Both the position numbers and the translations under genes were made by a program. A model generated the notes under the pieces. The model was not told where the DNA came from and made no database searches. It was given only the letters and a program-made list of their open reading frames with translations. Positions 1 through 64,000 of a stretch of 64,000 bases of DNA are shown here, piece after piece. The first letter of the stretch is position 1. The number at the start of each line of letters is the position of its first letter. Source of the stretch: Clostridia bacterium (GTDB taxonomy: Bacteria > Bacillota > Clostridia > Oscillospirales > Acutalibacteraceae); NCBI GenBank assembly GCA_017416345.1, contig JAFQCR010000016.1, forward strand, positions 1-64,000, read 5' to 3'.

Positions 1-177
1 GTATGGAATATTACCGGCAAAGAAGAAACCGTAACGGTTCCCTTGTCCGATTATCTTAAATCAGAGTCAAAGATAAATGCGGTATATCCTTCCAATGCCG
101 AGTGCGGTATAAATGCTTCTTCTGTTACGGTTAAGCTTGGCGCAAAAGAGGCAACATATATTGAAATTAATTTATAA
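1..177 (+). CDS. C-terminal end of a glycoside hydrolase (partial)
   Basis: Frame 1 is open from the first base to a TAA at 175-177 and encodes 58 residues. The tail ends in VKLGAKEATYIEINL. It resembles the beta-sandwich C-terminal domain of alpha-galactosidase-like and related glycosidases, which often end in a strand of this kind. The catalytic part lies outside the window, so the family is an inference, supported by the GH78 gene 51 bp downstream on the same strand. It is probably the preceding gene of the same glycan-degradation operon. Confidence 0.5.
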   Translation, partial: VWNITGKEETVTVPLSDYLKSESKINAVYPSNAECGINASSVTVKLGAKEATYIEINL

Positions 178-228
178 AAATAAATATAAAAAAGGAAAGT
201 GATCTTAAAACTTTAAAGGAGATTTTTT

Positions 229-2508
229 ATGAATTTTATCAAGGCATCCGAAGACTTTTGTACCCTTGAAAAAAGAGTGCCCGCGCCGTATTTTCGACGT
301 AATTTCACGGTTTCAAAAAAGCTAAGCGGAGCGACGCTTACGATAACGGGACTTGGGTATTATAAAGCATTTATTAACGGAAAAGAAATAACTAAAGGCT
401 TTTTAGCACCCTACAGAAGCAATATAGACCATTATATTTATTGTGATAAATACAATTTGACCGATATTCTTAAAAACGGCAAAAACAGCTTGGGTATAAT
501 ACTCGGAAATGGTTTGAGAAACGCTTGGGGCGGTTTTATCTGGGATTTTGATAAAGCTGTTTTCCGCGGAGCGCCGATAACGGCGTTTTCGCTCGAGCTG
601 TCATATTCAGACGGAACAAAGGAAGCAATAATATCCGATTCTCAAACCAAAACCGCCTCTTCACCTATTTTGTATGACGATTTGCACACAGGCGAAATGT
701 TCGACGCCCGCCTTCAAATACCAGACTGGGCTTCCCCCGATTATGAGGACGGTAATTGGAGCTTCGCGTTAAAAGCCGAAGCTCCCCGGGGTGAGCTTAA
801 AATATGCGAAGCCGAGCCGATTACCGTTGCCCGTGAAATTAAACCCATAAAAATTTTTAAAGCCGATAATATGTATATATACGATTTCGGCATAAATTCC
901 TCAGGAGTATGCAGGCTTAAAATTAACGGGGAAAACGGTCAGGAAATTGTTTTACAGTATTTTGAGGAATTGAAGGACGGAAAGCCGGTAATAAGCAATT
1001 TAAGATTCCGTGATTGCGATACCGTTCAAGAGGACAGGTATATTTGTAAGGGCGGAGAAATCGGGGAATACACACCGAGCTTTACCTATCACGGCTTTAG
1101 ATATGTTGCGGTAAGCGGTATTACCGAAGTCCAGGCAACCGAGGAATTACTTACATATTTGGAAATGTATTCAAATATTGAGAAGGTCGGCGAATTTTCC
1201 TGCAGTGACGAAACTGTAAACAAAATTCAAGAGGCAACCGTTCGTTCGGATTACTCAAATTTCTGGTATTTCCCGACCGACTGTCCCCAGCGTGAAAAGA
1301 ATGGCTGGACGGGGGACGCATCGTTATCCGCCGAACAAATGCTTTATAATATGAAACCCGAAAAAAGCCTTAAGGAATGGCTACGAAATATCTATAAGGC
1401 TATGAGCGATAAAGGGGAAATTCCGGGAATCATTCCCACCGCCGACTGGGGGTATTTAAAGGGTGACAGTATATACAACGGCCCTGCATGGGACGCCGTA
1501 ATTATTAATCTGCCGTATTATATGTATATTTACCGCGGAGATACCGAGGTATTAAAGGAAGCGGCGACCCCGATTATGCGTTATCTTAATTATCTTGCTT
1601 CCACTATGACCGAAAGGGATACCTACAAAGTGGGGTTGGGTGATTGGTGTCAGGTTCGCGAAAAAGGCAACGAGTGGGGGAGACCTTCCGTTTCAAGCGA
1701 GGTTGTTTTAACAATTACGGCTTATGACCTCGCGAAAAAATCCGCCTTTATTTTCGGGGCTTTAGGGCTTGAAACACAAAAGCAGTTCGCAAAGTCGCTT
1801 GCAAGCCGTTTAAGAAAAGCCTTCCGAGATAATCTTGTAGATAAAGCAACTCTTACGGTTGAGGGCGATACCCAAACCGGTCAGGCGATGGCACTTTATT
1901 ACGGAATGTTTGAGGATGACGAAAAATCCGCGGCTTTCGAGCGCTTGTTGGAATTTATAAGGCTGCGAGACGGACATTTCCACGGCGGCGTTTTGGGCGG
2001 CAGGGTTATTTACAGACTGCTTGCCGAAAACGGAGAAGCCGAGCTTGCCTATAATATGATTGTAAGACCCGATTTCCCCTCATACGGAAACTGGATTGCC
2101 AGAGGAGCGACTACGCTTTGGGAGGAATTTTATCCCGAAGAAGGAGAAGGAGATCTTGTACGTATTTCCTCTCACAATCACCATTTCTGGGGCGATGTTT
2201 CGGCGTGGTTTTACAGATACCTCGCGGGCATAAACGTCAACCCGCAAAAACAGGACGCGAATAACATTAATATTGAGCCTGTTTTTATTGGTAAGCTCGA
2301 TTTTGTAAAAGCAAGCCATACCGCAAAGGACGGAACTGTCGCAGTTGATTGGAAACGCAACGGTGATACCGTTGTTATCAATATAGAACTTACGGGTAAG
2401 GTCTACGGAAAAATAATCCTTCCGAACGGCTTTGCTTTTGAGGATAACAGCCGTGAAAAAGAACTTAAAACCGCAGAATATACTGCTTTTAAGCTTGAAA
2501 AATACTAG
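229..2508 (+). CDS. GH78 family alpha-L-rhamnosidase
   Basis: This 759-residue protein should release terminal alpha-L-rhamnose from plant or bacterial glycans. No signal peptide is visible, so it probably acts in the cytoplasm on imported oligosaccharides. It has the GH78 order: an N-terminal beta-sandwich (about residues 20-160, with GLGYYKAFINGKEI), a second sandwich, then an (alpha/alpha)6 barrel starting with the family signature CPQREKNGWTGDASLS near residue 352 (general acid region). A short C-terminal sandwich follows. AAAGGAG lies 9 bases before the ATG. The preceding open frame and the GH130 remnant behind it suggest a former glycan-utilisation locus. Family assignment is confident; the exact substrate is not known. 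Confidence 0.9.
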   Translation: MNFIKASEDFCTLEKRVPAPYFRRNFTVSKKLSGATLTITGLGYYKAFINGKEITKGFLAPYRSNIDHYIYCDKYNLTDILKNGKNSLGIILGNGLRNAWGGFIWDFDKAVFRGAPITAFSLELSYSDGTKEAIISDSQTKTASSPILYDDLHTGEMFDARLQIPDWASPDYEDGNWSFALKAEAPRGELKICEAEPITVAREIKPIKIFKADNMYIYDFGINSSGVCRLKINGENGQEIVLQYFEELKDGKPVISNLRFRDCDTVQEDRYICKGGEIGEYTPSFTYHGFRYVAVSGITEVQATEELLTYLEMYSNIEKVGEFSCSDETVNKIQEATVRSDYSNFWYFPTDCPQREKNGWTGDASLSAEQMLYNMKPEKSLKEWLRNIYKAMSDKGEIPGIIPTADWGYLKGDSIYNGPAWDAVIINLPYYMYIYRGDTEVLKEAATPIMRYLNYLASTMTERDTYKVGLGDWCQVREKGNEWGRPSVSSEVVLTITAYDLAKKSAFIFGALGLETQKQFAKSLASRLRKAFRDNLVDKATLTVEGDTQTGQAMALYYGMFEDDEKSAAFERLLEFIRLRDGHFHGGVLGGRVIYRLLAENGEAELAYNMIVRPDFPSYGNWIARGATTLWEEFYPEEGEGDLVRISSHNHHFWGDVSAWFYRYLAGINVNPQKQDANNINIEPVFIGKLDFVKASHTAKDGTVAVDWKRNGDTVVINIELTGKVYGKIILPNGFAFEDNSREKELKTAEYTAFKLEKY

Positions 2509-2519
2509 ATGTAGAAGTT

Positions 2520-2781
2520 ATGAACAAATTTATTATGCGCAGACATCCCGCAAACCCTCTTTATTAAGCCCGAGGATTTTCCCGTTCCTGCCGACAGCGT
2601 TATGAACTGCGGTTAGGCAATGTATAAGGACAAAACCGTACTGCTTGTCGCCGCTATTTACCGCGGCCTGGTAAACGTCAAAAGAACAGGTATACACATT
2701 GCAATGAGCGATAACCGCATTAATTTTCAAATTGACCCGAACCCGCATTCATTAAACGAGAACGGATTTTCGAATGAATAA
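2520..2781 (+). pseudogene. decayed GH130 glycoside phosphorylase remnant
   Basis: Translation from the ATG at 2520 reads RRHPANPL, then the match continues in the +1 frame from 2563 as IKPEDFPVPADSVMNCG. An in-frame TAG follows, then MYKDKTVLLVAAIYRG and RTGIHIAMSDNRINFQIDPNP, up to a stop at 2779-2781. These blocks follow the N-terminal order of GH130 beta-mannoside phosphorylases (NPILTPEDFP, SVxNxGA, VSDDGxxF). One frameshift, one nonsense codon and loss of the last two thirds of the gene show decay. It sits 11 bp after the rhamnosidase, so it was probably part of that operon. The family call rests on remembered motifs only. Confidence 0.7.
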
Positions 2782-2823
2782 TGAAAAATGAAGTCGCTTA
2801 CGCTGATTAATAATGAATAATTA

Positions 2824-2852
2824 TTGCAACTTCGCCGCTTTGCTGCTATAAT
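2824..2852 (+). promoter_or_regulatory. promoter of orphan module 1
   Basis: TTGCAA (2824-2829), 17 bp, TATAAT (2847-2852). The spacer CTTCGCCGCTTTGCTGC is nearly the same as in the promoters at 3360 and 4126. A GGTCGGTG ribosome site follows before the gene at 2876. Confidence 0.8.
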
Positions 2853-2875
2853 ACACATAAAGGTCGGTGAATCTT

Positions 2876-3184
2876 ATGAAAGACAAAAGAAACAAAAACG
2901 ATGTATTTTTAACTTTATGGATTGCTTTTGGCGTCATAGTTATTTTAGGTTTTTTTGTGTTTTCTATGATAATTGGTGGAAGTGCAGGCCTCGGTTATCA
3001 GGAAAATGGTCGTTTTTTTGTTCGTGATCACGCTGAAGTAGTCGAAGTGTCAAAAATACTATGGGAAATAAGTAATATTTGGGGTATTCTCTTTTGGATA
3101 TTTATTCCGCTCACACCTATTGGTGCGTTTGTTATTTCAAATATCCAAGAAAAGATAGAACAAAGAAAAAATAGGTTTGAATAA
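2876..3184 (+). CDS. orphan two-helix membrane protein (module 1)
   Basis: 102 residues, family not recognised. There is a lysine-rich N-terminus, a first membrane helix at about residues 11-34 (FLTLWIAFGVIVILGFFVFS), a middle segment of about 35 residues with a GGSAGLGYQENGRFF patch, a second helix (IWGILFWIFIPLTPIGAFVI) and a charged tail. The ATG at 2876 was preferred to the in-frame GTG at 2867 because GGTCGGTG lies at the right distance. It has its own promoter and terminator and is not in an operon. The 5' and 3' flanks match those of the next two small genes, while the proteins do not resemble one another. Confidence 0.7.
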   Translation: MKDKRNKNDVFLTLWIAFGVIVILGFFVFSMIIGGSAGLGYQENGRFFVRDHAEVVEVSKILWEISNIWGILFWIFIPLTPIGAFVISNIQEKIEQRKNRFE

Positions 3185-3230
3185 AGAAAATCCTCGGTTT
3201 TCGATCAGTTCTTTTTCGGACACGAATGAC

Positions 3231-3265
3231 AAAAATCCCGTTCACTTTAAGTGGGCGGGATTTTT
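3231..3265 (+). terminator. rho-independent terminator of module 1
   Basis: AAAAATCCCG and CGGGATTTTT pair as a long stem (with G-T pairs in the middle), followed by T-rich DNA. Confidence 0.8.
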
Positions 3266-3359
3266 ACTTCTTACTTCTTACCTCTTCACTCTTACTTCAA
3301 AATAAAATTCGGACGGGATTTTTGGGAAGTAATAAGTAATAGGTAAGAGGTAATAAGTA
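3266..3359. repeat. imperfect 33-bp inverted repeat
   Basis: The arm 3266-3298 (ACTTCTTACTTCTTACC...) pairs with 3326-3359 (...GGTAAGAGGTAATAAGT) at roughly 26 of 33 positions by eye, enclosing about 28 bp. It lies exactly between the terminator of module 1 and the promoter of module 2. It could be the end of a MITE-like element or a long hairpin at a module boundary. Confidence 0.6.
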
Positions 3360-3388
3360 TTGCGGCTTCGCCGCTTTTATGCTATAAT
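3360..3388 (+). promoter_or_regulatory. promoter of orphan module 2
   Basis: TTGCGG (3360-3365), 17 bp (CTTCGCCGCTTTTATGC), TATAAT (3383-3388). Its spacer is identical to that of the promoter at 4126 and close to the one at 2824. Confidence 0.8.
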
Positions 3389-3410
3389 ACATTCAAGGCG
3401 GTGGTATTTA

Positions 3411-3800
3411 TTGAGAAAAATACTTGATAAAATGTTTGCAAATAAAAAATTATCTTTAATTATTCCGATGACGATAGCTTTACTTATGTATTTGCTATTA
3501 GTATTCTTTGGAACATCTGCAGATAAAACAAATTTAATGATGGTAACCCCGATAGTATCTGTAATTGGCTTCTTTGGTATTTTTTTAGTTGTATTTATTC
3601 AAGTTAAGAATTCCGTGTGTCCCGAGTGGTTTCTGAATTTATTTGAATTGATGGCTATAATAATATTCAGTATTTATGCAATTATAGGGGCTTTATCTTT
3701 TGTTATTAGTGGTTTTCAAAATTTCAACGTAGGAATATGTCTTGGATTTGTTTCTTATAGCGCAATTTCGTGGGCACATAGTAAACGCCCCAATAATTAA
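3411..3800 (+). CDS. orphan multi-helix membrane protein (module 2)
   Basis: 129 residues with a TTG start, family not recognised. The start is supported by a GGCGGTGG ribosome site and by a paralogous N-terminus at 13054 that begins with ATG (MRKLLDKMFKNKKLSVI against LRKILDKMFANKKLSLI here). The basic N-terminus is followed by about four hydrophobic segments: IALLMYLLLVFF, VSVIGFFGIFLVVFI, LMAIIIFSIYAIIGALSFVI and a weaker last one. It has its own promoter and terminator. The truncated second copy near glsA shows that this small family has been duplicated or moved within the chromosome. Confidence 0.7.
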   Translation: MRKILDKMFANKKLSLIIPMTIALLMYLLLVFFGTSADKTNLMMVTPIVSVIGFFGIFLVVFIQVKNSVCPEWFLNLFELMAIIIFSIYAIIGALSFVISGFQNFNVGICLGFVSYSAISWAHSKRPNN

Positions 3801-3858
3801 AGAAAATTCTCGGTTTTCAGAGCCCTTTAATTCGTGTCATTAAGTTCAAACTACCCAG

Positions 3859-3892
3859 AAAAAACCTCTTTATGAAAGTAAAGAGGTTTTTT
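3859..3892 (+). terminator. rho-independent terminator of module 2
   Basis: AAAAAACCTCTTTA, a short loop, then TAAAGAGGTTTTTT. Confidence 0.85.
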
Positions 3893-3897
3893 CAATG

Positions 3898-4115
3898 ATA
3901 TCCGTTCCTTACGGAACGGGTGATATATCTTCGATATGATATCGCACTTCGTGCGATGGTATATGCCTGCGGCATATGACGGAACGGATATTATTATGAG
4001 CGCAGCGAATAACAAGGTTCCGGGGCACCCGCTCGAAATCTTTGATTTCGTCAGCGGGTCGGGTTCTTATATCATATTTGCGAAGCAAATGCATCATATC
4101 GTCGCAGGCGATACA
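3898..4115. repeat. field of consecutive short palindromes
   Basis: At least six short hairpins follow each other. They are 3902-3919 (CCGTTCC/GGAACGG), 3925-3937 (ATATC/GATAT), 3941-3957 (ATCGCAC/GTGCGAT), 3961-3977 (ATATGCC/GGCATAT), 4028-4058 (CCCGCTCGAAATC and its complement with a two-base bulge) and 4076-4090 (ATTTGC/GCAAAT). Two weaker ones lie near 3990 and 4098. Loops are 3-4 bases, mostly TTC, TGC or GAA. The open frames across this stretch on both strands are by-products of the palindromes. The structure resembles composite REP-like elements; the exact family is not recognised. This stretch fills most of the gene-free interval 3801-4173. Confidence 0.75.
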
Positions 4116-4125
4116 TCATTTCATC

Positions 4126-4154
4126 TTGCCCCTTCGCCGCTTTTATGCTATAAT
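4126..4154 (+). promoter_or_regulatory. promoter of orphan module 3
   Basis: TTGCCC (4126-4131), 17 bp (CTTCGCCGCTTTTATGC), TATAAT (4149-4154), then GGCGGTGG just before the ATG at 4174. Confidence 0.8.
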
Positions 4155-4173
4155 ACACATAGGCGGTGGTATT

Positions 4174-4533
4174 ATGAAACAAAATAGAAATCAAACACCG
4201 GAGTGGTATTGGAATCACGGACTTCACGATGCAAATATTATTTCAGCAACAAAAAAGGAATCCGATTGGAATCCTGATGATAATTGTTTAATATTTAAAA
4301 TTGATTGCGATGGTGCTTTGTTTGAGGCGGATATAACAGAAATTCGTTTTTATAATTTCAAAATCAAAACAAATGATTTCGACATAAATTTACTTAATGG
4401 CGGTTGGTGGTTATCGGATGAATTATCTGATAAAGGTGATCACTATTTTTTGGATTTAAAATTTGATACTGCTAAGTGTAAAACCAAGCATTTGGAGCTT
4501 GCATTTAAGAAAGCAGAAGTTATTAGATTGTAA
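4174..4533 (+). CDS. orphan soluble protein (module 3)
   Basis: 119 residues, without membrane segments or signal peptide, family not firmly recognised. It begins with NQTPEWYWNHGLHDANI and contains an alternating strand pattern, an aromatic-rich middle (NGGWWLSDE) and a basic helical end. Small WYWNHGLHDA-type proteins occur as orphans in Firmicutes, and some immunity proteins look like this, but nothing here proves such a role. GGCGGTGG sits 6-7 bases before the ATG. It has its own promoter and terminator, and shares flanks but not sequence with the two preceding orphan genes. Confidence 0.65.
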   Translation: MKQNRNQTPEWYWNHGLHDANIISATKKESDWNPDDNCLIFKIDCDGALFEADITEIRFYNFKIKTNDFDINLLNGGWWLSDELSDKGDHYFLDLKFDTAKCKTKHLELAFKKAEVIRL

Positions 4534-4575
4534 AATCCTCTGCTTTTAATCGGCTTTTTCAAGCGTGATTGATAA

Positions 4576-4613
4576 AAAGAAAGACACGATGATGATCGCG
4601 TCTTTCTTTTTTT
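4576..4613 (+). terminator. rho-independent terminator of module 3
   Basis: AAAGAAAGACACGAT pairs with ATCGCGTCTTTCTTT (one mismatch) and runs into TTTTTTT. Confidence 0.85.
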
Positions 4614-4703
4614 GCGTATATGCGCTTTAGATCACAACACCGTTTTGATGTGCTATTTTCGGCAAAATCAAACTTTTTTAAATAAATACATAGATTTTAT
4701 CCA

Positions 4704-4732
4704 TTGTACCGAGAAAAACTAAATGCTATAAT
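4704..4732 (+). promoter_or_regulatory. promoter of the sugar operon
   Basis: TTGTAC (4704-4709), 17 bp, TATAAT (4727-4732). The leader to the first gene is about 85 bases and holds a small AGGC-GAA-GCCT hairpin near 4773. No regulator gene adjoins it. Confidence 0.7.
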
Positions 4733-4822
4733 TTACGTAAAAAGTGGATCTTAGAGTATTACGGTTAATATTAGGCGAAGCCTATAATAATAAAAAACAT
4801 AATTTTGAACGGAGGAATTGTT

Positions 4823-5500
4823 GTGTTATACATAATTGACACTGCAGATTTAGAGGCAATCAAGCATATTAATGAGTTTTATCCTGTTGACGGTGTTACG
4901 ACTAACCCGTCGATAATCGCAAAAGAAAAAACCGATTGCATCGAAAGACTGCGTGAGATCAGAAGGATCATCGGCGAGGACAAGATCCTTTGCGCCCAGA
5001 CCCTGCAGACCGATGCCGGGCTTATTGTTGAAGAGGGCAAAAAATTGCAGGAGGCGATCGGCGGAAACTTTTATTTAAAGGTTCCGATCGGCGAAGCAGG
5101 ACTTAAAGCTACAATGGAGCTTAAAAAGCTTGGTATAGGCGTTCTTATGACGGCTATCTTCACACCTACGCAGGCTCTTATGGCGGCCAAGGCAGGCGCA
5201 GATTTTGTAGCTCCCTACGTTAACCGTATAGACAACGTTTGCGGTGACGGTGTCGGTGTTGTGGCGGAAATTGTCAATCAGTTTGACAATTACAACATAA
5301 CCTCCTGCCGTGTTATGGCCGCAAGCTTTAAAAATGCCCAGCAGGTAAATGACTGTGCTTCGGTCGGTTGCCATATTGCAACCATCGGACCCGACATTTA
5401 CAAAAACCTTATTTCCCATCCTCTTACCGATGTTGCTATCGAGGGCTTCAACAGGGATTGGAGATCGGTTTACGGCGACAAGCAAATTTTAGATCTTTAA
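4823..5500 (+). CDS. fructose-6-phosphate aldolase-like transaldolase (FSA/MipB type)
   Basis: 225 residues, the length of small FSA-type transaldolases. Such class I aldolases split a ketose or ketose phosphate into two carbonyl fragments. Visible family features are DGVTTNPSI near the N-terminus, the Schiff-base lysine in FYLKVPIG (K86), VAPYVNRID and AASFKNAQQV. The GTG at 4823 was chosen because GGAGG lies 7 bases upstream; the earlier in-frame TTG overlaps that site. It is the first gene of an eight-gene operon that also carries a sugar isomerase, a sugar kinase and a TIM-like protein, so it is probably the aldol-cleavage step. Specificity cannot be read from sequence. Confidence 0.85.
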   Translation: MLYIIDTADLEAIKHINEFYPVDGVTTNPSIIAKEKTDCIERLREIRRIIGEDKILCAQTLQTDAGLIVEEGKKLQEAIGGNFYLKVPIGEAGLKATMELKKLGIGVLMTAIFTPTQALMAAKAGADFVAPYVNRIDNVCGDGVGVVAEIVNQFDNYNITSCRVMAASFKNAQQVNDCASVGCHIATIGPDIYKNLISHPLTDVAIEGFNRDWRSVYGDKQILDL

Positions 5501-5511
5501 AGGTGTTTGTG

Positions 5512-6105
5512 ATGAAAGACTCTTCATTAAAACAAGCAAAAGCTGTGTATTTGACCGAAAAAGAATGCATCGAAAAAATGGCTGAATTTTTTGATGAGAA
5601 TGCATATTCCAAAGCGGTTGAACTACTAAAAAACGCAGAGCGAATAGGTGCTACTGGCTGTGGACACAGCGGCATCATTTGTCAGCATTTTGCACACCTG
5701 ATGTGCTGTATAGATCAGCCTGCGAAGTTTATATCACCTGCGGAGGCGGTACACGGCGGCACAGGCTTTTTACAAAAGGGCGACGTTTGCGTATTTGCTT
5801 CACGCGGAGGCAAGACCAAGGAGCTTTTGCCGATACTTGATATCTGCAAAGCAAAGGGTGTTAAGGTGATCGCCGTTACCGAGAATCTCGAGTCCCCCTT
5901 GGCCAAAGGCGCTGATGTTGTTTTAAAGCAGTATGTGAACCGTGAGACCGATAAATACAACTGTCAGGGCACTACGTCTTCGACGTCGCTTGCAGTAATA
6001 TTCCACGTGCTTCAGACGGCACTTATTGAAGAAACGGATTTTAAAAATGAGCAGTTCGCTTTAGTGCATCCCGGCGGTGCAGTAGGGGAAAGGCTTAATA
6101 AATAA
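5512..6105 (+). CDS. SIS-domain sugar-phosphate isomerase
   Basis: 197 residues made of one SIS domain. The phosphosugar loop is GATGCGHSGIICQHFAHLM (about residues 45-63). HGGTGFLQKGDVCVFASRGGKTKEL and VKVIAVTENLESPLAKGADVVL complete the Rossmann-like core. The closest familiar group is the arabinose-5-phosphate isomerase type (KdsD/GutQ), here without the CBS domains. It ends in ALVHPGGAVGERL, also typical of that group. Start ATG 5512, 11 bp after the aldolase. It may interconvert an aldose and a ketose phosphate in the operon's pathway. Confidence 0.8.
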   Translation: MKDSSLKQAKAVYLTEKECIEKMAEFFDENAYSKAVELLKNAERIGATGCGHSGIICQHFAHLMCCIDQPAKFISPAEAVHGGTGFLQKGDVCVFASRGGKTKELLPILDICKAKGVKVIAVTENLESPLAKGADVVLKQYVNRETDKYNCQGTTSSTSLAVIFHVLQTALIEETDFKNEQFALVHPGGAVGERLNK

Positions 6106-6136
6106 TCAATTGAATTATAATTTGGAGGAATAAAAA

Positions 6137-6757
6137 ATGGAGTTCAAGTTTTTTCAGAAAGAGTTAGAGTTACAGTCAAGAGGATGGATACCCACCTTCC
6201 ACGATATTTCCAAGGAGATCATCGAGATCGTTAAGGCTTCCGGTGTTAAGAACGGTACAGTCACCATTGCTTCTCACCACACCACCTGCTCGGTAATGGT
6301 GCAGGAATGCTCGCACGATATCGACAGCTTTGACCTTGAATATTTACAACACGACCTTCTTGACATTATGAGAAAGATGATTCCCGACTATGTCAACGAG
6401 GGTGATTACCGTCATCCCGGCCCCATTCACTCGCAGTTCGGCCGCTATGTAAATGAGCCCGGTGATTTCACAAGCATGAACACCGACGGTCATTTGCGTT
6501 CGGTATTTTTCGGCAGAAGCGAAACCATGACCATTAAAGACGGTGAGTTGGACGGCGGTGAGTTTGCACACGTTTATTTTGTTGACTGGGATCACGTTCG
6601 TGCACGTCGCAGACAGGTAAACGTTACCGTTATGGGTATCGGTGATGCCGAGATCGACAGAAAGTGGAATAACGGTGAGGTCATAAATACTCTGCGTAAA
6701 TATACCGACGAAGAAAAGGCTTTCGACGTTCACTATACCTTACAGCAACAGAGATAA
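6137..6757 (+). CDS. YjbQ-family (UPF0047) protein, long form
   Basis: 206 residues. The YjbQ fold is recognised by SHHTTCSVMVQE (about residues 47-58), MNTDGHLRSVFFG and a C-terminal VDWDHVRARRRQVNVTVMG. Some YjbQ proteins show thiamine-phosphate-synthase side activity, but their true role is unknown. This copy is longer than usual: it has an insertion rich in Gly, His and Pro (about residues 90-118) and a C-terminal extension after the VMG strand. GGAGG precedes the ATG. A second YjbQ gene lies two genes downstream, so the pair may work together on a pathway intermediate. Confidence 0.85.
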   Translation: MEFKFFQKELELQSRGWIPTFHDISKEIIEIVKASGVKNGTVTIASHHTTCSVMVQECSHDIDSFDLEYLQHDLLDIMRKMIPDYVNEGDYRHPGPIHSQFGRYVNEPGDFTSMNTDGHLRSVFFGRSETMTIKDGELDGGEFAHVYFVDWDHVRARRRQVNVTVMGIGDAEIDRKWNNGEVINTLRKYTDEEKAFDVHYTLQQQR

Positions 6758-6770
6758 GGAGCAATTATCA

Positions 6771-7475
6771 ATGAAAAGAAAGATCAGAACTCCTTATTTT
6801 GAGGTCGGCACTAAAAACTACGTATATGGAGATCAGCTGCTTGAATATGCAATTGCGGCTGATAAGGCGGCAGAAAAATATGATATTGACGTGCTGTTTA
6901 TCTGCCCTCCGATAGAGGTTCGCAGGGTTGCAGAAAACACAAAGAATCTGTTTGTCTTCTCTACATATATGGACACTCTGCGTCCCGGCAGAGGATGTGC
7001 GGATATTCTGCCCGAAGGTCTTAAAGCCGCAGGCGCTGTCGGAGTTATGGTAAATCATTGCGAAAAGCCTATGAGCTTGCCGCAGATCAAAGCCACTATC
7101 GACCGTGCCAAGGAGCTTGATATGTATGTATTCGCTTGTGCCGATACGTTGGATGAAGCCAAAGCTATGGCTCAGTTGCATCCCGATATCATCAATCCCG
7201 AGCCTTCGGAGATCATAGGCGGCGGCAACGGCTCAAGCCCGATGTCTTATGTAAGGGATTCGATCCGTGTCATTAAAGAGATAGACCCTGAGATAATGGT
7301 AGAGCAGGCGGCAGGTATTACCTGCGGTCAGGAGGTCTACGATTTCATTATGGCAGGTTCCGAGGCGGCGGGCGCTGCATCGGGCATTATGAATGCCAAA
7401 GATCCCATTGCAATGATAGACGAAATGGTTGCCGCTACACGCCGTGCGGCAGACGATCTTAAAAAACAAGGATAA
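6771..7475 (+). CDS. triosephosphate isomerase-like TIM-barrel protein
   Basis: 234 residues, with the compact length of archaeal-type triosephosphate isomerases. Candidate catalytic residues are K15 (GTKNY), H96 (NHCEK) and E144 (NPEP), followed by IGGGN and a phosphate-loop region VEQAAGITCGQEV, AGAASGIM. GRGCADILPEGLKAAGAVGVMVNHCEK matches the family's strand 4. A genome would normally have a canonical tpiA elsewhere, so this copy probably isomerises an unusual triose or tetrose phosphate, as EryH does in erythritol breakdown. It lies between two YjbQ genes with spacings of 13 and 11 bp. Confidence 0.8.
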   Translation: MKRKIRTPYFEVGTKNYVYGDQLLEYAIAADKAAEKYDIDVLFICPPIEVRRVAENTKNLFVFSTYMDTLRPGRGCADILPEGLKAAGAVGVMVNHCEKPMSLPQIKATIDRAKELDMYVFACADTLDEAKAMAQLHPDIINPEPSEIIGGGNGSSPMSYVRDSIRVIKEIDPEIMVEQAAGITCGQEVYDFIMAGSEAAGAASGIMNAKDPIAMIDEMVAATRRAADDLKKQG

Positions 7476-7486
7476 GAGGTATAGTT

Positions 7487-7981
7487 ATGGTTTATAAAAA
7501 GTCTTTGAAGCTGGAATCCAGACACCGTGCAGTATCGTTCCACGACGTGACCGATCAGGTCAAGGAGATCGTAAAAGAATCCAAGGTAAAGGACGGTATA
7601 GTTGTTGTTTATTCACATCATACCACCTGCTCGGTCATTACGCAGGAATGTGCCTTTGATATGTCTATGACAGGTCTTGAAACGCTTCAGCAGGATCTGG
7701 TAAATGTGTTTGAAGAATGGATCCCCACCTGCAGATACGAGGGTATGTATTTACACCCCGGTCAGAAGGCACTCGACTTCGCCGAAGAGCACGGCGAGGA
7801 CAATTTCGGTTGCCATAATACCGATGCACATCTTCGTTCTTCGATAATAGGCAGAAACGTTACCGTTGTTATTGATGACGGTGTTGCAGATCTTGGTGAG
7901 TTCGGCAGGATCCACTTTATTGATTTTGACCAGACACGTGGCAGGACCCGTACGGTTCAGGTTATGGTTATAGGTGAATGA
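7487..7981 (+). CDS. YjbQ-family (UPF0047) protein, short form
   Basis: 164 residues, related to the gene at 6137. It keeps YSHHTTCSVITQE and CHNTDAHLRSSIIG, the conserved His and Asn-x-Asp-x-His features of the fold, and ends in IDFDQTRGRTRTVQVMVIG without the extension of the long form. The two differ most between the two motifs. The stop is 2 bases before the next start, so the genes are translationally close. Function in sugar metabolism is inferred from the operon only. Confidence 0.85.
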   Translation: MVYKKSLKLESRHRAVSFHDVTDQVKEIVKESKVKDGIVVVYSHHTTCSVITQECAFDMSMTGLETLQQDLVNVFEEWIPTCRYEGMYLHPGQKALDFAEEHGEDNFGCHNTDAHLRSSIIGRNVTVVIDDGVADLGEFGRIHFIDFDQTRGRTRTVQVMVIGE

Positions 7982-7982
7982 T

Positions 7983-9371
7983 ATGAAAAAGGTTAAAATA
8001 GGCTTTTTGCCGCTTTATGTGAAGCTGTATGATGACGGAGCCCCCAATATGAGGCTGCGCATCGATGCTTTTGCCAAAGAAGTAGCAGATCTGTTTAAAA
8101 CTAGGGATGATGTGGAGCTCGTAGTAGCGGATGTCTGCCGTCTTGAAGGCGAATTTAAGGATGCCGTCACCTTGTTTGAAAACGAAAAGGTCGACAGTAT
8201 GGTGACCCTGCATCTTGCGTATTCCCCGTCGCTTGAATCCGAAAAGGTGCTTAAAGGCACCAAGCTTCCCATCGTTATTTTAGACACAACACCCAACTTT
8301 GATTTTACGGGTGACGAGGACAATATTTCCATCTCCTACAATCACGGTATACACGGTGTTCAGGATATGTGTAACCTTCTTGTGAGAAACGGCAAGCAGT
8401 TCTTTATTGAGGCCGGACACTATCTTGAAAGCGACGTTATCGACAGAGTAGTCAAGCGTGTCAAGGGCATAAAGGCCGCCAAGAGCTTCAGAAACGCCAA
8501 GGTTGGTGCCATTGGCGGAGAATTTGCCGGTATGGGCGATTTCAGAGTCGCCGACAGTGTTTTTGAAGAGATCGGAATCAGATCGGTAGCATTGACTTCG
8601 GATGAAGCCCAAAAATATGTATCGCAGGTCACCGAGGCTGAAGTCGACACGCTTATCGCAGAGATCAACGAAAAGTATACCGTTTCAAACGATATACCCG
8701 AGGATTTTCTGCGTAACAGTATGAAGGGCAATCTGGCTGTCAGAAAGTGGCTGGGAGAAAATGAACTTACCGCCTTTACCGCCAATTTCCTGACCACGGG
8801 AAAGGATTTCGGTCTTTACGGTATGCCTTTTTGTGAGGCAAATATGGCTATGGAGCGCGGAATAGGTTATGCAGGTGAGGGCGATGTGCTGACCGCTGCA
8901 CTTGTCGGCGCATTTATGAGCGTTTGCGACGAGACTTCTTTTATAGAAATGTTCTGCCCCGATTGGAAGAGTAATCTTATATTTATAAGCCACATGGGAG
9001 AAATGAACACAGCGCTCACGGCACAAAAGGCTCTGTTTAAAGTAAAGCCCATGAAGTATTCGGATGTTGATACTACATGGCTTTGCGGAACCTATAAAGA
9101 GGGCGAGGCAACGCTGATCGACCTGGCACCCTTGGCTGACGGAAGGTTCAGAGTAATTGTGTCCTTTGTTGAAATGAAGGTGCCCGAATGTGAAAAGTTC
9201 CGCAGTAACAGCACCTGCGGTTGGTTTGAACCCAACAAAACGGTTGCCGCATTCCTTGAGGATTACAGCAAATTGGGCGGAACACACCATTTAAGTCTTA
9301 TGTACGGTGACAAGAGAAAAGTTGCCGAATCTTTTGCTGAAGCCATGGGTTACGAGTATTACGAAATTTAA
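7983..9371 (+). CDS. L-fucose/L-arabinose isomerase-superfamily protein
   Basis: 462 residues. It has a Rossmann-type N-terminus (KVKIGFLPLYVKLYDD), the superfamily signature SYNHGIHGVQD at residues 118-128, PFCEANMAMERGIGYAGEGDVLTAAL in the centre, a His-containing FISHMGEMN segment, and ends in GTHHLSLMYGD. These enzymes convert aldoses to ketoses with a divalent metal. ATG 7983 follows AGGTG by 7 bases; the GTG at 7974 overlaps the previous gene. It probably performs the first step of the pathway. It is clearly not a close copy of AraA or FucI, so the substrate is open. Confidence 0.8.
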   Translation: MKKVKIGFLPLYVKLYDDGAPNMRLRIDAFAKEVADLFKTRDDVELVVADVCRLEGEFKDAVTLFENEKVDSMVTLHLAYSPSLESEKVLKGTKLPIVILDTTPNFDFTGDEDNISISYNHGIHGVQDMCNLLVRNGKQFFIEAGHYLESDVIDRVVKRVKGIKAAKSFRNAKVGAIGGEFAGMGDFRVADSVFEEIGIRSVALTSDEAQKYVSQVTEAEVDTLIAEINEKYTVSNDIPEDFLRNSMKGNLAVRKWLGENELTAFTANFLTTGKDFGLYGMPFCEANMAMERGIGYAGEGDVLTAALVGAFMSVCDETSFIEMFCPDWKSNLIFISHMGEMNTALTAQKALFKVKPMKYSDVDTTWLCGTYKEGEATLIDLAPLADGRFRVIVSFVEMKVPECEKFRSNSTCGWFEPNKTVAAFLEDYSKLGGTHHLSLMYGDKRKVAESFAEAMGYEYYEI

Positions 9372-9389
9372 AAGCAAGGGTGATTTGTA

Positions 9390-10406
9390 ATGGTAATATT
9401 GAACGATTATGATAGAAAAGTTTACGAAAATGAACTGAAGGGCTTTTTGCCAAAAGAGTTTATTGACTGTCATATTCATGTTTGGGAAAAGGATTTCCCG
9501 CGTCAGGGCTGTTCTAATGGCGGCTCGACCTGGACAAGAAAGGTTTGCGAGGATCTGAGCGCTGAGGATCTGATCGAAAGCTTGAAAATATTATTCCCCG
9601 AGAACAAGGTTACACCCTTGGTCTTTGGCGGTTGCAGCAGAGATATCCCCACCTGCAATAATTACGTTATGAACAAGTCTGCCGAGTATGGCTTCCCGAC
9701 GCTTTTCAGAACCAGCTACGATATGACCCCTGATTTTTTGGAGCAGGAGGTTAAAAAAGGCGGATTTTTAGGTCTTAAGCCCTATTTGAGTAACTGTCCG
9801 CCGTATATCCCCGCATCCGAGATCCGTATTTTTGACTTCCTTCCCAAGGAGCATTTGGAGGTAGCCAACAAAAACGGTTGGATAGTTATGCTTCACATTC
9901 CCCGTTCAAAGCGTTTGCGTGATGCCGTTAATATTGCGCAGATCATGGAGATTGAAGAAAAATATCCCGATCTTAAGCTTATCGTTGCCCATATCGGCAG
10001 AGCTTATGCCAAGGAGGATATCGGTGACGCATTCGAGGTGCTCAAAAACACCAAAAATCTCGTCTTCGATTTCACAGCAAATGTCTGTGACGATGCAATA
10101 AAGGCGTGTATCGAGGCTGTCGGTACAAAGCGGCTTTTGTTCGGCTCGGACCTGCCGATCGCATTTATGCGTATGTACCGTATCGTTGAAAACGGCGAAT
10201 ACTTCAACGTTGTTCCCCGTGGACTTTACGGCGATGTTTCTAACGAGGCGCATATGCGTGAAACCGATGAAAAGGACGTTACCTTTATGATCTATGAGCA
10301 GATTTTGGCGCTGAAGCGTGTTGCCACCGAAATGAAGCTTACTGACAGTCAGATAGAGGATATTATGTTCTTAAACGCCAAAAGGGTAATTGAAAGCGTG
10401 AAATAA
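9390..10406 (+). CDS. amidohydrolase-2 family metal-dependent hydrolase
   Basis: 338 residues. The metal-binding HxH is in FIDCHIHVW (H28, H30). A later His is in VMLHIPRS, another in IVAHIGRAY, and the metal Asp is in LLFGSDLPI, which is the order of the amidohydrolase-2 TIM barrel. Members act as lactonases, hydrolases or non-oxidative decarboxylases of small molecules. In a sugar operon, hydrolysis of a sugar lactone or removal of a side product is a reasonable guess. It is 18 bp after the isomerase and 12 bp before the kinase. Confidence 0.8.
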   Translation: MVILNDYDRKVYENELKGFLPKEFIDCHIHVWEKDFPRQGCSNGGSTWTRKVCEDLSAEDLIESLKILFPENKVTPLVFGGCSRDIPTCNNYVMNKSAEYGFPTLFRTSYDMTPDFLEQEVKKGGFLGLKPYLSNCPPYIPASEIRIFDFLPKEHLEVANKNGWIVMLHIPRSKRLRDAVNIAQIMEIEEKYPDLKLIVAHIGRAYAKEDIGDAFEVLKNTKNLVFDFTANVCDDAIKACIEAVGTKRLLFGSDLPIAFMRMYRIVENGEYFNVVPRGLYGDVSNEAHMRETDEKDVTFMIYEQILALKRVATEMKLTDSQIEDIMFLNAKRVIESVK

Positions 10407-10418
10407 GGAAGGCTTTAA

Positions 10419-11750
10419 ATGGATTATTTAATAGGTCTTGATATCGGCACTACCGCCATAAAGGGCGCTGTGATGTCGGTTGACGGAAAGGTTTTGAGTA
10501 CCGTTTCGGGCGGGTATAACTATTTCGGTGAGCAAAACACCAAATTGCTTGACCCCAATGAATTTTTAGAGGTGTGCTTTTCGGTCATAAAAAAACTGAC
10601 CGATGCGTTAGAAAAAACTGACCGTGTGTTAGGCGTATGCTCCTGCTGTGCAAGCGGAAATCTTATCCTGCTTGATAAAAACAGCCAACCCATTATACCC
10701 ATAATAGGCTGGCAAACCACCGTTGACCAAGAGGATATAGACGCATTTTTAACACAAAAGGAGCAGGACGGCTTTTACAGTATTGTCGGTTGGCCTTTAA
10801 GACTAAGGTTTCCTGCCGCATATTTGATGGCATTGAAAAAGCATTTCCCCGAAAAGCTCAACAATGCCGCAACGGTTGCCATGAGTGCGGAATACTTAAA
10901 TTTTGCTCTCACGGGTAAATGGGGCATATCGCACTCTATGGGAACACCGTTTTTCCTTATCGACCAGGAAAAGGGTGTGTATAATAAACCGCTTTTGGAA
11001 AAGCTGGGGATAAGTGAAGAAAAACTGCCTCCCATTTACAGCAAGGGCACGGTTTTGGGCAATGTCAAAAACGATATTGCCGAAAATTTAGGCCTTTCGG
11101 GCGACACAAAGGTGGTTCTGGGAAGCTTTGACCATCCCTCCGGCGCTATGGGCGCAGGTGTTTTTGAAGAAGGAGAAATGCTCCTTTCCTGCGGCACCTC
11201 ATGGGTGGAATTTTTCCCTGTGTCCTCACGTGAGTTTGCAATTTCCACTAAAGGACTTGTAGACCGATTTATGCTTGACGGTTCGCCGTATTGCGTGATG
11301 AAATCCATTACAAGCGTCAGCGAAAAGATCGACGCATTAAGGCATCACTATCTCGGCGATATATCCCATAAGGAATATGATGACCTGGCAAAGCTTGCAC
11401 CGCTTGGCAGTAACGGCTTGAGATTCGGATTTACCGATGATGACTATAACATCGGCGGTAAATACTCCCAAAGTGATATCGCAAGAGCTATTATCGAGGG
11501 TGCGGCCTTGATACTCAAGGAGAATCTTGAGGAGCTTGAAAAGTGTGGCTTGAGAGCAGAAAAAATCACCATGATAGGCGGAATAAGTAATTCTGCCGTG
11601 TGCGTGAAGATCGTGTCCGAAATACTGGGAGCGCCTGTCGAAGTTGCAAACGGTCAGGCCGCAGGTGCCATCGGCTCCGCAATGCTTGCCGGAATCGGAG
11701 TTAAGGTCTACAGCAACGAAAAGGATGCTTATTCAAAGATCCACAGTTAA
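10419..11750 (+). CDS. FGGY-family carbohydrate kinase
   Basis: 443 residues, slightly shorter than xylulokinases (about 490). The ATPase motif DIGTTAIKGAVM is at residues 8-19. GSFDHPSGAMGAGVFEEGEMLLSCGTS marks the FGGY centre, and a C-terminal MIGGISNSAVCVKIVSEILGAPVEV plus GAIGSAML completes the second FGGY domain. It should phosphorylate a ketose made by the isomerase at 7983 before aldol cleavage. It is the last gene of the operon and is followed by a terminator. Family is certain; substrate is not. Confidence 0.85.
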   Translation: MDYLIGLDIGTTAIKGAVMSVDGKVLSTVSGGYNYFGEQNTKLLDPNEFLEVCFSVIKKLTDALEKTDRVLGVCSCCASGNLILLDKNSQPIIPIIGWQTTVDQEDIDAFLTQKEQDGFYSIVGWPLRLRFPAAYLMALKKHFPEKLNNAATVAMSAEYLNFALTGKWGISHSMGTPFFLIDQEKGVYNKPLLEKLGISEEKLPPIYSKGTVLGNVKNDIAENLGLSGDTKVVLGSFDHPSGAMGAGVFEEGEMLLSCGTSWVEFFPVSSREFAISTKGLVDRFMLDGSPYCVMKSITSVSEKIDALRHHYLGDISHKEYDDLAKLAPLGSNGLRFGFTDDDYNIGGKYSQSDIARAIIEGAALILKENLEELEKCGLRAEKITMIGGISNSAVCVKIVSEILGAPVEVANGQAAGAIGSAMLAGIGVKVYSNEKDAYSKIHS

Positions 11751-11807
11751 GCAGCAGAGCAGCATCCGATAATTTTCCGTTTAAACGGAAAACGTTTGAT
11801 TAAAAGC

Positions 11808-11835
11808 AAAAAGCCGTGAATTTTCACGGCTTTTT
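11808..11835. terminator. bidirectional terminator
   Basis: AAAAAGCCGTGAA pairs perfectly with TTCACGGCTTTTT between the convergent kinase and XRE genes. A second palindrome TTTTCCG-TTTAAA-CGGAAAA lies just upstream at 11773-11792. Confidence 0.9.
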
Positions 11836-11839
11836 ATTT

Positions 11840-12043
11840 TTATTCATCTTCTGTATATTGCATAATATCTTCAACATTACATTTTAAGATCTTGCAAAAC
11901 ATTTCTATTGTATGAGTGCTGACACTTTCATTTCGTTTAAGTCGGGTAATTTGTCCGGGGCTGATTCCGTATTTTTTTATAAGCGTATATTGAGTAATGC
12001 CTTTTTCTTTCATAGTATGCCATAATCTATCATAGGAAATCAT
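11840..12043 (-). CDS. XRE-family helix-turn-helix regulator
   Basis: 67 residues, a single Cro/C1-type DNA-binding domain with the helix pair ITQYTLIKKYGISPGQITRLKRN and TIEMFCKILKCNVEDIMQY. Proteins of this size are typical autoregulators of small divergent operons. AGGAGG lies 10 bases before the ATG. It faces the pair of orphan genes at 12135 and 12519 across a palindromic operator, so it probably represses them and itself. Confidence 0.85.
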   Translation of the reverse strand: MISYDRLWHTMKEKGITQYTLIKKYGISPGQITRLKRNESVSTHTIEMFCKILKCNVEDIMQYTEDE

Positions 12044-12061
12044 ATTTTTTCAATCCTCCTA

Positions 12062-12114
12062 TTGACATATTAACCGATTATGGTATATAATCATATTAAC
12101 CAATATCGGTTAAT
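12062..12114 (+). promoter_or_regulatory. promoter with XRE-type operator
   Basis: TTGACA (12062-12067), 18 bp, TATAAT (12086-12091). A palindrome ATTAACC-N6-GGTTAAT (12095-12114) covers the start-site region, and another ATTAACC half-site (12069-12075) lies in the spacer. This is the expected layout for repression by the adjacent XRE protein. Confidence 0.75.
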
Positions 12115-12134
12115 CTTATGTGAGGGTGATGCTT

Positions 12135-12515
12135 ATGGGTAAAATACCGATTTCTTACAAGGCTTATGAAAATGGGTACAGGATCCCTATGGGGATCTGT
12201 CTGACAATAGGCGGCTCTGCTTTGCTGTCGGGTCTGGTCAGTGAGGAAGTCGGCGTCATAGTTTTAGGGGTTATTTGTTTGATCCTGTTTTTTGTATTCA
12301 AATACTTGAACTATGCTGCTGCCAAAGAAGAGACAGAAGAGGCATTGAACGCTGAAATGGAATTTTTTAAAAAAGAGGTAGAGACGGTTATCAATAACAA
12401 AGAATTAGACGATATGGGAAAGATCGGAAGAATTATTGAACTGTCAAACGAAGGAAATGTTTATGCAACATTACTGTTAAACGATTTAAACAAAAGAATG
12501 GAAGAGGATGAGTAG
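12135..12515 (+). CDS. small membrane protein in an XRE-controlled pair
   Basis: 126 residues, family not recognised. Two membrane helices (ICLTIGGSALLSGLVS and GVIVLGVICLILFFVF, about residues 20-55) are followed by a charged, probably coiled-coil cytoplasmic half (KEETEEALNAEMEFFKKEVETVI) and a helical end resembling a short SHOCT-like segment. ATG 12135 was chosen over the GTG at 12120 because GAGGGTGA precedes it. It is the first of two genes behind the operator at 12062. Confidence 0.65.
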   Translation: MGKIPISYKAYENGYRIPMGICLTIGGSALLSGLVSEEVGVIVLGVICLILFFVFKYLNYAAAKEETEEALNAEMEFFKKEVETVINNKELDDMGKIGRIIELSNEGNVYATLLLNDLNKRMEEDE

Positions 12516-12518
12516 ACT

Positions 12519-12887
12519 ATGGAAGCGAAAGATTTAAGATACACGGTCAAGGAAATAAATAAAATAATTGAGTATTATTTGGGTACGCCTAAAATATACA
12601 AGTATTGCTATGAGAATTCCAAGGAGTTTAAAGGGTTTATCGATAACATAAGTGACAGCAGAAGGAAGAAGATCAAAGCTATGCATATTGGATACCGTGC
12701 TGCTCATTCAAGTGAAGCTTTAGCGCATTTGGGAACCTTTGGCTTGAGTTTTTTGGGTAAAAAATTGGCAGACAATAAAGAGTTCAAAAAGCTGGAAGCA
12801 ACAATAAACAGCGATGAATTTAAGACCTTGTTTAAAAACTTCGATGCGGTTTTGGTGTTGAACGGGATAGAATGGTGCAACGAATAA
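12519..12887 (+). CDS. orphan soluble protein, partner of the membrane protein
   Basis: 122 residues, not recognised. It is mostly helical and basic (SRRKKIKAMHIGYRAAHSSEALAH), with a glycine-containing hydrophobic stretch LGTFGLSFLGKKLAD that is too short and polar for a sure membrane helix. The start lies 3 bases after the previous stop, so the two are probably co-translated. The pair plus the XRE regulator could be a small stress or immunity module, but no known toxin motif is visible. Confidence 0.55.
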   Translation: MEAKDLRYTVKEINKIIEYYLGTPKIYKYCYENSKEFKGFIDNISDSRRKKIKAMHIGYRAAHSSEALAHLGTFGLSFLGKKLADNKEFKKLEATINSDEFKTLFKNFDAVLVLNGIEWCNE

Positions 12888-12933
12888 GCCGATATTTAAA
12901 ATATTCTATCAAAAATATTAAGCCCGAATGATA

Positions 12934-12967
12934 AAATTCCGAATGTATAAGCATTCGGAATTTTTTT
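12934..12967 (+). terminator. rho-independent terminator
   Basis: AAATTCCGAATG, loop TATAAG, CATTCGGAATTTTTTT after the orphan pair. Confidence 0.9.
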
Positions 12968-13002
12968 GTAAATGTGTTGTGCGGCTGAGGGGTGAAGGGG
13001 TA

Positions 13003-13031
13003 TTGCACCTTAACCACGTTTGTGATATACT
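13003..13031 (+). promoter_or_regulatory. promoter of the leader ORF and glsA
   Basis: TTGCAC (13003-13008), 17 bp, TATACT (13026-13031), then GGCGGTGATC as ribosome site. The layout and the GGCGGTG element follow the three orphan-module promoters at 2824, 3360 and 4126, in a diverged form. Confidence 0.75.
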
Positions 13032-13053
13032 AAACCACGGCGGTGATCTTATA

Positions 13054-13122
13054 ATGAGAAAGTTACTCGACAAAATGTTCAAAAACAAAAAGCTGTCCGT
13101 AATTGAATGGAGCGAAAAATGA
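13054..13122 (+). pseudogene. truncated relative of the module-2 gene, now a leader ORF
   Basis: 22 codons from ATG 13054 to TGA 13120-13122. The first 17 residues, MRKLLDKMFKNKKLSVI, match the N-terminus of the protein at 3411 (LRKILDKMFANKKLSLI), then the similarity stops at EWSEK. The promoter and GGCGGTGA ribosome site are retained. Its TGA overlaps the ATG of glsA, so it now acts as a translated leader for the glutaminase. Confidence 0.7.
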
Positions 13123-14033
13123 AAACACTTTTGAATAAGATTTTAAAGGAATGTCGGCCGTACATCAAGCAAGGAAGGCTTGCGAGCTATATTCCCGAGC
13201 TTCTGAAGGCTGATAAAAAGGAGTTCGGCATCTGCGTAGTCAGCGCCGACAGTATGGATTTTGCAGGCGACTACGATAAAAAATTCACCATGCAAAGCGT
13301 CATCAAGCCGCTTATCCTTCTGATGGCTCTGATGGACAACGGCGAGGAGCCCGTGCGTCAGCTTGTCGGTGTTGAGTCGACAGGCAAGCCGTTTGATGCC
13401 TTCAACTACAGCGACCTTGCGCTCAAAAGGGAGCACATCAACCCCATGATAAACACGGGTGCTATTGCGCTCTGCTCGTTGATAAAGGGCATTGATTACC
13501 GTAAGAGGTTTGACCGTTTGCTTGAGTTGACCCGAAAGCTCAGCGGCAACCCCGAGCTTGAGGTCGACGAGCAGGTCTACGCTTCCGAAAAGCTGACGGG
13601 AAACAAAAACCGTGCGCTGGCCTATATGCTCAAGGCCTACGGAATGCTTGAAGACAACGTTGAGGATGTGCTTGACTGCTATTTCAGAGGCTGCTCGATC
13701 AAGGCCTCGGCGGTCGATTTAGCCAATATTGCGTTGGTGTTTGCCAACGGCGGAATCGACGTTAAAACGGGTGAGTATATGTTTGATAAAAAGTACGCAC
13801 GGTACGTCAACGCCGTGCTGATGACCTGCGGTATGTACGATGGCTCGGGTGAGTTTGCGCTGAATGTCGGTGTACCTGCCAAAAGCGGTGTCGGCGGAGG
13901 AATCATGGCCGTCGTACCGGGAAGAATGGGCATCGGGCTGTATTCTCCTGCGTTGGACTCAAAGGGCAACAGCATTGCGGGCATCAAGGCTCTGGAGCTT
14001 TTGAGCCGTGAGCTCGACCTGAGTATTTTTTAA
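13119..14033 (+). CDS. glsA: glutaminase A
   Basis: 304 residues, the usual length. The beta-lactamase-fold glutaminase converts glutamine to glutamate and ammonia in the cytoplasm. The SxxK pair is in TMQSVIKPL (S60, K63). INPMINTGAI, MYDGSGEFALNVGVPAKSGVGGGI and the final VPGRMGIGLYSP are family signatures. ATG 13119 was chosen because GGAG ends 6 bases upstream and it overlaps the stop of the leader ORF (ATGA). The gene is visibly richer in GC codons than the AT-rich leader and promoter, as if a foreign promoter cassette had landed in front of it. Confidence 0.93.
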   Translation: MKTLLNKILKECRPYIKQGRLASYIPELLKADKKEFGICVVSADSMDFAGDYDKKFTMQSVIKPLILLMALMDNGEEPVRQLVGVESTGKPFDAFNYSDLALKREHINPMINTGAIALCSLIKGIDYRKRFDRLLELTRKLSGNPELEVDEQVYASEKLTGNKNRALAYMLKAYGMLEDNVEDVLDCYFRGCSIKASAVDLANIALVFANGGIDVKTGEYMFDKKYARYVNAVLMTCGMYDGSGEFALNVGVPAKSGVGGGIMAVVPGRMGIGLYSPALDSKGNSIAGIKALELLSRELDLSIF

Positions 14034-14043
14034 AATCGATCTG

Positions 14044-14080
14044 AAAGCGTGGACATCCGTGTCGGAAGCCCACGCTTTTT
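14044..14080 (+). terminator. terminator of glsA
   Basis: AAAGCGTGG and CCCACGCTTTTT pair around a 16-base loop. Confidence 0.75.
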
Positions 14081-14162
14081 GCGGTTTTGGTACAGTAAAC
14101 TGACAAAACAGAGGCCTGCCGAAAAAAGTTTTACGAAAGTTGTAAAAAACATCAAAATATAC

Positions 14163-14191
14163 TTGCATTTCACAATTGCAAATAGTATAAT
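14163..14191 (+). promoter_or_regulatory. promoter of the secreted protein gene
   Basis: TTGCAT (14163-14168), 17 bp, TATAAT (14186-14191), with a leader of about 135 bases. The 301-bp interval 14034-14334 otherwise holds only the glsA terminator; nothing else is seen in it. Confidence 0.75.
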
Positions 14192-14334
14192 GAATACAAC
14201 AATGTGGAAATTTGCATAGTTTTTTATCGGATGCGTTGATAAAAGTGTGCATTCGGTCTTAAAATGTGTCGGCTTCTGCTTTGACCCGGCGTTAGTGTTG
14301 CCGTAAATTTTTTCAATATTTTGGGAGGTATACT

Positions 14335-16260
14335 ATGAAAACTTCAGTTTTCAAGAAGGCAGTTGCACTTGTTGTCTGTGCTTTGATGCTGTTCAGCACC
14401 TTGGTTATTTCGGCAGGCGCTGCAACTGTTGCTACCCTTACCGTCGCTGCAGACGGTGATTCCTATAATGTGGGTGATACCGTAAAGGTCACCGCATCCG
14501 TTTCGGACGCAGGCTCGTTCCAGTCGATGGGTCTTACCATCGCTTACGATGATGTGCTTGAGCTCGTTGGCGGCGGCTGGCTTGCCGAGGATGCCGTTAT
14601 TGCAGACTATACTGTCGGTAACGCTAAAGCTGCTATGACCTTTGAGGCAGACACCGCTTTTTCGGGCGATGTATTCTACCTTGAGTTTGTGGTTCTCGAG
14701 GCTGCGACCTTTGGCGATTACAATGTCACCTTGACCCCCGTCATCAAGACCGAGGCCGGTGCTGTTGTTGAATGTGCAGCAGGTACCGCTACCGTTACCG
14801 TTGCCTGTGCACACGGTATGGGCGATGTTGCCTATGATGATGAGTACCACTGGGACGAATGCGCAGATTGCGGCGAGGACCTTAACAAGACAGCACACGA
14901 GTTCGACAATGCATGTGATTCGACCTGTAGCGGTTGTGAATACACCCGTGAGGTAGGCGACCACGTATATGACAATGCTTGCGATGCTGATTGTAACAAC
15001 TGCGGCGCTATCCGTGAGGTAGGTGACCACGTATACGACAACGCTTGCGATGCTGATTGTAACAACTGTGGCGCTACCCGTGAGGTAGGCGACCACGTAT
15101 ATGACAACGCTTGCGATGCTGATTGTAACAACTGCGGCGAAGTCCGTGAGGTTGGCGACCACACTTGGGGCGACTATGATTACGACGATGACGGTCACTG
15201 GCAGACCTGCGTAAACGGCGATGCCACCACCGAAAAGACCGGCCACACCTATGGTGATTGGATCGTTGAGACCCCCGCAACCAACACCACTACCGGTGTC
15301 AAGTACAGAGAGTGCGTTTGCGGCCACAAGGAGACTGCTGTTATTCCCGCAACCATGAAGTTTGCATCTGCAACCTTGACCCTTGAGAGTAGCATTACCA
15401 TCAACTACAAGGTTAAGCCCGAATATTTCACCAATTATGGCTATACCGACCATTATGTAGTATTTACATTTGACGATGACAACGGTGTGCCTTATGATAC
15501 CGTTGTGTCCGATTACCGTATTGAAGGTACCGGTTCTTCTCAGCGTTATGTTTTCGAGTTCAACGGAGTTAAGTCTTTCCAGATGACTCAGACTGTTGTC
15601 GCAACTCTTTATGCAACCTACGACGGCGAGCTTTATTCAAGCGCACCGCAGGAGTACAGTGTAGCAACCTATTGCTACAACCGTTTGGAAAAGTCTGATG
15701 ATGAGGTATTCAAGAGCTTGATCGTTGACCTTCTTAACTACGGTACCGAAGCACAGTTGCTTTGGAAACATAAGACCGATGATCTTGCCAATGCAGCCTT
15801 GACTCCTGAGCAGGCAGCGCTTGGCAGCACAACAACCAGAGATTATGTTGACAGTCTCAACACTACTCATGCTACCATCAGCAATGCAACCGCAACTTGG
15901 AAGTCGGCTTCTCTTATCATGTATGATGCAGTTATCATTAGAATGAGATTTATCACCGACGATATCAGCGGTATCACCGCTAAGATCACCAACGACAACG
16001 GTGATGAGTGGATCGTGAACAATGAGGATATTGTTTGGAATGCTGATGCAGGCAGATATGAGGTTTACTTTGATGGTCTGTACGCTATGGAAATGAGTGA
16101 TGTTGTATACTTCACTCTGTACAGAGACGGTGTAGCGACCAGCAACACCATCGCCTACAGCATCGAATCTTATGTTGCAAGAAACACCAACGCAAGTCAG
16201 ACCGCTCTTCTTGAGGCTATGATGAGATACGGTGATTCTGCAGTTAAGTATTTTGGTTAA
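14335..16260 (+). CDS. secreted cohesin-like protein with Cys-rich repeats
   Basis: 641 residues. A signal peptide (KKAVALVVCALMLFSTLVISAGAA) is followed by a cohesin-like beta domain at about residues 33-157, with YNVGDTVKVTASVSDAGSFQS and LTIAYDDVLELV. Next come four 22-residue units around HVYDNACDADCNNCG (residues 188-275), a linker with two more Cys-Gly pairs, and a C-terminal half with two similar beta domains (from FASATLTLESSITINYKV and from TWKSASLIMYDAVIIRMRF), each ending near a YGxxA motif. There is no sortase signal or transmembrane anchor. It has its own promoter and lies 58 bp upstream of the 35-residue peptide gene, so it may share its transcript. Probable surface or extracellular protein of unknown ligand. 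Confidence 0.85.
   Translation: MKTSVFKKAVALVVCALMLFSTLVISAGAATVATLTVAADGDSYNVGDTVKVTASVSDAGSFQSMGLTIAYDDVLELVGGGWLAEDAVIADYTVGNAKAAMTFEADTAFSGDVFYLEFVVLEAATFGDYNVTLTPVIKTEAGAVVECAAGTATVTVACAHGMGDVAYDDEYHWDECADCGEDLNKTAHEFDNACDSTCSGCEYTREVGDHVYDNACDADCNNCGAIREVGDHVYDNACDADCNNCGATREVGDHVYDNACDADCNNCGEVREVGDHTWGDYDYDDDGHWQTCVNGDATTEKTGHTYGDWIVETPATNTTTGVKYRECVCGHKETAVIPATMKFASATLTLESSITINYKVKPEYFTNYGYTDHYVVFTFDDDNGVPYDTVVSDYRIEGTGSSQRYVFEFNGVKSFQMTQTVVATLYATYDGELYSSAPQEYSVATYCYNRLEKSDDEVFKSLIVDLLNYGTEAQLLWKHKTDDLANAALTPEQAALGSTTTRDYVDSLNTTHATISNATATWKSASLIMYDAVIIRMRFITDDISGITAKITNDNGDEWIVNNEDIVWNADAGRYEVYFDGLYAMEMSDVVYFTLYRDGVATSNTIAYSIESYVARNTNASQTALLEAMMRYGDSAVKYFG
14896..15159 (+). repeat. 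66-bp tandem repeat inside the secreted protein gene
   Basis: Four in-frame 66-bp units: one diverged (14896-14961) and three almost identical (14962-15027, 15028-15093, 15094-15159). Each encodes a unit centred on HVYDNACDADCNNCG with three cysteines. The few differences are mostly synonymous or in the last residues, which points to recent copy-number change. Confidence 0.9.
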
Positions 16261-16318
16261 TTAAGTTAGAGATTGGCGTGAGCCATTTATCTATAAATTT
16301 TATTCGGAGGTGAATTCA

Positions 16319-16426
16319 ATGTTCAAGAAACCCGAAGCAGAGATCGTTTTGTTTGCAGCTCAGGATATCGTTACCACTTCTGGTAATCAGCCCGGCAAGG
16401 GAGAGACCGAAGAGGACGAGTTCTAA
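16319..16426 (+). CDS. 35-residue candidate precursor peptide
   Basis: ATG 16319 follows GGAGGTGA by 5 bases, an excellent ribosome site, and the frame ends at TAA 16424-16426. The peptide starts MFKKPEAEIVLFAAQ, then DIVTTSGNQPGKGE, and ends in the acidic EEDEF. It has no signal peptide. Small peptides of this type (KxPExExVxF, then DVxTTSG and a polar, acidic tail) recur in gut Clostridia as short uncharacterised genes. It lies directly before an HPr-kinase-like gene, a PqqD-like gene and a peptidase gene, which is the classical surrounding of a modified-peptide precursor. The Thr-Thr-Ser cluster is a possible phosphorylation site. Role is inference. Confidence 0.75.
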   Translation: MFKKPEAEIVLFAAQDIVTTSGNQPGKGETEEDEF

Positions 16427-16458
16427 TTTGTTTGTATAATTTTACAAGCTTGTGAACA

Positions 16459-16508
16459 ATTTGATTTGCGCAGATCAAATGAGGATGGGTCTTTGGATCC
16501 ATCCTCAT
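16459..16508 (+). promoter_or_regulatory. two consecutive hairpins between peptide and kinase genes
   Basis: Hairpin 1: ATTTGAT, 8-base loop, ATCAAAT (16459-16480). Hairpin 2: ATGAGGATGG, 10-base loop, CCATCCTCAT (16479-16508). There is no U-tract after either. They may act as a partial terminator, a processing site or a stabiliser that gives more peptide mRNA than kinase mRNA. Confidence 0.6.
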
Positions 16509-16554
16509 AACCCTATTATGGGATGAAAACTATTTATTATTTTGCAGGTTTATT

Positions 16555-17277
16555 ATGGCATTATATAAAATTGCGGATTTTATTATTGACATTCAAAACA
16601 GATTCGGCTACATTGAAAAGCAATGTGCCGAATATAAATATGACGGCGACGGTGCGGCTGATCTTACCGTCAAGGTGACCGATGCCGAGCTTGAGGCGGA
16701 GCGCAAAATTGCCGGTGACGGCTATTCGCCCGGCTATCTCGAAAGCATCTGCGCTTATCGCCAGATAGCAATGAAGCTGCCCGAAAACGATGCCCTGCTT
16801 ATGCACGGAGCAACCTTTGAGCTTGACGGCAGAGGGATCATTTTCATTGCACGTAGCGGTGTCGGAAAATCTACCCACACTTTTGCTTGGAAAAGGCTTT
16901 ACGGCGATAAAATGACCGTTGTCAACGGTGACAAGCCTATCATCCGTTTCTTTGACGGGGTGCCTTATGCTTACGGAACACCGTGGGCAGGCAAGGAGGG
17001 CTTGCAGACTAACACAAGTGCACGTTTGACCGATATCTGCATACTTGAGCGCGGTGTGGATAACAAGACAGTAAAGGTCGAGCCTGCCGAATATCTCGAC
17101 CGGATAATGCAGCAGATCTTGCATCCTGCCGACCCTGTGGCGGCGCTCAAAACGCTTGAATTGGTGGACGGTCTGGCGCAAAAATGCAATTTTTGGAATA
17201 TAAAGTGCAACATTTCGGATGAAGCCGCCATCGTTTCCCACGATGCGATATTCGGTGATCAATGCGAGGAGAGTTGA
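16555..17277 (+). CDS. HPr-kinase/phosphorylase-like peptide kinase
   Basis: 240 residues. The P-loop is ARSGVGKST at residues 99-107, followed by the NGDKPII strand (about 124-130) and GTPWAGKEG, the order of the HPr kinase catalytic domain, without the N-terminal domain of true HprK. The N-terminal 85 residues (YKIADFIIDIQNRFGYIEKQC) match the small HPrK-like proteins of peptide-modification clusters. In paeninodin-type lasso clusters a homologue phosphorylates a C-terminal serine. Here no lasso cyclase is present. The likely substrate is the 35-residue peptide encoded 128 bp upstream, but this is inference. The ribosome site is weak (GCAGG), suggesting low expression relative to the peptide. 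Confidence 0.8.
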   Translation: MALYKIADFIIDIQNRFGYIEKQCAEYKYDGDGAADLTVKVTDAELEAERKIAGDGYSPGYLESICAYRQIAMKLPENDALLMHGATFELDGRGIIFIARSGVGKSTHTFAWKRLYGDKMTVVNGDKPIIRFFDGVPYAYGTPWAGKEGLQTNTSARLTDICILERGVDNKTVKVEPAEYLDRIMQQILHPADPVAALKTLELVDGLAQKCNFWNIKCNISDEAAIVSHDAIFGDQCEES

Positions 17278-17415
17278 ACACAAATCGGTTTTGGAATGTA
17301 TTTTTTCGCCTATACTTCCTCGAATTTCACGGATATACGCTCGTATTATCCGTAAAATTCTCGTTGCCTCAACAAAAAAATACTATTAAAAACTGTTTCA
17401 CACCTCGCGACTTGA

Positions 17416-17443
17416 AAATTTTGAGATACAAATTTTGAGATAC
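17416..17443 (+). repeat. 14-bp tandem direct repeat
   Basis: AAATTTTGAGATAC occurs twice in direct succession and a decayed third copy follows. It lies in the 383-bp gene-free interval 17278-17660, which also contains the dispersed repeat at 17567. No promoter or gene is evident in the rest. Confidence 0.7.
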
Positions 17444-17566
17444 AAATTTTTATTTTGAGCGCCGATATACCGGCGTATATCAAGCGAAAAAGCGGAATTT
17501 TAGCCAAAATTGGCTGTTGCGAGGCGTTTCGGGTTCGACTCTCCTCGCACTCAGGTACGCAGATAT

Positions 17567-17634
17567 GTCATTCCGAGCGTTGCGAGGAATCTTTTCGATC
17601 CGTGGCAAAGATCCTTCACTTCGTTCAGGATGAC
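17567..17634. repeat. dispersed GTCATTCCGAGC/GGATGAC-type repeat
   Basis: GTCATTCCGAGCG at one end and CGTTCAGGATGAC at the other form the inverted ends. Inside are GCGAGGAATC and AGATCCTTCACTTCG. Elements with these ends are scattered through many bacterial genomes as small non-coding mobile repeats. This copy sits between the kinase and the PqqD genes. Family resemblance is from memory. Confidence 0.75.
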
Positions 17635-17660
17635 CGAAACATAAATCGAGGAGTGCTATT

Positions 17661-17930
17661 ATGAAACTTAAATATAAATTCGTTGTAAAATCGGTTGCGG
17701 GTAAGTCGGTTGCGGTTGCTATCGGTGACGATAACGCAAAATTCAACGGTATGGTCAAGCTTAACGAGACGGGTGAGGTCATATTCAATATGCTCAACGG
17801 CGGTGATACCACGGCTGACGACATTTCTGCGGCTTTGATGGCCAAATATTCCATCGATAAGGCTACCGCCGATGAGGCGGTCGACGGCTTTGTCGGCAGT
17901 CTGCGTGCAGGCGGTCTGATCGAAGAATGA
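17661..17930 (+). CDS. PqqD-like peptide-binding (RRE) protein
   Basis: 89 residues, the standard length of PqqD. Features are an N-terminal beta section (KYKFVVKSVAGKSVAVAI), LNETGEVIFNMLNGGDTTADDISAAL in the winged-helix part, and a C-terminal helix VDGFVGSLRAGGLIEE. PqqD-fold proteins bind leader peptides and present them to modifying enzymes. GAGGAG lies 9 bases before the ATG. The stop overlaps the next start (ATGATG), so it is co-translated with the peptidase. The partner peptide is most likely that at 16319. Confidence 0.88.
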   Translation: MKLKYKFVVKSVAGKSVAVAIGDDNAKFNGMVKLNETGEVIFNMLNGGDTTADDISAALMAKYSIDKATADEAVDGFVGSLRAGGLIEE

Positions 17931-18376
17931 TGGACCAAAAGATTGAAGAAATCATCCAAAGAGACGGCTTTGTGCTTGAAATGACGGTGGGGGACAGTAT
18001 GGAACCGATGCTCAAAAACCGTCAGAACCCCATAGTCATCGAAAGGGTGACCGAACGTCCAAAAAAGCACGATGTTGTGCTTTACAAAAGGGACTCGGGA
18101 CAGTATGTTTTGCACCGTATCGTCAAGGTGCGGCCGAATGACTACGCCATTCGCGGCGATAACCGTCTTAATACCGAATACGGTGTTTGCGACCGTCATA
18201 TCATCGGCGTTTTGAAGGGATACTATATCGGTGAGCGGTATGTCGACTGTGCCACCGATAAGGAGTACAAGCGATACGTATCGTCCTTAAAATACAAATA
18301 CCTTGCTCGCAAAGCAAAGGAGCTTTTCGGCCGTGCGATGCGAAAGCTCGGCAGGATATTTACGCATAATAAATAA
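17927..18376 (+). CDS. S24/S26-type serine peptidase
   Basis: 149 residues. The nucleophile box is MTVGDSMEPML (S24), followed by HDVVLYKRDSGQYVLHRIVKV with a histidine (H63) where SipW and ER-type signal peptidases carry their general base, and then DYAIRGDNRLNTE. There is no N-terminal membrane helix, unlike ordinary signal peptidases; the C-terminus is basic. The probable role is leader removal or trimming of a modified peptide in the cytoplasm or at the membrane. The gene overlaps the PqqD gene. Start could be either of two adjacent ATGs (17927, 17930). Confidence 0.8.
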   Translation: MMDQKIEEIIQRDGFVLEMTVGDSMEPMLKNRQNPIVIERVTERPKKHDVVLYKRDSGQYVLHRIVKVRPNDYAIRGDNRLNTEYGVCDRHIIGVLKGYYIGERYVDCATDKEYKRYVSSLKYKYLARKAKELFGRAMRKLGRIFTHNK

Positions 18377-18392
18377 ATACCGTAAAAATTTT

Positions 18393-18421
18393 GAGGTGCT
18401 TTTAAAGCACCTCTTTTTTTT
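18393..18421 (+). terminator. terminator of the peptide cassette
   Basis: GAGGTGCTTT pairs with AAAGCACCTC, then TTTTTTTT. It separates the peptide cassette from the exopolysaccharide operon. Confidence 0.92.
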
Positions 18422-18546
18422 ATTTGCATTTCATTGATTTTAAAGAATTTTGCCGAAATTTCGGAAATATGCAAAGCTGCACAAAAAGAAGATGAAAAAA
18501 TTTACGGTAATGACGTGTTATAAGCCTTTCTGAAAGCGTGTTATCG

Positions 18547-18575
18547 TTGACATTTATACTTGAAAGTGGTAAAAT
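18547..18575 (+). promoter_or_regulatory. promoter of the exopolysaccharide operon
   Basis: TTGACA (18547-18552), 17 bp, TAAAAT (18570-18575): a near-consensus vegetative promoter. It appears to serve a run of same-strand genes up to about 42815, since no strong internal terminator was noticed. Confidence 0.85.
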
Positions 18576-18628
18576 TATAAAGGATATTGGGTTATTGCGC
18601 CAATATGAATATAAGGTAGGTTTTAACT

Positions 18629-19768
18629 ATGGCAAGCACTCGAAAAAGAATACTTCTGTCTACTCCGACAATGCACGGAGAGGAGATGGAATTTGTCAAA
18701 GAAGCCTTTGATAAGAATTGGATAGCACCGCTCGGTTTTAATTGCGATAACTTCGAGACCGAGATGTGTGAATACCTCAATAAGGGAATAGACGGCAAAT
18801 TTTCCGCGTTGGCCCTTTGCTCGGGAACGGCGGCCCTGCATCTTGGTATCAAGCTCGCAGGTGTCAAGCGCGGCGACATTGTGCTGTGCTCCGATATGAC
18901 CTTTTCGGCAACCGTCAACCCCGTGTCCTACGAGGGTGGAGTACAGGTCTTTATCGATTCCGAGCGTGACACATGGAATATGGATCCCAGAGCGCTCGAA
19001 AAAGCCTTTGAAAAATATCCCGAGGCCAAGGTCGTTGTGCTGGCGCATCTTTACGGTACGCCGTCAAAAATGGATGAGATCATCGCCATCTGCAAGAAGC
19101 ATAACGCCGTGCTGATAGAGGATGCTGCCGAAGCGCTTTCGGCAACCTACAAGGGCCGTGAATGCGGCACCTTCGGCACCTATAACGCTATCAGCTTCAA
19201 CGGCAACAAGATAATCACGACCTCGGGTGGCGGAATGCTCATTACCGAGACCGAGGCAGCAAGGAACAAGGCCTTCTTCTGGGCTACTCAATCGCGTGAG
19301 CCTGCACCGTGGTATCAGCACGAGGAGATCGGCTATAACTACCGTATGTCCAACGTTGTTGCGGGCATCGGCCGCGGTCAGCTTCTCCACCTCGAGGAGC
19401 ACCGTGAGATCAAAGAAAAAATATTTTGCAGATACTGTGAAGGCTTCAAGGGTCTGCCGATAACGCTCAACCCGTATCTTCCCGATACCAAGCCGAATTT
19501 CTGGCTGTCGTGTATGCTTATCGATAACGGTTGCAACGTTGACCCCATAAAGATAATGGAAAAGCTGGCTGAGGAAAATATTGAGGCAAGACCTATCTGG
19601 AAGCCGATGCATATGCAGCCCGTTTTTAAGGACCGTGATTTTATTTTTGTTGAAGACAGTCCCGTTAACGAGGAGGTCTTCAAAAAGGGTCTCTGCCTGC
19701 CGAGCGATATCAAGATGACCGAAGACGAGCAGGACTTTATCATCGAAACCGTAAAATCTTTCTTTTGA
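18629..19768 (+). CDS. DegT/DnrJ/EryC1-family sugar aminotransferase
   Basis: 379 residues, a PLP-dependent sensory fold. CSGTAALHLGIKLAGV binds the cofactor phosphate, D165 (LIEDAAEAL) contacts the pyridine ring and K194 (FNGNKIITTSGGG) is the Schiff-base lysine. These enzymes aminate 4-keto nucleotide sugars; the PglE type, which makes UDP-4-amino sugars for bacillosamine-like residues, is the nearest match by context because a PglC-type transferase follows directly. The first gene after the operon promoter, it should feed the initiating sugar. The exact sugar is not provable here. Confidence 0.88.
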   Translation: MASTRKRILLSTPTMHGEEMEFVKEAFDKNWIAPLGFNCDNFETEMCEYLNKGIDGKFSALALCSGTAALHLGIKLAGVKRGDIVLCSDMTFSATVNPVSYEGGVQVFIDSERDTWNMDPRALEKAFEKYPEAKVVVLAHLYGTPSKMDEIIAICKKHNAVLIEDAAEALSATYKGRECGTFGTYNAISFNGNKIITTSGGGMLITETEAARNKAFFWATQSREPAPWYQHEEIGYNYRMSNVVAGIGRGQLLHLEEHREIKEKIFCRYCEGFKGLPITLNPYLPDTKPNFWLSCMLIDNGCNVDPIKIMEKLAEENIEARPIWKPMHMQPVFKDRDFIFVEDSPVNEEVFKKGLCLPSDIKMTEDEQDFIIETVKSFF

Positions 19769-19776
19769 GGTTACAT

Positions 19777-20454
19777 ATGTACGCGAATTTTTTTAAGAGA
19801 GTGATCGACCTTTTGCTGTCGCTGATCGCATTGATCGTTTTGTCTCCCGTGATACTGGTGCTGATAATTCTCGGAGCCGTCAAGATGAGGGGCAACCCGT
19901 TTTTTACACAACAGCGACCCGGCAAGGGTGAAAAGATATTTAAGCTTATAAAGTTCAGAACCATGACCAACCAGAAGGACAAGGACGGCAAACTTTTGCC
20001 GGATGACGTGCGTCTGACCAAGTACGGCAAGGTGCTGCGTTCCACCTCGTTGGACGAGCTGCCCGAGCTTCTGAACATCATCAAGGGCGATATGGCCATC
20101 GTTGGACCCCGACCTCAGCTTGTGCGTGATATGGTGTTTATGACCGAGCAGGAAAGGATCAGACACACCGTCCGCCCGGGACTCACCGGTCTTGCCCAGG
20201 TCAGCGGACGAAACAATATGAGCTGGGAAAAGAAGTTTGAATATGACCTCGAGTACATACAAAGGATCACATTTTTCGGTGATATAAAGATCATTTTCAA
20301 CACGGTATTCAAGGTGTTCAAGCGTGACGGTATCGCAACCGACGGAATGGAGACCGCCGAGGATCTGGGCGACTATCTGCTGAGGGTCGGTAAGGTCGAA
20401 CGACCCGATTACGATAAGAAACAAGAAGAAGCAAAGGAATTAATGAGGATATAA
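19777..20454 (+). CDS. initiating phospho-sugar transferase (PglC/WcaJ family)
   Basis: 225 residues. One N-terminal membrane segment (FFKRVIDLLLSLIALIVLSPVILVLIILGA) is followed by the conserved core KLIKFRTM, TSLDELPELLNIIKGDMAIVGPRP and RPGLTGLAQVSGRN. It transfers a sugar phosphate from a UDP-sugar to undecaprenyl phosphate at the membrane, starting repeat-unit synthesis. The small, single-helix form is like PglC. ATG 19777 has GAGG 6 bases upstream. Its coupling to the aminotransferase suggests a diamino- or acetamido-sugar at the reducing end. Confidence 0.92.
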   Translation: MYANFFKRVIDLLLSLIALIVLSPVILVLIILGAVKMRGNPFFTQQRPGKGEKIFKLIKFRTMTNQKDKDGKLLPDDVRLTKYGKVLRSTSLDELPELLNIIKGDMAIVGPRPQLVRDMVFMTEQERIRHTVRPGLTGLAQVSGRNNMSWEKKFEYDLEYIQRITFFGDIKIIFNTVFKVFKRDGIATDGMETAEDLGDYLLRVGKVERPDYDKKQEEAKELMRI

Positions 20455-20456
20455 GA

Positions 20457-21296
20457 GTGGAAAATATAAAATTTTCTGTATCTATGTGTGTTTACGGCGG
20501 CGACGATCCGCTTTGGTTTAAAACTGCGGTCGACAGCATTCTCAATCAGACCGAGGCTCCGTCCGAGGTGGTGCTGGTGGTTGACGGTCCCGTGCCCGAG
20601 CAGCTTGATGCCGTTATTACAGAGTATGCCAAAATTCCGATCTTTAAAATCATAAGGTTTGAGGAAAACCGCGGACACGGTGATGCCAGACGCGCAGGCC
20701 TTGAGGCTTGTGAAAATGAGCTGGTTGCATTGATGGACGCCGATGATATAAGCGTTAACGACCGATTTGAAAAGCAAATATCAAGATTTGCGGCCGAGCC
20801 TGAGCTTGACATAGTCGGTGGAAATATAAACGAGTTTATCGGAGCCGAGGATAACGTTGTCGCCAAGAGGATAGTGCCTTGTGACGATAAGGAGATCAAA
20901 CAGTATATGAAAAAGCGTTGCCCGATGAACCAGATGACCGTAATGTTCAAAAAATCATCGGTCGACAGTGTTGGTGGATATGTTGATTGGTACTGTGACG
21001 AGGACTATTATCTGTGGCTCAGAATGGCTTTGGCCGATATGAAGTTTGCCAACGTTGATGACGTGCTGGTCAACGCGCGTGTGGGTGCCGATATGTACAA
21101 CCGCCGCGGAGGGCTCCGCTACTTTAAAAGCGAGGCCAAGCTGCAGAAATATATGCTGGACAACAAGGTAATAGGCTTTGGCACCTATTGCGTTAACGTT
21201 TTAAAAAGACTGATCGTTCAGGTGCTGTTGCCGAACCGTATCAGAGGATGGGTATTTAAAAAGTTTGCGAGGAAGTCGGTGGATAATAATGGCTGA
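20457..21296 (+). CDS. family 2 glycosyltransferase
   Basis: 279 residues from a GTG start (GAG of the ribosome site overlaps the previous stop). GT-A fold: FSVSMCVYGGDDPLWFKTAVDSILNQT at the N-terminus, ENRGHGDARRAGLEA, and the metal-binding LMDADDIS. It should add one sugar to the lipid-linked repeat unit. No membrane helix. The end overlaps the next gene by 8 bases. Confidence 0.88.
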   Translation: MENIKFSVSMCVYGGDDPLWFKTAVDSILNQTEAPSEVVLVVDGPVPEQLDAVITEYAKIPIFKIIRFEENRGHGDARRAGLEACENELVALMDADDISVNDRFEKQISRFAAEPELDIVGGNINEFIGAEDNVVAKRIVPCDDKEIKQYMKKRCPMNQMTVMFKKSSVDSVGGYVDWYCDEDYYLWLRMALADMKFANVDDVLVNARVGADMYNRRGGLRYFKSEAKLQKYMLDNKVIGFGTYCVNVLKRLIVQVLLPNRIRGWVFKKFARKSVDNNG

Positions 21297-21714
21297 CAAA
21301 AAATACAAGATCGGTTACACTACCGGTGTTTATGATATGTTCCATATCGGTCATTTGAATATCATCAAGCGTGCCAAAGAGTGCTGTGAGCATCTTATTG
21401 TCGGCGTTACTACCGACGAGCTCTGCCTATCCCGTAAAGGAAAGCTTCCGATAATCTGTGAAAAGGATCGGGTTGAGATCGTATCGTCCATCCGATACGT
21501 TGACGAGGTAGTCCTGCAGTCCGATATGAACAAGACCGAAGCGGTAAAGAAATACGGTGTAGATGCCGTTTTTGTCGGTTCGGACTGGAAGGGCACCGAT
21601 GCATGGAAAAAGTATGAAAAAGAGTTTGAGCAGTATGGCTGCAGTGTTGTTTATCTTGATCATACCGACGGTATATCGTCAACAATACTTCGTGAAAGAT
21701 TGAATAAAGAATGA
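21289..21714 (+). CDS. TagD-type cytidylyltransferase
   Basis: 141 residues. The nucleotidyl-transfer motif is HIGH at residues 19-22 (GVYDMFHIGHLNIIKRAKE), and the second is ISSTILRERL near the end. It activates a small phosphate (classically glycerol-3-phosphate, giving CDP-glycerol). Together with the LicD protein at 22557 it suggests a phospho-substituent on the glycan. ATG 21289 overlaps the preceding gene. Confidence 0.88.
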   Translation: MADKKYKIGYTTGVYDMFHIGHLNIIKRAKECCEHLIVGVTTDELCLSRKGKLPIICEKDRVEIVSSIRYVDEVVLQSDMNKTEAVKKYGVDAVFVGSDWKGTDAWKKYEKEFEQYGCSVVYLDHTDGISSTILRERLNKE

Positions 21715-22541
21715 TATTTGTTTATAAAAAATGGGAAGAGTTTTGCAAAGCGCTTAATGACAAAGGGTTGCAAAGTATTCCCGCAAAGGATGTTTTCAAC
21801 GCTGACGGCGGTTATTTAGTGCTGAAGCACGACGTTGAGACCGATGTTCCCAAGGCTTATAAAATGGCTCAGATCGAGTCAAGGTACGGACACAGAGGTT
21901 CATATTACGTTCAGGCGTATCTTATGAACGATCCGAAAAACGTTGAGCTGTTGTCCGAAATGCAGGCAAACGGTCACGAAATATCGTATCACTATGACGT
22001 TATGGACAGTAATAAAGGTGATATAGATAAGGCCATGGAGGAGTTTGAACAAAATGCGGAAACGTTCAGACACAGCGGTTTTGATATAGTTACTGTTTGT
22101 CAGCACGGAAATCCCGTTTTGGAACGGGTCGGGTATACATCTAACCGTGATTTTTTTCGCAATCAAGCCGTTCAGGCCAAGTATCCTGCAATGGCTGATA
22201 TTATGGTCGACTTCAAGCAAAAGGCTAACACCGAGTACACCTATTATTCGGATGCAGGGCGTATGTTTAAGCTGATATTCGATCCGATCAATAACGATCT
22301 GGTCAACAGCGACGATAAAAACATACCCTATAATGACCTTGGTGAGATATTGCAACTCATCTCAAAGGATTCAAAGGTCATATTAAGCACACATCCTCAC
22401 CGTTGGACAGCGTCTGCTTTTTCATATAGGTTCAAGGCTTTTGTATTCAAGGCAGTAAAGCTGACCGCCAAGGTTTTGATGAAGATTCCTTTTTTGAAAA
22501 AATTGATGAGCAGGTATTATTATCTTGCAAAAAAGATTTAG
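21711..22541 (+). CDS. polysaccharide deacetylase-like (NodB-fold) protein
   Basis: 276 residues. LVLKHDVETDV carries the His-Asp metal pair of the NodB fold, GSYYVQ and HEISYHYDV follow in order, and LSTHPHRW near residue 225 supplies a late histidine pair. No signal peptide; the C-terminus is hydrophobic and basic. It may deacetylate a lipid-linked sugar on the cytoplasmic side. The start overlaps the previous stop by 4 bases. Resemblance is motif-level. Confidence 0.6.
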   Translation: MIFVYKKWEEFCKALNDKGLQSIPAKDVFNADGGYLVLKHDVETDVPKAYKMAQIESRYGHRGSYYVQAYLMNDPKNVELLSEMQANGHEISYHYDVMDSNKGDIDKAMEEFEQNAETFRHSGFDIVTVCQHGNPVLERVGYTSNRDFFRNQAVQAKYPAMADIMVDFKQKANTEYTYYSDAGRMFKLIFDPINNDLVNSDDKNIPYNDLGEILQLISKDSKVILSTHPHRWTASAFSYRFKAFVFKAVKLTAKVLMKIPFLKKLMSRYYYLAKKI

Positions 22542-22556
22542 TGAGTAGGGATAAAA

Positions 22557-23378
22557 ATGCAGACAGTCCGTGATGTTCAGGGAAAGATCCTTGAAACAAT
22601 GAAGTATATTGACAAGCTGTGCAGAGATAACGGGATCGTCTATTACATAATGGGCGGAACGGCTTTGGGTGCTGTCCGTCACGGCGGATTTATTCCGTGG
22701 GACGACGATCTGGACATCTTTATGACGCCTGACCAGTATAAAAGGTTTAAAGAGGTGTTTGAACAGGACAACAGCGAGTCGTTTGTTTTGCAGGAATGGA
22801 AAACAACGCCCGATTATCTTGAATATGCCAAGGTAAGAATGAACGGAACGACCTTTATTGAGGAGCATTTTAAGGATCGGCACGAGATGCATCACGGTAT
22901 CTATGTCGATATTATGATACTGCACAAGGTCCCCGAAAATCGGTTTATGCAAAAATTGGTGTATTATGAGTCGAAATACGTGACGCTTTATGCGCTGTCT
23001 CAGCGCAACTGGAGACCCAAGACCAAGGTTCAAAGTATGGTTCTCAAGTTTCTGAAGGTGTTGCCCAACAAGTGGCTGGCAAAAAAATGCTACAAGCGTA
23101 TTTACAAATACGATGACCGCACGGATGATTTCAAGTATTGCTATTGGATAACCCCTGCAAAATTCAGAAACGGTTTGTTTGACAAGAGCTTTTTTGAAGA
23201 CCCGGTCGACGTGGATTTTGAAGACACGAAGCTGTTGGGTTCGCAGAAGATCAAGGAGTATCTTGCCTACCGTTACGGCGATTATATGAAATTGCCGAGT
23301 GAGGCGGCTCAAAAGGCGGCTGTTCACGCATTTATCTTTGATACCGAAAAGGATTATAAAGAATATCTGGAGAACTGA
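22557..23378 (+). CDS. LicD-family phosphotransferase
   Basis: 273 residues. The LicD signature is MGGTALGAVRHGGFIPWDDD (about residues 39-58) with LDIFMTPDQYKRF behind it. Members transfer a phosphodiester-linked group such as phosphocholine or phosphoglycerol from a CDP carrier to a glycan. The CDP donor could come from the TagD-type gene just upstream. No licA- or licC-like choline genes are in the window, so glycerol phosphate is more likely than choline. Confidence 0.9.
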   Translation: MQTVRDVQGKILETMKYIDKLCRDNGIVYYIMGGTALGAVRHGGFIPWDDDLDIFMTPDQYKRFKEVFEQDNSESFVLQEWKTTPDYLEYAKVRMNGTTFIEEHFKDRHEMHHGIYVDIMILHKVPENRFMQKLVYYESKYVTLYALSQRNWRPKTKVQSMVLKFLKVLPNKWLAKKCYKRIYKYDDRTDDFKYCYWITPAKFRNGLFDKSFFEDPVDVDFEDTKLLGSQKIKEYLAYRYGDYMKLPSEAAQKAAVHAFIFDTEKDYKEYLEN

Positions 23379-23379
23379 A

Positions 23380-24186
23380 ATGTCAAGATTTGAAGTGCTT
23401 TGCGTCACCATGCATCAGCAGGATTTTTCAAAATTGAAGGAAATGAACATCCGCTCGGACGTGGTATTTGCCAATCAAAGCGATCACACCTCATACGAGG
23501 AGCTTGAATTTGACGGATACACCGCTAAAATGATCTCGACTGAGACGAGGGGCGTCGGTATAAACCGCAATTTCTCGTTGATGTACGCAACGGCCGATAT
23601 TTGTCTTTTTGCCGACGATGACGTGGTTTATAATGACGATTATGCTGATGTTATTCTGGCTGAATTTGAAGCTCATCCCGATGCTGACGTGTTTATCTTC
23701 CACTTCGATACAGATTCCGAACGCAAGCAGGTGAAGTATCTTAAAACCAAGAAGTGCGGCAGGTTTTCCAGAATGCCGTGGGGCGGTATCAGAATTGCTT
23801 TCCGACTTTCTTCGGTCAAGAAAGCCAACATAAATTTCACCACGCTTTTTGGCGGAGGATGTCTGTTCCCGTCCGGTGAGGACAGTATGTGGCTGGCCGA
23901 GGCCAAGCGAAAAGGTCTGACCTTTTATGTTTCAAATAAGACTATCGGAAGGGTCAAATTCGATGAATCGACCTGGTTTACCGGGTATGACGAAAAATTC
24001 TATTTTGCAAAGGGTGCCTTTTATCAGGCGGTGCATCCCAAAACGTTTTGGCTGTGGATGAATTATTTTGTTCTGCGTACGAAGGGCATGGGCAAGCTGA
24101 AGGCCGCAGAAAAACGGCGCTGGATCAAACAGGGCCGTGTGGGTTATAAAACCATGAAGGGGTTTGAAGCGGCTGAAAAGGAGTAA
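23380..24186 (+). CDS. family 2-like glycosyltransferase
   Basis: 268 residues. The N-terminal part is short (VLCVTMHQQDFSKLKEMNI), then GVGINRNFSLMYATADICLFADDDVVY carries the DDD metal motif near residue 80, and FTTLFGGGCLFPSGEDSMW resembles the acceptor-side GGG/ED region of GT2 enzymes. The start at 23380 is 2 bases after the LicD gene. It should add one residue of the repeat unit. Confidence 0.78.
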   Translation: MSRFEVLCVTMHQQDFSKLKEMNIRSDVVFANQSDHTSYEELEFDGYTAKMISTETRGVGINRNFSLMYATADICLFADDDVVYNDDYADVILAEFEAHPDADVFIFHFDTDSERKQVKYLKTKKCGRFSRMPWGGIRIAFRLSSVKKANINFTTLFGGGCLFPSGEDSMWLAEAKRKGLTFYVSNKTIGRVKFDESTWFTGYDEKFYFAKGAFYQAVHPKTFWLWMNYFVLRTKGMGKLKAAEKRRWIKQGRVGYKTMKGFEAAEKE

Positions 24187-24244
24187 GAGCTCTCGGAGCG
24201 TAAGGTGCTTACGGAATTAATTAAGATTGTAAAGGTGTTTGAGA

Positions 24245-25324
24245 ATGAAACATTCGATCATCACGATACATCACATACATAACTTCGGTTCGGTCTTTCA
24301 GGCCTTTGCTTTGCAACAGTTTTTGGAGCAGAACGGCTACGGATCCGAGATCATCGACTACCGTCCGAAGTATTATAATAACGGACGAAATAAGCTTAAG
24401 ACCTTGGTCGGCAAGGCGCTGAACATAGGGCCGTATTGCAGAAGAAAGAAAAAGTACGAGCAGTTTATCAGCAAAAATATGCTGTTGTCCGAAAAACGGT
24501 TTAAGACGGTTGAAGCCTTGAACGGTTGGTATAGGGATAAGAAAAACACCTATATCGCCGGCGGAGATCAGCTGTGGAACAACTATCACCCTTGCGGAAA
24601 CGACGTGGCCTATAAGCTTGCATTTACCGCAAGCGGCAGAAAACTGGCATACGGAACGAGCCTCGGCAGAAACGATTATTCTGCCGAAGAAATGGAACTT
24701 ATAGCCTCAGAGGTCGAGGGCTTTGAAAGCATTATGCTGCGTGAGCAGTCTACGGTGCCGTTGCTTGCTGATAAGACCGAGATTCAAGTGCGTCACGTTA
24801 TTGATCCGGTAGGACTTTTGGACGTGGACGAATTTCGCAAAATGGCCGTAAAGCCCAAGCTCGATGAGCCGTATGCTGTGATGTATCTGGCTGACTCGGG
24901 CCCGTTGTTGGACAAGGCAATTGAAATACTGTCTAAAAAAATGGGACTCAAAATAGTGCATATATGCGGTTTCAGAAAAAAATGCTATTGCGATATTTTT
25001 GAGAAGGACACAGGGCCTGAAGAGCTTTTGGGATACATACTCAACGCTCAATTTGTGCTCTCGGCATCTTTTCACGCAACGATGTTCTCGGTGCTTTTCA
25101 ACAAGCCTTTTGCAACGCTTTTGCCGGGAACCAAGACCAACGCAAGGATCGAAGATCTGCTGGACTTTGTTGGGCTTAAAAGCAGGATGGTCAACAGCGA
25201 GTCGGCACTGGATTGCTTGAGCGAGAATATTGAATGGACTGCGGTCAACGATATTGTAAACGGCTTCAGAGCCGATTCGTGCCAAGCCTTGCTTAAGGCT
25301 TTAGCAAAAGGCGACAACACCTAA
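24245..25324 (+). CDS. polysaccharide pyruvyl transferase family protein (1)
   Basis: 359 residues. The N-terminal pattern THHIHNFGSVFQAFALQQFLEQNGY and AGGDQLWN, plus the later SASFHATMFSVLFNKPFATL, are characteristic of the pyruvyl-transferase (WcaK/CsaB-like) family. These enzymes add ketal pyruvate, or in some cases sugars, to glycans. The start ATG 24245 was preferred over a TTG 6 bases earlier. A second family member lies at 32416. The preceding 58-base gap contains a small hairpin-like CTTACG segment only. Confidence 0.85.
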   Translation: MKHSIITIHHIHNFGSVFQAFALQQFLEQNGYGSEIIDYRPKYYNNGRNKLKTLVGKALNIGPYCRRKKKYEQFISKNMLLSEKRFKTVEALNGWYRDKKNTYIAGGDQLWNNYHPCGNDVAYKLAFTASGRKLAYGTSLGRNDYSAEEMELIASEVEGFESIMLREQSTVPLLADKTEIQVRHVIDPVGLLDVDEFRKMAVKPKLDEPYAVMYLADSGPLLDKAIEILSKKMGLKIVHICGFRKKCYCDIFEKDTGPEELLGYILNAQFVLSASFHATMFSVLFNKPFATLLPGTKTNARIEDLLDFVGLKSRMVNSESALDCLSENIEWTAVNDIVNGFRADSCQALLKALAKGDNT

Positions 25325-25348
25325 ATATTCAAGGGAAAGAGTTTTGTA

Positions 25349-26572
25349 ATGAATATAATCTATCTATCGAGCAGTTGCTCGAACGAAAAATTCAACGATC
25401 TGAGGGAACGCGGTATAACCCGCAAGCTCCCTCAGGCGCAGAAATATCACCAGTTGCTTATTGAGGGTCTTGCCGAGAATATTGACGGACAGATCTTTGC
25501 GCTTTCGGCTTTCCCGGTAAACCGTACCTGGACCAAGCAGGTGCGATTTAAAAGGGAAGAGGAAACAGTAGGCAATATACATTACATTTACGAAGCTTTT
25601 TCAAATCTTATGGTACTGCGTCAGTGGACAAGATATCGCGGTGCCGTGAAGAATATTAAAAAGCTTTATAAGGCCGATAAGGATTGCGTGATCATTTGCG
25701 ACGTGCTCAACCAATCAATAGCAAGTGCCGCACGTAAATGCGGAAAGAAGCTGGGAATACCTGTTGTGGGTATCGTTACCGACGTTCCGGGCCATGAGTC
25801 GGGTGCGAGAAGAAAGACTCTTTCGGCAATCAATAGGAAAATATCGGAAATCGGAGAGAAAAAAGCCCAGAGAGATATTCACAAATACGATGCATATCTG
25901 CTGCTCACCGAAGCCATGAATGATGTTGTTAACACCGATAACAAGCCGTACATTGTCATCGAAGGCCATTCCGATGCCAAGATGGCCGACCGCGAAAACA
26001 CCAAAGAGGCAAAGTATGAACCTAAGGTCATAATGTATGCCGGCGGAATCCACAAGGAATTCGGGATCAAGCGAATGGTGGATGCTTTTGTTAAGGGCAA
26101 CTTTGAAGGTTGGCAGCTTCATATCTACGGCGACGGAAATTATCAGAACGAGTTAAAGACGCTGACAGAAACTGTGGGAAACGTCAAATATTTTGGTGTA
26201 AAACCCAATGATGAGATCGTTGAAAGTCAGATTAAAGCAACGCTTCTGGTCAATCCGAGACTGACTGATGCGGAATATGTAAAGTATTCTTTTCCTTCCA
26301 AGACTATGGAATGTATGGCATCGGGTACACCGTTGCTCACCACCAAACTTCCGGGTATGCCCAAGGAGTATTACGACTTTGTGTACTTTTTTGAGGACGA
26401 GACGGAAGACGGTATGAAATTGGCCTTTGAAAAGGTTTTGGGCAAGTCGGATGATGAACTGTTCCGATTCGGCAAAAAAGCCAAGGACTTTGTGATGACC
26501 GACAAAACCAATGTGAGCCAGGCCAAAAAGTTACTTGAATTTATTAAAACACTTCCAAGGGAAAATAAGTAA
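25349..26572 (+). CDS. family 4 glycosyltransferase (1)
   Basis: 407 residues. GT-B fold; the C-terminal half has VIMYAGGIHKEFGIKRMVDAF, LHIYGDG and YSFPSKTMECMASGTPLLTTKLPGMP, the usual donor-binding E-x7-E region. No membrane segment. It is 24 bp after the first pyruvyl transferase and its last base overlaps the next start. Confidence 0.87.
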   Translation: MNIIYLSSSCSNEKFNDLRERGITRKLPQAQKYHQLLIEGLAENIDGQIFALSAFPVNRTWTKQVRFKREEETVGNIHYIYEAFSNLMVLRQWTRYRGAVKNIKKLYKADKDCVIICDVLNQSIASAARKCGKKLGIPVVGIVTDVPGHESGARRKTLSAINRKISEIGEKKAQRDIHKYDAYLLLTEAMNDVVNTDNKPYIVIEGHSDAKMADRENTKEAKYEPKVIMYAGGIHKEFGIKRMVDAFVKGNFEGWQLHIYGDGNYQNELKTLTETVGNVKYFGVKPNDEIVESQIKATLLVNPRLTDAEYVKYSFPSKTMECMASGTPLLTTKLPGMPKEYYDFVYFFEDETEDGMKLAFEKVLGKSDDELFRFGKKAKDFVMTDKTNVSQAKKLLEFIKTLPRENK

Positions 26573-27774
26573 TGCAGAATATTGCACAAATCAACAAAAA
26601 AGAGTGTACCGGATGCGGCTTGTGTTCGGTCGTGTGTCCTAAAAGCTGTATAAAAATGGCTTCGGATGCCGAGGGCTTTTTGGTGCCTTCGGTGGATGAG
26701 GCACTTTGTGTCGATTGCGGAATATGTTTGAAAAAATGTCCTGTGACCGAGGCATCGGACGGTATGTTTCTGCCTGAACGGCAGGAATATTTCTGCGGTG
26801 CTGTCAGCGACAAGGAAAAGTTGAAAAAAAGCTCGTCGGGCGGTGTTTTCTTGGAACTTGCCGAGCATTTTCTCAACAATAAAGGTGCGGTTTGCGGCTG
26901 CGTTTATGACGAGAATACCGTTGCAACGCACAGGATATATACCAAGGGCGACAGCATCGAGGATATGTGCGGCTCAAAATATGTTCAGAGCCACAGCAGT
27001 CAATGCTTTGAAGAAATAAAACGGTTGGCGAGTGAGGAGAGACCGGTGCTTTTCACCGGAACGGCTTGCCAGATCGCCGCATTAAAAGGCTTTTTAGGCA
27101 AGGAGTATCCTTCGCTTTATACCGTTGAGATACTTTGCCACGGCGTTCCGAGCCCCGGTTTCTTTAAAAAGTATGTTGAGTATCTTGAGAAGAAACTGCA
27201 CGGCAAGGTTTTGAGCGTTCAGTTCAGAAACAAGGAGAAAAAAGGCTGGGGATCCGAGCACAGGACCTGTGTGGTCTACCGTGATAAGCATGGAGACCTT
27301 AAGAAATACCGACCGCTTTTGCCGGCATATTTCAGTGCGTTCTTTTATGGATTGAACCTGAGAGAGTCTTGCTACAACTGCAAATTTGCCAAGCTTCAAC
27401 GTGTGGCTGACCTTACTATAGGCGATTTTTGGGGATATTGGAGCAAATTCGGCAAAACGTTTGACGAAGGTATTTCGGTAATAGGTGTCAATTCGGATAA
27501 AGGCAAAGAGCTTGTTTTGAAAACAGAGCAGAAATTCAGCTATCTTACCGAACTGGAGCAAAACGAAGCAATACGTTCAAACGATAATTTTGAGCATCCC
27601 GTAAAGCGTCCCAAGGAACGCGATAAGGTATACGAAAATATAAATAAAGGGTATAGGGGCTTTTGGAAAAAAGCATACCTTACCAAGACGTACAGAAAGA
27701 AGACCGTTGCCTCTTTTTACGGAGCTTTAGTCCCGCAAAAGATACGGATGCTTAGGCACAAACTGTTAAAGTGA
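26572..27774 (+). CDS. F420-hydrogenase beta-subunit-like ferredoxin protein
   Basis: 400 residues. Two 4Fe-4S ferredoxin motifs are at the N-terminus (CTGCGLCSVVCP and CVDCGICLKKCP), followed by the FrhB N- and C-domains (SSGGVFLELAEHFL, FTGTACQIAALKGFLG, LTIGDFWGYW). Although related to F420 hydrogenase, such proteins recur in exopolysaccharide operons next to pyruvyl transferases and glycosyltransferases, where their reaction is unknown. It may carry out a flavin- or iron-sulfur-dependent sugar redox step. Confidence 0.88.
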   Translation: MQNIAQINKKECTGCGLCSVVCPKSCIKMASDAEGFLVPSVDEALCVDCGICLKKCPVTEASDGMFLPERQEYFCGAVSDKEKLKKSSSGGVFLELAEHFLNNKGAVCGCVYDENTVATHRIYTKGDSIEDMCGSKYVQSHSSQCFEEIKRLASEERPVLFTGTACQIAALKGFLGKEYPSLYTVEILCHGVPSPGFFKKYVEYLEKKLHGKVLSVQFRNKEKKGWGSEHRTCVVYRDKHGDLKKYRPLLPAYFSAFFYGLNLRESCYNCKFAKLQRVADLTIGDFWGYWSKFGKTFDEGISVIGVNSDKGKELVLKTEQKFSYLTELEQNEAIRSNDNFEHPVKRPKERDKVYENINKGYRGFWKKAYLTKTYRKKTVASFYGALVPQKIRMLRHKLLK

Positions 27775-27802
27775 CGGTAGAAATATACGGTTGGAGGAAA
27801 AA

Positions 27803-29017
27803 ATGGACCATGTAAACCAAAGGGAATTGAGAACAAGTGAAAACCGTATTGCCGAAAAAGCATTTCGAATTCTGCTTGTGCTTATTTGGACACAAAACAC
27901 GATTTTTCAATATGTAAGAGTAGTTTTGATGTCGTTGCCGTTGTTCAATCTGATAGCGGATCACGCACTTACGATATGCATCGTTGTTTCGGCATTGTTT
28001 GCTTTACCGTGGATAACAGAGCGGATACGCGGTGGGGACGTGCTATTTTACTGCGTTTGTGTAATGATCGTTATCGGATCGCTGGTCTTTTTCAAGAGTA
28101 ACGCCCCGCATATCAAAAGTGATTTATGGCGTATGCTTGGAACCGTTTTCCCGATGTATTTTATAGGTGTCAGTTATAGTCACGAGACCTGTAAAAAGGA
28201 TCTGTTCTATGCGTCGGTCGTTGGCGTTTTGGTATCCTTGATGTATCAGTTTTTTCTTTATTCTTCGGGAAGAACAACAGGAGATTACAATATGAACGCA
28301 GCGTATAACGTACTGCCGAGTGCGTTATATGTGCTGTATTATGCCTTTGAACGTGCCAAATTCAGATACTGGGCGGTTGCTGTAATGGGAATTGTCCTTG
28401 TTTTAATGTTTGGTACAAGAGGCCCGATATTGATATTGATGGTGTTTGCGGCGTATGAGGTTTTGTCGGTCGTTAAAAACGCCAGGTCGGCATTTGTCAA
28501 GGTCGTAACCGTTTTACTGGTTGCGCTCGTACTGTTCTTTGTATTTTCGGAAGACTATATGATCAAAGCTGCCGAGTATATGTCGGAACTGTTTGGAAAG
28601 TTAGGCTTCAGCACAAGAATCTTCGATTATTTCCTTGAGGGTGAAATGACAACGTCGGTAGGACGTGAAAAGATCACCGAAACCTTGTACCAGGCTCTGG
28701 CAGAGAAACCATTATCAGGTTATGGGCTTATGGGTGACCGCCTCTTTGTCGATTCTTATGCACACAAAATATACCTTGAACTGTGGGTGCATTTTGGCGT
28801 GATATTCGGCACACTGATATTGGGATTTTTTGTGCTTGTCCCGGTCAGAGCAATACTCCGCAGCAAGGATGTCGAGGAACGCGATTTTGTTGTGATGATG
28901 TTTTGCGTAGTCTTGATAAAGCTTATGCTGTCGTCAACATATATTCTTGAAACAAATTTATTCCTTTTGTTGGGAATAAGCATGGGAACAACTCGTAAAA
29001 ACAGACGTGATGGGTGA
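27803..29017 (+). CDS. O-antigen polymerase/ligase-like membrane protein (Wzy)
   Basis: 404 residues with about ten membrane helices. A large loop lies near residues 275-315 and is rich in charged residues (FLEGEMTTSVGREKI, EKPLSGYGLMGDR), as in Wzy/WaaL-type polymerases. It should polymerise flipped repeat units at the outer face of the membrane. ATG 27803 has GGAGG 6 bases upstream. Confidence 0.82.
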   Translation: MDHVNQRELRTSENRIAEKAFRILLVLIWTQNTIFQYVRVVLMSLPLFNLIADHALTICIVVSALFALPWITERIRGGDVLFYCVCVMIVIGSLVFFKSNAPHIKSDLWRMLGTVFPMYFIGVSYSHETCKKDLFYASVVGVLVSLMYQFFLYSSGRTTGDYNMNAAYNVLPSALYVLYYAFERAKFRYWAVAVMGIVLVLMFGTRGPILILMVFAAYEVLSVVKNARSAFVKVVTVLLVALVLFFVFSEDYMIKAAEYMSELFGKLGFSTRIFDYFLEGEMTTSVGREKITETLYQALAEKPLSGYGLMGDRLFVDSYAHKIYLELWVHFGVIFGTLILGFFVLVPVRAILRSKDVEERDFVVMMFCVVLIKLMLSSTYILETNLFLLLGISMGTTRKNRRDG

Positions 29018-29025
29018 GGTAGCTT

Positions 29026-29688
29026 GTGAAAAAGTTCATAAAAAGAATATTGGTTTTAATCAAAAACCGAACCAAGTCGGTCAAGCTGTGTTCAGGAGCC
29101 AACATCGACCTAAGGTCGCGGTTTGAAGGCCACAATTATATCGGAAGAAACGTCTCATTCACAGGAAAGATAGGTTACGGTTCGTATATCGGTTCCGATT
29201 CGAATATTTCTGCAGAAATCGGAAAGTATACTTCAATTTCAACGAATGTTAATGTTGTTAACGGCTTACATCCTACCGAGACGTTTGTATCAACACATTC
29301 GGCATTTTACAGTAAGAAAAACAGTGTTGACCTGAGTTATTGTAAAGAAAACAAATTTGATGAAAACAAATATGCTAACGAGCAGAAGAAACTGTCGGTC
29401 GTTATCGGCAATGACGTTTGGATCGGCTGGGGAGCCACCTTGCTTGCAGGCGTGACCGTGGGCGACGGTGCAATTGTTGCCGCAGGTGCGATCGTCACCA
29501 AGGATGTGCCACCGTATGCCATCGTTGGCGGAGTTCCTGCCAAACTGATACGATTCAGATTTGATGAAGAAGAACGGAATAAGCTTTTGTCGCTTGAATG
29601 GTGGAATAAGGATGAAGAGTGGATAAAAGCAAATGCAGAGGATCTGTGTGATATAAATAACATAGATAAACTTTGCCAGTCGAAATAA
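29026..29688 (+). CDS. hexapeptide-repeat acetyltransferase
   Basis: 220 residues with GTG start. Left-handed beta-helix repeats are visible ([29 protein letters not shown]) and the C-terminal [48 protein letters not shown] is typical of CatB/VatD-like acyltransferases. A loop insertion at about residues 85-120 carries the catalytic-type His (GLHPTETFV). It is a likely O-acetyltransferase for the exopolysaccharide. Confidence 0.9.
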
Positions 29689-29701
29689 GTGGGTGTTTGT
29701 T

Positions 29702-30844
29702 ATGAAGGTTTGCGATGTTGTACTTAATTCTGTATGGCACGATCCCAGAGTCAGAAAACAGATAGCGGAGTATATGGCTCAAGGTGTCGAGTTGTCGTGC
29801 GTCGGCAAAAAATGCAACAGATATGACGAAGAAAAGATTAAAGAGATACCCTGTAAAACGGTTATAGTAATGCCGGATCCGCGTTACGAGGGCAAACAAA
29901 GAAGTGTTTTTAAAAAGCTGAAGAGGGAACGCATTTGGCAAGAGGCTGTGCGTGATGCCATTGTCGAACAAAAGCCGGATATTATACATGCTAATGATCT
30001 TAATGCTTTGATACCCGCATACATGGCGAAGAAGATACTCAATTGTAAACTTGTATACGATTCGCATGAGATATATGTTGAGAACAACTTTTTGAGGGAC
30101 AAGCGGTTGTATGCCCGTGTGCTGAAGTTTCGCGAAAAACGGATCTGCAAAAAGGTCGATCAGATGATATGTGTCAGCCATGCTGCTGCAGATTATTTTG
30201 CAAACGAGTATAATATACCCAAGCCAATGGTTGTTACAAACTGTTCGTTGAAGTCGGAACAATGCTTTGCCGACAAGAAAAACGACGGTTTTGAGGTGCT
30301 GAATCACGGTCAGTTCTACGAGGGTAGGGGCTACGATGTAATGCTTGAAGCCATTCCGCTTTTAAAGGACTTCCCTGAGATAAAGTTGGCACTCAGAGGT
30401 TTTGGCAAACTGGAAGATCAGCTTAGATCAAGAGCCAAAGATCTTGGCGATGAAAATGTGAGGTTTTACCCCCCGGTTCATGTAAGTCAGCTTATTCCCG
30501 AGGCTTCGGGCTCTATGGTCGGTGTTGCAATTACCGAGGCCATCTGTTTAAACTTTAAACTGTCGGTATCCAACAAGCTGTTTGAATATGCTTCGGCAGG
30601 GTTGCCGGTCATTATGTCGGACATCCCCGAGCACCGCTATTTAAACGAAAAATACGAGTTTGGTATTATCATTCCCGACGATACCCCCAAAAGCTTTGCC
30701 GATGCAGTCATAAAACTGTATTCGGACAAAGAGTTTTACAATAAATGTGCCGAAAATGCTAAGCGACTGTCTGAAGATGTCAATTGGGAGAATGAATTTG
30801 CCAAATTGATAGAGGTTGAACGAGCGTTAGTTGAACGCAAATAA
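29702..30844 (+). CDS. family 4 glycosyltransferase (2)
   Basis: 380 residues, GT-B fold. The N-terminal domain carries DVVLNSVWHDPRVRKQIAEY, and the C-terminal domain has VLNHGQFYEGRGYDVMLEA and VSNKLFEYASAGLPVIMSDIPEH. ATG 29702 was preferred over a GTG three codons earlier. It should add a sugar to the repeat unit. Confidence 0.87.
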   Translation: MKVCDVVLNSVWHDPRVRKQIAEYMAQGVELSCVGKKCNRYDEEKIKEIPCKTVIVMPDPRYEGKQRSVFKKLKRERIWQEAVRDAIVEQKPDIIHANDLNALIPAYMAKKILNCKLVYDSHEIYVENNFLRDKRLYARVLKFREKRICKKVDQMICVSHAAADYFANEYNIPKPMVVTNCSLKSEQCFADKKNDGFEVLNHGQFYEGRGYDVMLEAIPLLKDFPEIKLALRGFGKLEDQLRSRAKDLGDENVRFYPPVHVSQLIPEASGSMVGVAITEAICLNFKLSVSNKLFEYASAGLPVIMSDIPEHRYLNEKYEFGIIIPDDTPKSFADAVIKLYSDKEFYNKCAENAKRLSEDVNWENEFAKLIEVERALVERK

Positions 30845-30901
30845 TTTATACTGTCTAACAATTAACATTAATTGTTATGGCAAACAAAAAGCAGAGGTAT
30901 T

Positions 30902-32419
30902 ATGAACAAGAAAAATGAAATAAAAGCCGGCGTGGTTCTATCGTACTTACTGCTGGTCATCAACACCGTGTACGGACTTTTGATCGCTCCGTATATTTTG
31001 AAATATGTTGGAGTCGATAATTACGGCGTTTATAAGACTATTGCGGCGTTAAGCGCTTCTTTGGCTGTATTGGATCTTGGATTGGGGTCGACTTTGACCA
31101 GATATATGGCCAAATATAACGCCACCGGGGATAAGAACGGTGCATCAAACTTTGTGGCGATGATTTTTATACAGTTTGCGATAATTGCTTTTGCGATTTT
31201 ATGCATCGGTGCAGTTTTCTTTTTCGGAATAGATTCGATGTATGGAAAGACTTTTTCTTCTTCAGAATTGAAATTGGCAAAGCAACTGATGGTGTTTTTG
31301 TTGCTCAATATGGTACTGAGGTTGTTTGAAAATCTACTTTCGGGCATAGCCAGCGGGCACGAGTGCTTTACAGCAGCCAACGGAGTGAAGGTTTTATCCG
31401 TAGTTGTCAAGTTTTCGTTGATATTGGTTCTGTTGCCTATTGTGAACAATATCCTTCTGGTGGTTATGTTGGAAACCGTTGTTGTGACAGCCGGTATAGT
31501 GTTTTTCTATATCTATACAGTCAAACATATCGGTATTGTTCCTAAACTGACCAAATGGAATAAAGAAGAATTCAAGGAATCTTTTGGCTATACGGCGTTG
31601 ATGTTTATTCAAACACTTACCACGCAGTTCAACGGAAACGTTGATAATATACTCATTGGCTCAATGGTCGGTGCTGCAAGTGTAACAGTGTATTCGATGT
31701 CGTTGACCATATTCGGTATGTATGAAAATCTGTCAGGTTCGATTGCGAATCTCATGTTGCCGAGGGTCACTAAGAAAGTTGTGGCGGGTGATTCACCCGA
31801 GCAATTACAAAAGTCGGTTGAAAAGGCCGGGCGATGGCAGTTTGTTTTATTAGCGGCTGCGCTTGGAGGTTTCATCGTCTTAGGAAAAGATTTTTATATG
31901 CTTTGGTTGGGTAAGGAGTTTTTGGACTGCTATTATTTGACCCTTATATTGATAGTTCCGGTGACTGTGCCTATGATGCAAAACGTTTGTCTTTCGGTTT
32001 TGAGGGCGCAGAACAGAATGCTTTACAGAACAGTGACGTTGGGAATCTCTTGCGTCATAAACGTTGGGTTAACCATTATCGGAATAAAACTGTTTGGTTA
32101 TTGGGGTGCCGCGATCGGAACTGCGGGAGCAACGTTGTCAAACATTTTGTTTATGAACTTTTATTATAAGAAAAAACTGGGCTTTGGTATTTTCAGGATG
32201 TTTAAAAACATCATTGGCAAGACAGCGATTTGCGCCTGCATTGCAGCGGGTGTGACCTATGCGGCACATTTGCTGTTATACGGAACATGGGTCTCCTTCA
32301 TAGCAAATGCTGCAGTATTTATGGTTGTCTATCTGGCTATGTTGTTTGTTATCGGAATAAGCAAGTCAGAGAGAGAAGGAGTGCTGATTAAATTGCACTT
32401 AAAAAGAGGTAAGGAATGA
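30902..32419 (+). CDS. repeat-unit flippase (Wzx, MATE/MOP superfamily)
   Basis: 505 residues with about 14 membrane helices. The N-terminal AGVVLSYLLLVINTVYGLLIAPYILKYVG is the usual first-helix signature of polysaccharide flippases. It exports undecaprenyl-linked units across the membrane. A 57-bp gap precedes it, the largest inside this part of the operon. The AGAGG ribosome site favours ATG 30902. The gene overlaps the next by 4 bases. Confidence 0.92.
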   Translation: MNKKNEIKAGVVLSYLLLVINTVYGLLIAPYILKYVGVDNYGVYKTIAALSASLAVLDLGLGSTLTRYMAKYNATGDKNGASNFVAMIFIQFAIIAFAILCIGAVFFFGIDSMYGKTFSSSELKLAKQLMVFLLLNMVLRLFENLLSGIASGHECFTAANGVKVLSVVVKFSLILVLLPIVNNILLVVMLETVVVTAGIVFFYIYTVKHIGIVPKLTKWNKEEFKESFGYTALMFIQTLTTQFNGNVDNILIGSMVGAASVTVYSMSLTIFGMYENLSGSIANLMLPRVTKKVVAGDSPEQLQKSVEKAGRWQFVLLAAALGGFIVLGKDFYMLWLGKEFLDCYYLTLILIVPVTVPMMQNVCLSVLRAQNRMLYRTVTLGISCVINVGLTIIGIKLFGYWGAAIGTAGATLSNILFMNFYYKKKLGFGIFRMFKNIIGKTAICACIAAGVTYAAHLLLYGTWVSFIANAAVFMVVYLAMLFVIGISKSEREGVLIKLHLKRGKE

Positions 32420-33633
32420 AGATAGGTGTTTTGACTTTTCATAAAAGCATTAATAACGGTGCGGTATTGCAATGCTATGCTTTAACAAAACGGCTGAAGC
32501 AGGAGTTACCCGAGGCCGAGGTCGAGGTAATAGATTACCATATGCCTAAAACAGACGTTGGTTATGAGGTGTCTGTTTCAAAGTATTTAAAGTGTAAAAG
32601 TTTAAAGCTTTGCATAAAGAAATTCATCAAGTTGCTATGTGACCCGAAGATGCTAAAAAGGCTGCGGGAAAGAATTACCGCATTCAGAAGCGTTGAAGCC
32701 TATTTGCCGTTATCTCAAAAAACCATATATAGTGACTCGGTCAATGAACTGTTTGAATATATAAACAGCACGTATGATGTGGTTATTGCCGGAAGTGATG
32801 CAATATGGAATTATGTCACACGCGGTTTCCCCAATCCGTATTTTTTGGACAACGGTATTGGGTGCAAAAAGTTTTCGTATGCCGCAAGTTGTTACGGAAT
32901 GGTGTATGAGAACATCCCCGATGAGCAAAAGCAAAGAATCAAAGAAATTTTGGACAGCTATGAGTTTTTAGGCGTAAGAGATGATGAGGCAGAAAAATTT
33001 GTAAGGTTTGTGGAATGCGATACGCCCACATTGCATACCTGCGACCCGACTGTCACGCTGGACGTGAACGACCTCCCGGTCGACGAGGGGGCTCTAAAGG
33101 CCAAACTGCGAAGAAAAGGCTTTGATTTTTCTAAAGAAACCATTGGTATAATGGGAAATGATGCCATGTGCAAAATGGTTCGTAAGATGTATGGAAAACG
33201 GTATCAGATCGTGGCGCTCTATAATCCGTTGAAAAAAGCGGATATTAACCTACACGACTTGACCCCGTATGAATGGGCTTATGTGTTCAGATTCTTTAAG
33301 TTGACCTTTACTACATTCTTTCACGGAACACTTGTATCGCTTAGAAACGGTATTCCGGTGGTGTGTGTGGCTTTGCAAACAAAATATTCAAAAACTCATA
33401 TGCCCAAGGTTGAGGATTTTCTGCGGCGTATCGGCTGGGAAGAGCATTATTTCCATACCGATTATGAAACAGAGAATATAGATAAGATAAAAGCCTCGGC
33501 AGATGCACTTTTGGCTTCTGACCGTTCCGAAGATATAATAGCAAAAATGGATAAAGAGGCTGAAAGTTTTGAAGTTTTTTTGAAGTTATTTAAAGAAAAA
33601 GTTGAGTTTTCAGGAGGAAATGGAAATGATTAA
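32416..33633 (+). CDS. polysaccharide pyruvyl transferase family protein (2)
   Basis: 405 residues. IGVLTFHKSINNGAVLQCYALTKRL at the N-terminus and AGSDAIWNYVTRGFPNPYFLD are family motifs. TTFFHGTLVSLRNGIPVVCV matches the C-terminal FHGTxxSL signature. It is more typical of the family than the copy at 24245. The end overlaps the start region of the WecC-type gene. Confidence 0.87.
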   Translation: MKIGVLTFHKSINNGAVLQCYALTKRLKQELPEAEVEVIDYHMPKTDVGYEVSVSKYLKCKSLKLCIKKFIKLLCDPKMLKRLRERITAFRSVEAYLPLSQKTIYSDSVNELFEYINSTYDVVIAGSDAIWNYVTRGFPNPYFLDNGIGCKKFSYAASCYGMVYENIPDEQKQRIKEILDSYEFLGVRDDEAEKFVRFVECDTPTLHTCDPTVTLDVNDLPVDEGALKAKLRRKGFDFSKETIGIMGNDAMCKMVRKMYGKRYQIVALYNPLKKADINLHDLTPYEWAYVFRFFKLTFTTFFHGTLVSLRNGIPVVCVALQTKYSKTHMPKVEDFLRRIGWEEHYFHTDYETENIDKIKASADALLASDRSEDIIAKMDKEAESFEVFLKLFKEKVEFSGGNGND

Positions 33634-34846
33634 CGTAATTGGACTTGGTTACATTGGACTGCCGACTGCTCTGATGTTGGCTTCGCACGGTGTGGAGGTA
33701 GTCGGAACCGACTATAATCCCGAGCTTGTCGCAACGCTTAATGCCGGCAAGACTACCTTTAAGGAGGACGGACTTGACGAGCTGTTCGCAGACGCCGTAA
33801 AGGGCGGCATCAAGTTTACCACCGAGTATCAGGTGACCGACACCTACATTGTATCGGTTCCCACTCCTTATGACAAATTCAGCAAAAAGGTCGATGCCTG
33901 CTATGTTGTTTCGGCAGTAAAAAGCGTAATGGCGGTTTGCCCCAAGGGCGCAACCGTTGTTGTTGAGTCGACCGTTTCTCCCGGTACCATTGATAAATAT
34001 GTCCGTCCCGCAATTGAGGAAAACGGCTTTGTTATCGGCAAGGATCTTCATCTTGTTCACGCTCCCGAGCGTATTATCCCCGGCAATATGGTTTATGAGC
34101 TTTTGCACAACAACCGTACCATCGGTGCTGATTCGGCTGAGGTAGGTGAGAAGATCAAGGCTTTGTACGCCACCTTCTGCCAGGGTGATATCGTTGTTAC
34201 CGATATCCGCACCGCCGAGATGACCAAGGTTGTTGAGAACACCTTCCGTGCTGTCAATATTGCTTTTGCCAACGAGCTGGCCAAGATCTGCCGTCACGAC
34301 AATATGGATGTTTACGAGATCATCAGAATCTGTAATATGCACCCCAGAGTAAATATTCTGCAGCCCGGTCCCGGTGTCGGCGGTCATTGTATCTCGGTCG
34401 ACCCGTGGTTCCTGGTTGGTGACTATCCCAGCCTTGCCAAGGTTATTGACGAGTCTATGAAGACCAACGACGGTATGCCCGACTTTGTTCTCAACCGTAT
34501 TTATGAGATCGCCAAGGAAAACGGCATCACCGATATGAACCGTGTAGGTCTTTACGGCCTTTCCTATAAGGAGAACGTTGACGATTACCGTGAATCTCCC
34601 ACTTTGCAGTTGCTTGAGAGCCAGGAGCGTCACCTTGCAGCACCCTTGAAGGTATACGATCCGTTCATCACAAATGATATTGTCCCCAATCAGTATCACG
34701 ATCTTGACAAGTTCCTTGAGGATACCGATCTTGTTGTAATTATGGTCAACCATAACGAGATCAAGGAAAATATGGACAAGCTCAAGGGCAAGGTCGTCTT
34801 TGATACCCGTAAGGTATGCGACCTCCCCGGAGTTTACAGACTATAA
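33626..34846 (+). CDS. wecC: UDP-N-acetyl-D-mannosamine dehydrogenase
   Basis: 406 residues. The NAD-binding site is MINVIGLGYIGLPTALMLAS, followed by STVSPGT, HAPERIIPGN and the catalytic cysteine in GPGVGGHCISVDPWFL. NPRVNILQ-like MHPRVNILQPGPG identifies the ManNAc dehydrogenase type. It oxidises UDP-ManNAc, made by the WecB-type gene at 35891, to UDP-ManNAcA. ATG 33626 lies 8 bases after AGGAGG; the ATG at 33620 is too close to it. Confidence 0.92.
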   Translation: MINVIGLGYIGLPTALMLASHGVEVVGTDYNPELVATLNAGKTTFKEDGLDELFADAVKGGIKFTTEYQVTDTYIVSVPTPYDKFSKKVDACYVVSAVKSVMAVCPKGATVVVESTVSPGTIDKYVRPAIEENGFVIGKDLHLVHAPERIIPGNMVYELLHNNRTIGADSAEVGEKIKALYATFCQGDIVVTDIRTAEMTKVVENTFRAVNIAFANELAKICRHDNMDVYEIIRICNMHPRVNILQPGPGVGGHCISVDPWFLVGDYPSLAKVIDESMKTNDGMPDFVLNRIYEIAKENGITDMNRVGLYGLSYKENVDDYRESPTLQLLESQERHLAAPLKVYDPFITNDIVPNQYHDLDKFLEDTDLVVIMVNHNEIKENMDKLKGKVVFDTRKVCDLPGVYRL

Positions 34847-34872
34847 TTTTTTCAAAAAAGGCTTGACATATT

Positions 34873-35874
34873 ATGCAAAACAGAGGACAATCTGATGGCA
34901 GACAGACAGACAGCGCTATTAGCCTGATACGATGCATTTCCATGCTGATGATCGTTACCTGTCACTTTTTCCAGTATTACGGTAACGAGTTGGCATATTG
35001 GTTTAATGGCGGAGTATACATTTTCTTTGCGATAAGCGGATTTTTGTACGGCTCAAAAGCAATTGATGACCCCATAAAATTTTTGTCACGTAAGTTCAAA
35101 AGTGTTCTGATACCCTATTACACATTCCTTGTTCCGGCCATCGCTTTGTATTTCTTCTTTGCCAGATCATCTTTTTCGGTGGGCTCGGTTGTTAAGGCGT
35201 TAGTGTGTTCGGGAACGATCGACGGTTTAGGTCATCTGTGGTTTGTGGCATATATTTTGTTCTGCTACTTTATAACACCGTACTTATACTGGTTTGTAAA
35301 GAAATGTGAGGGTTATTCGTTCCTGAGGTTTACCTGTATCTCAATAGCGCTGTTGATTGCGATTCAGGTTATCGGATATATGTTCGATTCCTTCTTCAGG
35401 GCTGACCGTATAACCTGCTACATTATCGGATATCTTTTCTCGGTTTACAGTAAGCGATACGGCAAGAAGGTAACTGTCGGAATTTGTGTCCTGTTTGCTG
35501 TTTCCGGCGTTGCTGTCAATATAGTGAGAATATACATAAAGTATTTGTCCGGTATGCAATTGAGCGGCGTTTTTGCAAAGATGTTTATTTTTGCCGAGCC
35601 GTATGCACATCTGTTGCTGTTCAGCGCAATGTTTATGGTTCTGTATCTGATTGCTTCAAAAGTCAAATACAATGTTTTGCTGAAGCTTTCGGACAGGTAT
35701 TCTTATGAGGTTTATCTGGTTCATCAGTTGTTTATCCTAAGTCCGTTTTCGCTTATGGCAATAACTCCGTTCAAGTATCTGAACTGGGTATTGGTTGTAG
35801 TTGCCATAGCTCTGTTAGCGATAATTCTGAAGTTTGTGACCGAAAAAACAATAAAACCCAAAAAGGTAAAATAA
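34873..35874 (+). CDS. acyltransferase-3 family membrane protein
   Basis: 333 residues with about ten membrane helices. The acyltransferase-3 motifs are SLIRCISMLMIVTCHFFQYYG near the N-terminus, FAISGFLYG and GLGHLWFVAYILFCY. Such proteins O-acetylate polysaccharides. It lies between the WecC- and WecB-type genes, so it probably decorates the same polymer. Confidence 0.88.
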   Translation: MQNRGQSDGRQTDSAISLIRCISMLMIVTCHFFQYYGNELAYWFNGGVYIFFAISGFLYGSKAIDDPIKFLSRKFKSVLIPYYTFLVPAIALYFFFARSSFSVGSVVKALVCSGTIDGLGHLWFVAYILFCYFITPYLYWFVKKCEGYSFLRFTCISIALLIAIQVIGYMFDSFFRADRITCYIIGYLFSVYSKRYGKKVTVGICVLFAVSGVAVNIVRIYIKYLSGMQLSGVFAKMFIFAEPYAHLLLFSAMFMVLYLIASKVKYNVLLKLSDRYSYEVYLVHQLFILSPFSLMAITPFKYLNWVLVVVAIALLAIILKFVTEKTIKPKKVK

Positions 35875-35890
35875 TATAGGGAGCGTTTTT

Positions 35891-36982
35891 ATGAAAACCG
35901 TAATGCTTGTTTTCGGCACACGTCCGGAAGCAATTAAAATGTGTCCGCTTGTAAATGAGCTCAAGACACGAAAGAGATTAAAGACCGTCGTGTGCGTAAC
36001 CGGTCAGCACCGTCAGATGCTGGATCAGGTACTCGAGGTGTTCGACGTTGTGCCGGACTATGATCTGTCCATTATGAAGGACAAGCAGACCTTGTTTGAT
36101 ATCACTACCGGTATTCTGAACGGTATTGGCAAGGTGCTGGACGAGGTCAAGCCCGATGTCGTGCTGGTTCACGGCGATACCTCCACCACCTTTGTTACCG
36201 CATTGGCGTGCTTCTATAAGCAGATACCCGTCGGTCACGTTGAGGCAGGACTCAGGACCTATAATATCTACAGCCCGTATCCCGAGGAGTTCAACCGTCA
36301 GGCCGTTTCCATTATTTCGCAATACAATTTTGCTCCGACCGAGTTGTCAAGGGATAACCTTTTGAAAGAGGGTAAGGACGAAAGCACGGTTTTTGTTACG
36401 GGCAACACCGCTATTGATGCTCTTAAAACCACCGTTCGTGAGAACTATTCTCACCCCGAGCTTGATTGGGCGAAGGACAGCAGGCTTATAATGATAACGG
36501 CACACCGCCGTGAAAATCTCGGTGAGCCGATGCACAATATGTTCAGAGCAATAAGACGTGTAATGGACGAGCATTCGGATGTTAAAGCCATTTACCCGAT
36601 ACATATGAACCCCGTGGTCAGAAAGGCTGCTGAGGAGGAGTTGGCGGGTTGTGACCGCATCAGGATAATCGAGCCGCTTGAGGTTATTGATTTCCATAAC
36701 TTTTTGGCACGCAGTTTTATGATACTGACCGATTCGGGCGGCATTCAGGAGGAGGCACCGTCATTGGGTAAGCCGGTGCTTGTTATGCGTGACACCACCG
36801 AGCGTCCCGAAGGCATAAAAGCAGGAACACTTAAGCTGGTCGGTACGGATGAGGACGTGATCTACAACAACTTCAAGCTTTTGCTTGAGGATGCAAACGC
36901 TTACGATGCGATGTCAAAGGCCAGTAACCCTTACGGCGACGGTCTTGCTTGCAAGCGCATCGCTGATATTTTGGAGGGCTGA
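35891..36982 (+). CDS. wecB: UDP-N-acetylglucosamine 2-epimerase (non-hydrolysing)
   Basis: 363 residues. VFGTRPEAIKMCPLV, VHGDTSTTF, HVEAGLRTYN, TAHRRENLG and LTDSGGIQEEAPSLGKPVLVMRDTTERPEG are diagnostic. It interconverts UDP-GlcNAc and UDP-ManNAc for the WecC-type enzyme. A second, more distant family member lies at 40427. GGGAG lies before the ATG. Confidence 0.94.
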   Translation: MKTVMLVFGTRPEAIKMCPLVNELKTRKRLKTVVCVTGQHRQMLDQVLEVFDVVPDYDLSIMKDKQTLFDITTGILNGIGKVLDEVKPDVVLVHGDTSTTFVTALACFYKQIPVGHVEAGLRTYNIYSPYPEEFNRQAVSIISQYNFAPTELSRDNLLKEGKDESTVFVTGNTAIDALKTTVRENYSHPELDWAKDSRLIMITAHRRENLGEPMHNMFRAIRRVMDEHSDVKAIYPIHMNPVVRKAAEEELAGCDRIRIIEPLEVIDFHNFLARSFMILTDSGGIQEEAPSLGKPVLVMRDTTERPEGIKAGTLKLVGTDEDVIYNNFKLLLEDANAYDAMSKASNPYGDGLACKRIADILEG

Positions 36983-36985
36983 AGA

Positions 36986-38032
36986 ATGTCACTTTTTAAA
37001 GGTAAGACCTTGCTTATAACCGGTGGTACCGGTAGTTTCGGAAATGCGGTCTTGAACCGCTTTTTGGCCACCGATATCGGTGAGATCAGAATCTTCTCAA
37101 GAGATGAAAAAAAGCAGGACGATATGCGCCACGAGTTTCAGGCAAAAATGCCTGAGGTCGCCGATAAGATAAGCTTTTATATCGGTGATGTGCGCGATCT
37201 GGCTTCGGTCAAAAATGCAATGCACGGTGTGGATTACATATTCCATGCGGCCGCTTTAAAGCAGGTCCCGTCGTGCGAGTTTTTCCCCATCGAGGCTGTT
37301 AAGACCAACGTTTTGGGCACCGAAAACGTGCTGACTGCCGCTATCGAGGCAGGCGTTAAAAACGTTGTCTGCCTTTCGACCGATAAGGCGGCATATCCCG
37401 TTAATGCAATGGGTACCAGCAAGGCCATGATGGAGAAGGTCATAGTGGCAAAATCTCGCACAGTTGACCCCGAAAAGACCAAAATATGCTGTACCCGTTA
37501 CGGCAACGTTATGTGCTCAAGAGGCAGTGTTATTCCGCTTTGGATCGAGCAGATAAAGGAGGGCAAGCCCATCACCATCACCGAACCCTCTATGACACGT
37601 TTCATTATGTCGCTTGATGAGGCGGTTGACCTTGTTTTATTTGCTTTTGAAAACGGTGAGACGGGTGACATTCTGGTTCAAAAGGCACCTGCCTGCACTA
37701 TTGAGGTGCTGGCCAAGGCCGTTGCCGAGCTCTTCAATCCCGAGACCGAGATCAAGGTCATCGGCATCCGTCACGGTGAGAAGATGTATGAGACCCTACT
37801 TACAAACGAAGAATGTGCCAACGCCTTTGATATGGGTGAGTTCTACCGCGTGCCTTGCGATAAGCGCGGTCTGAATTACGATAAGTATTTCAAGGACGGC
37901 GACAAAGAGCGTAATCCCTTGACCGAGTTTAACTCTCACAATACCGAGCTTTTGGATGTTGAGGGCGTTAAAGAAAAGCTTTTGTCACTGCAATATATCC
38001 GTGATGAGCTTAAGGCCATCGGAAGAGGATGA
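36986..38032 (+). CDS. capE: UDP-GlcNAc 4,6-dehydratase/5-epimerase (CapE type)
   Basis: 348 residues, short-chain dehydrogenase fold. The cofactor site is LITGGTGSFGNAVLNRFL. HAAALKQVPSCEFFPIEAV carries the Lys-containing substrate motif, LSTDKAAYPVNAMGTSKAMMEK the SMK-type active site, and TRYGNVMCSRGSVIPLW the C-terminal signature of inverting dehydratases (CapE/PseB/FlaA1). With the CapF- and CapG-type genes at 39225 and 40427 it completes the route to UDP-N-acetyl-L-fucosamine. Confidence 0.92.
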   Translation: MSLFKGKTLLITGGTGSFGNAVLNRFLATDIGEIRIFSRDEKKQDDMRHEFQAKMPEVADKISFYIGDVRDLASVKNAMHGVDYIFHAAALKQVPSCEFFPIEAVKTNVLGTENVLTAAIEAGVKNVVCLSTDKAAYPVNAMGTSKAMMEKVIVAKSRTVDPEKTKICCTRYGNVMCSRGSVIPLWIEQIKEGKPITITEPSMTRFIMSLDEAVDLVLFAFENGETGDILVQKAPACTIEVLAKAVAELFNPETEIKVIGIRHGEKMYETLLTNEECANAFDMGEFYRVPCDKRGLNYDKYFKDGDKERNPLTEFNSHNTELLDVEGVKEKLLSLQYIRDELKAIGRG

Positions 38033-38034
38033 TA

Positions 38035-39219
38035 ATGACAAACGAGTTCAACAAAGCGGTCATCGCGCTGGTAAAGAGCGCATTGACCGGTGAAGCTGCC
38101 GAGCTGCCCGAGCAGAAGGACATCGGTAGGTTTTATAAATTTGCAGTCAAACACAATATCGTTGTGCTGATGTACTACGGCTTGATAAATTCGGGCATGG
38201 ATCCCGATTCGGATGAGGGCATCAATTTCTTTATCCCTGCCTGCCAGTATATTGCCGTTGCAGAGCATCAGATGAATAGCGTGAAAGAGCTTTTTGCCGA
38301 GTTTGAGAAGCAGGGGATCGATCATATGCCGCTGAAAGGTGTTGTTATCCGAGACCTTTATCCCAAGCCCGAAATGCGTGCGATGGGTGATGCGGACATA
38401 CTCATCCGTGAGGACCAGTATGACGGTATCACGCCGATCCTTAAACGCACAGGATATGAGTTTGTTAAGAGCAGCAAAAACGAATACGCTTGGCAGAAGC
38501 AGGATTTTTATCTTGAGCTGCACCGTTACCTGCTTTCGCCCGACCACTCGGACTATTTTGAAGTGATCGGTGACGGATGGCAGTTTGCCGAAAAAAGTTC
38601 TGACAGTAGCTTTAAATATCGTATGTCTGACGAGGATCTGCTTGTGCATCTGGTGGTTCACTTTGCCAAGCACTACCGCAGCTCCGGCATTGGAATTAGG
38701 CACGTAACGGACATATGGCTGTTCCTTAAGACGCATCCGCAGCTTGATACCGACCGTGTGAAGATGCAGCTTACGGAAGTTAAGCTTGACTTGTTTTATG
38801 AAAATTTGATCAAGACTGCAAATGCATGGTTTGGGGACGGGCTTTTTGACGAGGTCACCGAGCTTATGACCGAAAAGGTGCTGCAGAGCGGCTCGTTCGG
38901 TACGCCCGATTCGTATAGCAGATCGCAGGCTCTTAAGGACTCCAAACGAGGCGAGGGCAAAAGTCGCTCCAAGCGTTTTTGGAGTGCGGTATTCCTGCCG
39001 TATGCAAATATGTGCCTGCTGTTTCCTGTGCTTAAAAAGTGCCCCGTTCTTTTGCCGTTCCTTTGGGTCTGGCGTATCATCAGCACGGCTTTTAATAAAA
39101 AAGGACGGTTGACACGTCATTACAACAGCATAAAGTTGCTGTCTTCCGAAAATATAAAGCAATACGAAAAAGAGCTTAATGCGGTCGGATTGGAATACCG
39201 TTTTGAAGAGGATGATTGA
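38035..39219 (+). CDS. PF14907-type nucleotidyltransferase family protein (1)
   Basis: 394 residues (an ATG two codons earlier is also possible). The motif MPLKGVVIRDLYPKPEMRAMGDADILI at about residues 98-124 has the Lys-Gly and the GDxD aspartates (D119, D121) of this uncharacterised nucleotidyltransferase family. A helical middle has HLVVHFAKHYRSSGIGIRHVTDIW. The C-terminal region carries RGEGKSRSKRFW, shared with the paralogue at 41643. Homologues occur in lasso-peptide clusters next to HPr-kinase-like kinases, where one adds hexoses to a phosphopeptide. Here it stands between the CapE and CapF genes and overlaps the stop of CapE. Function is inferred. Confidence 0.82.
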   Translation: MTNEFNKAVIALVKSALTGEAAELPEQKDIGRFYKFAVKHNIVVLMYYGLINSGMDPDSDEGINFFIPACQYIAVAEHQMNSVKELFAEFEKQGIDHMPLKGVVIRDLYPKPEMRAMGDADILIREDQYDGITPILKRTGYEFVKSSKNEYAWQKQDFYLELHRYLLSPDHSDYFEVIGDGWQFAEKSSDSSFKYRMSDEDLLVHLVVHFAKHYRSSGIGIRHVTDIWLFLKTHPQLDTDRVKMQLTEVKLDLFYENLIKTANAWFGDGLFDEVTELMTEKVLQSGSFGTPDSYSRSQALKDSKRGEGKSRSKRFWSAVFLPYANMCLLFPVLKKCPVLLPFLWVWRIISTAFNKKGRLTRHYNSIKLLSSENIKQYEKELNAVGLEYRFEEDD

Positions 39220-39224
39220 ACCTT

Positions 39225-40427
39225 ATGAACATACTCGTTACAGGTGCTAAAGGCTTTGTGGGTAAGAATCTTGTTGCCGCTTTGAAAAACATCAAGGACG
39301 GCAAGGATAGGACCCACCCCAAGCTTACGGTCGAGGATATCTTTGAATTTGATATTGATACTCCGAAAGAGGTTTTGGACGAGGCCTGCCAAAAGGCGGA
39401 TTTCGTTTTTAACCTTGCGGGGGTCAACCGCCCGAAGGAGACTTCCGAGTTTATGGAAGGTAATTTCGGTTTTGCGTCCGAGCTGTTGGAAACGCTGAAA
39501 AAGCATAACAATGCTTGTCCCGTGATGCTGTCGTCCTCGACCCAGGCTTCTCTGGTCGGACGCTTTGCAGGCAGCGTTTACGGCGAGTCCAAAAAAGCAG
39601 GCGAGGAGCTTTTCTTCGAATACTCAAAAGAAACCGGTGCAAAGGTGCTGGTCTACCGCTTCCCGAATGTTTTCGGTAAGTGGTGCCGTCCCAATTACAA
39701 CAGTGCCGTTGCGACCTTCTGTAACAACATTGCAAATGACCTGCCTATCACGGTCAACGACCCGTCGGTACAGCTTGAGCTGGTGTATATCGACGATATC
39801 GTTGACGAAATGCTGCTTGCTTTAGAAGGCAATGAGCATCATTGCGAGTTTGACGGTGCGGATTTTGTGCTGTCCTCAAACGGACGCTACTGTGCCGTGC
39901 CCGTGACACACAAGGTCTTGCTGGGTGAGATAGTCGACCTGCTTAATAAGTTCCACGATCAGCCGACCACGCTCACAATGCCCGAGATTCCATACGGCAG
40001 TTTTCAGAAAAAGCTTTATTCTACATATCTTTCGTATCTGCCCAAGGAAAAGGTGGCTTTTCCGCTCAAGATGAACGTTGATCCGAGAGGCAGCTTTACC
40101 GAGCTTCTCCGCACCGAGAAATGCGGTCAGTTCAGCGTGAATATTTCCAAGCCGGGCATCACCAAGGGTCAGCATTGGCATAACACCAAGTGGGAGTTCT
40201 TTATTGTTGTAAGCGGTAAGGGACTTATCCAACAGCGCAAAATAGGTACCGATGAGGTGCTGAATTTTGAGGTCTCGGGTGAAAGAATTGAGGCGGTGCA
40301 TATGCTCCCCGGTTACACCCACAACATTATCAATCTGAGCGAGACCGATGACCTTGTCACCGTTATGTGGGCCAACGAATGCTTTGATCCCAATAAACCC
40401 GATACATTTTTTGAGGTGGTAGAATAA
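39225..40427 (+). CDS. capF: CapF-type 4-reductase/epimerase with cupin domain
   Basis: 400 residues. The N-terminal short-chain dehydrogenase domain starts MNILVTGAKGFVGKNL and has the catalytic YGESKKAGEE. The C-terminal cupin (about residues 280-395) carries GQHWHNTKWEFF and MLPGYTHNIINL with its metal-binding histidines. In Staphylococcus CapF makes UDP-N-acetyl-L-talosamine, which CapG turns into UDP-L-FucNAc. ATG 39225 was preferred over a TTG at 39216. Confidence 0.92.
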   Translation: MNILVTGAKGFVGKNLVAALKNIKDGKDRTHPKLTVEDIFEFDIDTPKEVLDEACQKADFVFNLAGVNRPKETSEFMEGNFGFASELLETLKKHNNACPVMLSSSTQASLVGRFAGSVYGESKKAGEELFFEYSKETGAKVLVYRFPNVFGKWCRPNYNSAVATFCNNIANDLPITVNDPSVQLELVYIDDIVDEMLLALEGNEHHCEFDGADFVLSSNGRYCAVPVTHKVLLGEIVDLLNKFHDQPTTLTMPEIPYGSFQKKLYSTYLSYLPKEKVAFPLKMNVDPRGSFTELLRTEKCGQFSVNISKPGITKGQHWHNTKWEFFIVVSGKGLIQQRKIGTDEVLNFEVSGERIEAVHMLPGYTHNIINLSETDDLVTVMWANECFDPNKPDTFFEVVE

Positions 40428-41611
40428 TGGATATAAAATTAGATTATTCCGATGTGAAATTTCAAGATAACGGAAAATTGAAGCTGCTTATCATCGTGGG
40501 TACAAGGCCTGAGATAATCCGCCTTGCCGCCGTTATCAATAAGTGCCGTGAGTATTTTGACTGTGTGCTGGCTCACACGGGTCAGAATTATGACTATAAT
40601 CTCAACGGAGTTTTCTTCCGTGACTTGAAATTGGCCGATCCCGAGGTCTATATGGATGCTGTCGGTGATGACCTTGGTGCCACCGTGGGTAACATCATCA
40701 ACTGCTCTTATAAGCTGATGGTCGAGATCAAGCCCGATGCTTTGCTTATTTTGGGCGATACCAACTCGTGCCTTTCGGCCATTGCCGCCAAGAGACTGCA
40801 CATCCCCATCTTCCATATGGAGGCCGGCAACCGCTGTAAGGATGAGTGTTTGCCCGAGGAGACCAACCGCAGAATAGTTGACATAATCTCGGACGTCAAC
40901 CTTGCTTATTCCGAGCACGCAAGACGTTACCTGCACGAATGCGGTCTGCCCAAGGAGCGCACCTATGTTACGGGCTCTCCTATGGCCGAGGTCTTGCACA
41001 ACAACCTTGAGGACATCAAGGCTTCGGATGTACATACCCGTTTGGGACTTGAAAAGGGAAAATACATCCTGCTTTCGGCTCACAGAGAAGAGAATATCGA
41101 CACCGAGAAGAACTTCCTTTCGCTTTTTGGTGCCATCAACAAAATGGCCGAAAAGTACGGTATGCCTATTCTTTACTCCTGCCATCCCAGGAGCAAAAAG
41201 CGTCTTGAGCAGAGTGGCTTTAAGCTTGACAGCCGTGTTATTCAGCACGAGCCTCTCGGATTCCACGATTATAACTGTCTGCAGATGAATGCTTTTGCGG
41301 TTGTTTCCGACAGCGGCACCCTGCCCGAGGAATCAAGCTTTTTCACAAGCGTGGGCAACCCGTTCCCTGCAGTCTGCATCCGCACCTCGACCGAGCGCCC
41401 CGAGGCGCTTGACAAGGCCTGCTTTATTTTGGCAGGTATTGATGAGCACAGCCTTTTGCAGGCTGTTGATACTGCGGTGGAAATGAATAAAAACGGTGAT
41501 ATAGGAATCCCCGTTCCCACCTATGTTGAGGAAAATGTTTCGACCAAGGTGGTCAAGATAATCCAAAGCTACACCGGTGTAGTAAACAAAATGGTATGGA
41601 GAAAATTCTAA
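40427..41611 (+). CDS. capG: CapG-type UDP-N-acetyl-sugar 2-epimerase
   Basis: 394 residues. IIVGTRPEIIRLAAVI, LGDTNSCLSAI, HMEAGNRCKDECLPEETNRR, SAHREENIDTEKN and SDSGTLPEESSF place it in the UDP-sugar 2-epimerase superfamily; the EAGNRC and DSGTLPEE variants mark the CapG branch rather than WecB. The start overlaps the last base of the CapF stop. It finishes UDP-L-FucNAc synthesis. Confidence 0.9.
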   Translation: MDIKLDYSDVKFQDNGKLKLLIIVGTRPEIIRLAAVINKCREYFDCVLAHTGQNYDYNLNGVFFRDLKLADPEVYMDAVGDDLGATVGNIINCSYKLMVEIKPDALLILGDTNSCLSAIAAKRLHIPIFHMEAGNRCKDECLPEETNRRIVDIISDVNLAYSEHARRYLHECGLPKERTYVTGSPMAEVLHNNLEDIKASDVHTRLGLEKGKYILLSAHREENIDTEKNFLSLFGAINKMAEKYGMPILYSCHPRSKKRLEQSGFKLDSRVIQHEPLGFHDYNCLQMNAFAVVSDSGTLPEESSFFTSVGNPFPAVCIRTSTERPEALDKACFILAGIDEHSLLQAVDTAVEMNKNGDIGIPVPTYVEENVSTKVVKIIQSYTGVVNKMVWRKF

Positions 41612-41642
41612 ACAGCAAAAGTCACTTTAAAGGAGGTGTGCT

Positions 41643-42815
41643 ATGAGCAGGCAATATATGAAGTTGTTGCTGATTCTTGTTAATTCCGTGCTCAAAAGCA
41701 CGCCTTTAACCGATGACGAAAAGGCACAGTTCACACCCGAGTTTATCCAAAAAACGGCGGTAATAGCCGAAAAGCACAAGCTGTTGCCCATTGTTGCCAA
41801 TGCGCTGATCGCAAATAAGATGCTTGACCCTTCAGACGAGCTTTATGTAAAGCTCAGGAAATTGCAGCTTGCTCAAGTTTATAAGGCCGAGCGGATGGAA
41901 TACGAGCTTGGCCGTATGTGTGATGAGCTTGAAAAGGTAGGCATTGAGTTTGTGCCGCTCAAAGGCTCGGTCGTGCGCAGGCTTTATCCCGAGCCGTGGA
42001 TGCGCACAAGCTGTGACATTGATATCCTTGTTAAAAAAGAGGATATAGAAAAAGCGATAACGGTTTTGACCGACAGGCTTGAGTATTTAAAAAACGGCGA
42101 AAGCTTCCACGACATAAAGTTCAAAACACCGTCCAAGATCAATATCGAACTGCATTTTAACCTTATTGAGGATGAGGTGAGGGACAGTATCACGGCGGTG
42201 CTGGATGATGCGTGGCAACACACAGCTCCTATCGAAGGACATCGCTGTTATATGCAGTTTGATAATGAGTTCTTTGTGCTTTACCACATCATCCATATGG
42301 CCAAGCATATGACGCTCGGCGGTTGCGGAATAAGACCCTTTATCGATCTTTGGCTGATGCGTAAGAATCTGAAGCTCGATGACGGTATGCTGAACGAAAT
42401 GTTCAAGCGGTCCTCAGTAATGCAGTTTGCCGCCGTTAGCTACCGTTTGTGCGATATATGGTTTGCCAACATCCCTCACGATGAGCTCACCCTTGAAGCC
42501 GAGGAGTTTATATTAAGGGGCGGCGTTTTCGGAACAACGGGTAACAGTGCCGCCATTCAGCGAGGCGAGGGCAAGAGTAAAGGCAAGCAGTTTTTAAAAC
42601 TGATGTTTTTACCGTCCGAAAGCCTTAAGCTTATCTACCCCAATCTGAAAAAGCACCCGTGGCTGTTGCCGTTTTATCAGGTCAAGCGTTGGTTCAGAGT
42701 GTTCGACCGTTCCAAGCGTAATAAGATCGCCCAAAGGGTCGATGCCAACGACAGGATATCCGACGAAACGGTCGACAGAGTTGCCAAGCTTATGAGCGAT
42801 CTTGAATTGAATTAA
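41643..42815 (+). CDS. PF14907-type nucleotidyltransferase family protein (2)
   Basis: 390 residues, a paralogue of the protein at 38035. VPLKGSVVRRLYPEPWMRTSCDIDILV (about residues 104-130) keeps the Lys-Gly and both aspartates (D125, D127), but the glycine before the first aspartate is replaced by cysteine. A His pair is in YHIIHMAKHMTLGGCGIRPFIDLW, and RGEGKSKGKQFLKLMFLPSESLKLIYP is the shared C-terminal segment. AAAGGAGGTG precedes the ATG. It is the last gene of the exopolysaccharide operon. Same inferred role as its paralogue. Confidence 0.82.
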   Translation: MSRQYMKLLLILVNSVLKSTPLTDDEKAQFTPEFIQKTAVIAEKHKLLPIVANALIANKMLDPSDELYVKLRKLQLAQVYKAERMEYELGRMCDELEKVGIEFVPLKGSVVRRLYPEPWMRTSCDIDILVKKEDIEKAITVLTDRLEYLKNGESFHDIKFKTPSKINIELHFNLIEDEVRDSITAVLDDAWQHTAPIEGHRCYMQFDNEFFVLYHIIHMAKHMTLGGCGIRPFIDLWLMRKNLKLDDGMLNEMFKRSSVMQFAAVSYRLCDIWFANIPHDELTLEAEEFILRGGVFGTTGNSAAIQRGEGKSKGKQFLKLMFLPSESLKLIYPNLKKHPWLLPFYQVKRWFRVFDRSKRNKIAQRVDANDRISDETVDRVAKLMSDLELN

Positions 42816-42818
42816 ATT

Positions 42819-42852
42819 AAAACCGCTATGTGCTGACACATAGCGGTTTTTT
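42819..42852. terminator. bidirectional terminator ending the exopolysaccharide operon
   Basis: AAAACCGCTATGTG, loop CTGA, CACATAGCGGTTTT with T-runs on both sides. It serves both the operon and the convergent YitT gene. Confidence 0.93.
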
Positions 42853-43753
42853 ATCGCGTCCAACCCTCGCCGTTAATTTCGTGAGCCTTGGATACCGTCA
42901 CAAAGGCTTTGGGGTCGCAACGGTTGATGATATTCAAAAGCTCGGAGTATTGGCGGAACGAAAATGTGACCATCACGAGTTTTTTAGGCTCTTTTGAGTA
43001 GCCTCCCGTAACGTCCACCAGCGTGGTCGTGCGTTCAAGTCGGTTGATTATTTCGTTGTTTATCTCTTCATAGCTTTCTGATATGATCTGTGCGGTAAGC
43101 GCCTTCTGTCCGCCTACGAAAACCTTGTCGATGACCAATGCCGACACAAAAACCGAAATGATGCCGAGAAGCGACAGCACAAGGTCGTTCAGGATAAACA
43201 CGCCCAAGGCAATGGGGATGGTGTCGATCATAAAGATTACGACCGAGCTGCGGAGCCGTTTTATAAATTTGCAAACGGTAAAGGCGATTATGTCGGTGCC
43301 GCCCGTCGAGCCGCCGCCCATAAAGGCCAATGCACAGCCGAAGCCAATCAACACACCGCCGAAAAGTGCCGCAATTATCAGCACAAGGTCCTTGTGGGGC
43401 GAGTCTTGAAGAAAAAATATCCCGCCAAAAACATCGGGGTCATTAAGCTTTGAAAAGATCGTAATAAACGGGGGATAGATAACGGTGGAGATAAGCGTTT
43501 TGGCCGCAAAGCCCTTGCCGAGGACGGCCAATCCCAATAAAAACAGTGACCAGGTCATAACAGTGATGATGAGGTCGACCGTGACAAATTCAAAAGGCAC
43601 CACCTTATCGATAACAATGGCAAAGCCCGACATTCCGCCGACAATGAGGTCAAAAGGAATAATGAAAACCGCCGTGCCAAATGCCAAAATGAGCGTGCCT
43701 ATGACCACCAACGCCGTGTTTTTTGCCGTGTTTAAAATATCGGATTTCTTCAT
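42851..43753 (-). CDS. YitT-family membrane protein
   Basis: 300 residues. Five or six membrane helices (ALVVIGTLILAFGTAVFIIPFDLIVGGMSGFAIVI and following) are followed by the cytosolic DUF2179 domain (TTLVDVTGGYSKEPKKLVMVTFSFRQYSELLNIINRCDPKAFVTV). YitT proteins are common in Firmicutes and their transport role is not settled. AGGTATG precedes the ATG on the minus strand. The plus-strand operon runs against it at the shared terminator. Confidence 0.92.
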   Translation of the reverse strand: MKKSDILNTAKNTALVVIGTLILAFGTAVFIIPFDLIVGGMSGFAIVIDKVVPFEFVTVDLIITVMTWSLFLLGLAVLGKGFAAKTLISTVIYPPFITIFSKLNDPDVFGGIFFLQDSPHKDLVLIIAALFGGVLIGFGCALAFMGGGSTGGTDIIAFTVCKFIKRLRSSVVIFMIDTIPIALGVFILNDLVLSLLGIISVFVSALVIDKVFVGGQKALTAQIISESYEEINNEIINRLERTTTLVDVTGGYSKEPKKLVMVTFSFRQYSELLNIINRCDPKAFVTVSKAHEINGEGWTR

Positions 43754-43807
43754 ACAACATACCTCCCCAAAGCCTTTATAAAGCCTATTTTTACCATATT
43801 ACATTGT

Positions 43808-43836
43808 ATGATACACTAAAAAATTGTGTTTTACAA
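43808..43836 (-). promoter_or_regulatory. promoter of the YitT gene
   Basis: On the minus strand TTGTAA (43836-43831), 17 bp, TATCAT (43813-43808), 55 bases before the start codon. Confidence 0.6.
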
Positions 43837-43875
43837 CCCCTTTAAATGAAAAAGATTAAAAGTGGAGTATTGCAC

Positions 43876-43904
43876 TTGAAAAGTCCACCTTAAGGTGCTA
43901 AAAT
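43876..43904 (+). promoter_or_regulatory. promoter with central palindrome
   Basis: TTGAAA (43876-43881), 17 bp, TAAAAT (43899-43904). A perfect 12-bp palindrome CACCTTAAGGTG fills 43887-43898, abutting the -10 box: a likely operator for the gene at 43938. Confidence 0.65.
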
Positions 43905-43937
43905 AATACCAAATAAAACAAAAAAAGGGTGATTTTG

Positions 43938-45530
43938 ATGAAGGTTTGTATTATCCAGCCCGAGTATTCGGTGGATTTTTCCCGTGCAGAGGAGCTGTTT
44001 TACAAGGGCTATATCGATATGCTCGACAAGTGCGATGATACTATGGATATCATCGTAATGCCCGAAAGCTGCGATATGCCTGCACTTTGCAAAACGGTTG
44101 AACAGAAGAATGAATGTGTTGACCGATTCAACAAGATATTTGTTGATAAGATATGCGAGACTGCCAAGCGTTGCAATGCACTTGTATTTGCCAATGCACG
44201 CTGGGATTCCGGCAAGGGATACGTGAATACCACCTATGCCGTTGACCGTGGCGGTAACATTGTCTACAAATATTTCAAGCAGCATCCCGTCCCCAAGGAG
44301 GTAGCTTCTCCTGAGCAGGATACCGACAACGCATTCCAATTCACCGAGCCCGATGTTGTCGAGATCGAGGGCATCCGTTTCGGTTTCCTCACTTGCTACG
44401 ACTTCTATTTTTACGAGATGTTTGCCAATATGGCAAGAAAAAATCTTGACGTGGTCATCGGTTGCTCGCATCAGCGTAGCGACACCCACCGTGCGCTTGA
44501 GATATTCAGCACATTTCTGGCCTACAACACCAATACTTATGTCTTACGTTCCTCGGTTTCGATGGATCCGAATTCCGATATCGGCGGCGGAAGTATGGTC
44601 GTAGCTCCCACGGGTGAGGTTCTGCTCAATATGAAGAGCCGCATCGGTATGGAATGCGTTGATATCGACGTCACCAAAAAGTACTACAAGCCCGCAGGCT
44701 TTGGCAATCCGCCTGCCGCACATTACGAGTATATCGAGCAGGGCAGAAAGCCTTGGAAATACCGCCCCGGCGGCAGTGCGATCTGCCTTAACGATACCGA
44801 TATGCCGTATCCGAGAGTATGCGCCCACCGTGGCTTTAACTCTGTCGCTCCCGAAAACAGCCTGCCTGCATTCGGTGCGGCAATAGGTTTGGGTGCCGAG
44901 GAAATTGAGTTTGACCTTTGGCCGACCGCCGACGGCGAGATAATCTCCCTTCACGACAAAACCCTTGAAAGGGTCTCGGACGGAGAGGGCAAGGTCACCG
45001 AAAAGACCTATGAGGAGCTTCTCAATTACGATTTCGGCTCCAAAAAGGGCGAAAAGTTTAAGGGACTTAAGATCCTTAAATTTGAGGAGATACTCAAAAA
45101 ATTCTCCTGCCATTGCATAATGAACATCCACATCAAGTCGATCTGCGGCAACCCCGATAACCTCAAAAAGATCATCGACCTTATTGACAAGTACGACTGC
45201 CGCAAGCACGTCTACTTTATGACGGGTGACGACGATCTGATGGAGCTGTGCCGTGAAATGGCACCCGATATCTGCCGTTGCATGGGCGGCGGCTCGGTTG
45301 AAAAGAGATGGGCCATTGTTGAGCGAGCTATTCTGCACGACTGTCAGAAGGTCCAGCTTTTCAAGCCTTATTTCAATCAGGAAATGATCGACAAGGCACA
45401 TGCCAACGGTATCAAGTGCAACGTTTTCTGGTCGGATGACCAAGAGGAGACCAAAAAGTTTATCGAAATGGGCATCGACTGTATCCTCACCAACGACTAC
45501 AACCTTATTTCGCAGGTCGTGGAAAGATAA
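43938..45530 (+). CDS. fusion of nitrilase-like amidohydrolase and GDPD
   Basis: 530 residues with two enzyme domains. Residues 1 to about 275 form a carbon-nitrogen hydrolase with E43 (VMPESCD), a lysine in YKYFKQHPVPK (K111 or K114) and the nucleophile C153 (FGFLTCYDFYFYE). Residues about 290-530 form a glycerophosphodiester phosphodiesterase with HRG at 297-299, PENSLPAF, EIEFDLW (E324, D326) and SLHDKTLERVSDG (H339, D340). Both active sites look complete. ATG 43938 follows AAAGGGTGA. No membrane or signal segment, so it acts in the cytoplasm, perhaps on a glycerophosphodiester carrying an amide or amine head group. Confidence 0.88.
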   Translation: MKVCIIQPEYSVDFSRAEELFYKGYIDMLDKCDDTMDIIVMPESCDMPALCKTVEQKNECVDRFNKIFVDKICETAKRCNALVFANARWDSGKGYVNTTYAVDRGGNIVYKYFKQHPVPKEVASPEQDTDNAFQFTEPDVVEIEGIRFGFLTCYDFYFYEMFANMARKNLDVVIGCSHQRSDTHRALEIFSTFLAYNTNTYVLRSSVSMDPNSDIGGGSMVVAPTGEVLLNMKSRIGMECVDIDVTKKYYKPAGFGNPPAAHYEYIEQGRKPWKYRPGGSAICLNDTDMPYPRVCAHRGFNSVAPENSLPAFGAAIGLGAEEIEFDLWPTADGEIISLHDKTLERVSDGEGKVTEKTYEELLNYDFGSKKGEKFKGLKILKFEEILKKFSCHCIMNIHIKSICGNPDNLKKIIDLIDKYDCRKHVYFMTGDDDLMELCREMAPDICRCMGGGSVEKRWAIVERAILHDCQKVQLFKPYFNQEMIDKAHANGIKCNVFWSDDQEETKKFIEMGIDCILTNDYNLISQVVER

Positions 45531-45559
45531 AGTAAATAAAATAAAATAAAAGAAAAGAA

Positions 45560-45590
45560 GAACCTCCCCTTGTCAGGGGAGGTTCTGTTT
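45560..45590. terminator. bidirectional terminator
   Basis: GAACCTCCCCT, loop TGTC, AGGGGAGGTTC, with T-rich tracts on either side for the converging genes. Confidence 0.9.
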
Positions 45591-45676
45591 TGTTTGTGCG
45601 GTAAAGACTGTCTAATATTACAGACCAATGTGCCTTGTGAAATGGATAAATCCATTTCCTGCAAATTATTATAATG

Positions 45677-47017
45677 TTATTTTGTTTCTATTTCAAACGT
45701 ATCTCGCTCGCAGTAAACAAGCGGGTATTCACGCAATGGGTATTTGAATTCACCTTGGTCACGCTCGAACACATCACCCGTCAGCATATCAATGACCACG
45801 GGGTCTTTGAGCTTTTTCATAGGAATGAGGACTATGTGGCAGGTCTCGTGAGCCTCTTCCACCTCGACGGGGCAGGCTAACCAATAAGCCATACAAGGTT
45901 TGCCGTTGTGCTTAAAGAAAACGGTGGTCGACGGTGTGTCGGGGTTGCAGGAGCGACCCTCAATCAGGGCAAACGGCTCGATCACCTCGTTTTCGTCGGC
46001 CAGCACGTTGGCGGCATTGGAAACTGCCTTATGGCAGGCCTTGGGTGTGTAGGTGATGCCGTTCAAAATACCGTGCGCGGCAGGTCGGGTCAATACCTCG
46101 ACCGCCTTTTCATACGGCTTTTCCCACAGGTCCACGATCATAAAATATGAGGTCAGCTTCATTTTATTTTGCAGGTCTAAAAATGCACGGCGCAGATGCC
46201 ATACCGCCTGACGGTGCTCACTTCCGCCGCCCTCCTTACATTGACCGTGACCCTTCGGGTGCCAAGATGCGTGTCCGCATTCACCCACCCACATCTCAAG
46301 ATGCCCAAAGCCGAGCTCCTCCATTATCTGACGTGTAATCACATCACGGCGTGAACGCCAGCTGTTGTCGGGGAAGCGGTCGTAGTTGTGGGTGCAATAA
46401 AAGTCCAGATCCTTAGGCTCAAGATTGGAGAAAAGATTGTAAATATAATCGGGATGTGAGCCCGAAAGGCAGGTGCCCAGTTTTGCCTCGGGGTAAACTT
46501 CACGAATGGCTTTGCCCGTTACCTTTATAAGCTCGGCAAGTCCCTTGGCCGAAGGCTTTTCGGGATACCAGAAGTGAGAAAGGTCGGATTCGTTCCATAT
46601 TTCGTAGTGGGTGATACGGTCCATGAAATGCTCGGTCATGGCTTTGACGTAGTCTATCCAGGCGTTCAGGCATTCCTCACCGTAAAGGGTCGGCACACAT
46701 CCAACGGCGGTTGAATTGGGCGCATCGGACATATACAAGGGGTTGCCGTAGCCGACATTGAACCATGGCTCCATTCCTCTTTTTAAGAGGTTATCCACCA
46801 TACTGTCGAGCCACGAAAAATCGTAAACGCCCTTTTCCTTTTCGGTTCGTGCCCAACCGGTCTGCACTCTGGCAGCCTTTGCGCCTGTCATGGCGGCAAG
46901 GTCGTAGCATTTTTCGGGAGTGAAAAGGTCACGGTCGTAGCATTCAAAGCCAATGCCTATACGTGAGTTTTTAATTTCGTTTGACGGTCTTATTTTGAGT
47001 TTTCCTATAAGCTTCAT
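45677..47017 (-). CDS. GH39-like (clan A) glycoside hydrolase
   Basis: 446 residues. A clan GH-A TIM barrel with the acid/base glutamate in YEIWNESDL (E143) and the nucleophile glutamate in MWVGECGHAS (E246). ARVQTGWARTEKEKGVYDFSWLD opens the barrel, as in GH39 beta-xylosidases. The last 100 residues form a beta-sandwich. There is no signal peptide. The ATG at 47017 was chosen because AGAGGTGA lies 5 bases upstream; earlier in-frame starts lack one. An AraC regulator is divergent, so its induction by the released sugar is likely. Confidence 0.82.
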   Translation of the reverse strand: MKLIGKLKIRPSNEIKNSRIGIGFECYDRDLFTPEKCYDLAAMTGAKAARVQTGWARTEKEKGVYDFSWLDSMVDNLLKRGMEPWFNVGYGNPLYMSDAPNSTAVGCVPTLYGEECLNAWIDYVKAMTEHFMDRITHYEIWNESDLSHFWYPEKPSAKGLAELIKVTGKAIREVYPEAKLGTCLSGSHPDYIYNLFSNLEPKDLDFYCTHNYDRFPDNSWRSRRDVITRQIMEELGFGHLEMWVGECGHASWHPKGHGQCKEGGGSEHRQAVWHLRRAFLDLQNKMKLTSYFMIVDLWEKPYEKAVEVLTRPAAHGILNGITYTPKACHKAVSNAANVLADENEVIEPFALIEGRSCNPDTPSTTVFFKHNGKPCMAYWLACPVEVEEAHETCHIVLIPMKKLKDPVVIDMLTGDVFERDQGEFKYPLREYPLVYCERDTFEIETK

Positions 47018-47169
47018 AAAAATCACCTCTGATTTCAGTTTACACCAACAATTAGCGCAAAACAATGCTTATTTTGAGCAAAAGCATATCATTTTCACGC
47101 ATTAAGGACTTGAACTTTAAGAAAACAAGTGGTAATCTTATCGTAGACAGTAAAAAAGGGTGATGTGGG

Positions 47170-47928
47170 ATGTTTGAAAAAACATATTTAGACTTTAAAA
47201 CCTTTTTAAAGCACGATTTAAAATATAAGCGGTGGACGGTCAAGGTGCGTACCGTAAGCTCGATAATGACGGTCGAAAAAGGCACTTTCCTTTATGAATT
47301 TGAGGGCGGCGGATTTGAGCTGAAGGAGGGGGAGTCGGTCTTTTTGCCGATCGGCTCGAGCTATTCCTACAAGCTTACTACAAAGGAGTGCCTGTGCCAT
47401 CAGATAATGTTTAATATTTGCGATGAAAACGGTGCTTTGAGGTTGGCAGACCGCCCTGTAAAAACAGCCAACAGCAGGGTTGCCGAACTTATGAAGGAAA
47501 TAGTAAGGCAGGGGAGCGGATTCGGTTCGGTCAATCAATTCAAGCTGACAGCCGATGTGTATTCGGTGCTGTCGTTGTTTTTTGAGCGTGTCAGAGATTC
47601 CCGTGAGGGGCTTAAGATATATCCTGCGCTGAAAATGTTAGAGGAGCATTATAACGAACAGTTATCGGCCGACCGCCTTGCTGAAGTTTGCGCTTTAAGT
47701 CAGTCACAGCTCAGAAGGCTCTTTCAAAAGGAAACCGGGATGTCACCTATGGAGTACAAAACTCATCTGCGGATAAAAAAGGCCGCAGATATGCTTTTGT
47801 ATTCGCAAGCGACCGTTGCCGAAATATCGCAATCATTAGGGTTTAACAATCCGTTTGTGTTCAGCCGTGTGTTTAAGCAGTTCAAAGGTGTTTCACCGTC
47901 GGAATACCGAAATCAGGAAACGGTATAG
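47170..47928 (+). CDS. AraC-family transcriptional regulator
   Basis: 252 residues. The N-terminal half is a cupin-like sensor (FEGGGFELKEGESVFLPIGSSYSYKL); the C-terminal half (about residues 150-250) holds both helix-turn-helix motifs: LSADRLAEVCALSQSQLRRLFQKETGMSP and ATVAEISQSLGFNNPFVFSRVFKQFKGVSPSEYR. It is divergent from the GH39-like gene with 152 bp between starts and probably activates it. No clear palindrome was seen in that interval. Confidence 0.93.
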   Translation: MFEKTYLDFKTFLKHDLKYKRWTVKVRTVSSIMTVEKGTFLYEFEGGGFELKEGESVFLPIGSSYSYKLTTKECLCHQIMFNICDENGALRLADRPVKTANSRVAELMKEIVRQGSGFGSVNQFKLTADVYSVLSLFFERVRDSREGLKIYPALKMLEEHYNEQLSADRLAEVCALSQSQLRRLFQKETGMSPMEYKTHLRIKKAADMLLYSQATVAEISQSLGFNNPFVFSRVFKQFKGVSPSEYRNQETV

Positions 47929-48101
47929 CAATTTGAATATTTGCATATATTTTCCGGTGTGTTTTACAGGATTTTCGTTAAAAACACAGTTGCTTTTTTT
48001 GGACAGTTGTGATAGAATGTGTAACCGGAATCTGCCGAAGTGGTTTCTCTGCTTGCGGCGGGTTTCGTTACGTTTATTTTATTTTAAAAGAAGATGAGTT
48101 T

Positions 48102-49394
48102 ATGGTATTGTTATCGGTCTCCATTGCGCTTTTGGCAGGTCTTTTGATGACCCGTGCCTTCAAGCCCTTGAAATTACCCTCGGTCACGGCTTACCTTATC
48201 GCTGGCGTGCTGATAGGCCCTTATTGCCTCGGTGCGTTGGGTATCACCGGTCTCGGCTTTAACAGCCATACCGACGTGTCGGCTTTGTCGGTCGTGTCGG
48301 AGGTTGCTCTGGGCTTCATTGCGTTTTCCATCGGAAACGAGTTTATTTTAAGCGACCTTAAAAAGACGGGTAAGCAGGCGCTCACCATCGGTGTTCTGCA
48401 GGCCGTTGTCGCAATGCTTTTGGTCGACGTAGCGCTGATCGGTATGCATTTTGTTATGCCCGATAAGCTGTCGTTGGCGCAGGCAATCACCTTGGGTGCC
48501 ATTGCCACCGCAACCGCACCCGCCGCAACGCTTATGGTCGTTCGTCAGTATAAGGCAAAGGGCCCCTTGACCAAGCTGTTGCTGCCTATTGTTGCTTTGG
48601 ACGATGCCGTCGGTCTTATCGCATTTGCCGTTTCCTTCGGTATTGCCAAGACGCTTGTCAGCGGTGAGATCGATATGATCTCTATCTTGGTCAATCCGAT
48701 TATCGAGATCGCTTGCTCACTCATATTGGGTGCTGTTATGGGTTGGGTGCTGACCCAACTTGAAAAGCTGTTCAACTCCAACACCAACCGTTTGAACCTC
48801 ACCATTGCGGCGGTATTTTTGACCGCTTCACTTTCAATGCTTGAGTTCCATATCGGCCCCGTGCAGATACATTTTTCGTCACTTCTGACCTGTATGATGC
48901 TGGGTACCGTGTTCTGTAACATCTGTCCCTTGTCGCACGACCTTATGGGTGCCGCCGACAAGTGGACCTCGCCCGTATTTGCGCTGTTCTTCGTTATCAG
49001 CGGTGCCGAGCTTGAACTCAATGTTTTCACCGATTGGGCAATCGTTGTCATCGGTGTGGTTTACATTGCATCCCGTTCACTCGGAAAGTATTTCGGAGCC
49101 GCAGGCAGTGCCAAGCTGACCAAGTGCTCACCGCAGATAGTGAAATACTTGGGTATCACACTTTTGCCGCAGGCAGGTGTTGCGTTGGGTATGTGCGCTA
49201 CGGCTATGCAATTGGGAGCCGAGGGCAACCTCATCCGCAATATCACGTTGTTTGCCGTTCTGATCTATGAGTTGTTCGGACCTATTATGACCCGAATGGC
49301 CTTGACCGCCGCAGGGGAGATACACCCCATCACCGAAGAGGTCAAGCGACGCAGACAGCAAAAGCTTGAAGAAGCTAAAGAGCGAAATAAGTGA
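48102..49394 (+). CDS. cation/proton antiporter (CPA2 family)
   Basis: 430 residues with about 12 membrane helices. RAFKPLKLPSVTAYLIAGVLIGPYCLG and GFIAFSIGNEFIL are typical of the KefB/NapA group, ALDDAVGLIAFAVSFG carries the ion-binding DD pair, and the C-terminus is short, without TrkA-type domains. It should exchange Na+ or K+ for protons. The ATG at 48102 begins the first helix region directly. The interval 47929-48101 shows only a possible TTGCTT/TAGAAT promoter. Confidence 0.88.
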   Translation: MVLLSVSIALLAGLLMTRAFKPLKLPSVTAYLIAGVLIGPYCLGALGITGLGFNSHTDVSALSVVSEVALGFIAFSIGNEFILSDLKKTGKQALTIGVLQAVVAMLLVDVALIGMHFVMPDKLSLAQAITLGAIATATAPAATLMVVRQYKAKGPLTKLLLPIVALDDAVGLIAFAVSFGIAKTLVSGEIDMISILVNPIIEIACSLILGAVMGWVLTQLEKLFNSNTNRLNLTIAAVFLTASLSMLEFHIGPVQIHFSSLLTCMMLGTVFCNICPLSHDLMGAADKWTSPVFALFFVISGAELELNVFTDWAIVVIGVVYIASRSLGKYFGAAGSAKLTKCSPQIVKYLGITLLPQAGVALGMCATAMQLGAEGNLIRNITLFAVLIYELFGPIMTRMALTAAGEIHPITEEVKRRRQQKLEEAKERNK

Positions 49395-49494
49395 GAGATT
49401 AAATACCGTTGCTTCAATAATCAACCGTGTTTTTAATGTTGAATTTAAATATATGGTGTGATATAATAAATGCACTAATTAAAGAGGTGATGTT

Positions 49495-50040
49495 GTGAAC
49501 ATTAATTTTGGCATAGACCAAGCCACTGCAGCTCAGATGCGTGATGGCGCACGCAAGGGAATTAAGCTTTTGATAGGCTTTTTTATATTTATTTGCGCTA
49601 TGTTTGGTCCCTTGATTTTTGTTGTGTGCCTTGCCGGTGAAATGGAAGAGGGTGCAAGCCGCATCCCCGGTGTTGTTTTGGGTTCAATTTTTACCGCTGT
49701 TATGATAGTGCTTGTGGTGATACTGATCCGTATGAATCTCAGTGACCGTCTTGTGCGCATCTATGTTTCAACGGTTGGCAACATCAAGCGTGTTGAACTC
49801 AAATGGCTATCGGATAATGTCGGTAAGCCGATCGATAAGGTCATTGAAGATCTTCGCAAAGTTATGCGAAGAGGTTATTTTAAGGACGGACACCTTGATG
49901 TGAATAACAAGGTGCTTTTGTTCCCGAATGTTGACCTTGGTGCCGAAATCTCCATAATCTGCTCCCAATGCGGAGCTGTTGTAAAGGCACAGCAGGGATA
50001 CCCCGCAGACTGCCCTTATTGCGGAACAGTTGTACAGTAA
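49495..50040 (+). CDS. membrane protein with C-terminal zinc ribbon
   Basis: 181 residues with GTG start behind AAAGAGGTGA. Two membrane helices lie at about residues 22-80 (LLIGFFIFICAMFGPLIFVVCLAG and VVLGSIFTAVMIVLVVILIRM). A winged-helix-like middle (KRVELKWLSDNVGKPIDKVIEDLRKVMRRGYFKDGHLD) and a zinc ribbon (CSQCGAVVKAQQGYPADCPYCG) follow. It is not a named family to me; the layout suggests a membrane-anchored sensor or nucleic-acid-binding protein. Confidence 0.75.
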   Translation: MNINFGIDQATAAQMRDGARKGIKLLIGFFIFICAMFGPLIFVVCLAGEMEEGASRIPGVVLGSIFTAVMIVLVVILIRMNLSDRLVRIYVSTVGNIKRVELKWLSDNVGKPIDKVIEDLRKVMRRGYFKDGHLDVNNKVLLFPNVDLGAEISIICSQCGAVVKAQQGYPADCPYCGTVVQ

Positions 50041-50045
50041 ACGAA

Positions 50046-50081
50046 TAAAAAAAGACGGTAGAGTTCTCTACCGTCTTTTTT
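50046..50081 (+). terminator. rho-independent terminator
   Basis: AAAAAGACGGTAGAG, loop TTCT, CTACCGTCTTTTTT. Confidence 0.93.
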
Positions 50082-50175
50082 CAATAAATCAAATTTATCA
50101 AGTAAAAACTTCTTGTATTATCGTAAGTTTAATGTTATTATATACTATGTATAGGTGTAATTTGGGGGTGTTGGA

Positions 50176-51006
50176 GTGTCTTATAAAAATCTGATGGATA
50201 TGCATGTCCATTCCGATAATTCGCACGATGCTCACCATTCGGTGACCTTGGTGTGTGAAAAGGCGGTGGCAAAGGGACTCAGAGCCATTGCCGTGACCGA
50301 CCATTGCAACATTATCGATTATTATAAGGATAAGCAGAATATCATCTGCCGTCAGGCGGCTTTTGAGGTAAAAAAAGCGGCCGATGTTTTTAACGGACAG
50401 CTCATTGTGTCAAGCGGGATCGAGCTTGGCTCACCTGCACGTGACGACGAAGCGGTCAGGGACGTTCTGAAAAATAAGTTTGATTTTGTTGTAGCGGCGG
50501 TCCACCGCATAAAGGGCAAGAAAAAGAGCTTTGGCCACTACGATTTCAACCGTGAGGCCAACCGTCCCGAGTGCCTTATTCCAAGATACCTTGATGAGAT
50601 ACTTGAAACGGTTGAGTGGAACCAATTTGATTCTTTGGCGCACCTTACATACCCGTTGAGATATTTCCCGCCCGAGCTGTTGGCCGACTTTGATCTGTGG
50701 CAATACCGTGACAAGATCGAGGCAATACTTAAAACGCTTGCTCAAAACGGTAAGGCGTTGGAGATAAACACCAAGGGAGAACCGTTCGTGGTCAACGGCC
50801 AAACACACAGCTTCCAGCCCGAGCTTGAGATCGTCAAGCTGTTCCGTGAGCTTGGCGGTGAGCATATCACGGTTGGTTCGGATGCCCACAGCGCACACGA
50901 TGTCGGTAACAGAATTGCCGAGGCTTACGATATGGCCGTTGAAGCAGGCTTTAAATACGTAACACTTTATCAGCACAGAACCCCGTTGCCCATAAAGATT
51001 GTTTAA
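50176..51006 (+). CDS. PHP-domain phosphatase (histidinol-phosphatase-like)
   Basis: 276 residues, GTG start after GGGGGTGTTGG. Metal-binding motifs of the PHP fold follow in order: DMHVHSDNSHDA, VTDHCN, SSGIELGSP, VAAVHRIKG, LTYPLRYF and VGSDAHSAHDVG. It probably removes phosphate from histidinol phosphate or a similar small phosphate. No other his genes are in the window, so the biosynthetic role is not supported by context. Confidence 0.85.
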   Translation: MSYKNLMDMHVHSDNSHDAHHSVTLVCEKAVAKGLRAIAVTDHCNIIDYYKDKQNIICRQAAFEVKKAADVFNGQLIVSSGIELGSPARDDEAVRDVLKNKFDFVVAAVHRIKGKKKSFGHYDFNREANRPECLIPRYLDEILETVEWNQFDSLAHLTYPLRYFPPELLADFDLWQYRDKIEAILKTLAQNGKALEINTKGEPFVVNGQTHSFQPELEIVKLFRELGGEHITVGSDAHSAHDVGNRIAEAYDMAVEAGFKYVTLYQHRTPLPIKIV

Positions 51007-51024
51007 GCAGTGAAGGAGAAAATT

Positions 51025-51507
51025 ATGAACATCAAATTATTGAAATTACTTTCCAAAAATGCAAGATACACCGTTCACGAGCTGTCGGTCATGAGCGGTA
51101 TTTCGGAGGATGAGGTCGTAACCGAGGTCTCGGCTATGGAAAAGGAAGGCCTTATCCGTGGATATAAGGCGGTTATCGACTGGGAGCGCCTCGACAGCGC
51201 CAAGGTTTCGGCCATTATCGAATTGAAGGTCGAGCCCCAGCCCGATGTCGGCTTTGAACAGATCGCAGAAGAGGTCAAGAAGTATTCCGAGGTTGAAAGT
51301 GTTTATCTGATGTCGGGCGGCTATGACCTTTGCGTTATCGTTAAGGGCAAGACCTTCCAGGAGGTTGCCATGTTCGTTGCCAAGCAGTTGGCACCCATGA
51401 AGTACGTGGTTTCCACCGCAACACATTTCATTCTGCGCCGTTATAAGGAGCTTGATATCGAGCTTATCGGCGATGCAAAAGACGACAGGGAGAAGATTTC
51501 GTTTTGA
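51025..51507 (+). CDS. Lrp/AsnC-family transcriptional regulator
   Basis: 160 residues. An N-terminal winged helix (LLKLLSKNARYTVHELSVMSGISEDEVVTEVSAMEKEGLIRGYKAVID) is followed by the RAM ligand-binding domain with MSGGYDLCVIVKGKTFQEV. AAGGAG lies before ATG 51025. Its stop overlaps the start of the aminotransferase gene by 4 bases, so it probably regulates, or senses the product of, that enzyme. Confidence 0.92.
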   Translation: MNIKLLKLLSKNARYTVHELSVMSGISEDEVVTEVSAMEKEGLIRGYKAVIDWERLDSAKVSAIIELKVEPQPDVGFEQIAEEVKKYSEVESVYLMSGGYDLCVIVKGKTFQEVAMFVAKQLAPMKYVVSTATHFILRRYKELDIELIGDAKDDREKISF

Positions 51508-52691
51508 TTGACTACAATAAATTGTTGAACCCGACGGTGATGGAGATCAAGCCCTCGGGTATCAGAAAGTTTTTTGATATTGCCGCCGAGATGGACGATG
51601 TCATTTCGCTGGGCGTCGGTGAGCCCGACTTTCAGACACCGTGGCACATCCGTCAGGCAGGCATAAAATCCTTGCAGGACGGCAAGACCAAATATACCTC
51701 TAACCGGGGTATTATGGAGCTTCGTAAGGCTGTAAGCGATTATATGAAGGAACAGATCAGCTGTGAATATGACCCTGCGACCGAGGTGCTTATCTCGGTC
51801 GGCGGAAGTGAGGCTATCGACGGTGCCGTGCGTGCCATTGTTGGCAGAGGGGATGAGGTGCTGATAGTCGAGCCGAGCTTTGTTTGCTATGAGCCTATCG
51901 TAAAATTGGCAGGCGGTGTGCCGGTCATTATTTCGACCAAGGCCGAAAACGAGTTCAGACTGACGGCCAACGAGCTGAAAAGCCATATTACCGACCGCAC
52001 CAAGCTGCTTATTTTGCCGTATCCCGGCAATCCCACGGGTGCTATTATGGAGCAAAAAGACCTCGAGGATATTGCCGAGGTCTTGCGTGAGACCGATATT
52101 GCCGTGATCTCAGATGAAATTTATTCCGAGCTTACATACACAGGCCAGAAGCATGTGTCGATAGCATCGCTCGACGGTATGCAGGAGCGTACCGTTGTCA
52201 TCAACGGCTTTTCCAAGACCTATTCAATGACGGGTTGGCGTTTAGGCTTCGCCTGCGGACCTGCACCGATTTTGCAACAGATGACCAAGATCCATCAGTT
52301 TGCCATTATGTCGGCACCTACCACCTCGCAGTATGCCGCTATCGAGGCGCTCAAAAACGGCCGCCCCGACATTGAGGCAATGGTCGAGGAATACGATATG
52401 CGCCGCCGTTTGATAGTTGACGGATTTAATGCGCTTGGACTTGATTGCTTTGAGCCCAAAGGTGCATTCTATGCATTCCCGAGCATAAAGTCGACCGGAC
52501 TTTCGTCCGAGGAATTCTGCGAGCGCCTGCTTTACTCCAAAAAGGTTGCCATCGTTCCCGGTAACGCCTTCGGTGAGAGTGGCGAGGGTCATGTCAGAGC
52601 ATCCTACTGCTACTCGGTCAACCATATCAAAGAGGCACTTCACCGTATCGGTGAATTTTTGGAAGAGATAAAAAATGAAGATAAAGGCTAA
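51504..52691 (+). CDS. class I/II pyridoxal-phosphate aminotransferase
   Basis: 395 residues with TTG start overlapping the Lrp stop. Fold type I features are LGVGEPDFQTPWHIRQAG, YPGNPTGA, ISDEIYSELTY, the Schiff-base lysine in INGFSKTYSMTGWRLGF and VRASYCYS near the end. It belongs to the aspartate/aromatic aminotransferase group (PatA or AraT type). Paired Lrp-aminotransferase genes are common in Firmicutes. Confidence 0.9.
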   Translation: MIDYNKLLNPTVMEIKPSGIRKFFDIAAEMDDVISLGVGEPDFQTPWHIRQAGIKSLQDGKTKYTSNRGIMELRKAVSDYMKEQISCEYDPATEVLISVGGSEAIDGAVRAIVGRGDEVLIVEPSFVCYEPIVKLAGGVPVIISTKAENEFRLTANELKSHITDRTKLLILPYPGNPTGAIMEQKDLEDIAEVLRETDIAVISDEIYSELTYTGQKHVSIASLDGMQERTVVINGFSKTYSMTGWRLGFACGPAPILQQMTKIHQFAIMSAPTTSQYAAIEALKNGRPDIEAMVEEYDMRRRLIVDGFNALGLDCFEPKGAFYAFPSIKSTGLSSEEFCERLLYSKKVAIVPGNAFGESGEGHVRASYCYSVNHIKEALHRIGEFLEEIKNEDKG

Positions 52692-53529
52692 TGCAAAGGT
52701 CAACCTTTCGCTTGACATAACGGGCAAGCGACCCGACGGTTATCACACGCTGTGCTCGGTCTTTCAGTCGGTGTCATTGTGTGATGTGCTCGACGTTTCG
52801 CTTTCGGACAGTATTTCGGTCAATTGCTCGGTGCCGTCTTTGTCGGGGGAGAGCAATCTGTGCCATAAGGCCGCAAAACTGTTTTTTGAAGCGGCGGATA
52901 TAAATAGCGGTGCAGAAATTTTCGTCGAAAAGCACATCCCCGAAGCCGCAGGTCTTGGCGGAGGCAGTGCCGATGCCGCCGCAACGCTGGTAGCACTCAA
53001 CAAGCTTTGCGGACAATCGTTGACACAAGAAAGGCTTTTGGGAATTGCGCTGAAGCTGGGTGCCGACGTGCCGTTTTGTATGGTCGGCGGAACCAGGCTG
53101 TGCGAGGGTATCGGGGAGATAATGACCGAATTGTCGCCGTTGCCCGAATGCTTTATCGTGATCGCCAAAAAGGGCCAAAAGGGCTCGACGGGACAGATGT
53201 ATAACGCACTTGACAACAACCCGAATCTTTTAAGACCTGATACTGCGGCCGTTATAAGAGGACTTAAAAAGGGTGAGCTGTGTGAGGTCTTCAAGGGCGC
53301 ATATAACTGTTTTGAAACGGTCAACGACGGTTCTGTCTTAAACGAAGCCAAGGCAGTTGCCGAAAAGCACCAAGCTGTTTTTGTCGGCCTTTCGGGAGCA
53401 GGCCCTTCGGTTATACTTGTGTTTGAGCAAAAAAGTGACGCTGAAACCGCCGCAAAAGCACTTGACGAGTGCGGATTTTTGACCTTTGTCACGACACCCG
53501 AAAAAGAAGGCACAAAAATAATTGAATAA
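52675..53529 (+). CDS. ispE: 4-diphosphocytidyl-2-C-methyl-D-erythritol kinase
   Basis: 284 residues, GHMP kinase fold. KANAKVNLSLDITGKRPDGYH at the N-terminus, the ATP loop PEAAGLGGGSADAAATL at about residues 89-105 with D100, and LSGAGPSVILVF near the C-terminus identify IspE of the MEP isoprenoid pathway, which also supplies the undecaprenyl carrier of the exopolysaccharide. The start overlaps the aminotransferase by 17 bases. Confidence 0.95.
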   Translation: MKIKANAKVNLSLDITGKRPDGYHTLCSVFQSVSLCDVLDVSLSDSISVNCSVPSLSGESNLCHKAAKLFFEAADINSGAEIFVEKHIPEAAGLGGGSADAAATLVALNKLCGQSLTQERLLGIALKLGADVPFCMVGGTRLCEGIGEIMTELSPLPECFIVIAKKGQKGSTGQMYNALDNNPNLLRPDTAAVIRGLKKGELCEVFKGAYNCFETVNDGSVLNEAKAVAEKHQAVFVGLSGAGPSVILVFEQKSDAETAAKALDECGFLTFVTTPEKEGTKIIE

Positions 53530-53582
53530 TTTACATCACTCCTGCCAATATTTTCCTTGAAAATTATTGAAGGAGTGTTTTT

Positions 53583-54230
53583 ATGTCTTTACTTAAAAAT
53601 CTTTTCAAACATATCGACCGCTCGGCGGCCATTCGTGCTGTTGCCTGCGGTCTGGTACTGGTGCTGACCCTTACGGTCTGCGGCTTTGATGCCAAGTGCG
53701 ACACAGTTCGTGAGAATGTTTTGCGTCTGCACGTGTTGGCCAATTCCGATTCGGATGAGGATCAGGCGCTGAAGCTTAAAGTGCGGGATGCGCTGTTGAC
53801 AGTATCGGGTGGCATTTTTGAAAACTGCACATCCGAAAAGGAGGCTGCGGCTTCGGCTAAGGAGAATCTTGCGTTTTTTACCAAAACTGCCGAGCAGGTG
53901 ATAAAGGAAAACGGTTATTCCTATTCCATCCACGTGGAAATTGCCGATACCTGGTTTGAAACAAGGGATTATGAAAGCTTTTCCCTGCCTGCAGGCACCT
54001 ATGAGGCCTTGAGGGTCATAATAGGTGAGGGTAAGGGTAAGAATTGGTGGTGCGTGATGTTTCCGAGTATTTGTCTGCCTGCGGCAATGGGCGAAAGCAA
54101 GGATTTTTCGTGCGTTTTAGAGGATGATACCGCCGAAATAGTTGAACAGCCCAAGCGCTATAAAGCCCGATTTAAGGTGGTTGAAATATTTGAAAAAACA
54201 CGCAAAAGCATCGCTGATTTCTTTAAGTGA
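53583..54230 (+). CDS. spoIIR: stage II sporulation protein R
   Basis: 215 residues. A hydrophobic N-terminal segment (AACGLVLVLTLTVCGF-like region around residues 18-32) allows export from the forespore. VLRLHVLANSDSDEDQALKLKVRDALL is the family core and AGTYEALRVIIGEGKGKNWWCVMFPS the second block. SpoIIR triggers cleavage of pro-sigma-E in the mother cell, so the organism is or was a spore former. GAAGGAG precedes the ATG. Confidence 0.93.
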   Translation: MSLLKNLFKHIDRSAAIRAVACGLVLVLTLTVCGFDAKCDTVRENVLRLHVLANSDSDEDQALKLKVRDALLTVSGGIFENCTSEKEAAASAKENLAFFTKTAEQVIKENGYSYSIHVEIADTWFETRDYESFSLPAGTYEALRVIIGEGKGKNWWCVMFPSICLPAAMGESKDFSCVLEDDTAEIVEQPKRYKARFKVVEIFEKTRKSIADFFK

Positions 54231-54260
54231 TATTTTTTTTGAAAAAATTAAAAATAATAC

Positions 54261-54289
54261 TTGCATTTTGACGCAAGTTGTGGTATTAT
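54261..54289 (+). promoter_or_regulatory. promoter of rpmE
   Basis: TTGCAT (54261-54266), 17 bp, TATTAT (54284-54289), followed by AGGAGAGGGG as ribosome site. Confidence 0.75.
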
Positions 54290-54327
54290 TCCTTTACTGA
54301 TGTGAAGAAAAGGAGAGGGGTGACAAC

Positions 54328-54534
54328 ATGAAAGAGGGTATTCATCCGCAGTATGAGACAGTTGTTGTAAAGTGTGCTTGCGGAGCTGAGTTTGAAACTC
54401 GCTCGACAAAGAAAGATATCCGTTTGGATATTTGCTCCAAGTGTCATCCGTTTTTTACCGGCAGACAGAAGCTTGTTGATACCGGTGGTCGTGTAGACAG
54501 ATTCAAAAAACGTTTTGGCATGGATGCTAAATAA
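54328..54534 (+). CDS. rpmE: 50S ribosomal protein L31
   Basis: 68 residues. It opens [18 protein letters not shown] and has the four zinc ligands C16, C18, C36 and C39 ([10 protein letters not shown]). This is the zinc-binding form of L31, not the zinc-free YtiA type. It has its own promoter and terminator. Confidence 0.97.
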
Positions 54535-54551
54535 TTGTTTCAAATCTTTGG

Positions 54552-54580
54552 CCGCAGTTGTACTTTGCAACTGCGGTTTT
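54552..54580 (+). terminator. terminator of rpmE
   Basis: CCGCAGTTG, loop TACTTTG, CAACTGCGGTTTT. Confidence 0.88.
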
Positions 54581-54618
54581 ACTTTTCTTTGATTATTTTT
54601 TGTTTGGGCGGTGACAAG

Positions 54619-55239
54619 ATGGACAGCTACAAAACGGTACGACAAGCTGCCGAGGCCGAATACGAGGAAAAGCGTTCCCGATTTATCGGAAGCGTGATTC
54701 CCTGCACCACCGAAGCCGAGGCAATTGCCTTTATCAACAAGCGCAAGTCCGAAACCTTCGGTGCACGGCACAACGTGTATGCATATATCCTGCGTGACAA
54801 TAATATTGCACGCTTTTCGGATGACGGTGAGCCGCATTCCACCGCAGGAATGCCGACGCTGGAGGTTCTGAAAAAGCAGGGTCTTGTTGATTGCTGTATC
54901 GTCACGACCCGTTATTTCGGAGGCATATTGCTCGGTACGGGTGGGCTGGTGCGTGCCTATACCGCCGCCGCCAGAATGGCTGTCGAGGCCGCAGGCGTTG
55001 CCACAATGCGTGAGTGCTATGAGTGTAAGGTCAGTTGTCCTTATTCCGACCACAGCCAGGTCGAGCGTGTGATTGGTGACAACGGCGGTAAGGTAACGGG
55101 ATGCGATTTTACTCACGAGGTCACGGTGAGATTTTCCATAACCGCCGAGGATTACCAAGATCTTTCGGCCAAGTTTACCGATACCTTCTGCGGACGGTTG
55201 GATCCCGAAATATTAGGCAGCGGCTACGCCGATGTTTAA
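54619..55239 (+). CDS. YigZ/IMPACT-family protein
   Basis: 206 residues. KRSRFIGSVIPCTTEAEAIAFI and FSDDGEPHSTAGMPTLEVLKKQGLVDCCIVTTRYFGGILLGTGGLVRAYTAAA are the family signature; the C-terminal half is the DUF1949 domain. Role in translation or stress response is not fully known. GGCGGTGA lies before ATG 54619; no upstream promoter other than read-through past the rpmE terminator is seen. Confidence 0.93.
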   Translation: MDSYKTVRQAAEAEYEEKRSRFIGSVIPCTTEAEAIAFINKRKSETFGARHNVYAYILRDNNIARFSDDGEPHSTAGMPTLEVLKKQGLVDCCIVTTRYFGGILLGTGGLVRAYTAAARMAVEAAGVATMRECYECKVSCPYSDHSQVERVIGDNGGKVTGCDFTHEVTVRFSITAEDYQDLSAKFTDTFCGRLDPEILGSGYADV

Positions 55240-55417
55240 AAAAATTGATGAATTTTCATCGAAATTTAAAGTATTTTAAAATTTATTTGCGAATAATGAA
55301 TATAGAGTAATAGAAAAAACGCAAAATTTACTTTATTATTGAACAGAGATCAACTAAAGTCCTGCTTTTGGGACATAGAATGTTGTATTATTGTTTTGCA
55401 AGAGGGGAGTGGACAAG

Positions 55418-57217
55418 GTGGCGTTACCGCAGGATTTTCTGATGGAGCTGAAATACCGCAACGATATAGAATCGGTGCTGTCACCCTATATCGCACTCAA
55501 GCGGAGAGGCAGTAACCTTGTCGGATTGTGCCCCTTCCACAACGAAAAGACCCCCTCGTTTACGGTTTACCCCGAAAACGGTTCATACTATTGCTTCGGT
55601 TGCGGTAAGGGTGGAGATATCATAACCTTCACCATGCAGATGGAGAATCTTGACTATATTGATGCCGTCCGCAAGCTGGCCGACAAGGCGGGGCTCAGAA
55701 TGCCCGAGGACAACCGTGATGACAAGGAGCTGAAGCTTAAAAACGACATTTATGCCGTCAACGCCGAGGCAGGTCGGTTTTTCCATTCGGTGCTGATGAG
55801 CCCAAAGGGCAAAGCGGGACTTGATTATTTTCTGGGACGAGGCTTGAGCCTTAAGACCGTAAAACGCTTTGGTCTCGGCTTTGCACCCGACGATTGGCAT
55901 GCACTTGAAAATCATCTGAAATCCAAAGGCTTTACCGATTATATAATCTCGGCGGCCGACCTTACCTCCAAGTCCGAAAAGAAGGACAAGTTCGGTAAAA
56001 ACATAACCTACGACCGATTCCGAAACCGTATAATGTTCCCCATAATCAACATTCACGGCAAGGTCATCGGCTTCAGCGGACGAGCTATGCCCGGCAATGA
56101 AAAGCAGGGCGGCAAGTACATAAATACCTCGGATACGCCGGTCTACAAAAAGAGCCACAATATGTTTGCACTCAATTTTGCCAAGGCAGTCTGCTCAAAG
56201 CAGGCAATTCTGGTTGAGGGCAATATGGATGTCATTGCGCTTCATCAGGCAGGCTTCGAGATGGCGGTCGCTGCGCTGGGAACCTCCTTCACCGAGGAGC
56301 AGGCGAGACTGCTCAGCCGCTACACCAAAGAGGTCGTGCTGACGATGGATGCCGACTCGGCAGGTGAAAAGGCCACCGACCGTGCATTGGGCATACTTGA
56401 CAATGTCGGCGTCAGCGTGAGGGTGCTTCGTCTGCCCGATTGCAAGGACCCCGATGAGTTTATAAAAAAACACGGAAACGCACGTTTTCAAAAGCTGTTG
56501 GATAGTGCGATGAGCGCTATCGAATACCGTTTGCTGACCGCCGCAAGAGACATTGATCTTGATGCGGTCGACGGTAAGCTGAAATACCTTAACAAGGCGT
56601 GTGAGGTGCTGGCGGCTCTCAATGACCCGATAGCCACCGACCTTTATGCAGGAAGATTGGCCTCGAAATACGGCGCTTCAAAGGAACGGCTTTTGAATGT
56701 TATAAAAAATATTGTTGAGCAAAAGTGCAACGGCAAGGTGCGTGTTGAATTAAGGGAGATCAGCGGAGCGCTGAATATCCAAAAGAATGAGGTCAATCCG
56801 CAAAAAGGAAAATACCGACGTGCGGCGGCGGCCGAGGAAGCGGTCATCTCGGTACTGATACGGCACCCCGATATGCTGGATTCGGTGCTAAATAGGCTTG
56901 ATCCGGCCGACTTTCTGACCGACTTCAACCGAAAGCTTTACCAACGTGTGACCGAGATACTCGGCACGGGGCACGGCTTTGATCTGGTGCTGTTGGGCGA
57001 GGGCTTCACTTCGGATGAGATCGGCTACATCACCAAAATGCTGACGGTGGGTACCGCCAACGAAAATGCCGAAAAGGTGCTGGATGACAGCATCAAGGTA
57101 ATAATAAGCGAGCGAAAGGCTTTGGACAATCCTGATGTTGCCGAGCTGGACGACGCAAGCTGGGCCGAAGCTATGGCGGCTCTCAGTAAGGATAAAAAGA
57201 AAAAACCGATCGGATGA
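55418..57217 (+). CDS. dnaG: DNA primase
   Basis: 599 residues. The zinc-binding CHC2 domain has C38-H41-C59-C62 (LCPFHNEKTPSF, YYCFGCGKGGD). The catalytic core and TOPRIM domain follow (QAILVEGNMDVIALHQAGF, LTMDADSAGEKA), and a helicase-binding domain forms the C-terminal 150 residues. GTG 55418 was chosen 10 bases after AGAGGGG; the GTG three codons earlier is too close. It makes RNA primers for replication. The gene is followed by rpoD, the conserved order, but rpsU is not next to them. Confidence 0.96.
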   Translation: MALPQDFLMELKYRNDIESVLSPYIALKRRGSNLVGLCPFHNEKTPSFTVYPENGSYYCFGCGKGGDIITFTMQMENLDYIDAVRKLADKAGLRMPEDNRDDKELKLKNDIYAVNAEAGRFFHSVLMSPKGKAGLDYFLGRGLSLKTVKRFGLGFAPDDWHALENHLKSKGFTDYIISAADLTSKSEKKDKFGKNITYDRFRNRIMFPIINIHGKVIGFSGRAMPGNEKQGGKYINTSDTPVYKKSHNMFALNFAKAVCSKQAILVEGNMDVIALHQAGFEMAVAALGTSFTEEQARLLSRYTKEVVLTMDADSAGEKATDRALGILDNVGVSVRVLRLPDCKDPDEFIKKHGNARFQKLLDSAMSAIEYRLLTAARDIDLDAVDGKLKYLNKACEVLAALNDPIATDLYAGRLASKYGASKERLLNVIKNIVEQKCNGKVRVELREISGALNIQKNEVNPQKGKYRRAAAAEEAVISVLIRHPDMLDSVLNRLDPADFLTDFNRKLYQRVTEILGTGHGFDLVLLGEGFTSDEIGYITKMLTVGTANENAEKVLDDSIKVIISERKALDNPDVAELDDASWAEAMAALSKDKKKKPIG

Positions 57218-57244
57218 TCGGAAGGGATAAAAGGGGTAATAAAA

Positions 57245-58345
57245 ATGGATGAGAAAAGAATCAAAAAGAACAATCCGGCGGTTGAAGAACCTGCCACCCA
57301 GGGTGACGGCTATATTGAGGATAGCTACACCCAGAATGATGACCGCAAGAACGGTGATTTTCTTGATATAGAGGACGATGTTCCTGAAAATCTTGAAAGC
57401 CTTGAAATGGAGCCCCCGCTTCTTGATCTTGACTATATTGAGCCCTCTGACGAGGACCTTAAGATGGCCGAGATCGAGGATGTTGAAAAGCTGGAGGAGA
57501 CCATCGCTTCGATGGATAACGTTTCGCTGGACGATCCCGTTAAGGTCTACCTTAAGGATATCGGCCGTGTGCCTCTGCTTTCTCCCGACGAGGAGGTCGA
57601 GCTGGCCAAGCGTATCGGTGACGGTGATGCCGCCGCCAAAAAGCGTCTGACCGAGGCTAACCTTCGTCTTGTCGTAAGTATTGCCAAGCGTTATGTCGGC
57701 CGCGGAATGCATTTCCTCGATCTTATCCAGGAGGGTAACGTCGGTCTTATCAAGGCGGTTGAAAAGTTTGACCACACCAAGGGCTTCAAGTTTTCTACCT
57801 ATGCTACCTGGTGGATCCGTCAGGCTATAACCCGTGCCATTGCCGACCAGGCCAGAACCATCCGTATCCCCGTTCATATGGTTGAGACCATCAACCGTCT
57901 TAAGAAGATCCAGAGCCAGCTTCTCCACGAAAACGGTCACGAACCCAGCGAGGAGCTCATCGCCGAGAAGATGGAGCTTTCGGTCGAGCGTGTGCGTGAG
58001 ATCATGCGTGTCGCCCAGGAGCCTGTTTCGATGGAGACCCCCATCGGTCCCGAGGAGGACAGCCGTCTGATGGACTTTATCCGTGACGAGGATGCTCTTC
58101 AGCCCGACGATGCCGCATTAAAGACCATTACCAATGAGGATATCGACTCGGTACTGAAGACCCTCACTCCCCGTGAGGAGGCGGTTATCCGCCTGCGCTT
58201 CGGACTTAAGGACGGACGTTGCCACACTCTTGAGGAGGTCGGAACCGAGTTCTGCGTCACCCGTGAGCGTATCCGTCAGATCGAGGCCAAGGCCTTGAGA
58301 AAGCTTCGTCATCCCGTAAGAAGCAACAAGTTCAAGGACAGATAA
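57245..58345 (+). CDS. rpoD: RNA polymerase primary sigma factor
   Basis: 366 residues. A long acidic N-terminus (residues 1 to about 95, with [19 protein letters not shown]) is followed by region 1.2 ([17 protein letters not shown]), region 2 ([26 protein letters not shown] and the -10-binding [17 protein letters not shown]), region 3 and region 4 ([33 protein letters not shown]). Starts 27 bp after dnaG. The promoters found in this window match its expected TTGACA/TATAAT specificity. Confidence 0.97.
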
Positions 58346-58364
58346 TTTTTCGGAGTGTTTTAAA

Positions 58365-58616
58365 GTGAAATACACATATAATACTAAGGGTGTTTGCTCA
58401 AGCACCATTACCTTTGAGATCGAAAATGACATTGTGACCTCGGTACAGTTTGTGGGAGGCTGCAACGGCAATCTTAAAGGAATATCATCGTTGGTCGTCG
58501 GCATGAAGGTCGATGATGTTATTGGGCGTTTAGAGGGGATCAGGTGCGGATTCAAGTCCACATCCTGCCCCGATCAGCTTGCCAAGGCACTTACTGCGGC
58601 CAAGCAAAACGGTTAA
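58365..58616 (+). CDS. TSCPD-domain protein
   Basis: 83 residues with GTG start behind GGAG. The family pattern CSSTITFEIENDIVTSVQFVGGCNGNLKGIS and the end SCPDQLAKAL give the domain its name. TSCPD modules are also found at the end of some ribonucleotide reductases; the stand-alone form has unknown function. Downstream of rpoD, probably in the same transcript. Confidence 0.88.
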   Translation: MKYTYNTKGVCSSTITFEIENDIVTSVQFVGGCNGNLKGISSLVVGMKVDDVIGRLEGIRCGFKSTSCPDQLAKALTAAKQNG

Positions 58617-58644
58617 ATTTTTATTGAAAGCAAGGTGACAGAAA

Positions 58645-59190
58645 ATGTTTGATGAGGATATCAAGATAGCTTCTTTGGGTAAGGATAAACCCAAGAAGAA
58701 CGACCACGAAAAGGTCATGGACGAATACACCCGTGAAAGTGCCAACGGCAACATCGAAAAGGCACGTGCGTTGGGTGCGGCCCTTGCTAAGGAGGTCGTC
58801 GGCCGTCTTGACAGCTTCCCCGTTGACGAGCAAAACGACAATGTTAATCTTTCGGTGCAAAGGGGAGTTATGATGACCTTCGCCGCCGTTGTGGCGTTGG
58901 AGGAAAACATAATGAGCGAGGTCGTACATCAGACCGCCGAAAACAGCTTTAACGCTGAATTGGAAAAGCTGTCACCCGACATTTACAAGGCGGTGGCTGA
59001 TTCGGGCGCATTTTCGTTCTATTATCTTGCCTACCGTCGGGGAACTGAGGTCGTTCGCCGTATGGGTCAGACCTTTGCGATGCTCTGCTCGCACGACGGA
59101 GACCCCGTTTACCACGAGCTTGGCGAGGCCATCTACTGCTGGTTCAAATCCTTTGCAGAGAAAAAGCTGAACGAAGCCGAGTTCAAATAA
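58645..59190 (+). CDS. conserved helical protein, unknown function
   Basis: 181 residues, not recognised as a named family. The N-terminus is charged (KDKPKKNDHEKVMDEYTRESANGNIEKAR), the middle is helical (QRGVMMTFAAVVALEENIMSEVVHQTAENSFNAELEKL) and the end has AFSFYYLAYRRGTEVVRRMGQTFAMLCSHDGD. No signal or membrane segment. AAGGTGA lies before the ATG. Its place between rpoD and trmK suggests a housekeeping role in this lineage. Confidence 0.7.
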   Translation: MFDEDIKIASLGKDKPKKNDHEKVMDEYTRESANGNIEKARALGAALAKEVVGRLDSFPVDEQNDNVNLSVQRGVMMTFAAVVALEENIMSEVVHQTAENSFNAELEKLSPDIYKAVADSGAFSFYYLAYRRGTEVVRRMGQTFAMLCSHDGDPVYHELGEAIYCWFKSFAEKKLNEAEFK

Positions 59191-59244
59191 TTACGCTACA
59201 AAGACCCCTGGTTTTTGCAAATATTTTATTGGAGGAATTTTAAA

Positions 59245-59445
59245 ATGAAGGTTACTAAAGATATGCTTATCGGTGATATTCTCGATATGGACAGAGGCAC
59301 CGCTACTTTCTTCTTTGAGATCGGAATGCACTGTCTCGGATGCCCTGCATCCCGTGGTGAGAGCATTGAGGATGCTTGCAAGGTTCACGGTACCGACTGT
59401 GATGCATTGCTCCAGAAAATCAACGCTTACCTCGAGAGTAAATGA
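59245..59445 (+). CDS. DUF1858-type small protein
   Basis: 66 residues. KDMLIGDILDMDRGTATFFFEIGMHCLGCPASRGESIEDAC matches the DUF1858 pattern, with the conserved Cys-x-x-Cys in HCLGCPAS. Such domains accompany redox and hybrid-cluster proteins. GGAGGAATTTT precedes ATG 59245. The stop overlaps the trmK start. Confidence 0.85.
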   Translation: MKVTKDMLIGDILDMDRGTATFFFEIGMHCLGCPASRGESIEDACKVHGTDCDALLQKINAYLESK

Positions 59446-60119
59446 GCGTAGATAACCGTTTACAGAGAATAGCCGGAATGATAAGGCGGGGGGACAGGGT
59501 TGCCGATATCGGCACCGACCACGCCTATCTTCCGGTATTTCTTATAAAGGAAGGAATCGCAGAGAAGGCCTTTGCCTGCGACGTCAGCGACGGACCGCTT
59601 GAAAACGCAAGAAAGACCGTGGAGCGGTCGGGTGTTGACGGTATAACTCTTCGCAAGGGTGACGGACTTTTAGCCGTGTGTCCCGAAGAGATAGATACTG
59701 CGGTCATTGCAGGTATGGGCGGCGATCTTATTGCAAGGATAATATCCGATGCCGAGTGGATCAAAAACGGCCGTTACGAGCTTATTTTACAGCCTATGAC
59801 GGCGGTTGAGGATCTGCGTGAGTATTTGTGCAAAAACGGTTTTGAGATTTTGAAGGAGCAGGCCGTTTCGGCGCACGGACGTACCTATACTGCAATGAAG
59901 GTCGTGTTCACGGGACAGAAGACCGATTGTGATCCCGTGTTTTATTTTGTCGGACGTTTGAGCGAAAATATGGGTGAGGATGAGCTTACCTACATAAAGC
60001 GCAAGCGCCGTATTATTGAAAATCTGGCCAAGGATATAAGCGAGGTCGAGGCTAAAAAGGACACCTACCAAATGCTCTGTGCCGCAATGGACGGCATCGA
60101 CCGATTGCTTGAAATTTAA
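59442..60119 (+). CDS. trmK: tRNA (adenine22-N1)-methyltransferase
   Basis: 225 residues. A Rossmann methyltransferase with RVADIGTDHAYLPVFLIKEG as the SAM-binding motif, LRKGDGLLAV and VIAGMGGDLIARI. It methylates A22 in tRNA. In Firmicutes trmK commonly lies near rpoD, as here; the usual Nif3-like neighbour is missing and rqcH follows instead. Confidence 0.92.
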   Translation: MSVDNRLQRIAGMIRRGDRVADIGTDHAYLPVFLIKEGIAEKAFACDVSDGPLENARKTVERSGVDGITLRKGDGLLAVCPEEIDTAVIAGMGGDLIARIISDAEWIKNGRYELILQPMTAVEDLREYLCKNGFEILKEQAVSAHGRTYTAMKVVFTGQKTDCDPVFYFVGRLSENMGEDELTYIKRKRRIIENLAKDISEVEAKKDTYQMLCAAMDGIDRLLEI

Positions 60120-60120
60120 A

Positions 60121-61848
60121 ATGGGAATCGACGGAATATATCTTTATCAATTAAAAACCGAGATCGAAAACGGGCTAAATAACGCCCGTATCGACAAAAT
60201 ACACCAGCCTTCAAAGGAAGAACTGGTGTTATTGTTGCGCTCGGCTTCGGGTGCAAAGCGGTTGCTTATCAGCATCCGTCCGTCGGCTCCGAGAATCAAT
60301 TTCACCCAAAACACCTTTGAAAACCCTTCCGAGCCGCCGATGTTTTGCATGCTGATGCGAAAATATCTGTCGGGTGCACGGTTTATTAGGGTCGAGGACA
60401 ACGGCTTTGAGCGTGTTGTGACCCTTTTGTTTGAGGGCACCAACGAAATGGGCGACCGTGTGAGGTTCAGCCTTGTAACCGAGCTTATCGGAAAGCAGAC
60501 CAACCTCGTTTTGGTTGGTGCTGACGGCAGAATTATTGATTCGCTCCGCCGCTCGGATATCGAAGCAGGCGGCAGAATGATACAGCCGGGTGCTGTGTAT
60601 ACGCTGCCCGAAAAGCAGGAAAAGCTGAATGTTATCAAAACCGAACCGTCAGAAATGATCGAGGCCGTAAAGACTGCAGCTATGCCTTTGAGCAAGGCGC
60701 TTGTATCGGTGGTCGACGGTTTTTCACCCTTGATAGCACGTGAGATCGTTGTCCGTGCAGGGTGCGATACCGATAAATATTCGAATGATCTCATCTCGGC
60801 TGAGGAGACCGCTTTGATCGGTGCTTTGGCTGATTTTAAGCAGAAGCTTGCTTGCCCCAAGCCTACCGTTTTGGTGGATGACCGAGGTGTACCGTTTGAG
60901 TTTTCGTATACCGATATAACACAGTACGGCACTTCGGCAAATAAGATGAATTTTGCCACGCTGTCCGAGCTGCTTGATGCCGTGTATACCGAGCGTGACC
61001 GCAAGGAGCGTATCCGAAGCTATGCCAACGAGCTTTTCAAGCTGGTCAACAACCTGCTTTCACGTACCGCCAAGAAAATTGCGATACGTAAAAAGGAGCA
61101 GGAAAAATGTGCTGACGGTGATAAGTGGCGTATCTACGGCGAGCTGCTCAAGGCCAATCTGTATGCCGTTGAGCGTGGTGTGCCGTATGTTGACGTGCAG
61201 AATTATTACGACCCCGAGTTGAAAACGGTTCGCATTCCGTTGAACGTTACGCTGACCCCTGCGCAGAACGCTCAACGCTACTTTAAGGAATACAAAAAAT
61301 GCTGTAATGCCGCCGCAATGCTGGGTCAGCTTATTGAAGAATCGGAAAATGAGCTCCGCTATATCGAAAGCGTTGCCGATGAGCTGGGCAGGGCTTCCTC
61401 GGTCAGCGATCTGAACGAGATAAGATCCGAGCTGGCTCTGGCAGGGTATATCCGTGAAAGGGGCGACCGCAAAAAGCAGGTGAGAGCCTCGGCACCGTTG
61501 GAGTTCGTTTCACCCGACGGTCACCGTGTGCTGGTCGGCCGAAACAACCGTCAGAACGACGAGCTGACCTTGCGTACCGCATCCGACGGCGATATGTGGT
61601 TCCACACCAAGAATATCCCCGGCTCACACGTTATTGTGTTCTGCAACGGCGACGAGCTGTCGGATGAAACGGTGCTGTTTGCCGCCGAGCTTGCCGCAAG
61701 ACACTCAAAAGCGGCAGGATCTTCCTCGGTTCCCGTGGACTATACAAGGGTAAAATATGTTAAGAAGCCTGCCGGCGCAAAGCCCGGTATGGTCATTTAT
61801 AAAACCAACAAAACGGTGTACGTCACACCCGAAGGAGGCTCTAAATGA
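60121..61848 (+). CDS. rqcH: ribosome quality control protein RqcH (NFACT)
   Basis: 575 residues. The NFACT-N domain starts GIDGIYLYQLKTEIENGL, a coiled coil lies at about residues 310-460, and the C-terminal NFACT-R domain has FVSPDGHRVLVGRNNRQNDELT and DMWFHTKNIPGSHVIV. It binds obstructed 50S subunits and drives C-terminal alanine tailing of stalled peptides. At the position of the functional Asp97-Arg98 pair it has E97-R98 (NGFERVV). One base separates it from trmK. Confidence 0.93.
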   Translation: MGIDGIYLYQLKTEIENGLNNARIDKIHQPSKEELVLLLRSASGAKRLLISIRPSAPRINFTQNTFENPSEPPMFCMLMRKYLSGARFIRVEDNGFERVVTLLFEGTNEMGDRVRFSLVTELIGKQTNLVLVGADGRIIDSLRRSDIEAGGRMIQPGAVYTLPEKQEKLNVIKTEPSEMIEAVKTAAMPLSKALVSVVDGFSPLIAREIVVRAGCDTDKYSNDLISAEETALIGALADFKQKLACPKPTVLVDDRGVPFEFSYTDITQYGTSANKMNFATLSELLDAVYTERDRKERIRSYANELFKLVNNLLSRTAKKIAIRKKEQEKCADGDKWRIYGELLKANLYAVERGVPYVDVQNYYDPELKTVRIPLNVTLTPAQNAQRYFKEYKKCCNAAAMLGQLIEESENELRYIESVADELGRASSVSDLNEIRSELALAGYIRERGDRKKQVRASAPLEFVSPDGHRVLVGRNNRQNDELTLRTASDGDMWFHTKNIPGSHVIVFCNGDELSDETVLFAAELAARHSKAAGSSSVPVDYTRVKYVKKPAGAKPGMVIYKTNKTVYVTPEGGSK

Positions 61849-62624
61849 AGATAGGTATTTCCTCCGCAAGCCTGTATCCGTTGGAGACCGAAAAGGCTCT
61901 GGAATTTTTGGGCGAAAGCGGAGTAACAACTACCGAAATATTTTTCAACAGCCCCTGTGAGTTGGAAGAGGAATTTGTGAAGGAGCTTGACCGCATCCGC
62001 CGTCATTACGGCATCGATGTGGTATCGCTTCATCCTACCGGCTCGGTGGGTGAGCCTTATTTCCTTTTTTCGGGGTATCAGCGCCGTTACAGAGACACCT
62101 TTGAGTTTTACAAAAAATACTACCGTGCCGCAGAGATCCTGGGTGCCCGATATATTGTTTTGCACGGCGACAGCCTTGCGGGGCATATTCCGATCGAGGA
62201 GTATTGCGAGCGATTGATGGAGATGGATGATGCCGCAAAGCAGTTTGGCGTAAGTATTTGCCACGAAAATGTCAACCGTTACCGTGCGGCTACCCCCGAA
62301 AATGTGCGTGAGATGCGCCGCCTTACCGACGACCGATTGAAGTTTACCTTTGACATAAAGCAAACGGTGAGGGATGGCTGCGGCGTTGATGCCATGTATG
62401 AGGCTATGAGAGGGAATATCGTTAACGTTCATATAAGTGACCATAACGAGCTTTCCGACTGTATGCTTCCGCTTGACGGAGACTTCAGATTCAAGCCGTT
62501 TTTTGAAAGGCTTGAGGCCGACGGATACGACGGAGCCTGCCTTATAGAGGTCTACAGATATGCCTATGCCAACGAGGCACATCTTTTGGAATCATACAAA
62601 AACGTGAACAAAATTCACAAATAG
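61845..62624 (+). CDS. sugar-phosphate isomerase/epimerase-like TIM-barrel protein
   Basis: 259 residues of the AP-endonuclease-2 (xylose-isomerase-like) fold. KIGISSASLYPLETEKALEFL, YIVLHGDSL, VSICHENVNRY and TFDIKQTVRDGCGVDAMYEAM with VHISDHNE give the metal-ligand order Glu-Asp-His-Glu. The start overlaps the rqcH stop by 4 bases. The last codons contain the left palindrome of the operator pair at 62604. Confidence 0.85.
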   Translation: MKIGISSASLYPLETEKALEFLGESGVTTTEIFFNSPCELEEEFVKELDRIRRHYGIDVVSLHPTGSVGEPYFLFSGYQRRYRDTFEFYKKYYRAAEILGARYIVLHGDSLAGHIPIEEYCERLMEMDDAAKQFGVSICHENVNRYRAATPENVREMRRLTDDRLKFTFDIKQTVRDGCGVDAMYEAMRGNIVNVHISDHNELSDCMLPLDGDFRFKPFFERLEADGYDGACLIEVYRYAYANEAHLLESYKNVNKIHK

Positions 62625-62680
62625 TATTGACTATTGGGTGAAATATGTTATAATATAGCAGGAATGTGAAAATAATTCAC
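62604..62680 (+). promoter_or_regulatory. promoter straddled by two matching palindromes
   Basis: TTGACT (62627-62632), 16 bp, TATAAT (62649-62654). GTGAA-N5-TTCAC occurs at 62604-62618 and again at 62666-62680, each followed by AAAT, with 62 bp between equal points. A dimeric repressor binding both could loop or block the promoter. Confidence 0.7.
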
Positions 62681-62698
62681 AAATCAGGAGGCTATATT

Positions 62699-62965
62699 AT
62701 GCAGAACGATAATTTAAAACATGGCGGTGCTTATTACCGTGCGGTCAAAACGATGGAAAGCATCAACGGTAAAACGGTTGCTATGTACGGTATTGAGGGT
62801 TTTGGACATGGCGATGTTGTATCGGTGTTGGCGCTGACGACCGATAAGGCAAGAATCACAAGATTGGTTGCAACGCTGAATGAATGTGGTCTTGAGCTGT
62901 GTCAGCTGCGTGACGTTGTAGACGATTTCCTTTATGAGATGCGCAAGCAACCGGAAATGACCTGA
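62699..62965 (+). CDS. small conserved clostridial protein (DUF6514-like)
   Basis: 88 residues. The pattern TVAMYGIEGFGHGDVVSVLALTTDKARITRLVATLNECGLELCQLRDVVDDFLYEM resembles small clostridial proteins with a YGI strand and a DVVxDFL end, possibly DUF6514; that name is from memory. AGGAGG lies 7 bases before ATG 62699. It has its own promoter with two palindromes and its own terminator, so it is regulated singly. Confidence 0.75.
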   Translation: MQNDNLKHGGAYYRAVKTMESINGKTVAMYGIEGFGHGDVVSVLALTTDKARITRLVATLNECGLELCQLRDVVDDFLYEMRKQPEMT

Positions 62966-62972
62966 TAAGAAC

Positions 62973-63008
62973 AAAAAACCGTCCCGAACTTTTGGTTCGG
63001 GACGGTTT
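62973..63008. terminator. bidirectional terminator
   Basis: AAAACCGTCCCGAAC, loop TTTTG, GTTCGGGACGGTTT between converging genes. Confidence 0.93.
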
Positions 63009-63024
63009 GCTTTTAGAAGGTTTA

Positions 63025-64000
63025 TCAGACCGTGATAACACCCATGGCCTCAAGAACCGAGAAGCCGAGGATAAGCACGATGCAGATAGGTGCGATGTAC
63101 TTGATAACAACGGTGAAAAGGCGCTTGGCCTTGAACTTGTTGCCGCATTCTTCAGCCTCGGCAATGAGAGCCTTGGGCTTGAGAACGTAGCCGACAAAGA
63201 TGCAGGTGATAAGTGCGACTATCGGCATCAGAACGCTGTTACTGATGAAGTCGAAGAAATCAAGGAAGCCGTAGCCAATGATCTTGATTCCGCTCAAAAT
63301 ACCGCCGTTCGAAAGTGCCGAGGGGATACCGAGCAGCAGGCAGATGGCAAGTACGATAATACAGCTTACGGTACGGCTGAGCTTGAACTTGTCCTTAACA
63401 ATGGAAACAACGGTCTCCATAAGCGAGATGGACGAGGTGATGGCGGCAAAGAAAACAAGTATGAAGAACACAAGACCGATAACGGTTCCGCCGAACATAC
63501 CGTCGAAGACCTTGGGCAGGGCAACAAACATAAGACCGGGGCCCTTTGACATATCGCCGCCCGAAGCGGTAACGGCAGGAACGATCATAAGACCTGCAAG
63601 GAAGGCGATGCCGGTGTCGAAGATCTCGATGTTGTGAACCGAGGATTCAACGTTGACGTCCTTTTTCATATAAGAACCGTAGGTGATCATAATACCCATT
63701 GCCAAAGACATTGAGTAGAACAGCTGACCCATAGCGGCAAGAACGGTGGTGGCCTTAAAGTGGCTGAAATCGGGCACAAGGTAGTACTTGAGGCCTGCCA
63801 AAGCACCGGGCTGGCAAAAAACGTATACGGTGATACCGATGATCATAACGACAAGCAAGGGCATCATTATCTTGGAAACACGCTCAACGCCCTTTTCAAC
63901 GCCCAAAAGAACTACAACGGCTGTGAGGGCAAGGAAGAGGAAGAACCAACCGATGGGTTCGGCCGTTCCCGAAATGAAGTTGGTGAAATAGTCGCCTCCG
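63025..64000 (-). CDS. sodium-dependent symporter, NSS family (partial)
   Basis: The frame is open to the window edge, so the N-terminal part lies beyond 64000. Visible are TAEPIGWFFLFLALTAVVVLLGVEKGVERVSKIMMPLLVV, the typical NSS segment, followed by about seven helices with FYSMSLAMGIMITYGSY, FAAITSSISLMETVVSIV and a C-terminal helix. NSS transporters take up amino acids or similar compounds with sodium. It ends near the shared terminator, convergent to the small gene at 62699. Confidence 0.92.
   Translation of the reverse strand, partial: GGDYFTNFISGTAEPIGWFFLFLALTAVVVLLGVEKGVERVSKIMMPLLVVMIIGITVYVFCQPGALAGLKYYLVPDFSHFKATTVLAAMGQLFYSMSLAMGIMITYGSYMKKDVNVESSVHNIEIFDTGIAFLAGLMIVPAVTASGGDMSKGPGLMFVALPKVFDGMFGGTVIGLVFFILVFFAAITSSISLMETVVSIVKDKFKLSRTVSCIIVLAICLLLGIPSALSNGGILSGIKIIGYGFLDFFDFISNSVLMPIVALITCIFVGYVLKPKALIAEAEECGNKFKAKRLFTVVIKYIAPICIVLILGFSVLEAMGVITV

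Follow-up and report, generated by a model that had tools for sequence, protein, structure and literature searches.

A candidate LPP-like peptide-modification cassette beside an exopolysaccharide operon in a member of the Clostridia

The window analysed here, the whole 64,000-nucleotide stretch of DNA from a Clostridia bacterium of the Acutalibacteraceae, carries what we take, with a probability of roughly three in four, to be a clostridial variant of the Linear Polyphosphorylated Peptide (LPP) system of Paenibacillus alginolyticus (Popov et al., Nat Commun 2026, PMC13381572; LPP statements below refer to the accessible part of that report). This reading is supported by the agreement of the gene set with lppA-K-B-S-D-N. 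All parts named in the initial annotation, namely a short peptide, a kinase, a PqqD-type protein, an S26-type peptidase and two PF14907 nucleotidyltransferases, were present in the window (Table 1), and its statement that no described system with this exact set was known is not supported, since the LPP cluster has it.

Table 1. Features of the window discussed in the text.
Feature	Position	Strand	Basis
Predicted secreted 641-aa protein	14335..16260	+	Signal peptide, weak cohesin-type domain, His/Cys-containing repeats
Precursor peptide (LppA-like) MFKKPEAEIVLFAAQDIVTTSGNQPGKGETEEDEF	16319..16426	+	RBS-like GGAGGTG; profile match
Strong RNA hairpin in the peptide-kinase gap	16479..16508	+	Folding of region 16427-16554
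HprK-like kinase (LppK-like), P-loop protein	16555..17277	+	Weak HprK-type matches; conserved motifs
Predicted PqqD-type leader-binding protein (RRE, LppB-like)	17661..17930	+	PF05402 E=6e-15
S26 signal-peptidase-like protein (putative LppS-like leader peptidase)	17927..18376	+	Weak match; triad
Terminator-like hairpin with T run, end of peptide cassette	18393..18413	+	Motif scan; region fold z=-5.0
Promoter-like site upstream of exopolysaccharide operon	18547..18575	+	11 of 12, TG before -10; consensus match only
FnlA-type UDP-GlcNAc 4,6-dehydratase/5-epimerase	36986..38032	+	TIGR04130 E=1e-160, below its cut-off
PF14907 nucleotidyltransferase a (LppN/PsmN-like)	38029..39219	+	PF14907 E=1.5e-44
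FnlB/WbcJ-type UDP-2-acetamido-2,6-dideoxy-hexulose reductase	39216..40427	+	NF047837 E=3e-104, below its cut-off
FnlC-type UDP-sugar 2-epimerase	40427..41611	+	PF02350, TIGR00236; FnlC by operon position
PF14907 nucleotidyltransferase b (LppN/PsmN-like)	41643..42815	+	PF14907 E=7.5e-41

In the published system, LppK phosphorylates Ser3 of LppA, the leader is removed by LppS with the aid of LppB, and a YxxP motif is required for LppB binding; LppS has a reported Ser/His/Asp triad of the archaeal-type SpI, and no activity of LppN was detected in the heterologous system (PMC13381572). The earlier suggestion that the window peptide would be bound, phosphorylated and trimmed agrees, by analogy, with this scheme. 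Both systems combine a discrete RRE, an HprK-like kinase, a SipW-like Ser/His/Asp peptidase and an NTP transferase with a short precursor that has a [Y/F]xxP leader, a downstream Ser and a variable tail, and in both polysaccharide genes lie nearby. LPP has neither a macrolactam cyclase nor a B2 protease, and for B2 (PF13471) the strain's own genome likewise gave no match. They differ in host (Bacilli versus Clostridia) and in leader signature, which is YxxPxVLxHQxIxFETxxS in LPP and [Y/F]xxPExEIxxFExxDIITxS here, so that the published signature is not matched. Furthermore, the NTP transferase gene lies within 12 kb of the SpI gene in LPP, whereas the two PF14907 genes of the window lie approximately 20 and 23 kb downstream of the S26 gene, with the FnlA/B/C operon, and the MsbA-like exporter of the LPP cluster has no counterpart found for the window strain.

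The precursor comprises 35 residues, with FKKPEAEIVLFAAQDIVT as its leader, and was recovered at E=2.7e-9 from the 847 small ORFs of the window by a profile built without it, compared with E=0.83 for the runner-up ORF and E=0.41 for the top decoy from the reversed window. By analogy with Ser3 of LppA (PMC13381572), the phosphosite is predicted to be the Ser of VTTS, a position occupied by Ser in 33 of 42 precursors. The leader signature differs from that published for LPP, which leaves the exact point of cleavage uncertain. The region separating the peptide and kinase genes (16427-16554) folds with an energy of −39.2 kcal/mol (z=−5.0), and its hairpin may possibly serve to set the expression of the peptide apart from that of the kinase.

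The window kinase alone gave weak HprK-type matches (TIGR04352, E=5e-4; Pfam Hpr_kinase_C, E=0.07) and nothing confident among solved structures (PEPCK, E=0.07; HprK, E=0.39), while a GxGKxTH P-loop and an NxDKP motif were invariant in its alignment with relatives (n=16). Similarly, the S26 protein matched signal-peptidase families weakly (TIGR02228, E=1e-6, short of the cut-off) and showed no meaningful match to solved structures and no membrane segment by eye; its triad Ser24/His63/Asp78 was invariant in all 27 aligned sequences. The HPr-rel-A system also pairs an HprK-related kinase (NCBIfam TIGR04352) with a PqqD-family chaperone (TIGR04353), and membership in it was rejected at 19.3 bits against a cut-off of 200 for the kinase and 23.5 against 35 for the PqqD protein.

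The RRE profile, built from 16 relatives, matched the solved lasso and LPP binders TbiB1, TfuB1, PbaB1 and LppB with E-values from 8e-10 to 2e-7; LppB (9x8z) stood at 2e-7, the lasso B1 proteins were equal or better and TbiB1 was the top match, so that this search fits both kinships alike and gives no separation between them. Lasso peptides of the paeninodin/pseudomycoidin type (PadeK, PsmK, PsmN; PMC8498205, PMC9266682) resemble the window system, as far as the accessible parts of these reviews go, in acting on a peptide Ser with an HprK-like kinase and an annotated nucleotidyltransferase and in having a PqqD-type B1 protein; they differ in phosphorylating the C-terminal Ser rather than a residue that would lie near the leader junction, and in having B2 (PF13471). 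Were the window peptide itself a lasso-type or otherwise cyclised RiPP, its cyclase and B2 protease would have to act in trans, encoded at some other site of the genome, an explanation that draws on the TbiB1 match, on the resemblance of the leader to the lasso YxxPxL leader and on the Glu that would stand at residue 8, permitting a lasso ring, should the core start with the Gly that follows TTS. We consider this most improbable because PF13471 had no match in the strain's own genome; in the 98 genomes compared it matched in 18, four of them above cut-off, and only the match of one genome (G091) shared a contig with PqqD and PF14907. Moreover, many precursors lack a Gly or Ala after TTS, and the lasso leader peptidase is replaceable by S26.

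The co-occurrence of the families was compared in 98 genomes, the strain's own included, and in 300 family genomes. Across the 98 genomes, kinase and PF14907 were shared by 34, with three kinase-only and eight PF14907-only genomes (P=2e-15), and kinase and PqqD by 37, with none kinase-only and 15 PqqD-only. PF14907 thus accompanied the kinase in 34 of 37 genomes and occurred without it in eight, which runs counter to the independent tracking of glycan genes that the initial annotation had named as evidence against its proposal. Among the 300 family genomes, the kinase was present in 59 of the 60 with a confident peptide (E≤1e-3); relaxing the threshold to E≤0.1 gave 71 of 74 (P=6e-27). A confident peptide was absent from 76 of 135 kinase genomes. 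In 80 titled contigs of other organisms, the neighbourhood of the kinase held PqqD in 58 cases, S26 in 44, PF14907 in 20 and an ABC hit in 19, with none of these four downstream at 18 loci; the gene order kinase-PqqD-S26 recurs, followed by ABC and/or PF14907 in some. These results support the earlier view that the five families form one system. The pathway genes can be dispersed, a point that does not appear in the accessible text of Popov et al. 2026 (PMC13381572).

No exporter was found in the cassette, and the top ABC protein of the strain's own genome was only 32% identical (E=9e-55) to a same-genus exporter encoded beside a PqqD-S26 pair. Furthermore, kinase and PqqD genes are separated by 383 bp holding interspersed-repeat-like sequence. 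Both features would fit genes that have become a remnant, decaying or domesticated, with the peptide expressed but part of the pathway missing from this strain; this is very unlikely, however, given that the cassette ORFs are intact with conserved catalytic motifs and that a linked ABC gene is absent at many other loci as well.

The PF14907 genes at 38029 and 41643 are the sole two of the genome (E≤1e-3), and in several relatives a PF14907 gene adjoins S26. The arrangement of nucleotidyltransferase a between FnlA and FnlB is kept in a same-genus genome (G002), and in eight of 16 genomes carrying both, PF14907 and FnlB are no more than 6 kb apart (expected 0.14); the kinase is present in all eight, and the six FnlB genomes without PF14907 all lack the kinase too, which likewise runs counter to PF14907 tracking the glycan genes independently. 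The presence of PF14907 genes in or near FnlA/B/C operons (UDP-L-FucNAc-type) in only half of the genomes with both hints at the identity of the missing sugar; this linkage, too, does not appear in the accessible text of Popov et al. 2026 (PMC13381572).

Between the S26 gene and the exopolysaccharide operon fall a terminator-like hairpin (18393-18413) and a promoter-like site (18547-18575); the cassette therefore probably adjoins the operon rather than sharing its transcript, with scan totals over the window that were not clearly higher than in shuffled sequence (terminators 6 versus 5.5, promoters 15 versus 9.1). The earlier placement within an exopolysaccharide locus is corrected to this extent. 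The adjacency invites the explanation, along the lines of the initial annotation, that cassette and operon are a single glycan-anchoring machine, the phosphopeptide serving as primer or anchor for the polysaccharide: in the same-genus genome G002 (locus L237) a PqqD-S26 pair adjoins DegT and sugar-transferase homologues, LCP glycopolymer transferase genes lie 5′ of such a pair in four of four genus members searched, and published LPP clusters are often housed in capsule loci (PMC13381572). We regard it as unlikely, given the elements that part cassette from operon, the frequent position of precursors elsewhere behind secreted-protein genes, and the finding that only seven of 118 other kinase loci matched the exopolysaccharide families of the window or two Wzz-type sets, a limited query set. 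An exopolysaccharide locus was on this count rejected as a constant partner, and the role that the initial annotation suggested for the peptide, to anchor the surface glycan or signal for it, is not supported as a general rule.

The predicted secreted protein encoded upstream of the precursor carries at its C-terminus a 290-aa domain that matched nothing in Pfam. This domain recurred in 12 of 53 genes preceding precursors, a count including the window gene that served as seed, compared with one of 801 other ORFs. Where a complete gene ended no more than 150 bp before a precursor, it encoded a predicted secreted protein of at least 300 aa in 28 of 35 cases; in the background set, 94 of 656 genes did so (P=1e-16). 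For secreted proteins of any length, with a common 150-aa floor, the counts were 28 of 34 and 174 of 656 (P=7e-11). Secretion was called with a crude home-made predictor, the genomes compared are related and thus not independent, and 14 of 49 upstream genes, cut by the ends of retrieved sequence, were left out. No same-strand ORF ended within 150 bp upstream of 22 of 71 peptides. The precursor genes of relatives are scattered and often lie behind secreted-protein genes, unlike those of LPP, and this arrangement is absent from the accessible text of Popov et al. 2026 (PMC13381572). A secreted protein is thus a more frequent partner than exopolysaccharide genes, which suggests a clue to the role of the peptide. 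Sequence sharing between peptide tail and upstream protein end was rejected as a rule, since among 58 own-locus pairs set against 3,294 cross pairs only one locus (L043) was exceptional (score 86 versus a cross maximum of 42), making such sharing a rare event; the tandem protein of another (L124) was suggestive (52 versus 41).

What was observed is the set of genes, their conservation and co-occurrence, their position beside predicted secreted proteins and the linkage to FnlA/B/C. Beyond this, we consider it probable that an LPP-type pathway acts on the window peptide, with putative sugar extension, export and secreted-protein partnership. By analogy with the Paenibacillus work (PMC13381572), the PqqD protein would hold and present the [F/Y]xxP leader, the kinase would phosphorylate the conserved Ser just past it (‘TTS') and the S26 peptidase would remove the leader near this site. 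The PF14907 enzymes may then elongate from the phosphate; the sugar added would probably be a 2-acetamido-2,6-dideoxyhexose made by the FnlA/B/C enzymes encoded next to them. The product would leave the cell by a putative exporter and act with the secreted protein whose gene lies immediately upstream. A bolder and rather unlikely extension is that one cassette modifies in trans many peptides, each dedicated to its upstream secreted protein, and that each peptide becomes a phospho-(FucNAc-type sugar) linker by which that protein is joined or docked to the envelope, the bond to the glycan being formed by LCP-type transferases.

Loci related to this one are found in many gut and rumen Clostridia, among them a Ruminococcus flavefaciens strain (Y1, locus L177), so that the idea is testable in cultured bacteria. 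The role of LPP and the substrate of its NTP transferase were left open in the accessible text of Popov et al. 2026 (PMC13381572); the scattered precursors behind secreted-protein genes show where to seek that role, and the sugar donor to test is indicated by the FnlA/B/C genes surrounding those for the NTP transferases. If the extension to envelope docking were true, the linker would parallel, in peptide-borne form, anchoring by sortase or exosortase.

Five genes lying head to tail on the forward strand of the window encode, in order, a secreted protein, a 35-residue peptide, an HprK-like kinase, a PqqD protein and an S26 peptidase; 58 bp separate the secreted protein from the peptide, 128 bp the peptide from the kinase and 383 bp the kinase from PqqD, while PqqD and S26 overlap by 4 bases. 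Family scans matched PqqD to PF05402 (6e-15), PF14907 twice (1.5e-44 and 7.5e-41; no further copy in its own genome at E≤1e-3), and the kinase and peptidase weakly. A profile built without the window peptide recovered it among 847 small ORFs at E=2.7e-9, far above the runner-up ORF (0.83) and the best decoy in reversed sequence (0.41), and it is therefore no chance ORF. All the parts named in the initial annotation were thus found by these searches. The kinase–PqqD gap also holds a single copy, within the window, of an interspersed-repeat-like sequence, GTCATTCCGAGCGTTGCGAGGAATCT. Elsewhere in the window, two related ORFs that we take to resemble YjbQ-type proteins sit within a gene group presumably for sugar catabolism.

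Coordinates of features in the window and in fetched loci of other genomes
Sequence	Coordinates	Feature
Window	6137-6757; 7487-7981	ORFs presumed YjbQ-like
Window	14335-16260	secreted protein
Window	15370-16257	its 290-aa C-terminal domain
Window	16319-16426	peptide
Window	16555-17277	kinase
Window	17567-17592	repeat-like sequence
Window	17661-17930	PqqD
Window	17927-18376	S26 peptidase
Window	38029-39219; 41643-42815	PF14907 genes
L036	7971-8696	kinase paralog
L037	5453-8743	LCP-PqqD-S26
L113	3994-5836	LCP-PqqD-S26
L115	1975-4997	LCP-PqqD-S26
L229	3687-5564	LCP-PqqD-S26
L124	1-2565	protein with the C-terminal domain
L124	4971-5150	peptide with similar tail

The initial annotation knew of no described system with this exact set, yet its core is that of the Linear Polyphosphorylated Peptides (LPP; Popov et al. 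2026). In the accessible part of that paper, the LPP gene set comprises a precursor, HprK kinase, RRE, SipW-like peptidase, MsbA-like exporter and NTP transferase, located in capsule loci of Bacilli; LppK adds several phosphates to Ser3 of the core, LppS (Ser/His/Asp triad) cleaves after T-1 and requires LppB, and deletion of lppN caused no detectable change, the authors guessing that LppN wants a partner or rare substrate from outside the cluster (PMC13381572). Its main text contains none of the words Clostridia, Ruminococcus, secreted or surface. A literature search, with most subscription papers and preprints outside its scope, found no other description of the kinase, PqqD, S26, PF14907 and peptide set; the accessible text of a 2020 rumen lasso-cluster survey gives HPr kinase in about 58%, PqqD in 46% and nucleotidyltransferase in 30% of its genomes (PMC7533575). 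The window resembles LPP in its RRE, kinase and peptidase features. NTP transferase (PF14907) genes are present but lie 20 kb away, and the B2 protease family (PF13471) has no match in its own genome. It departs from LPP in two respects: the leader signature differs and no exporter was found (the best ABC match in its own genome is 32% identical to the same-genus exporter encoded next to PqqD–S26). Because of these two differences we term it LPP-like rather than a strict member, and by analogy it very probably functions like the LPP pathway.

We compared 42 precursors. Thirteen, each no more than about 3 kb from a kinase gene, were chosen by eye, partly from matches to a search pattern that demanded neither Thr nor Ser; the other 29 came from a profile search (29 of 37 profile rows). 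Counted from a shared aromatic residue, and approximately since a few are misregistered, Pro occurs at +3 in 36, Phe at +10 in 30, Asp at +14 in 34, Thr at +17 in 25 and Ser at +19 in 33; the tails are Gly/Asp-rich, with Cys in about one of 42. By analogy with LPP, the conserved Ser of the TTS motif following the leader is the likely phosphosite, and the leader is probably cut close to the preceding Thr.

The proposed co-occurrence in related genomes was borne out for kinase, PqqD, PF14907 and peptide. Across 98 genomes, the window's own included, kinase was found in 37, PF14907 in 42 and PqqD in 52; kinase and PF14907 occurred together in 34, kinase without PF14907 in 3 and PF14907 without kinase in 8 (p=2e-15), and PqqD was present in all 37 kinase genomes. 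The peptide profile (A2) matched 74 of 300 family genomes at E≤0.1, and 135 of them contained the kinase; kinase was present in 71 of the 74, and in 59 of 60 at E≤1e-3, but the converse fails, 64 kinase genomes (76 at the strict threshold) having no peptide match. Among the best 80 of a larger number of titled contigs matching the kinase alignment, mostly Clostridia with a few other phyla by title, profiles built from our fetched loci placed PqqD near the kinase in 58, S26 in 44, an ABC match in 19 and PF14907 in 20 (59 being long enough to show it); 18 had none of these downstream, and some of the 80 contigs are too short to judge. In Ruminococcus flavefaciens Y1 (L177) the genes run kinase–PqqD–S26–ABC–PF14907.

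Of 71 peptides in fetched loci, 49 follow a same-strand ORF of at least 100 aa ending within 150 bp upstream, and 22 do not. Among the 35 upstream genes complete within fetched DNA, 28 encode predicted secreted proteins of at least 300 aa; the same holds for 94 of 656 background genes, likewise complete and at least 150 aa long (p=1e-16; crude predictor, related species). The seven exceptions among the 35 include a presumed excinuclease-like gene in two related genomes. Pfam matches of ten upstream proteins were mixed (GH16, subtilase, LRR/BspA, F5/8C and others), three having none, and the window protein is cohesin-like. Its C-terminal domain, without a Pfam match, is found in 12 of 53 upstream genes (its own gene included) versus 1 of 801 other ORFs. 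This domain apparently consists of two repeats, ending near YGDSAVKYF, and is common to several secreted proteins. At locus L043 the C-terminus of the secreted protein reads DEGWSDWWTPEY and that of the next peptide DKGWSDWWTPEF, the sole clear shared end among 58 pairs. In L124, a protein with the same domain, its start lost at the fetched end, terminates similarly to the tail of a peptide encoded behind the next protein carrying the domain, possibly a second fusion case.

Many peptides have no kinase match in their vicinity, which would require the enzymes to work in trans. In the same-genus genome G002 (150 contigs), the parts are dispersed: PF14907 lies with Fnl genes (L111), the peptides (L078) follow a large gene truncated by the fetched end, and PqqD–S26 has two locations, one with LCP genes (L115), the other next to DegT and a sugar transferase (L237). 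Its kinase (L062) adjoins a presumed enolase-like gene; this paralog lies between what we take to be enolase-like and rRNA-methyltransferase-like genes in five genomes (L036, L058, L062, L064, L069). Since it is the sole kinase match in genomes G002 and G003, it may serve the peptides there.

The surface-glycan anchor first proposed is not supported as a general rule. The 24-kb exopolysaccharide operon is preceded by a terminator-like hairpin and has a promoter-like site of its own. Among 118 other kinase loci, seven have exopolysaccharide-type matches nearby (limited query set; two are Wzz queries matching themselves), which argues against a regular neighbour. LCP glycopolymer transferase genes are directly followed by PqqD–S26 in all four genus members searched, which, with the DegT/sugar-transferase neighbourhood in G002, makes an envelope role plausible. 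Four further kinase homologues (L072–L075) adjoin a presumably radical-SAM-like gene, with PqqD in three and Wzz-type genes in L072 and L073; the nearby 'YEKP'-like, Cys-containing peptides look like a different class.

Homologues of FnlA, FnlB and FnlC alternate with the two PF14907 genes both in the window and in G002. FnlB (E≤1e-30) occurs in 22 of the 98 genomes, 16 also having PF14907, within 6 kb of FnlB in eight (0.14 expected); in six of these a PF14907 gene lies among the FnlA/B/C genes or immediately adjoins them, whereas one gene intervenes in G075 and four in G051. All eight have the kinase, and the six FnlB genomes lacking PF14907 also lack the kinase; the FnlB-linked PF14907 genes thus do not track glycan genes independently of the kinase. 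From this linkage, the sugar donor for the phosphopeptide may be UDP-L-FucNAc or a closely related compound, which would agree with the guess, in the accessible part of the LPP paper, of an outside partner or rare substrate for LppN (PMC13381572). We conclude that the system is real and its core already described in 2026, and that the window holds a variant that has diverged from it and shows three new features open to testing: scattered precursors, often behind secreted-protein genes; pathway genes that can be dispersed; and PF14907 genes in or near Fnl operons in half of the genomes with both.
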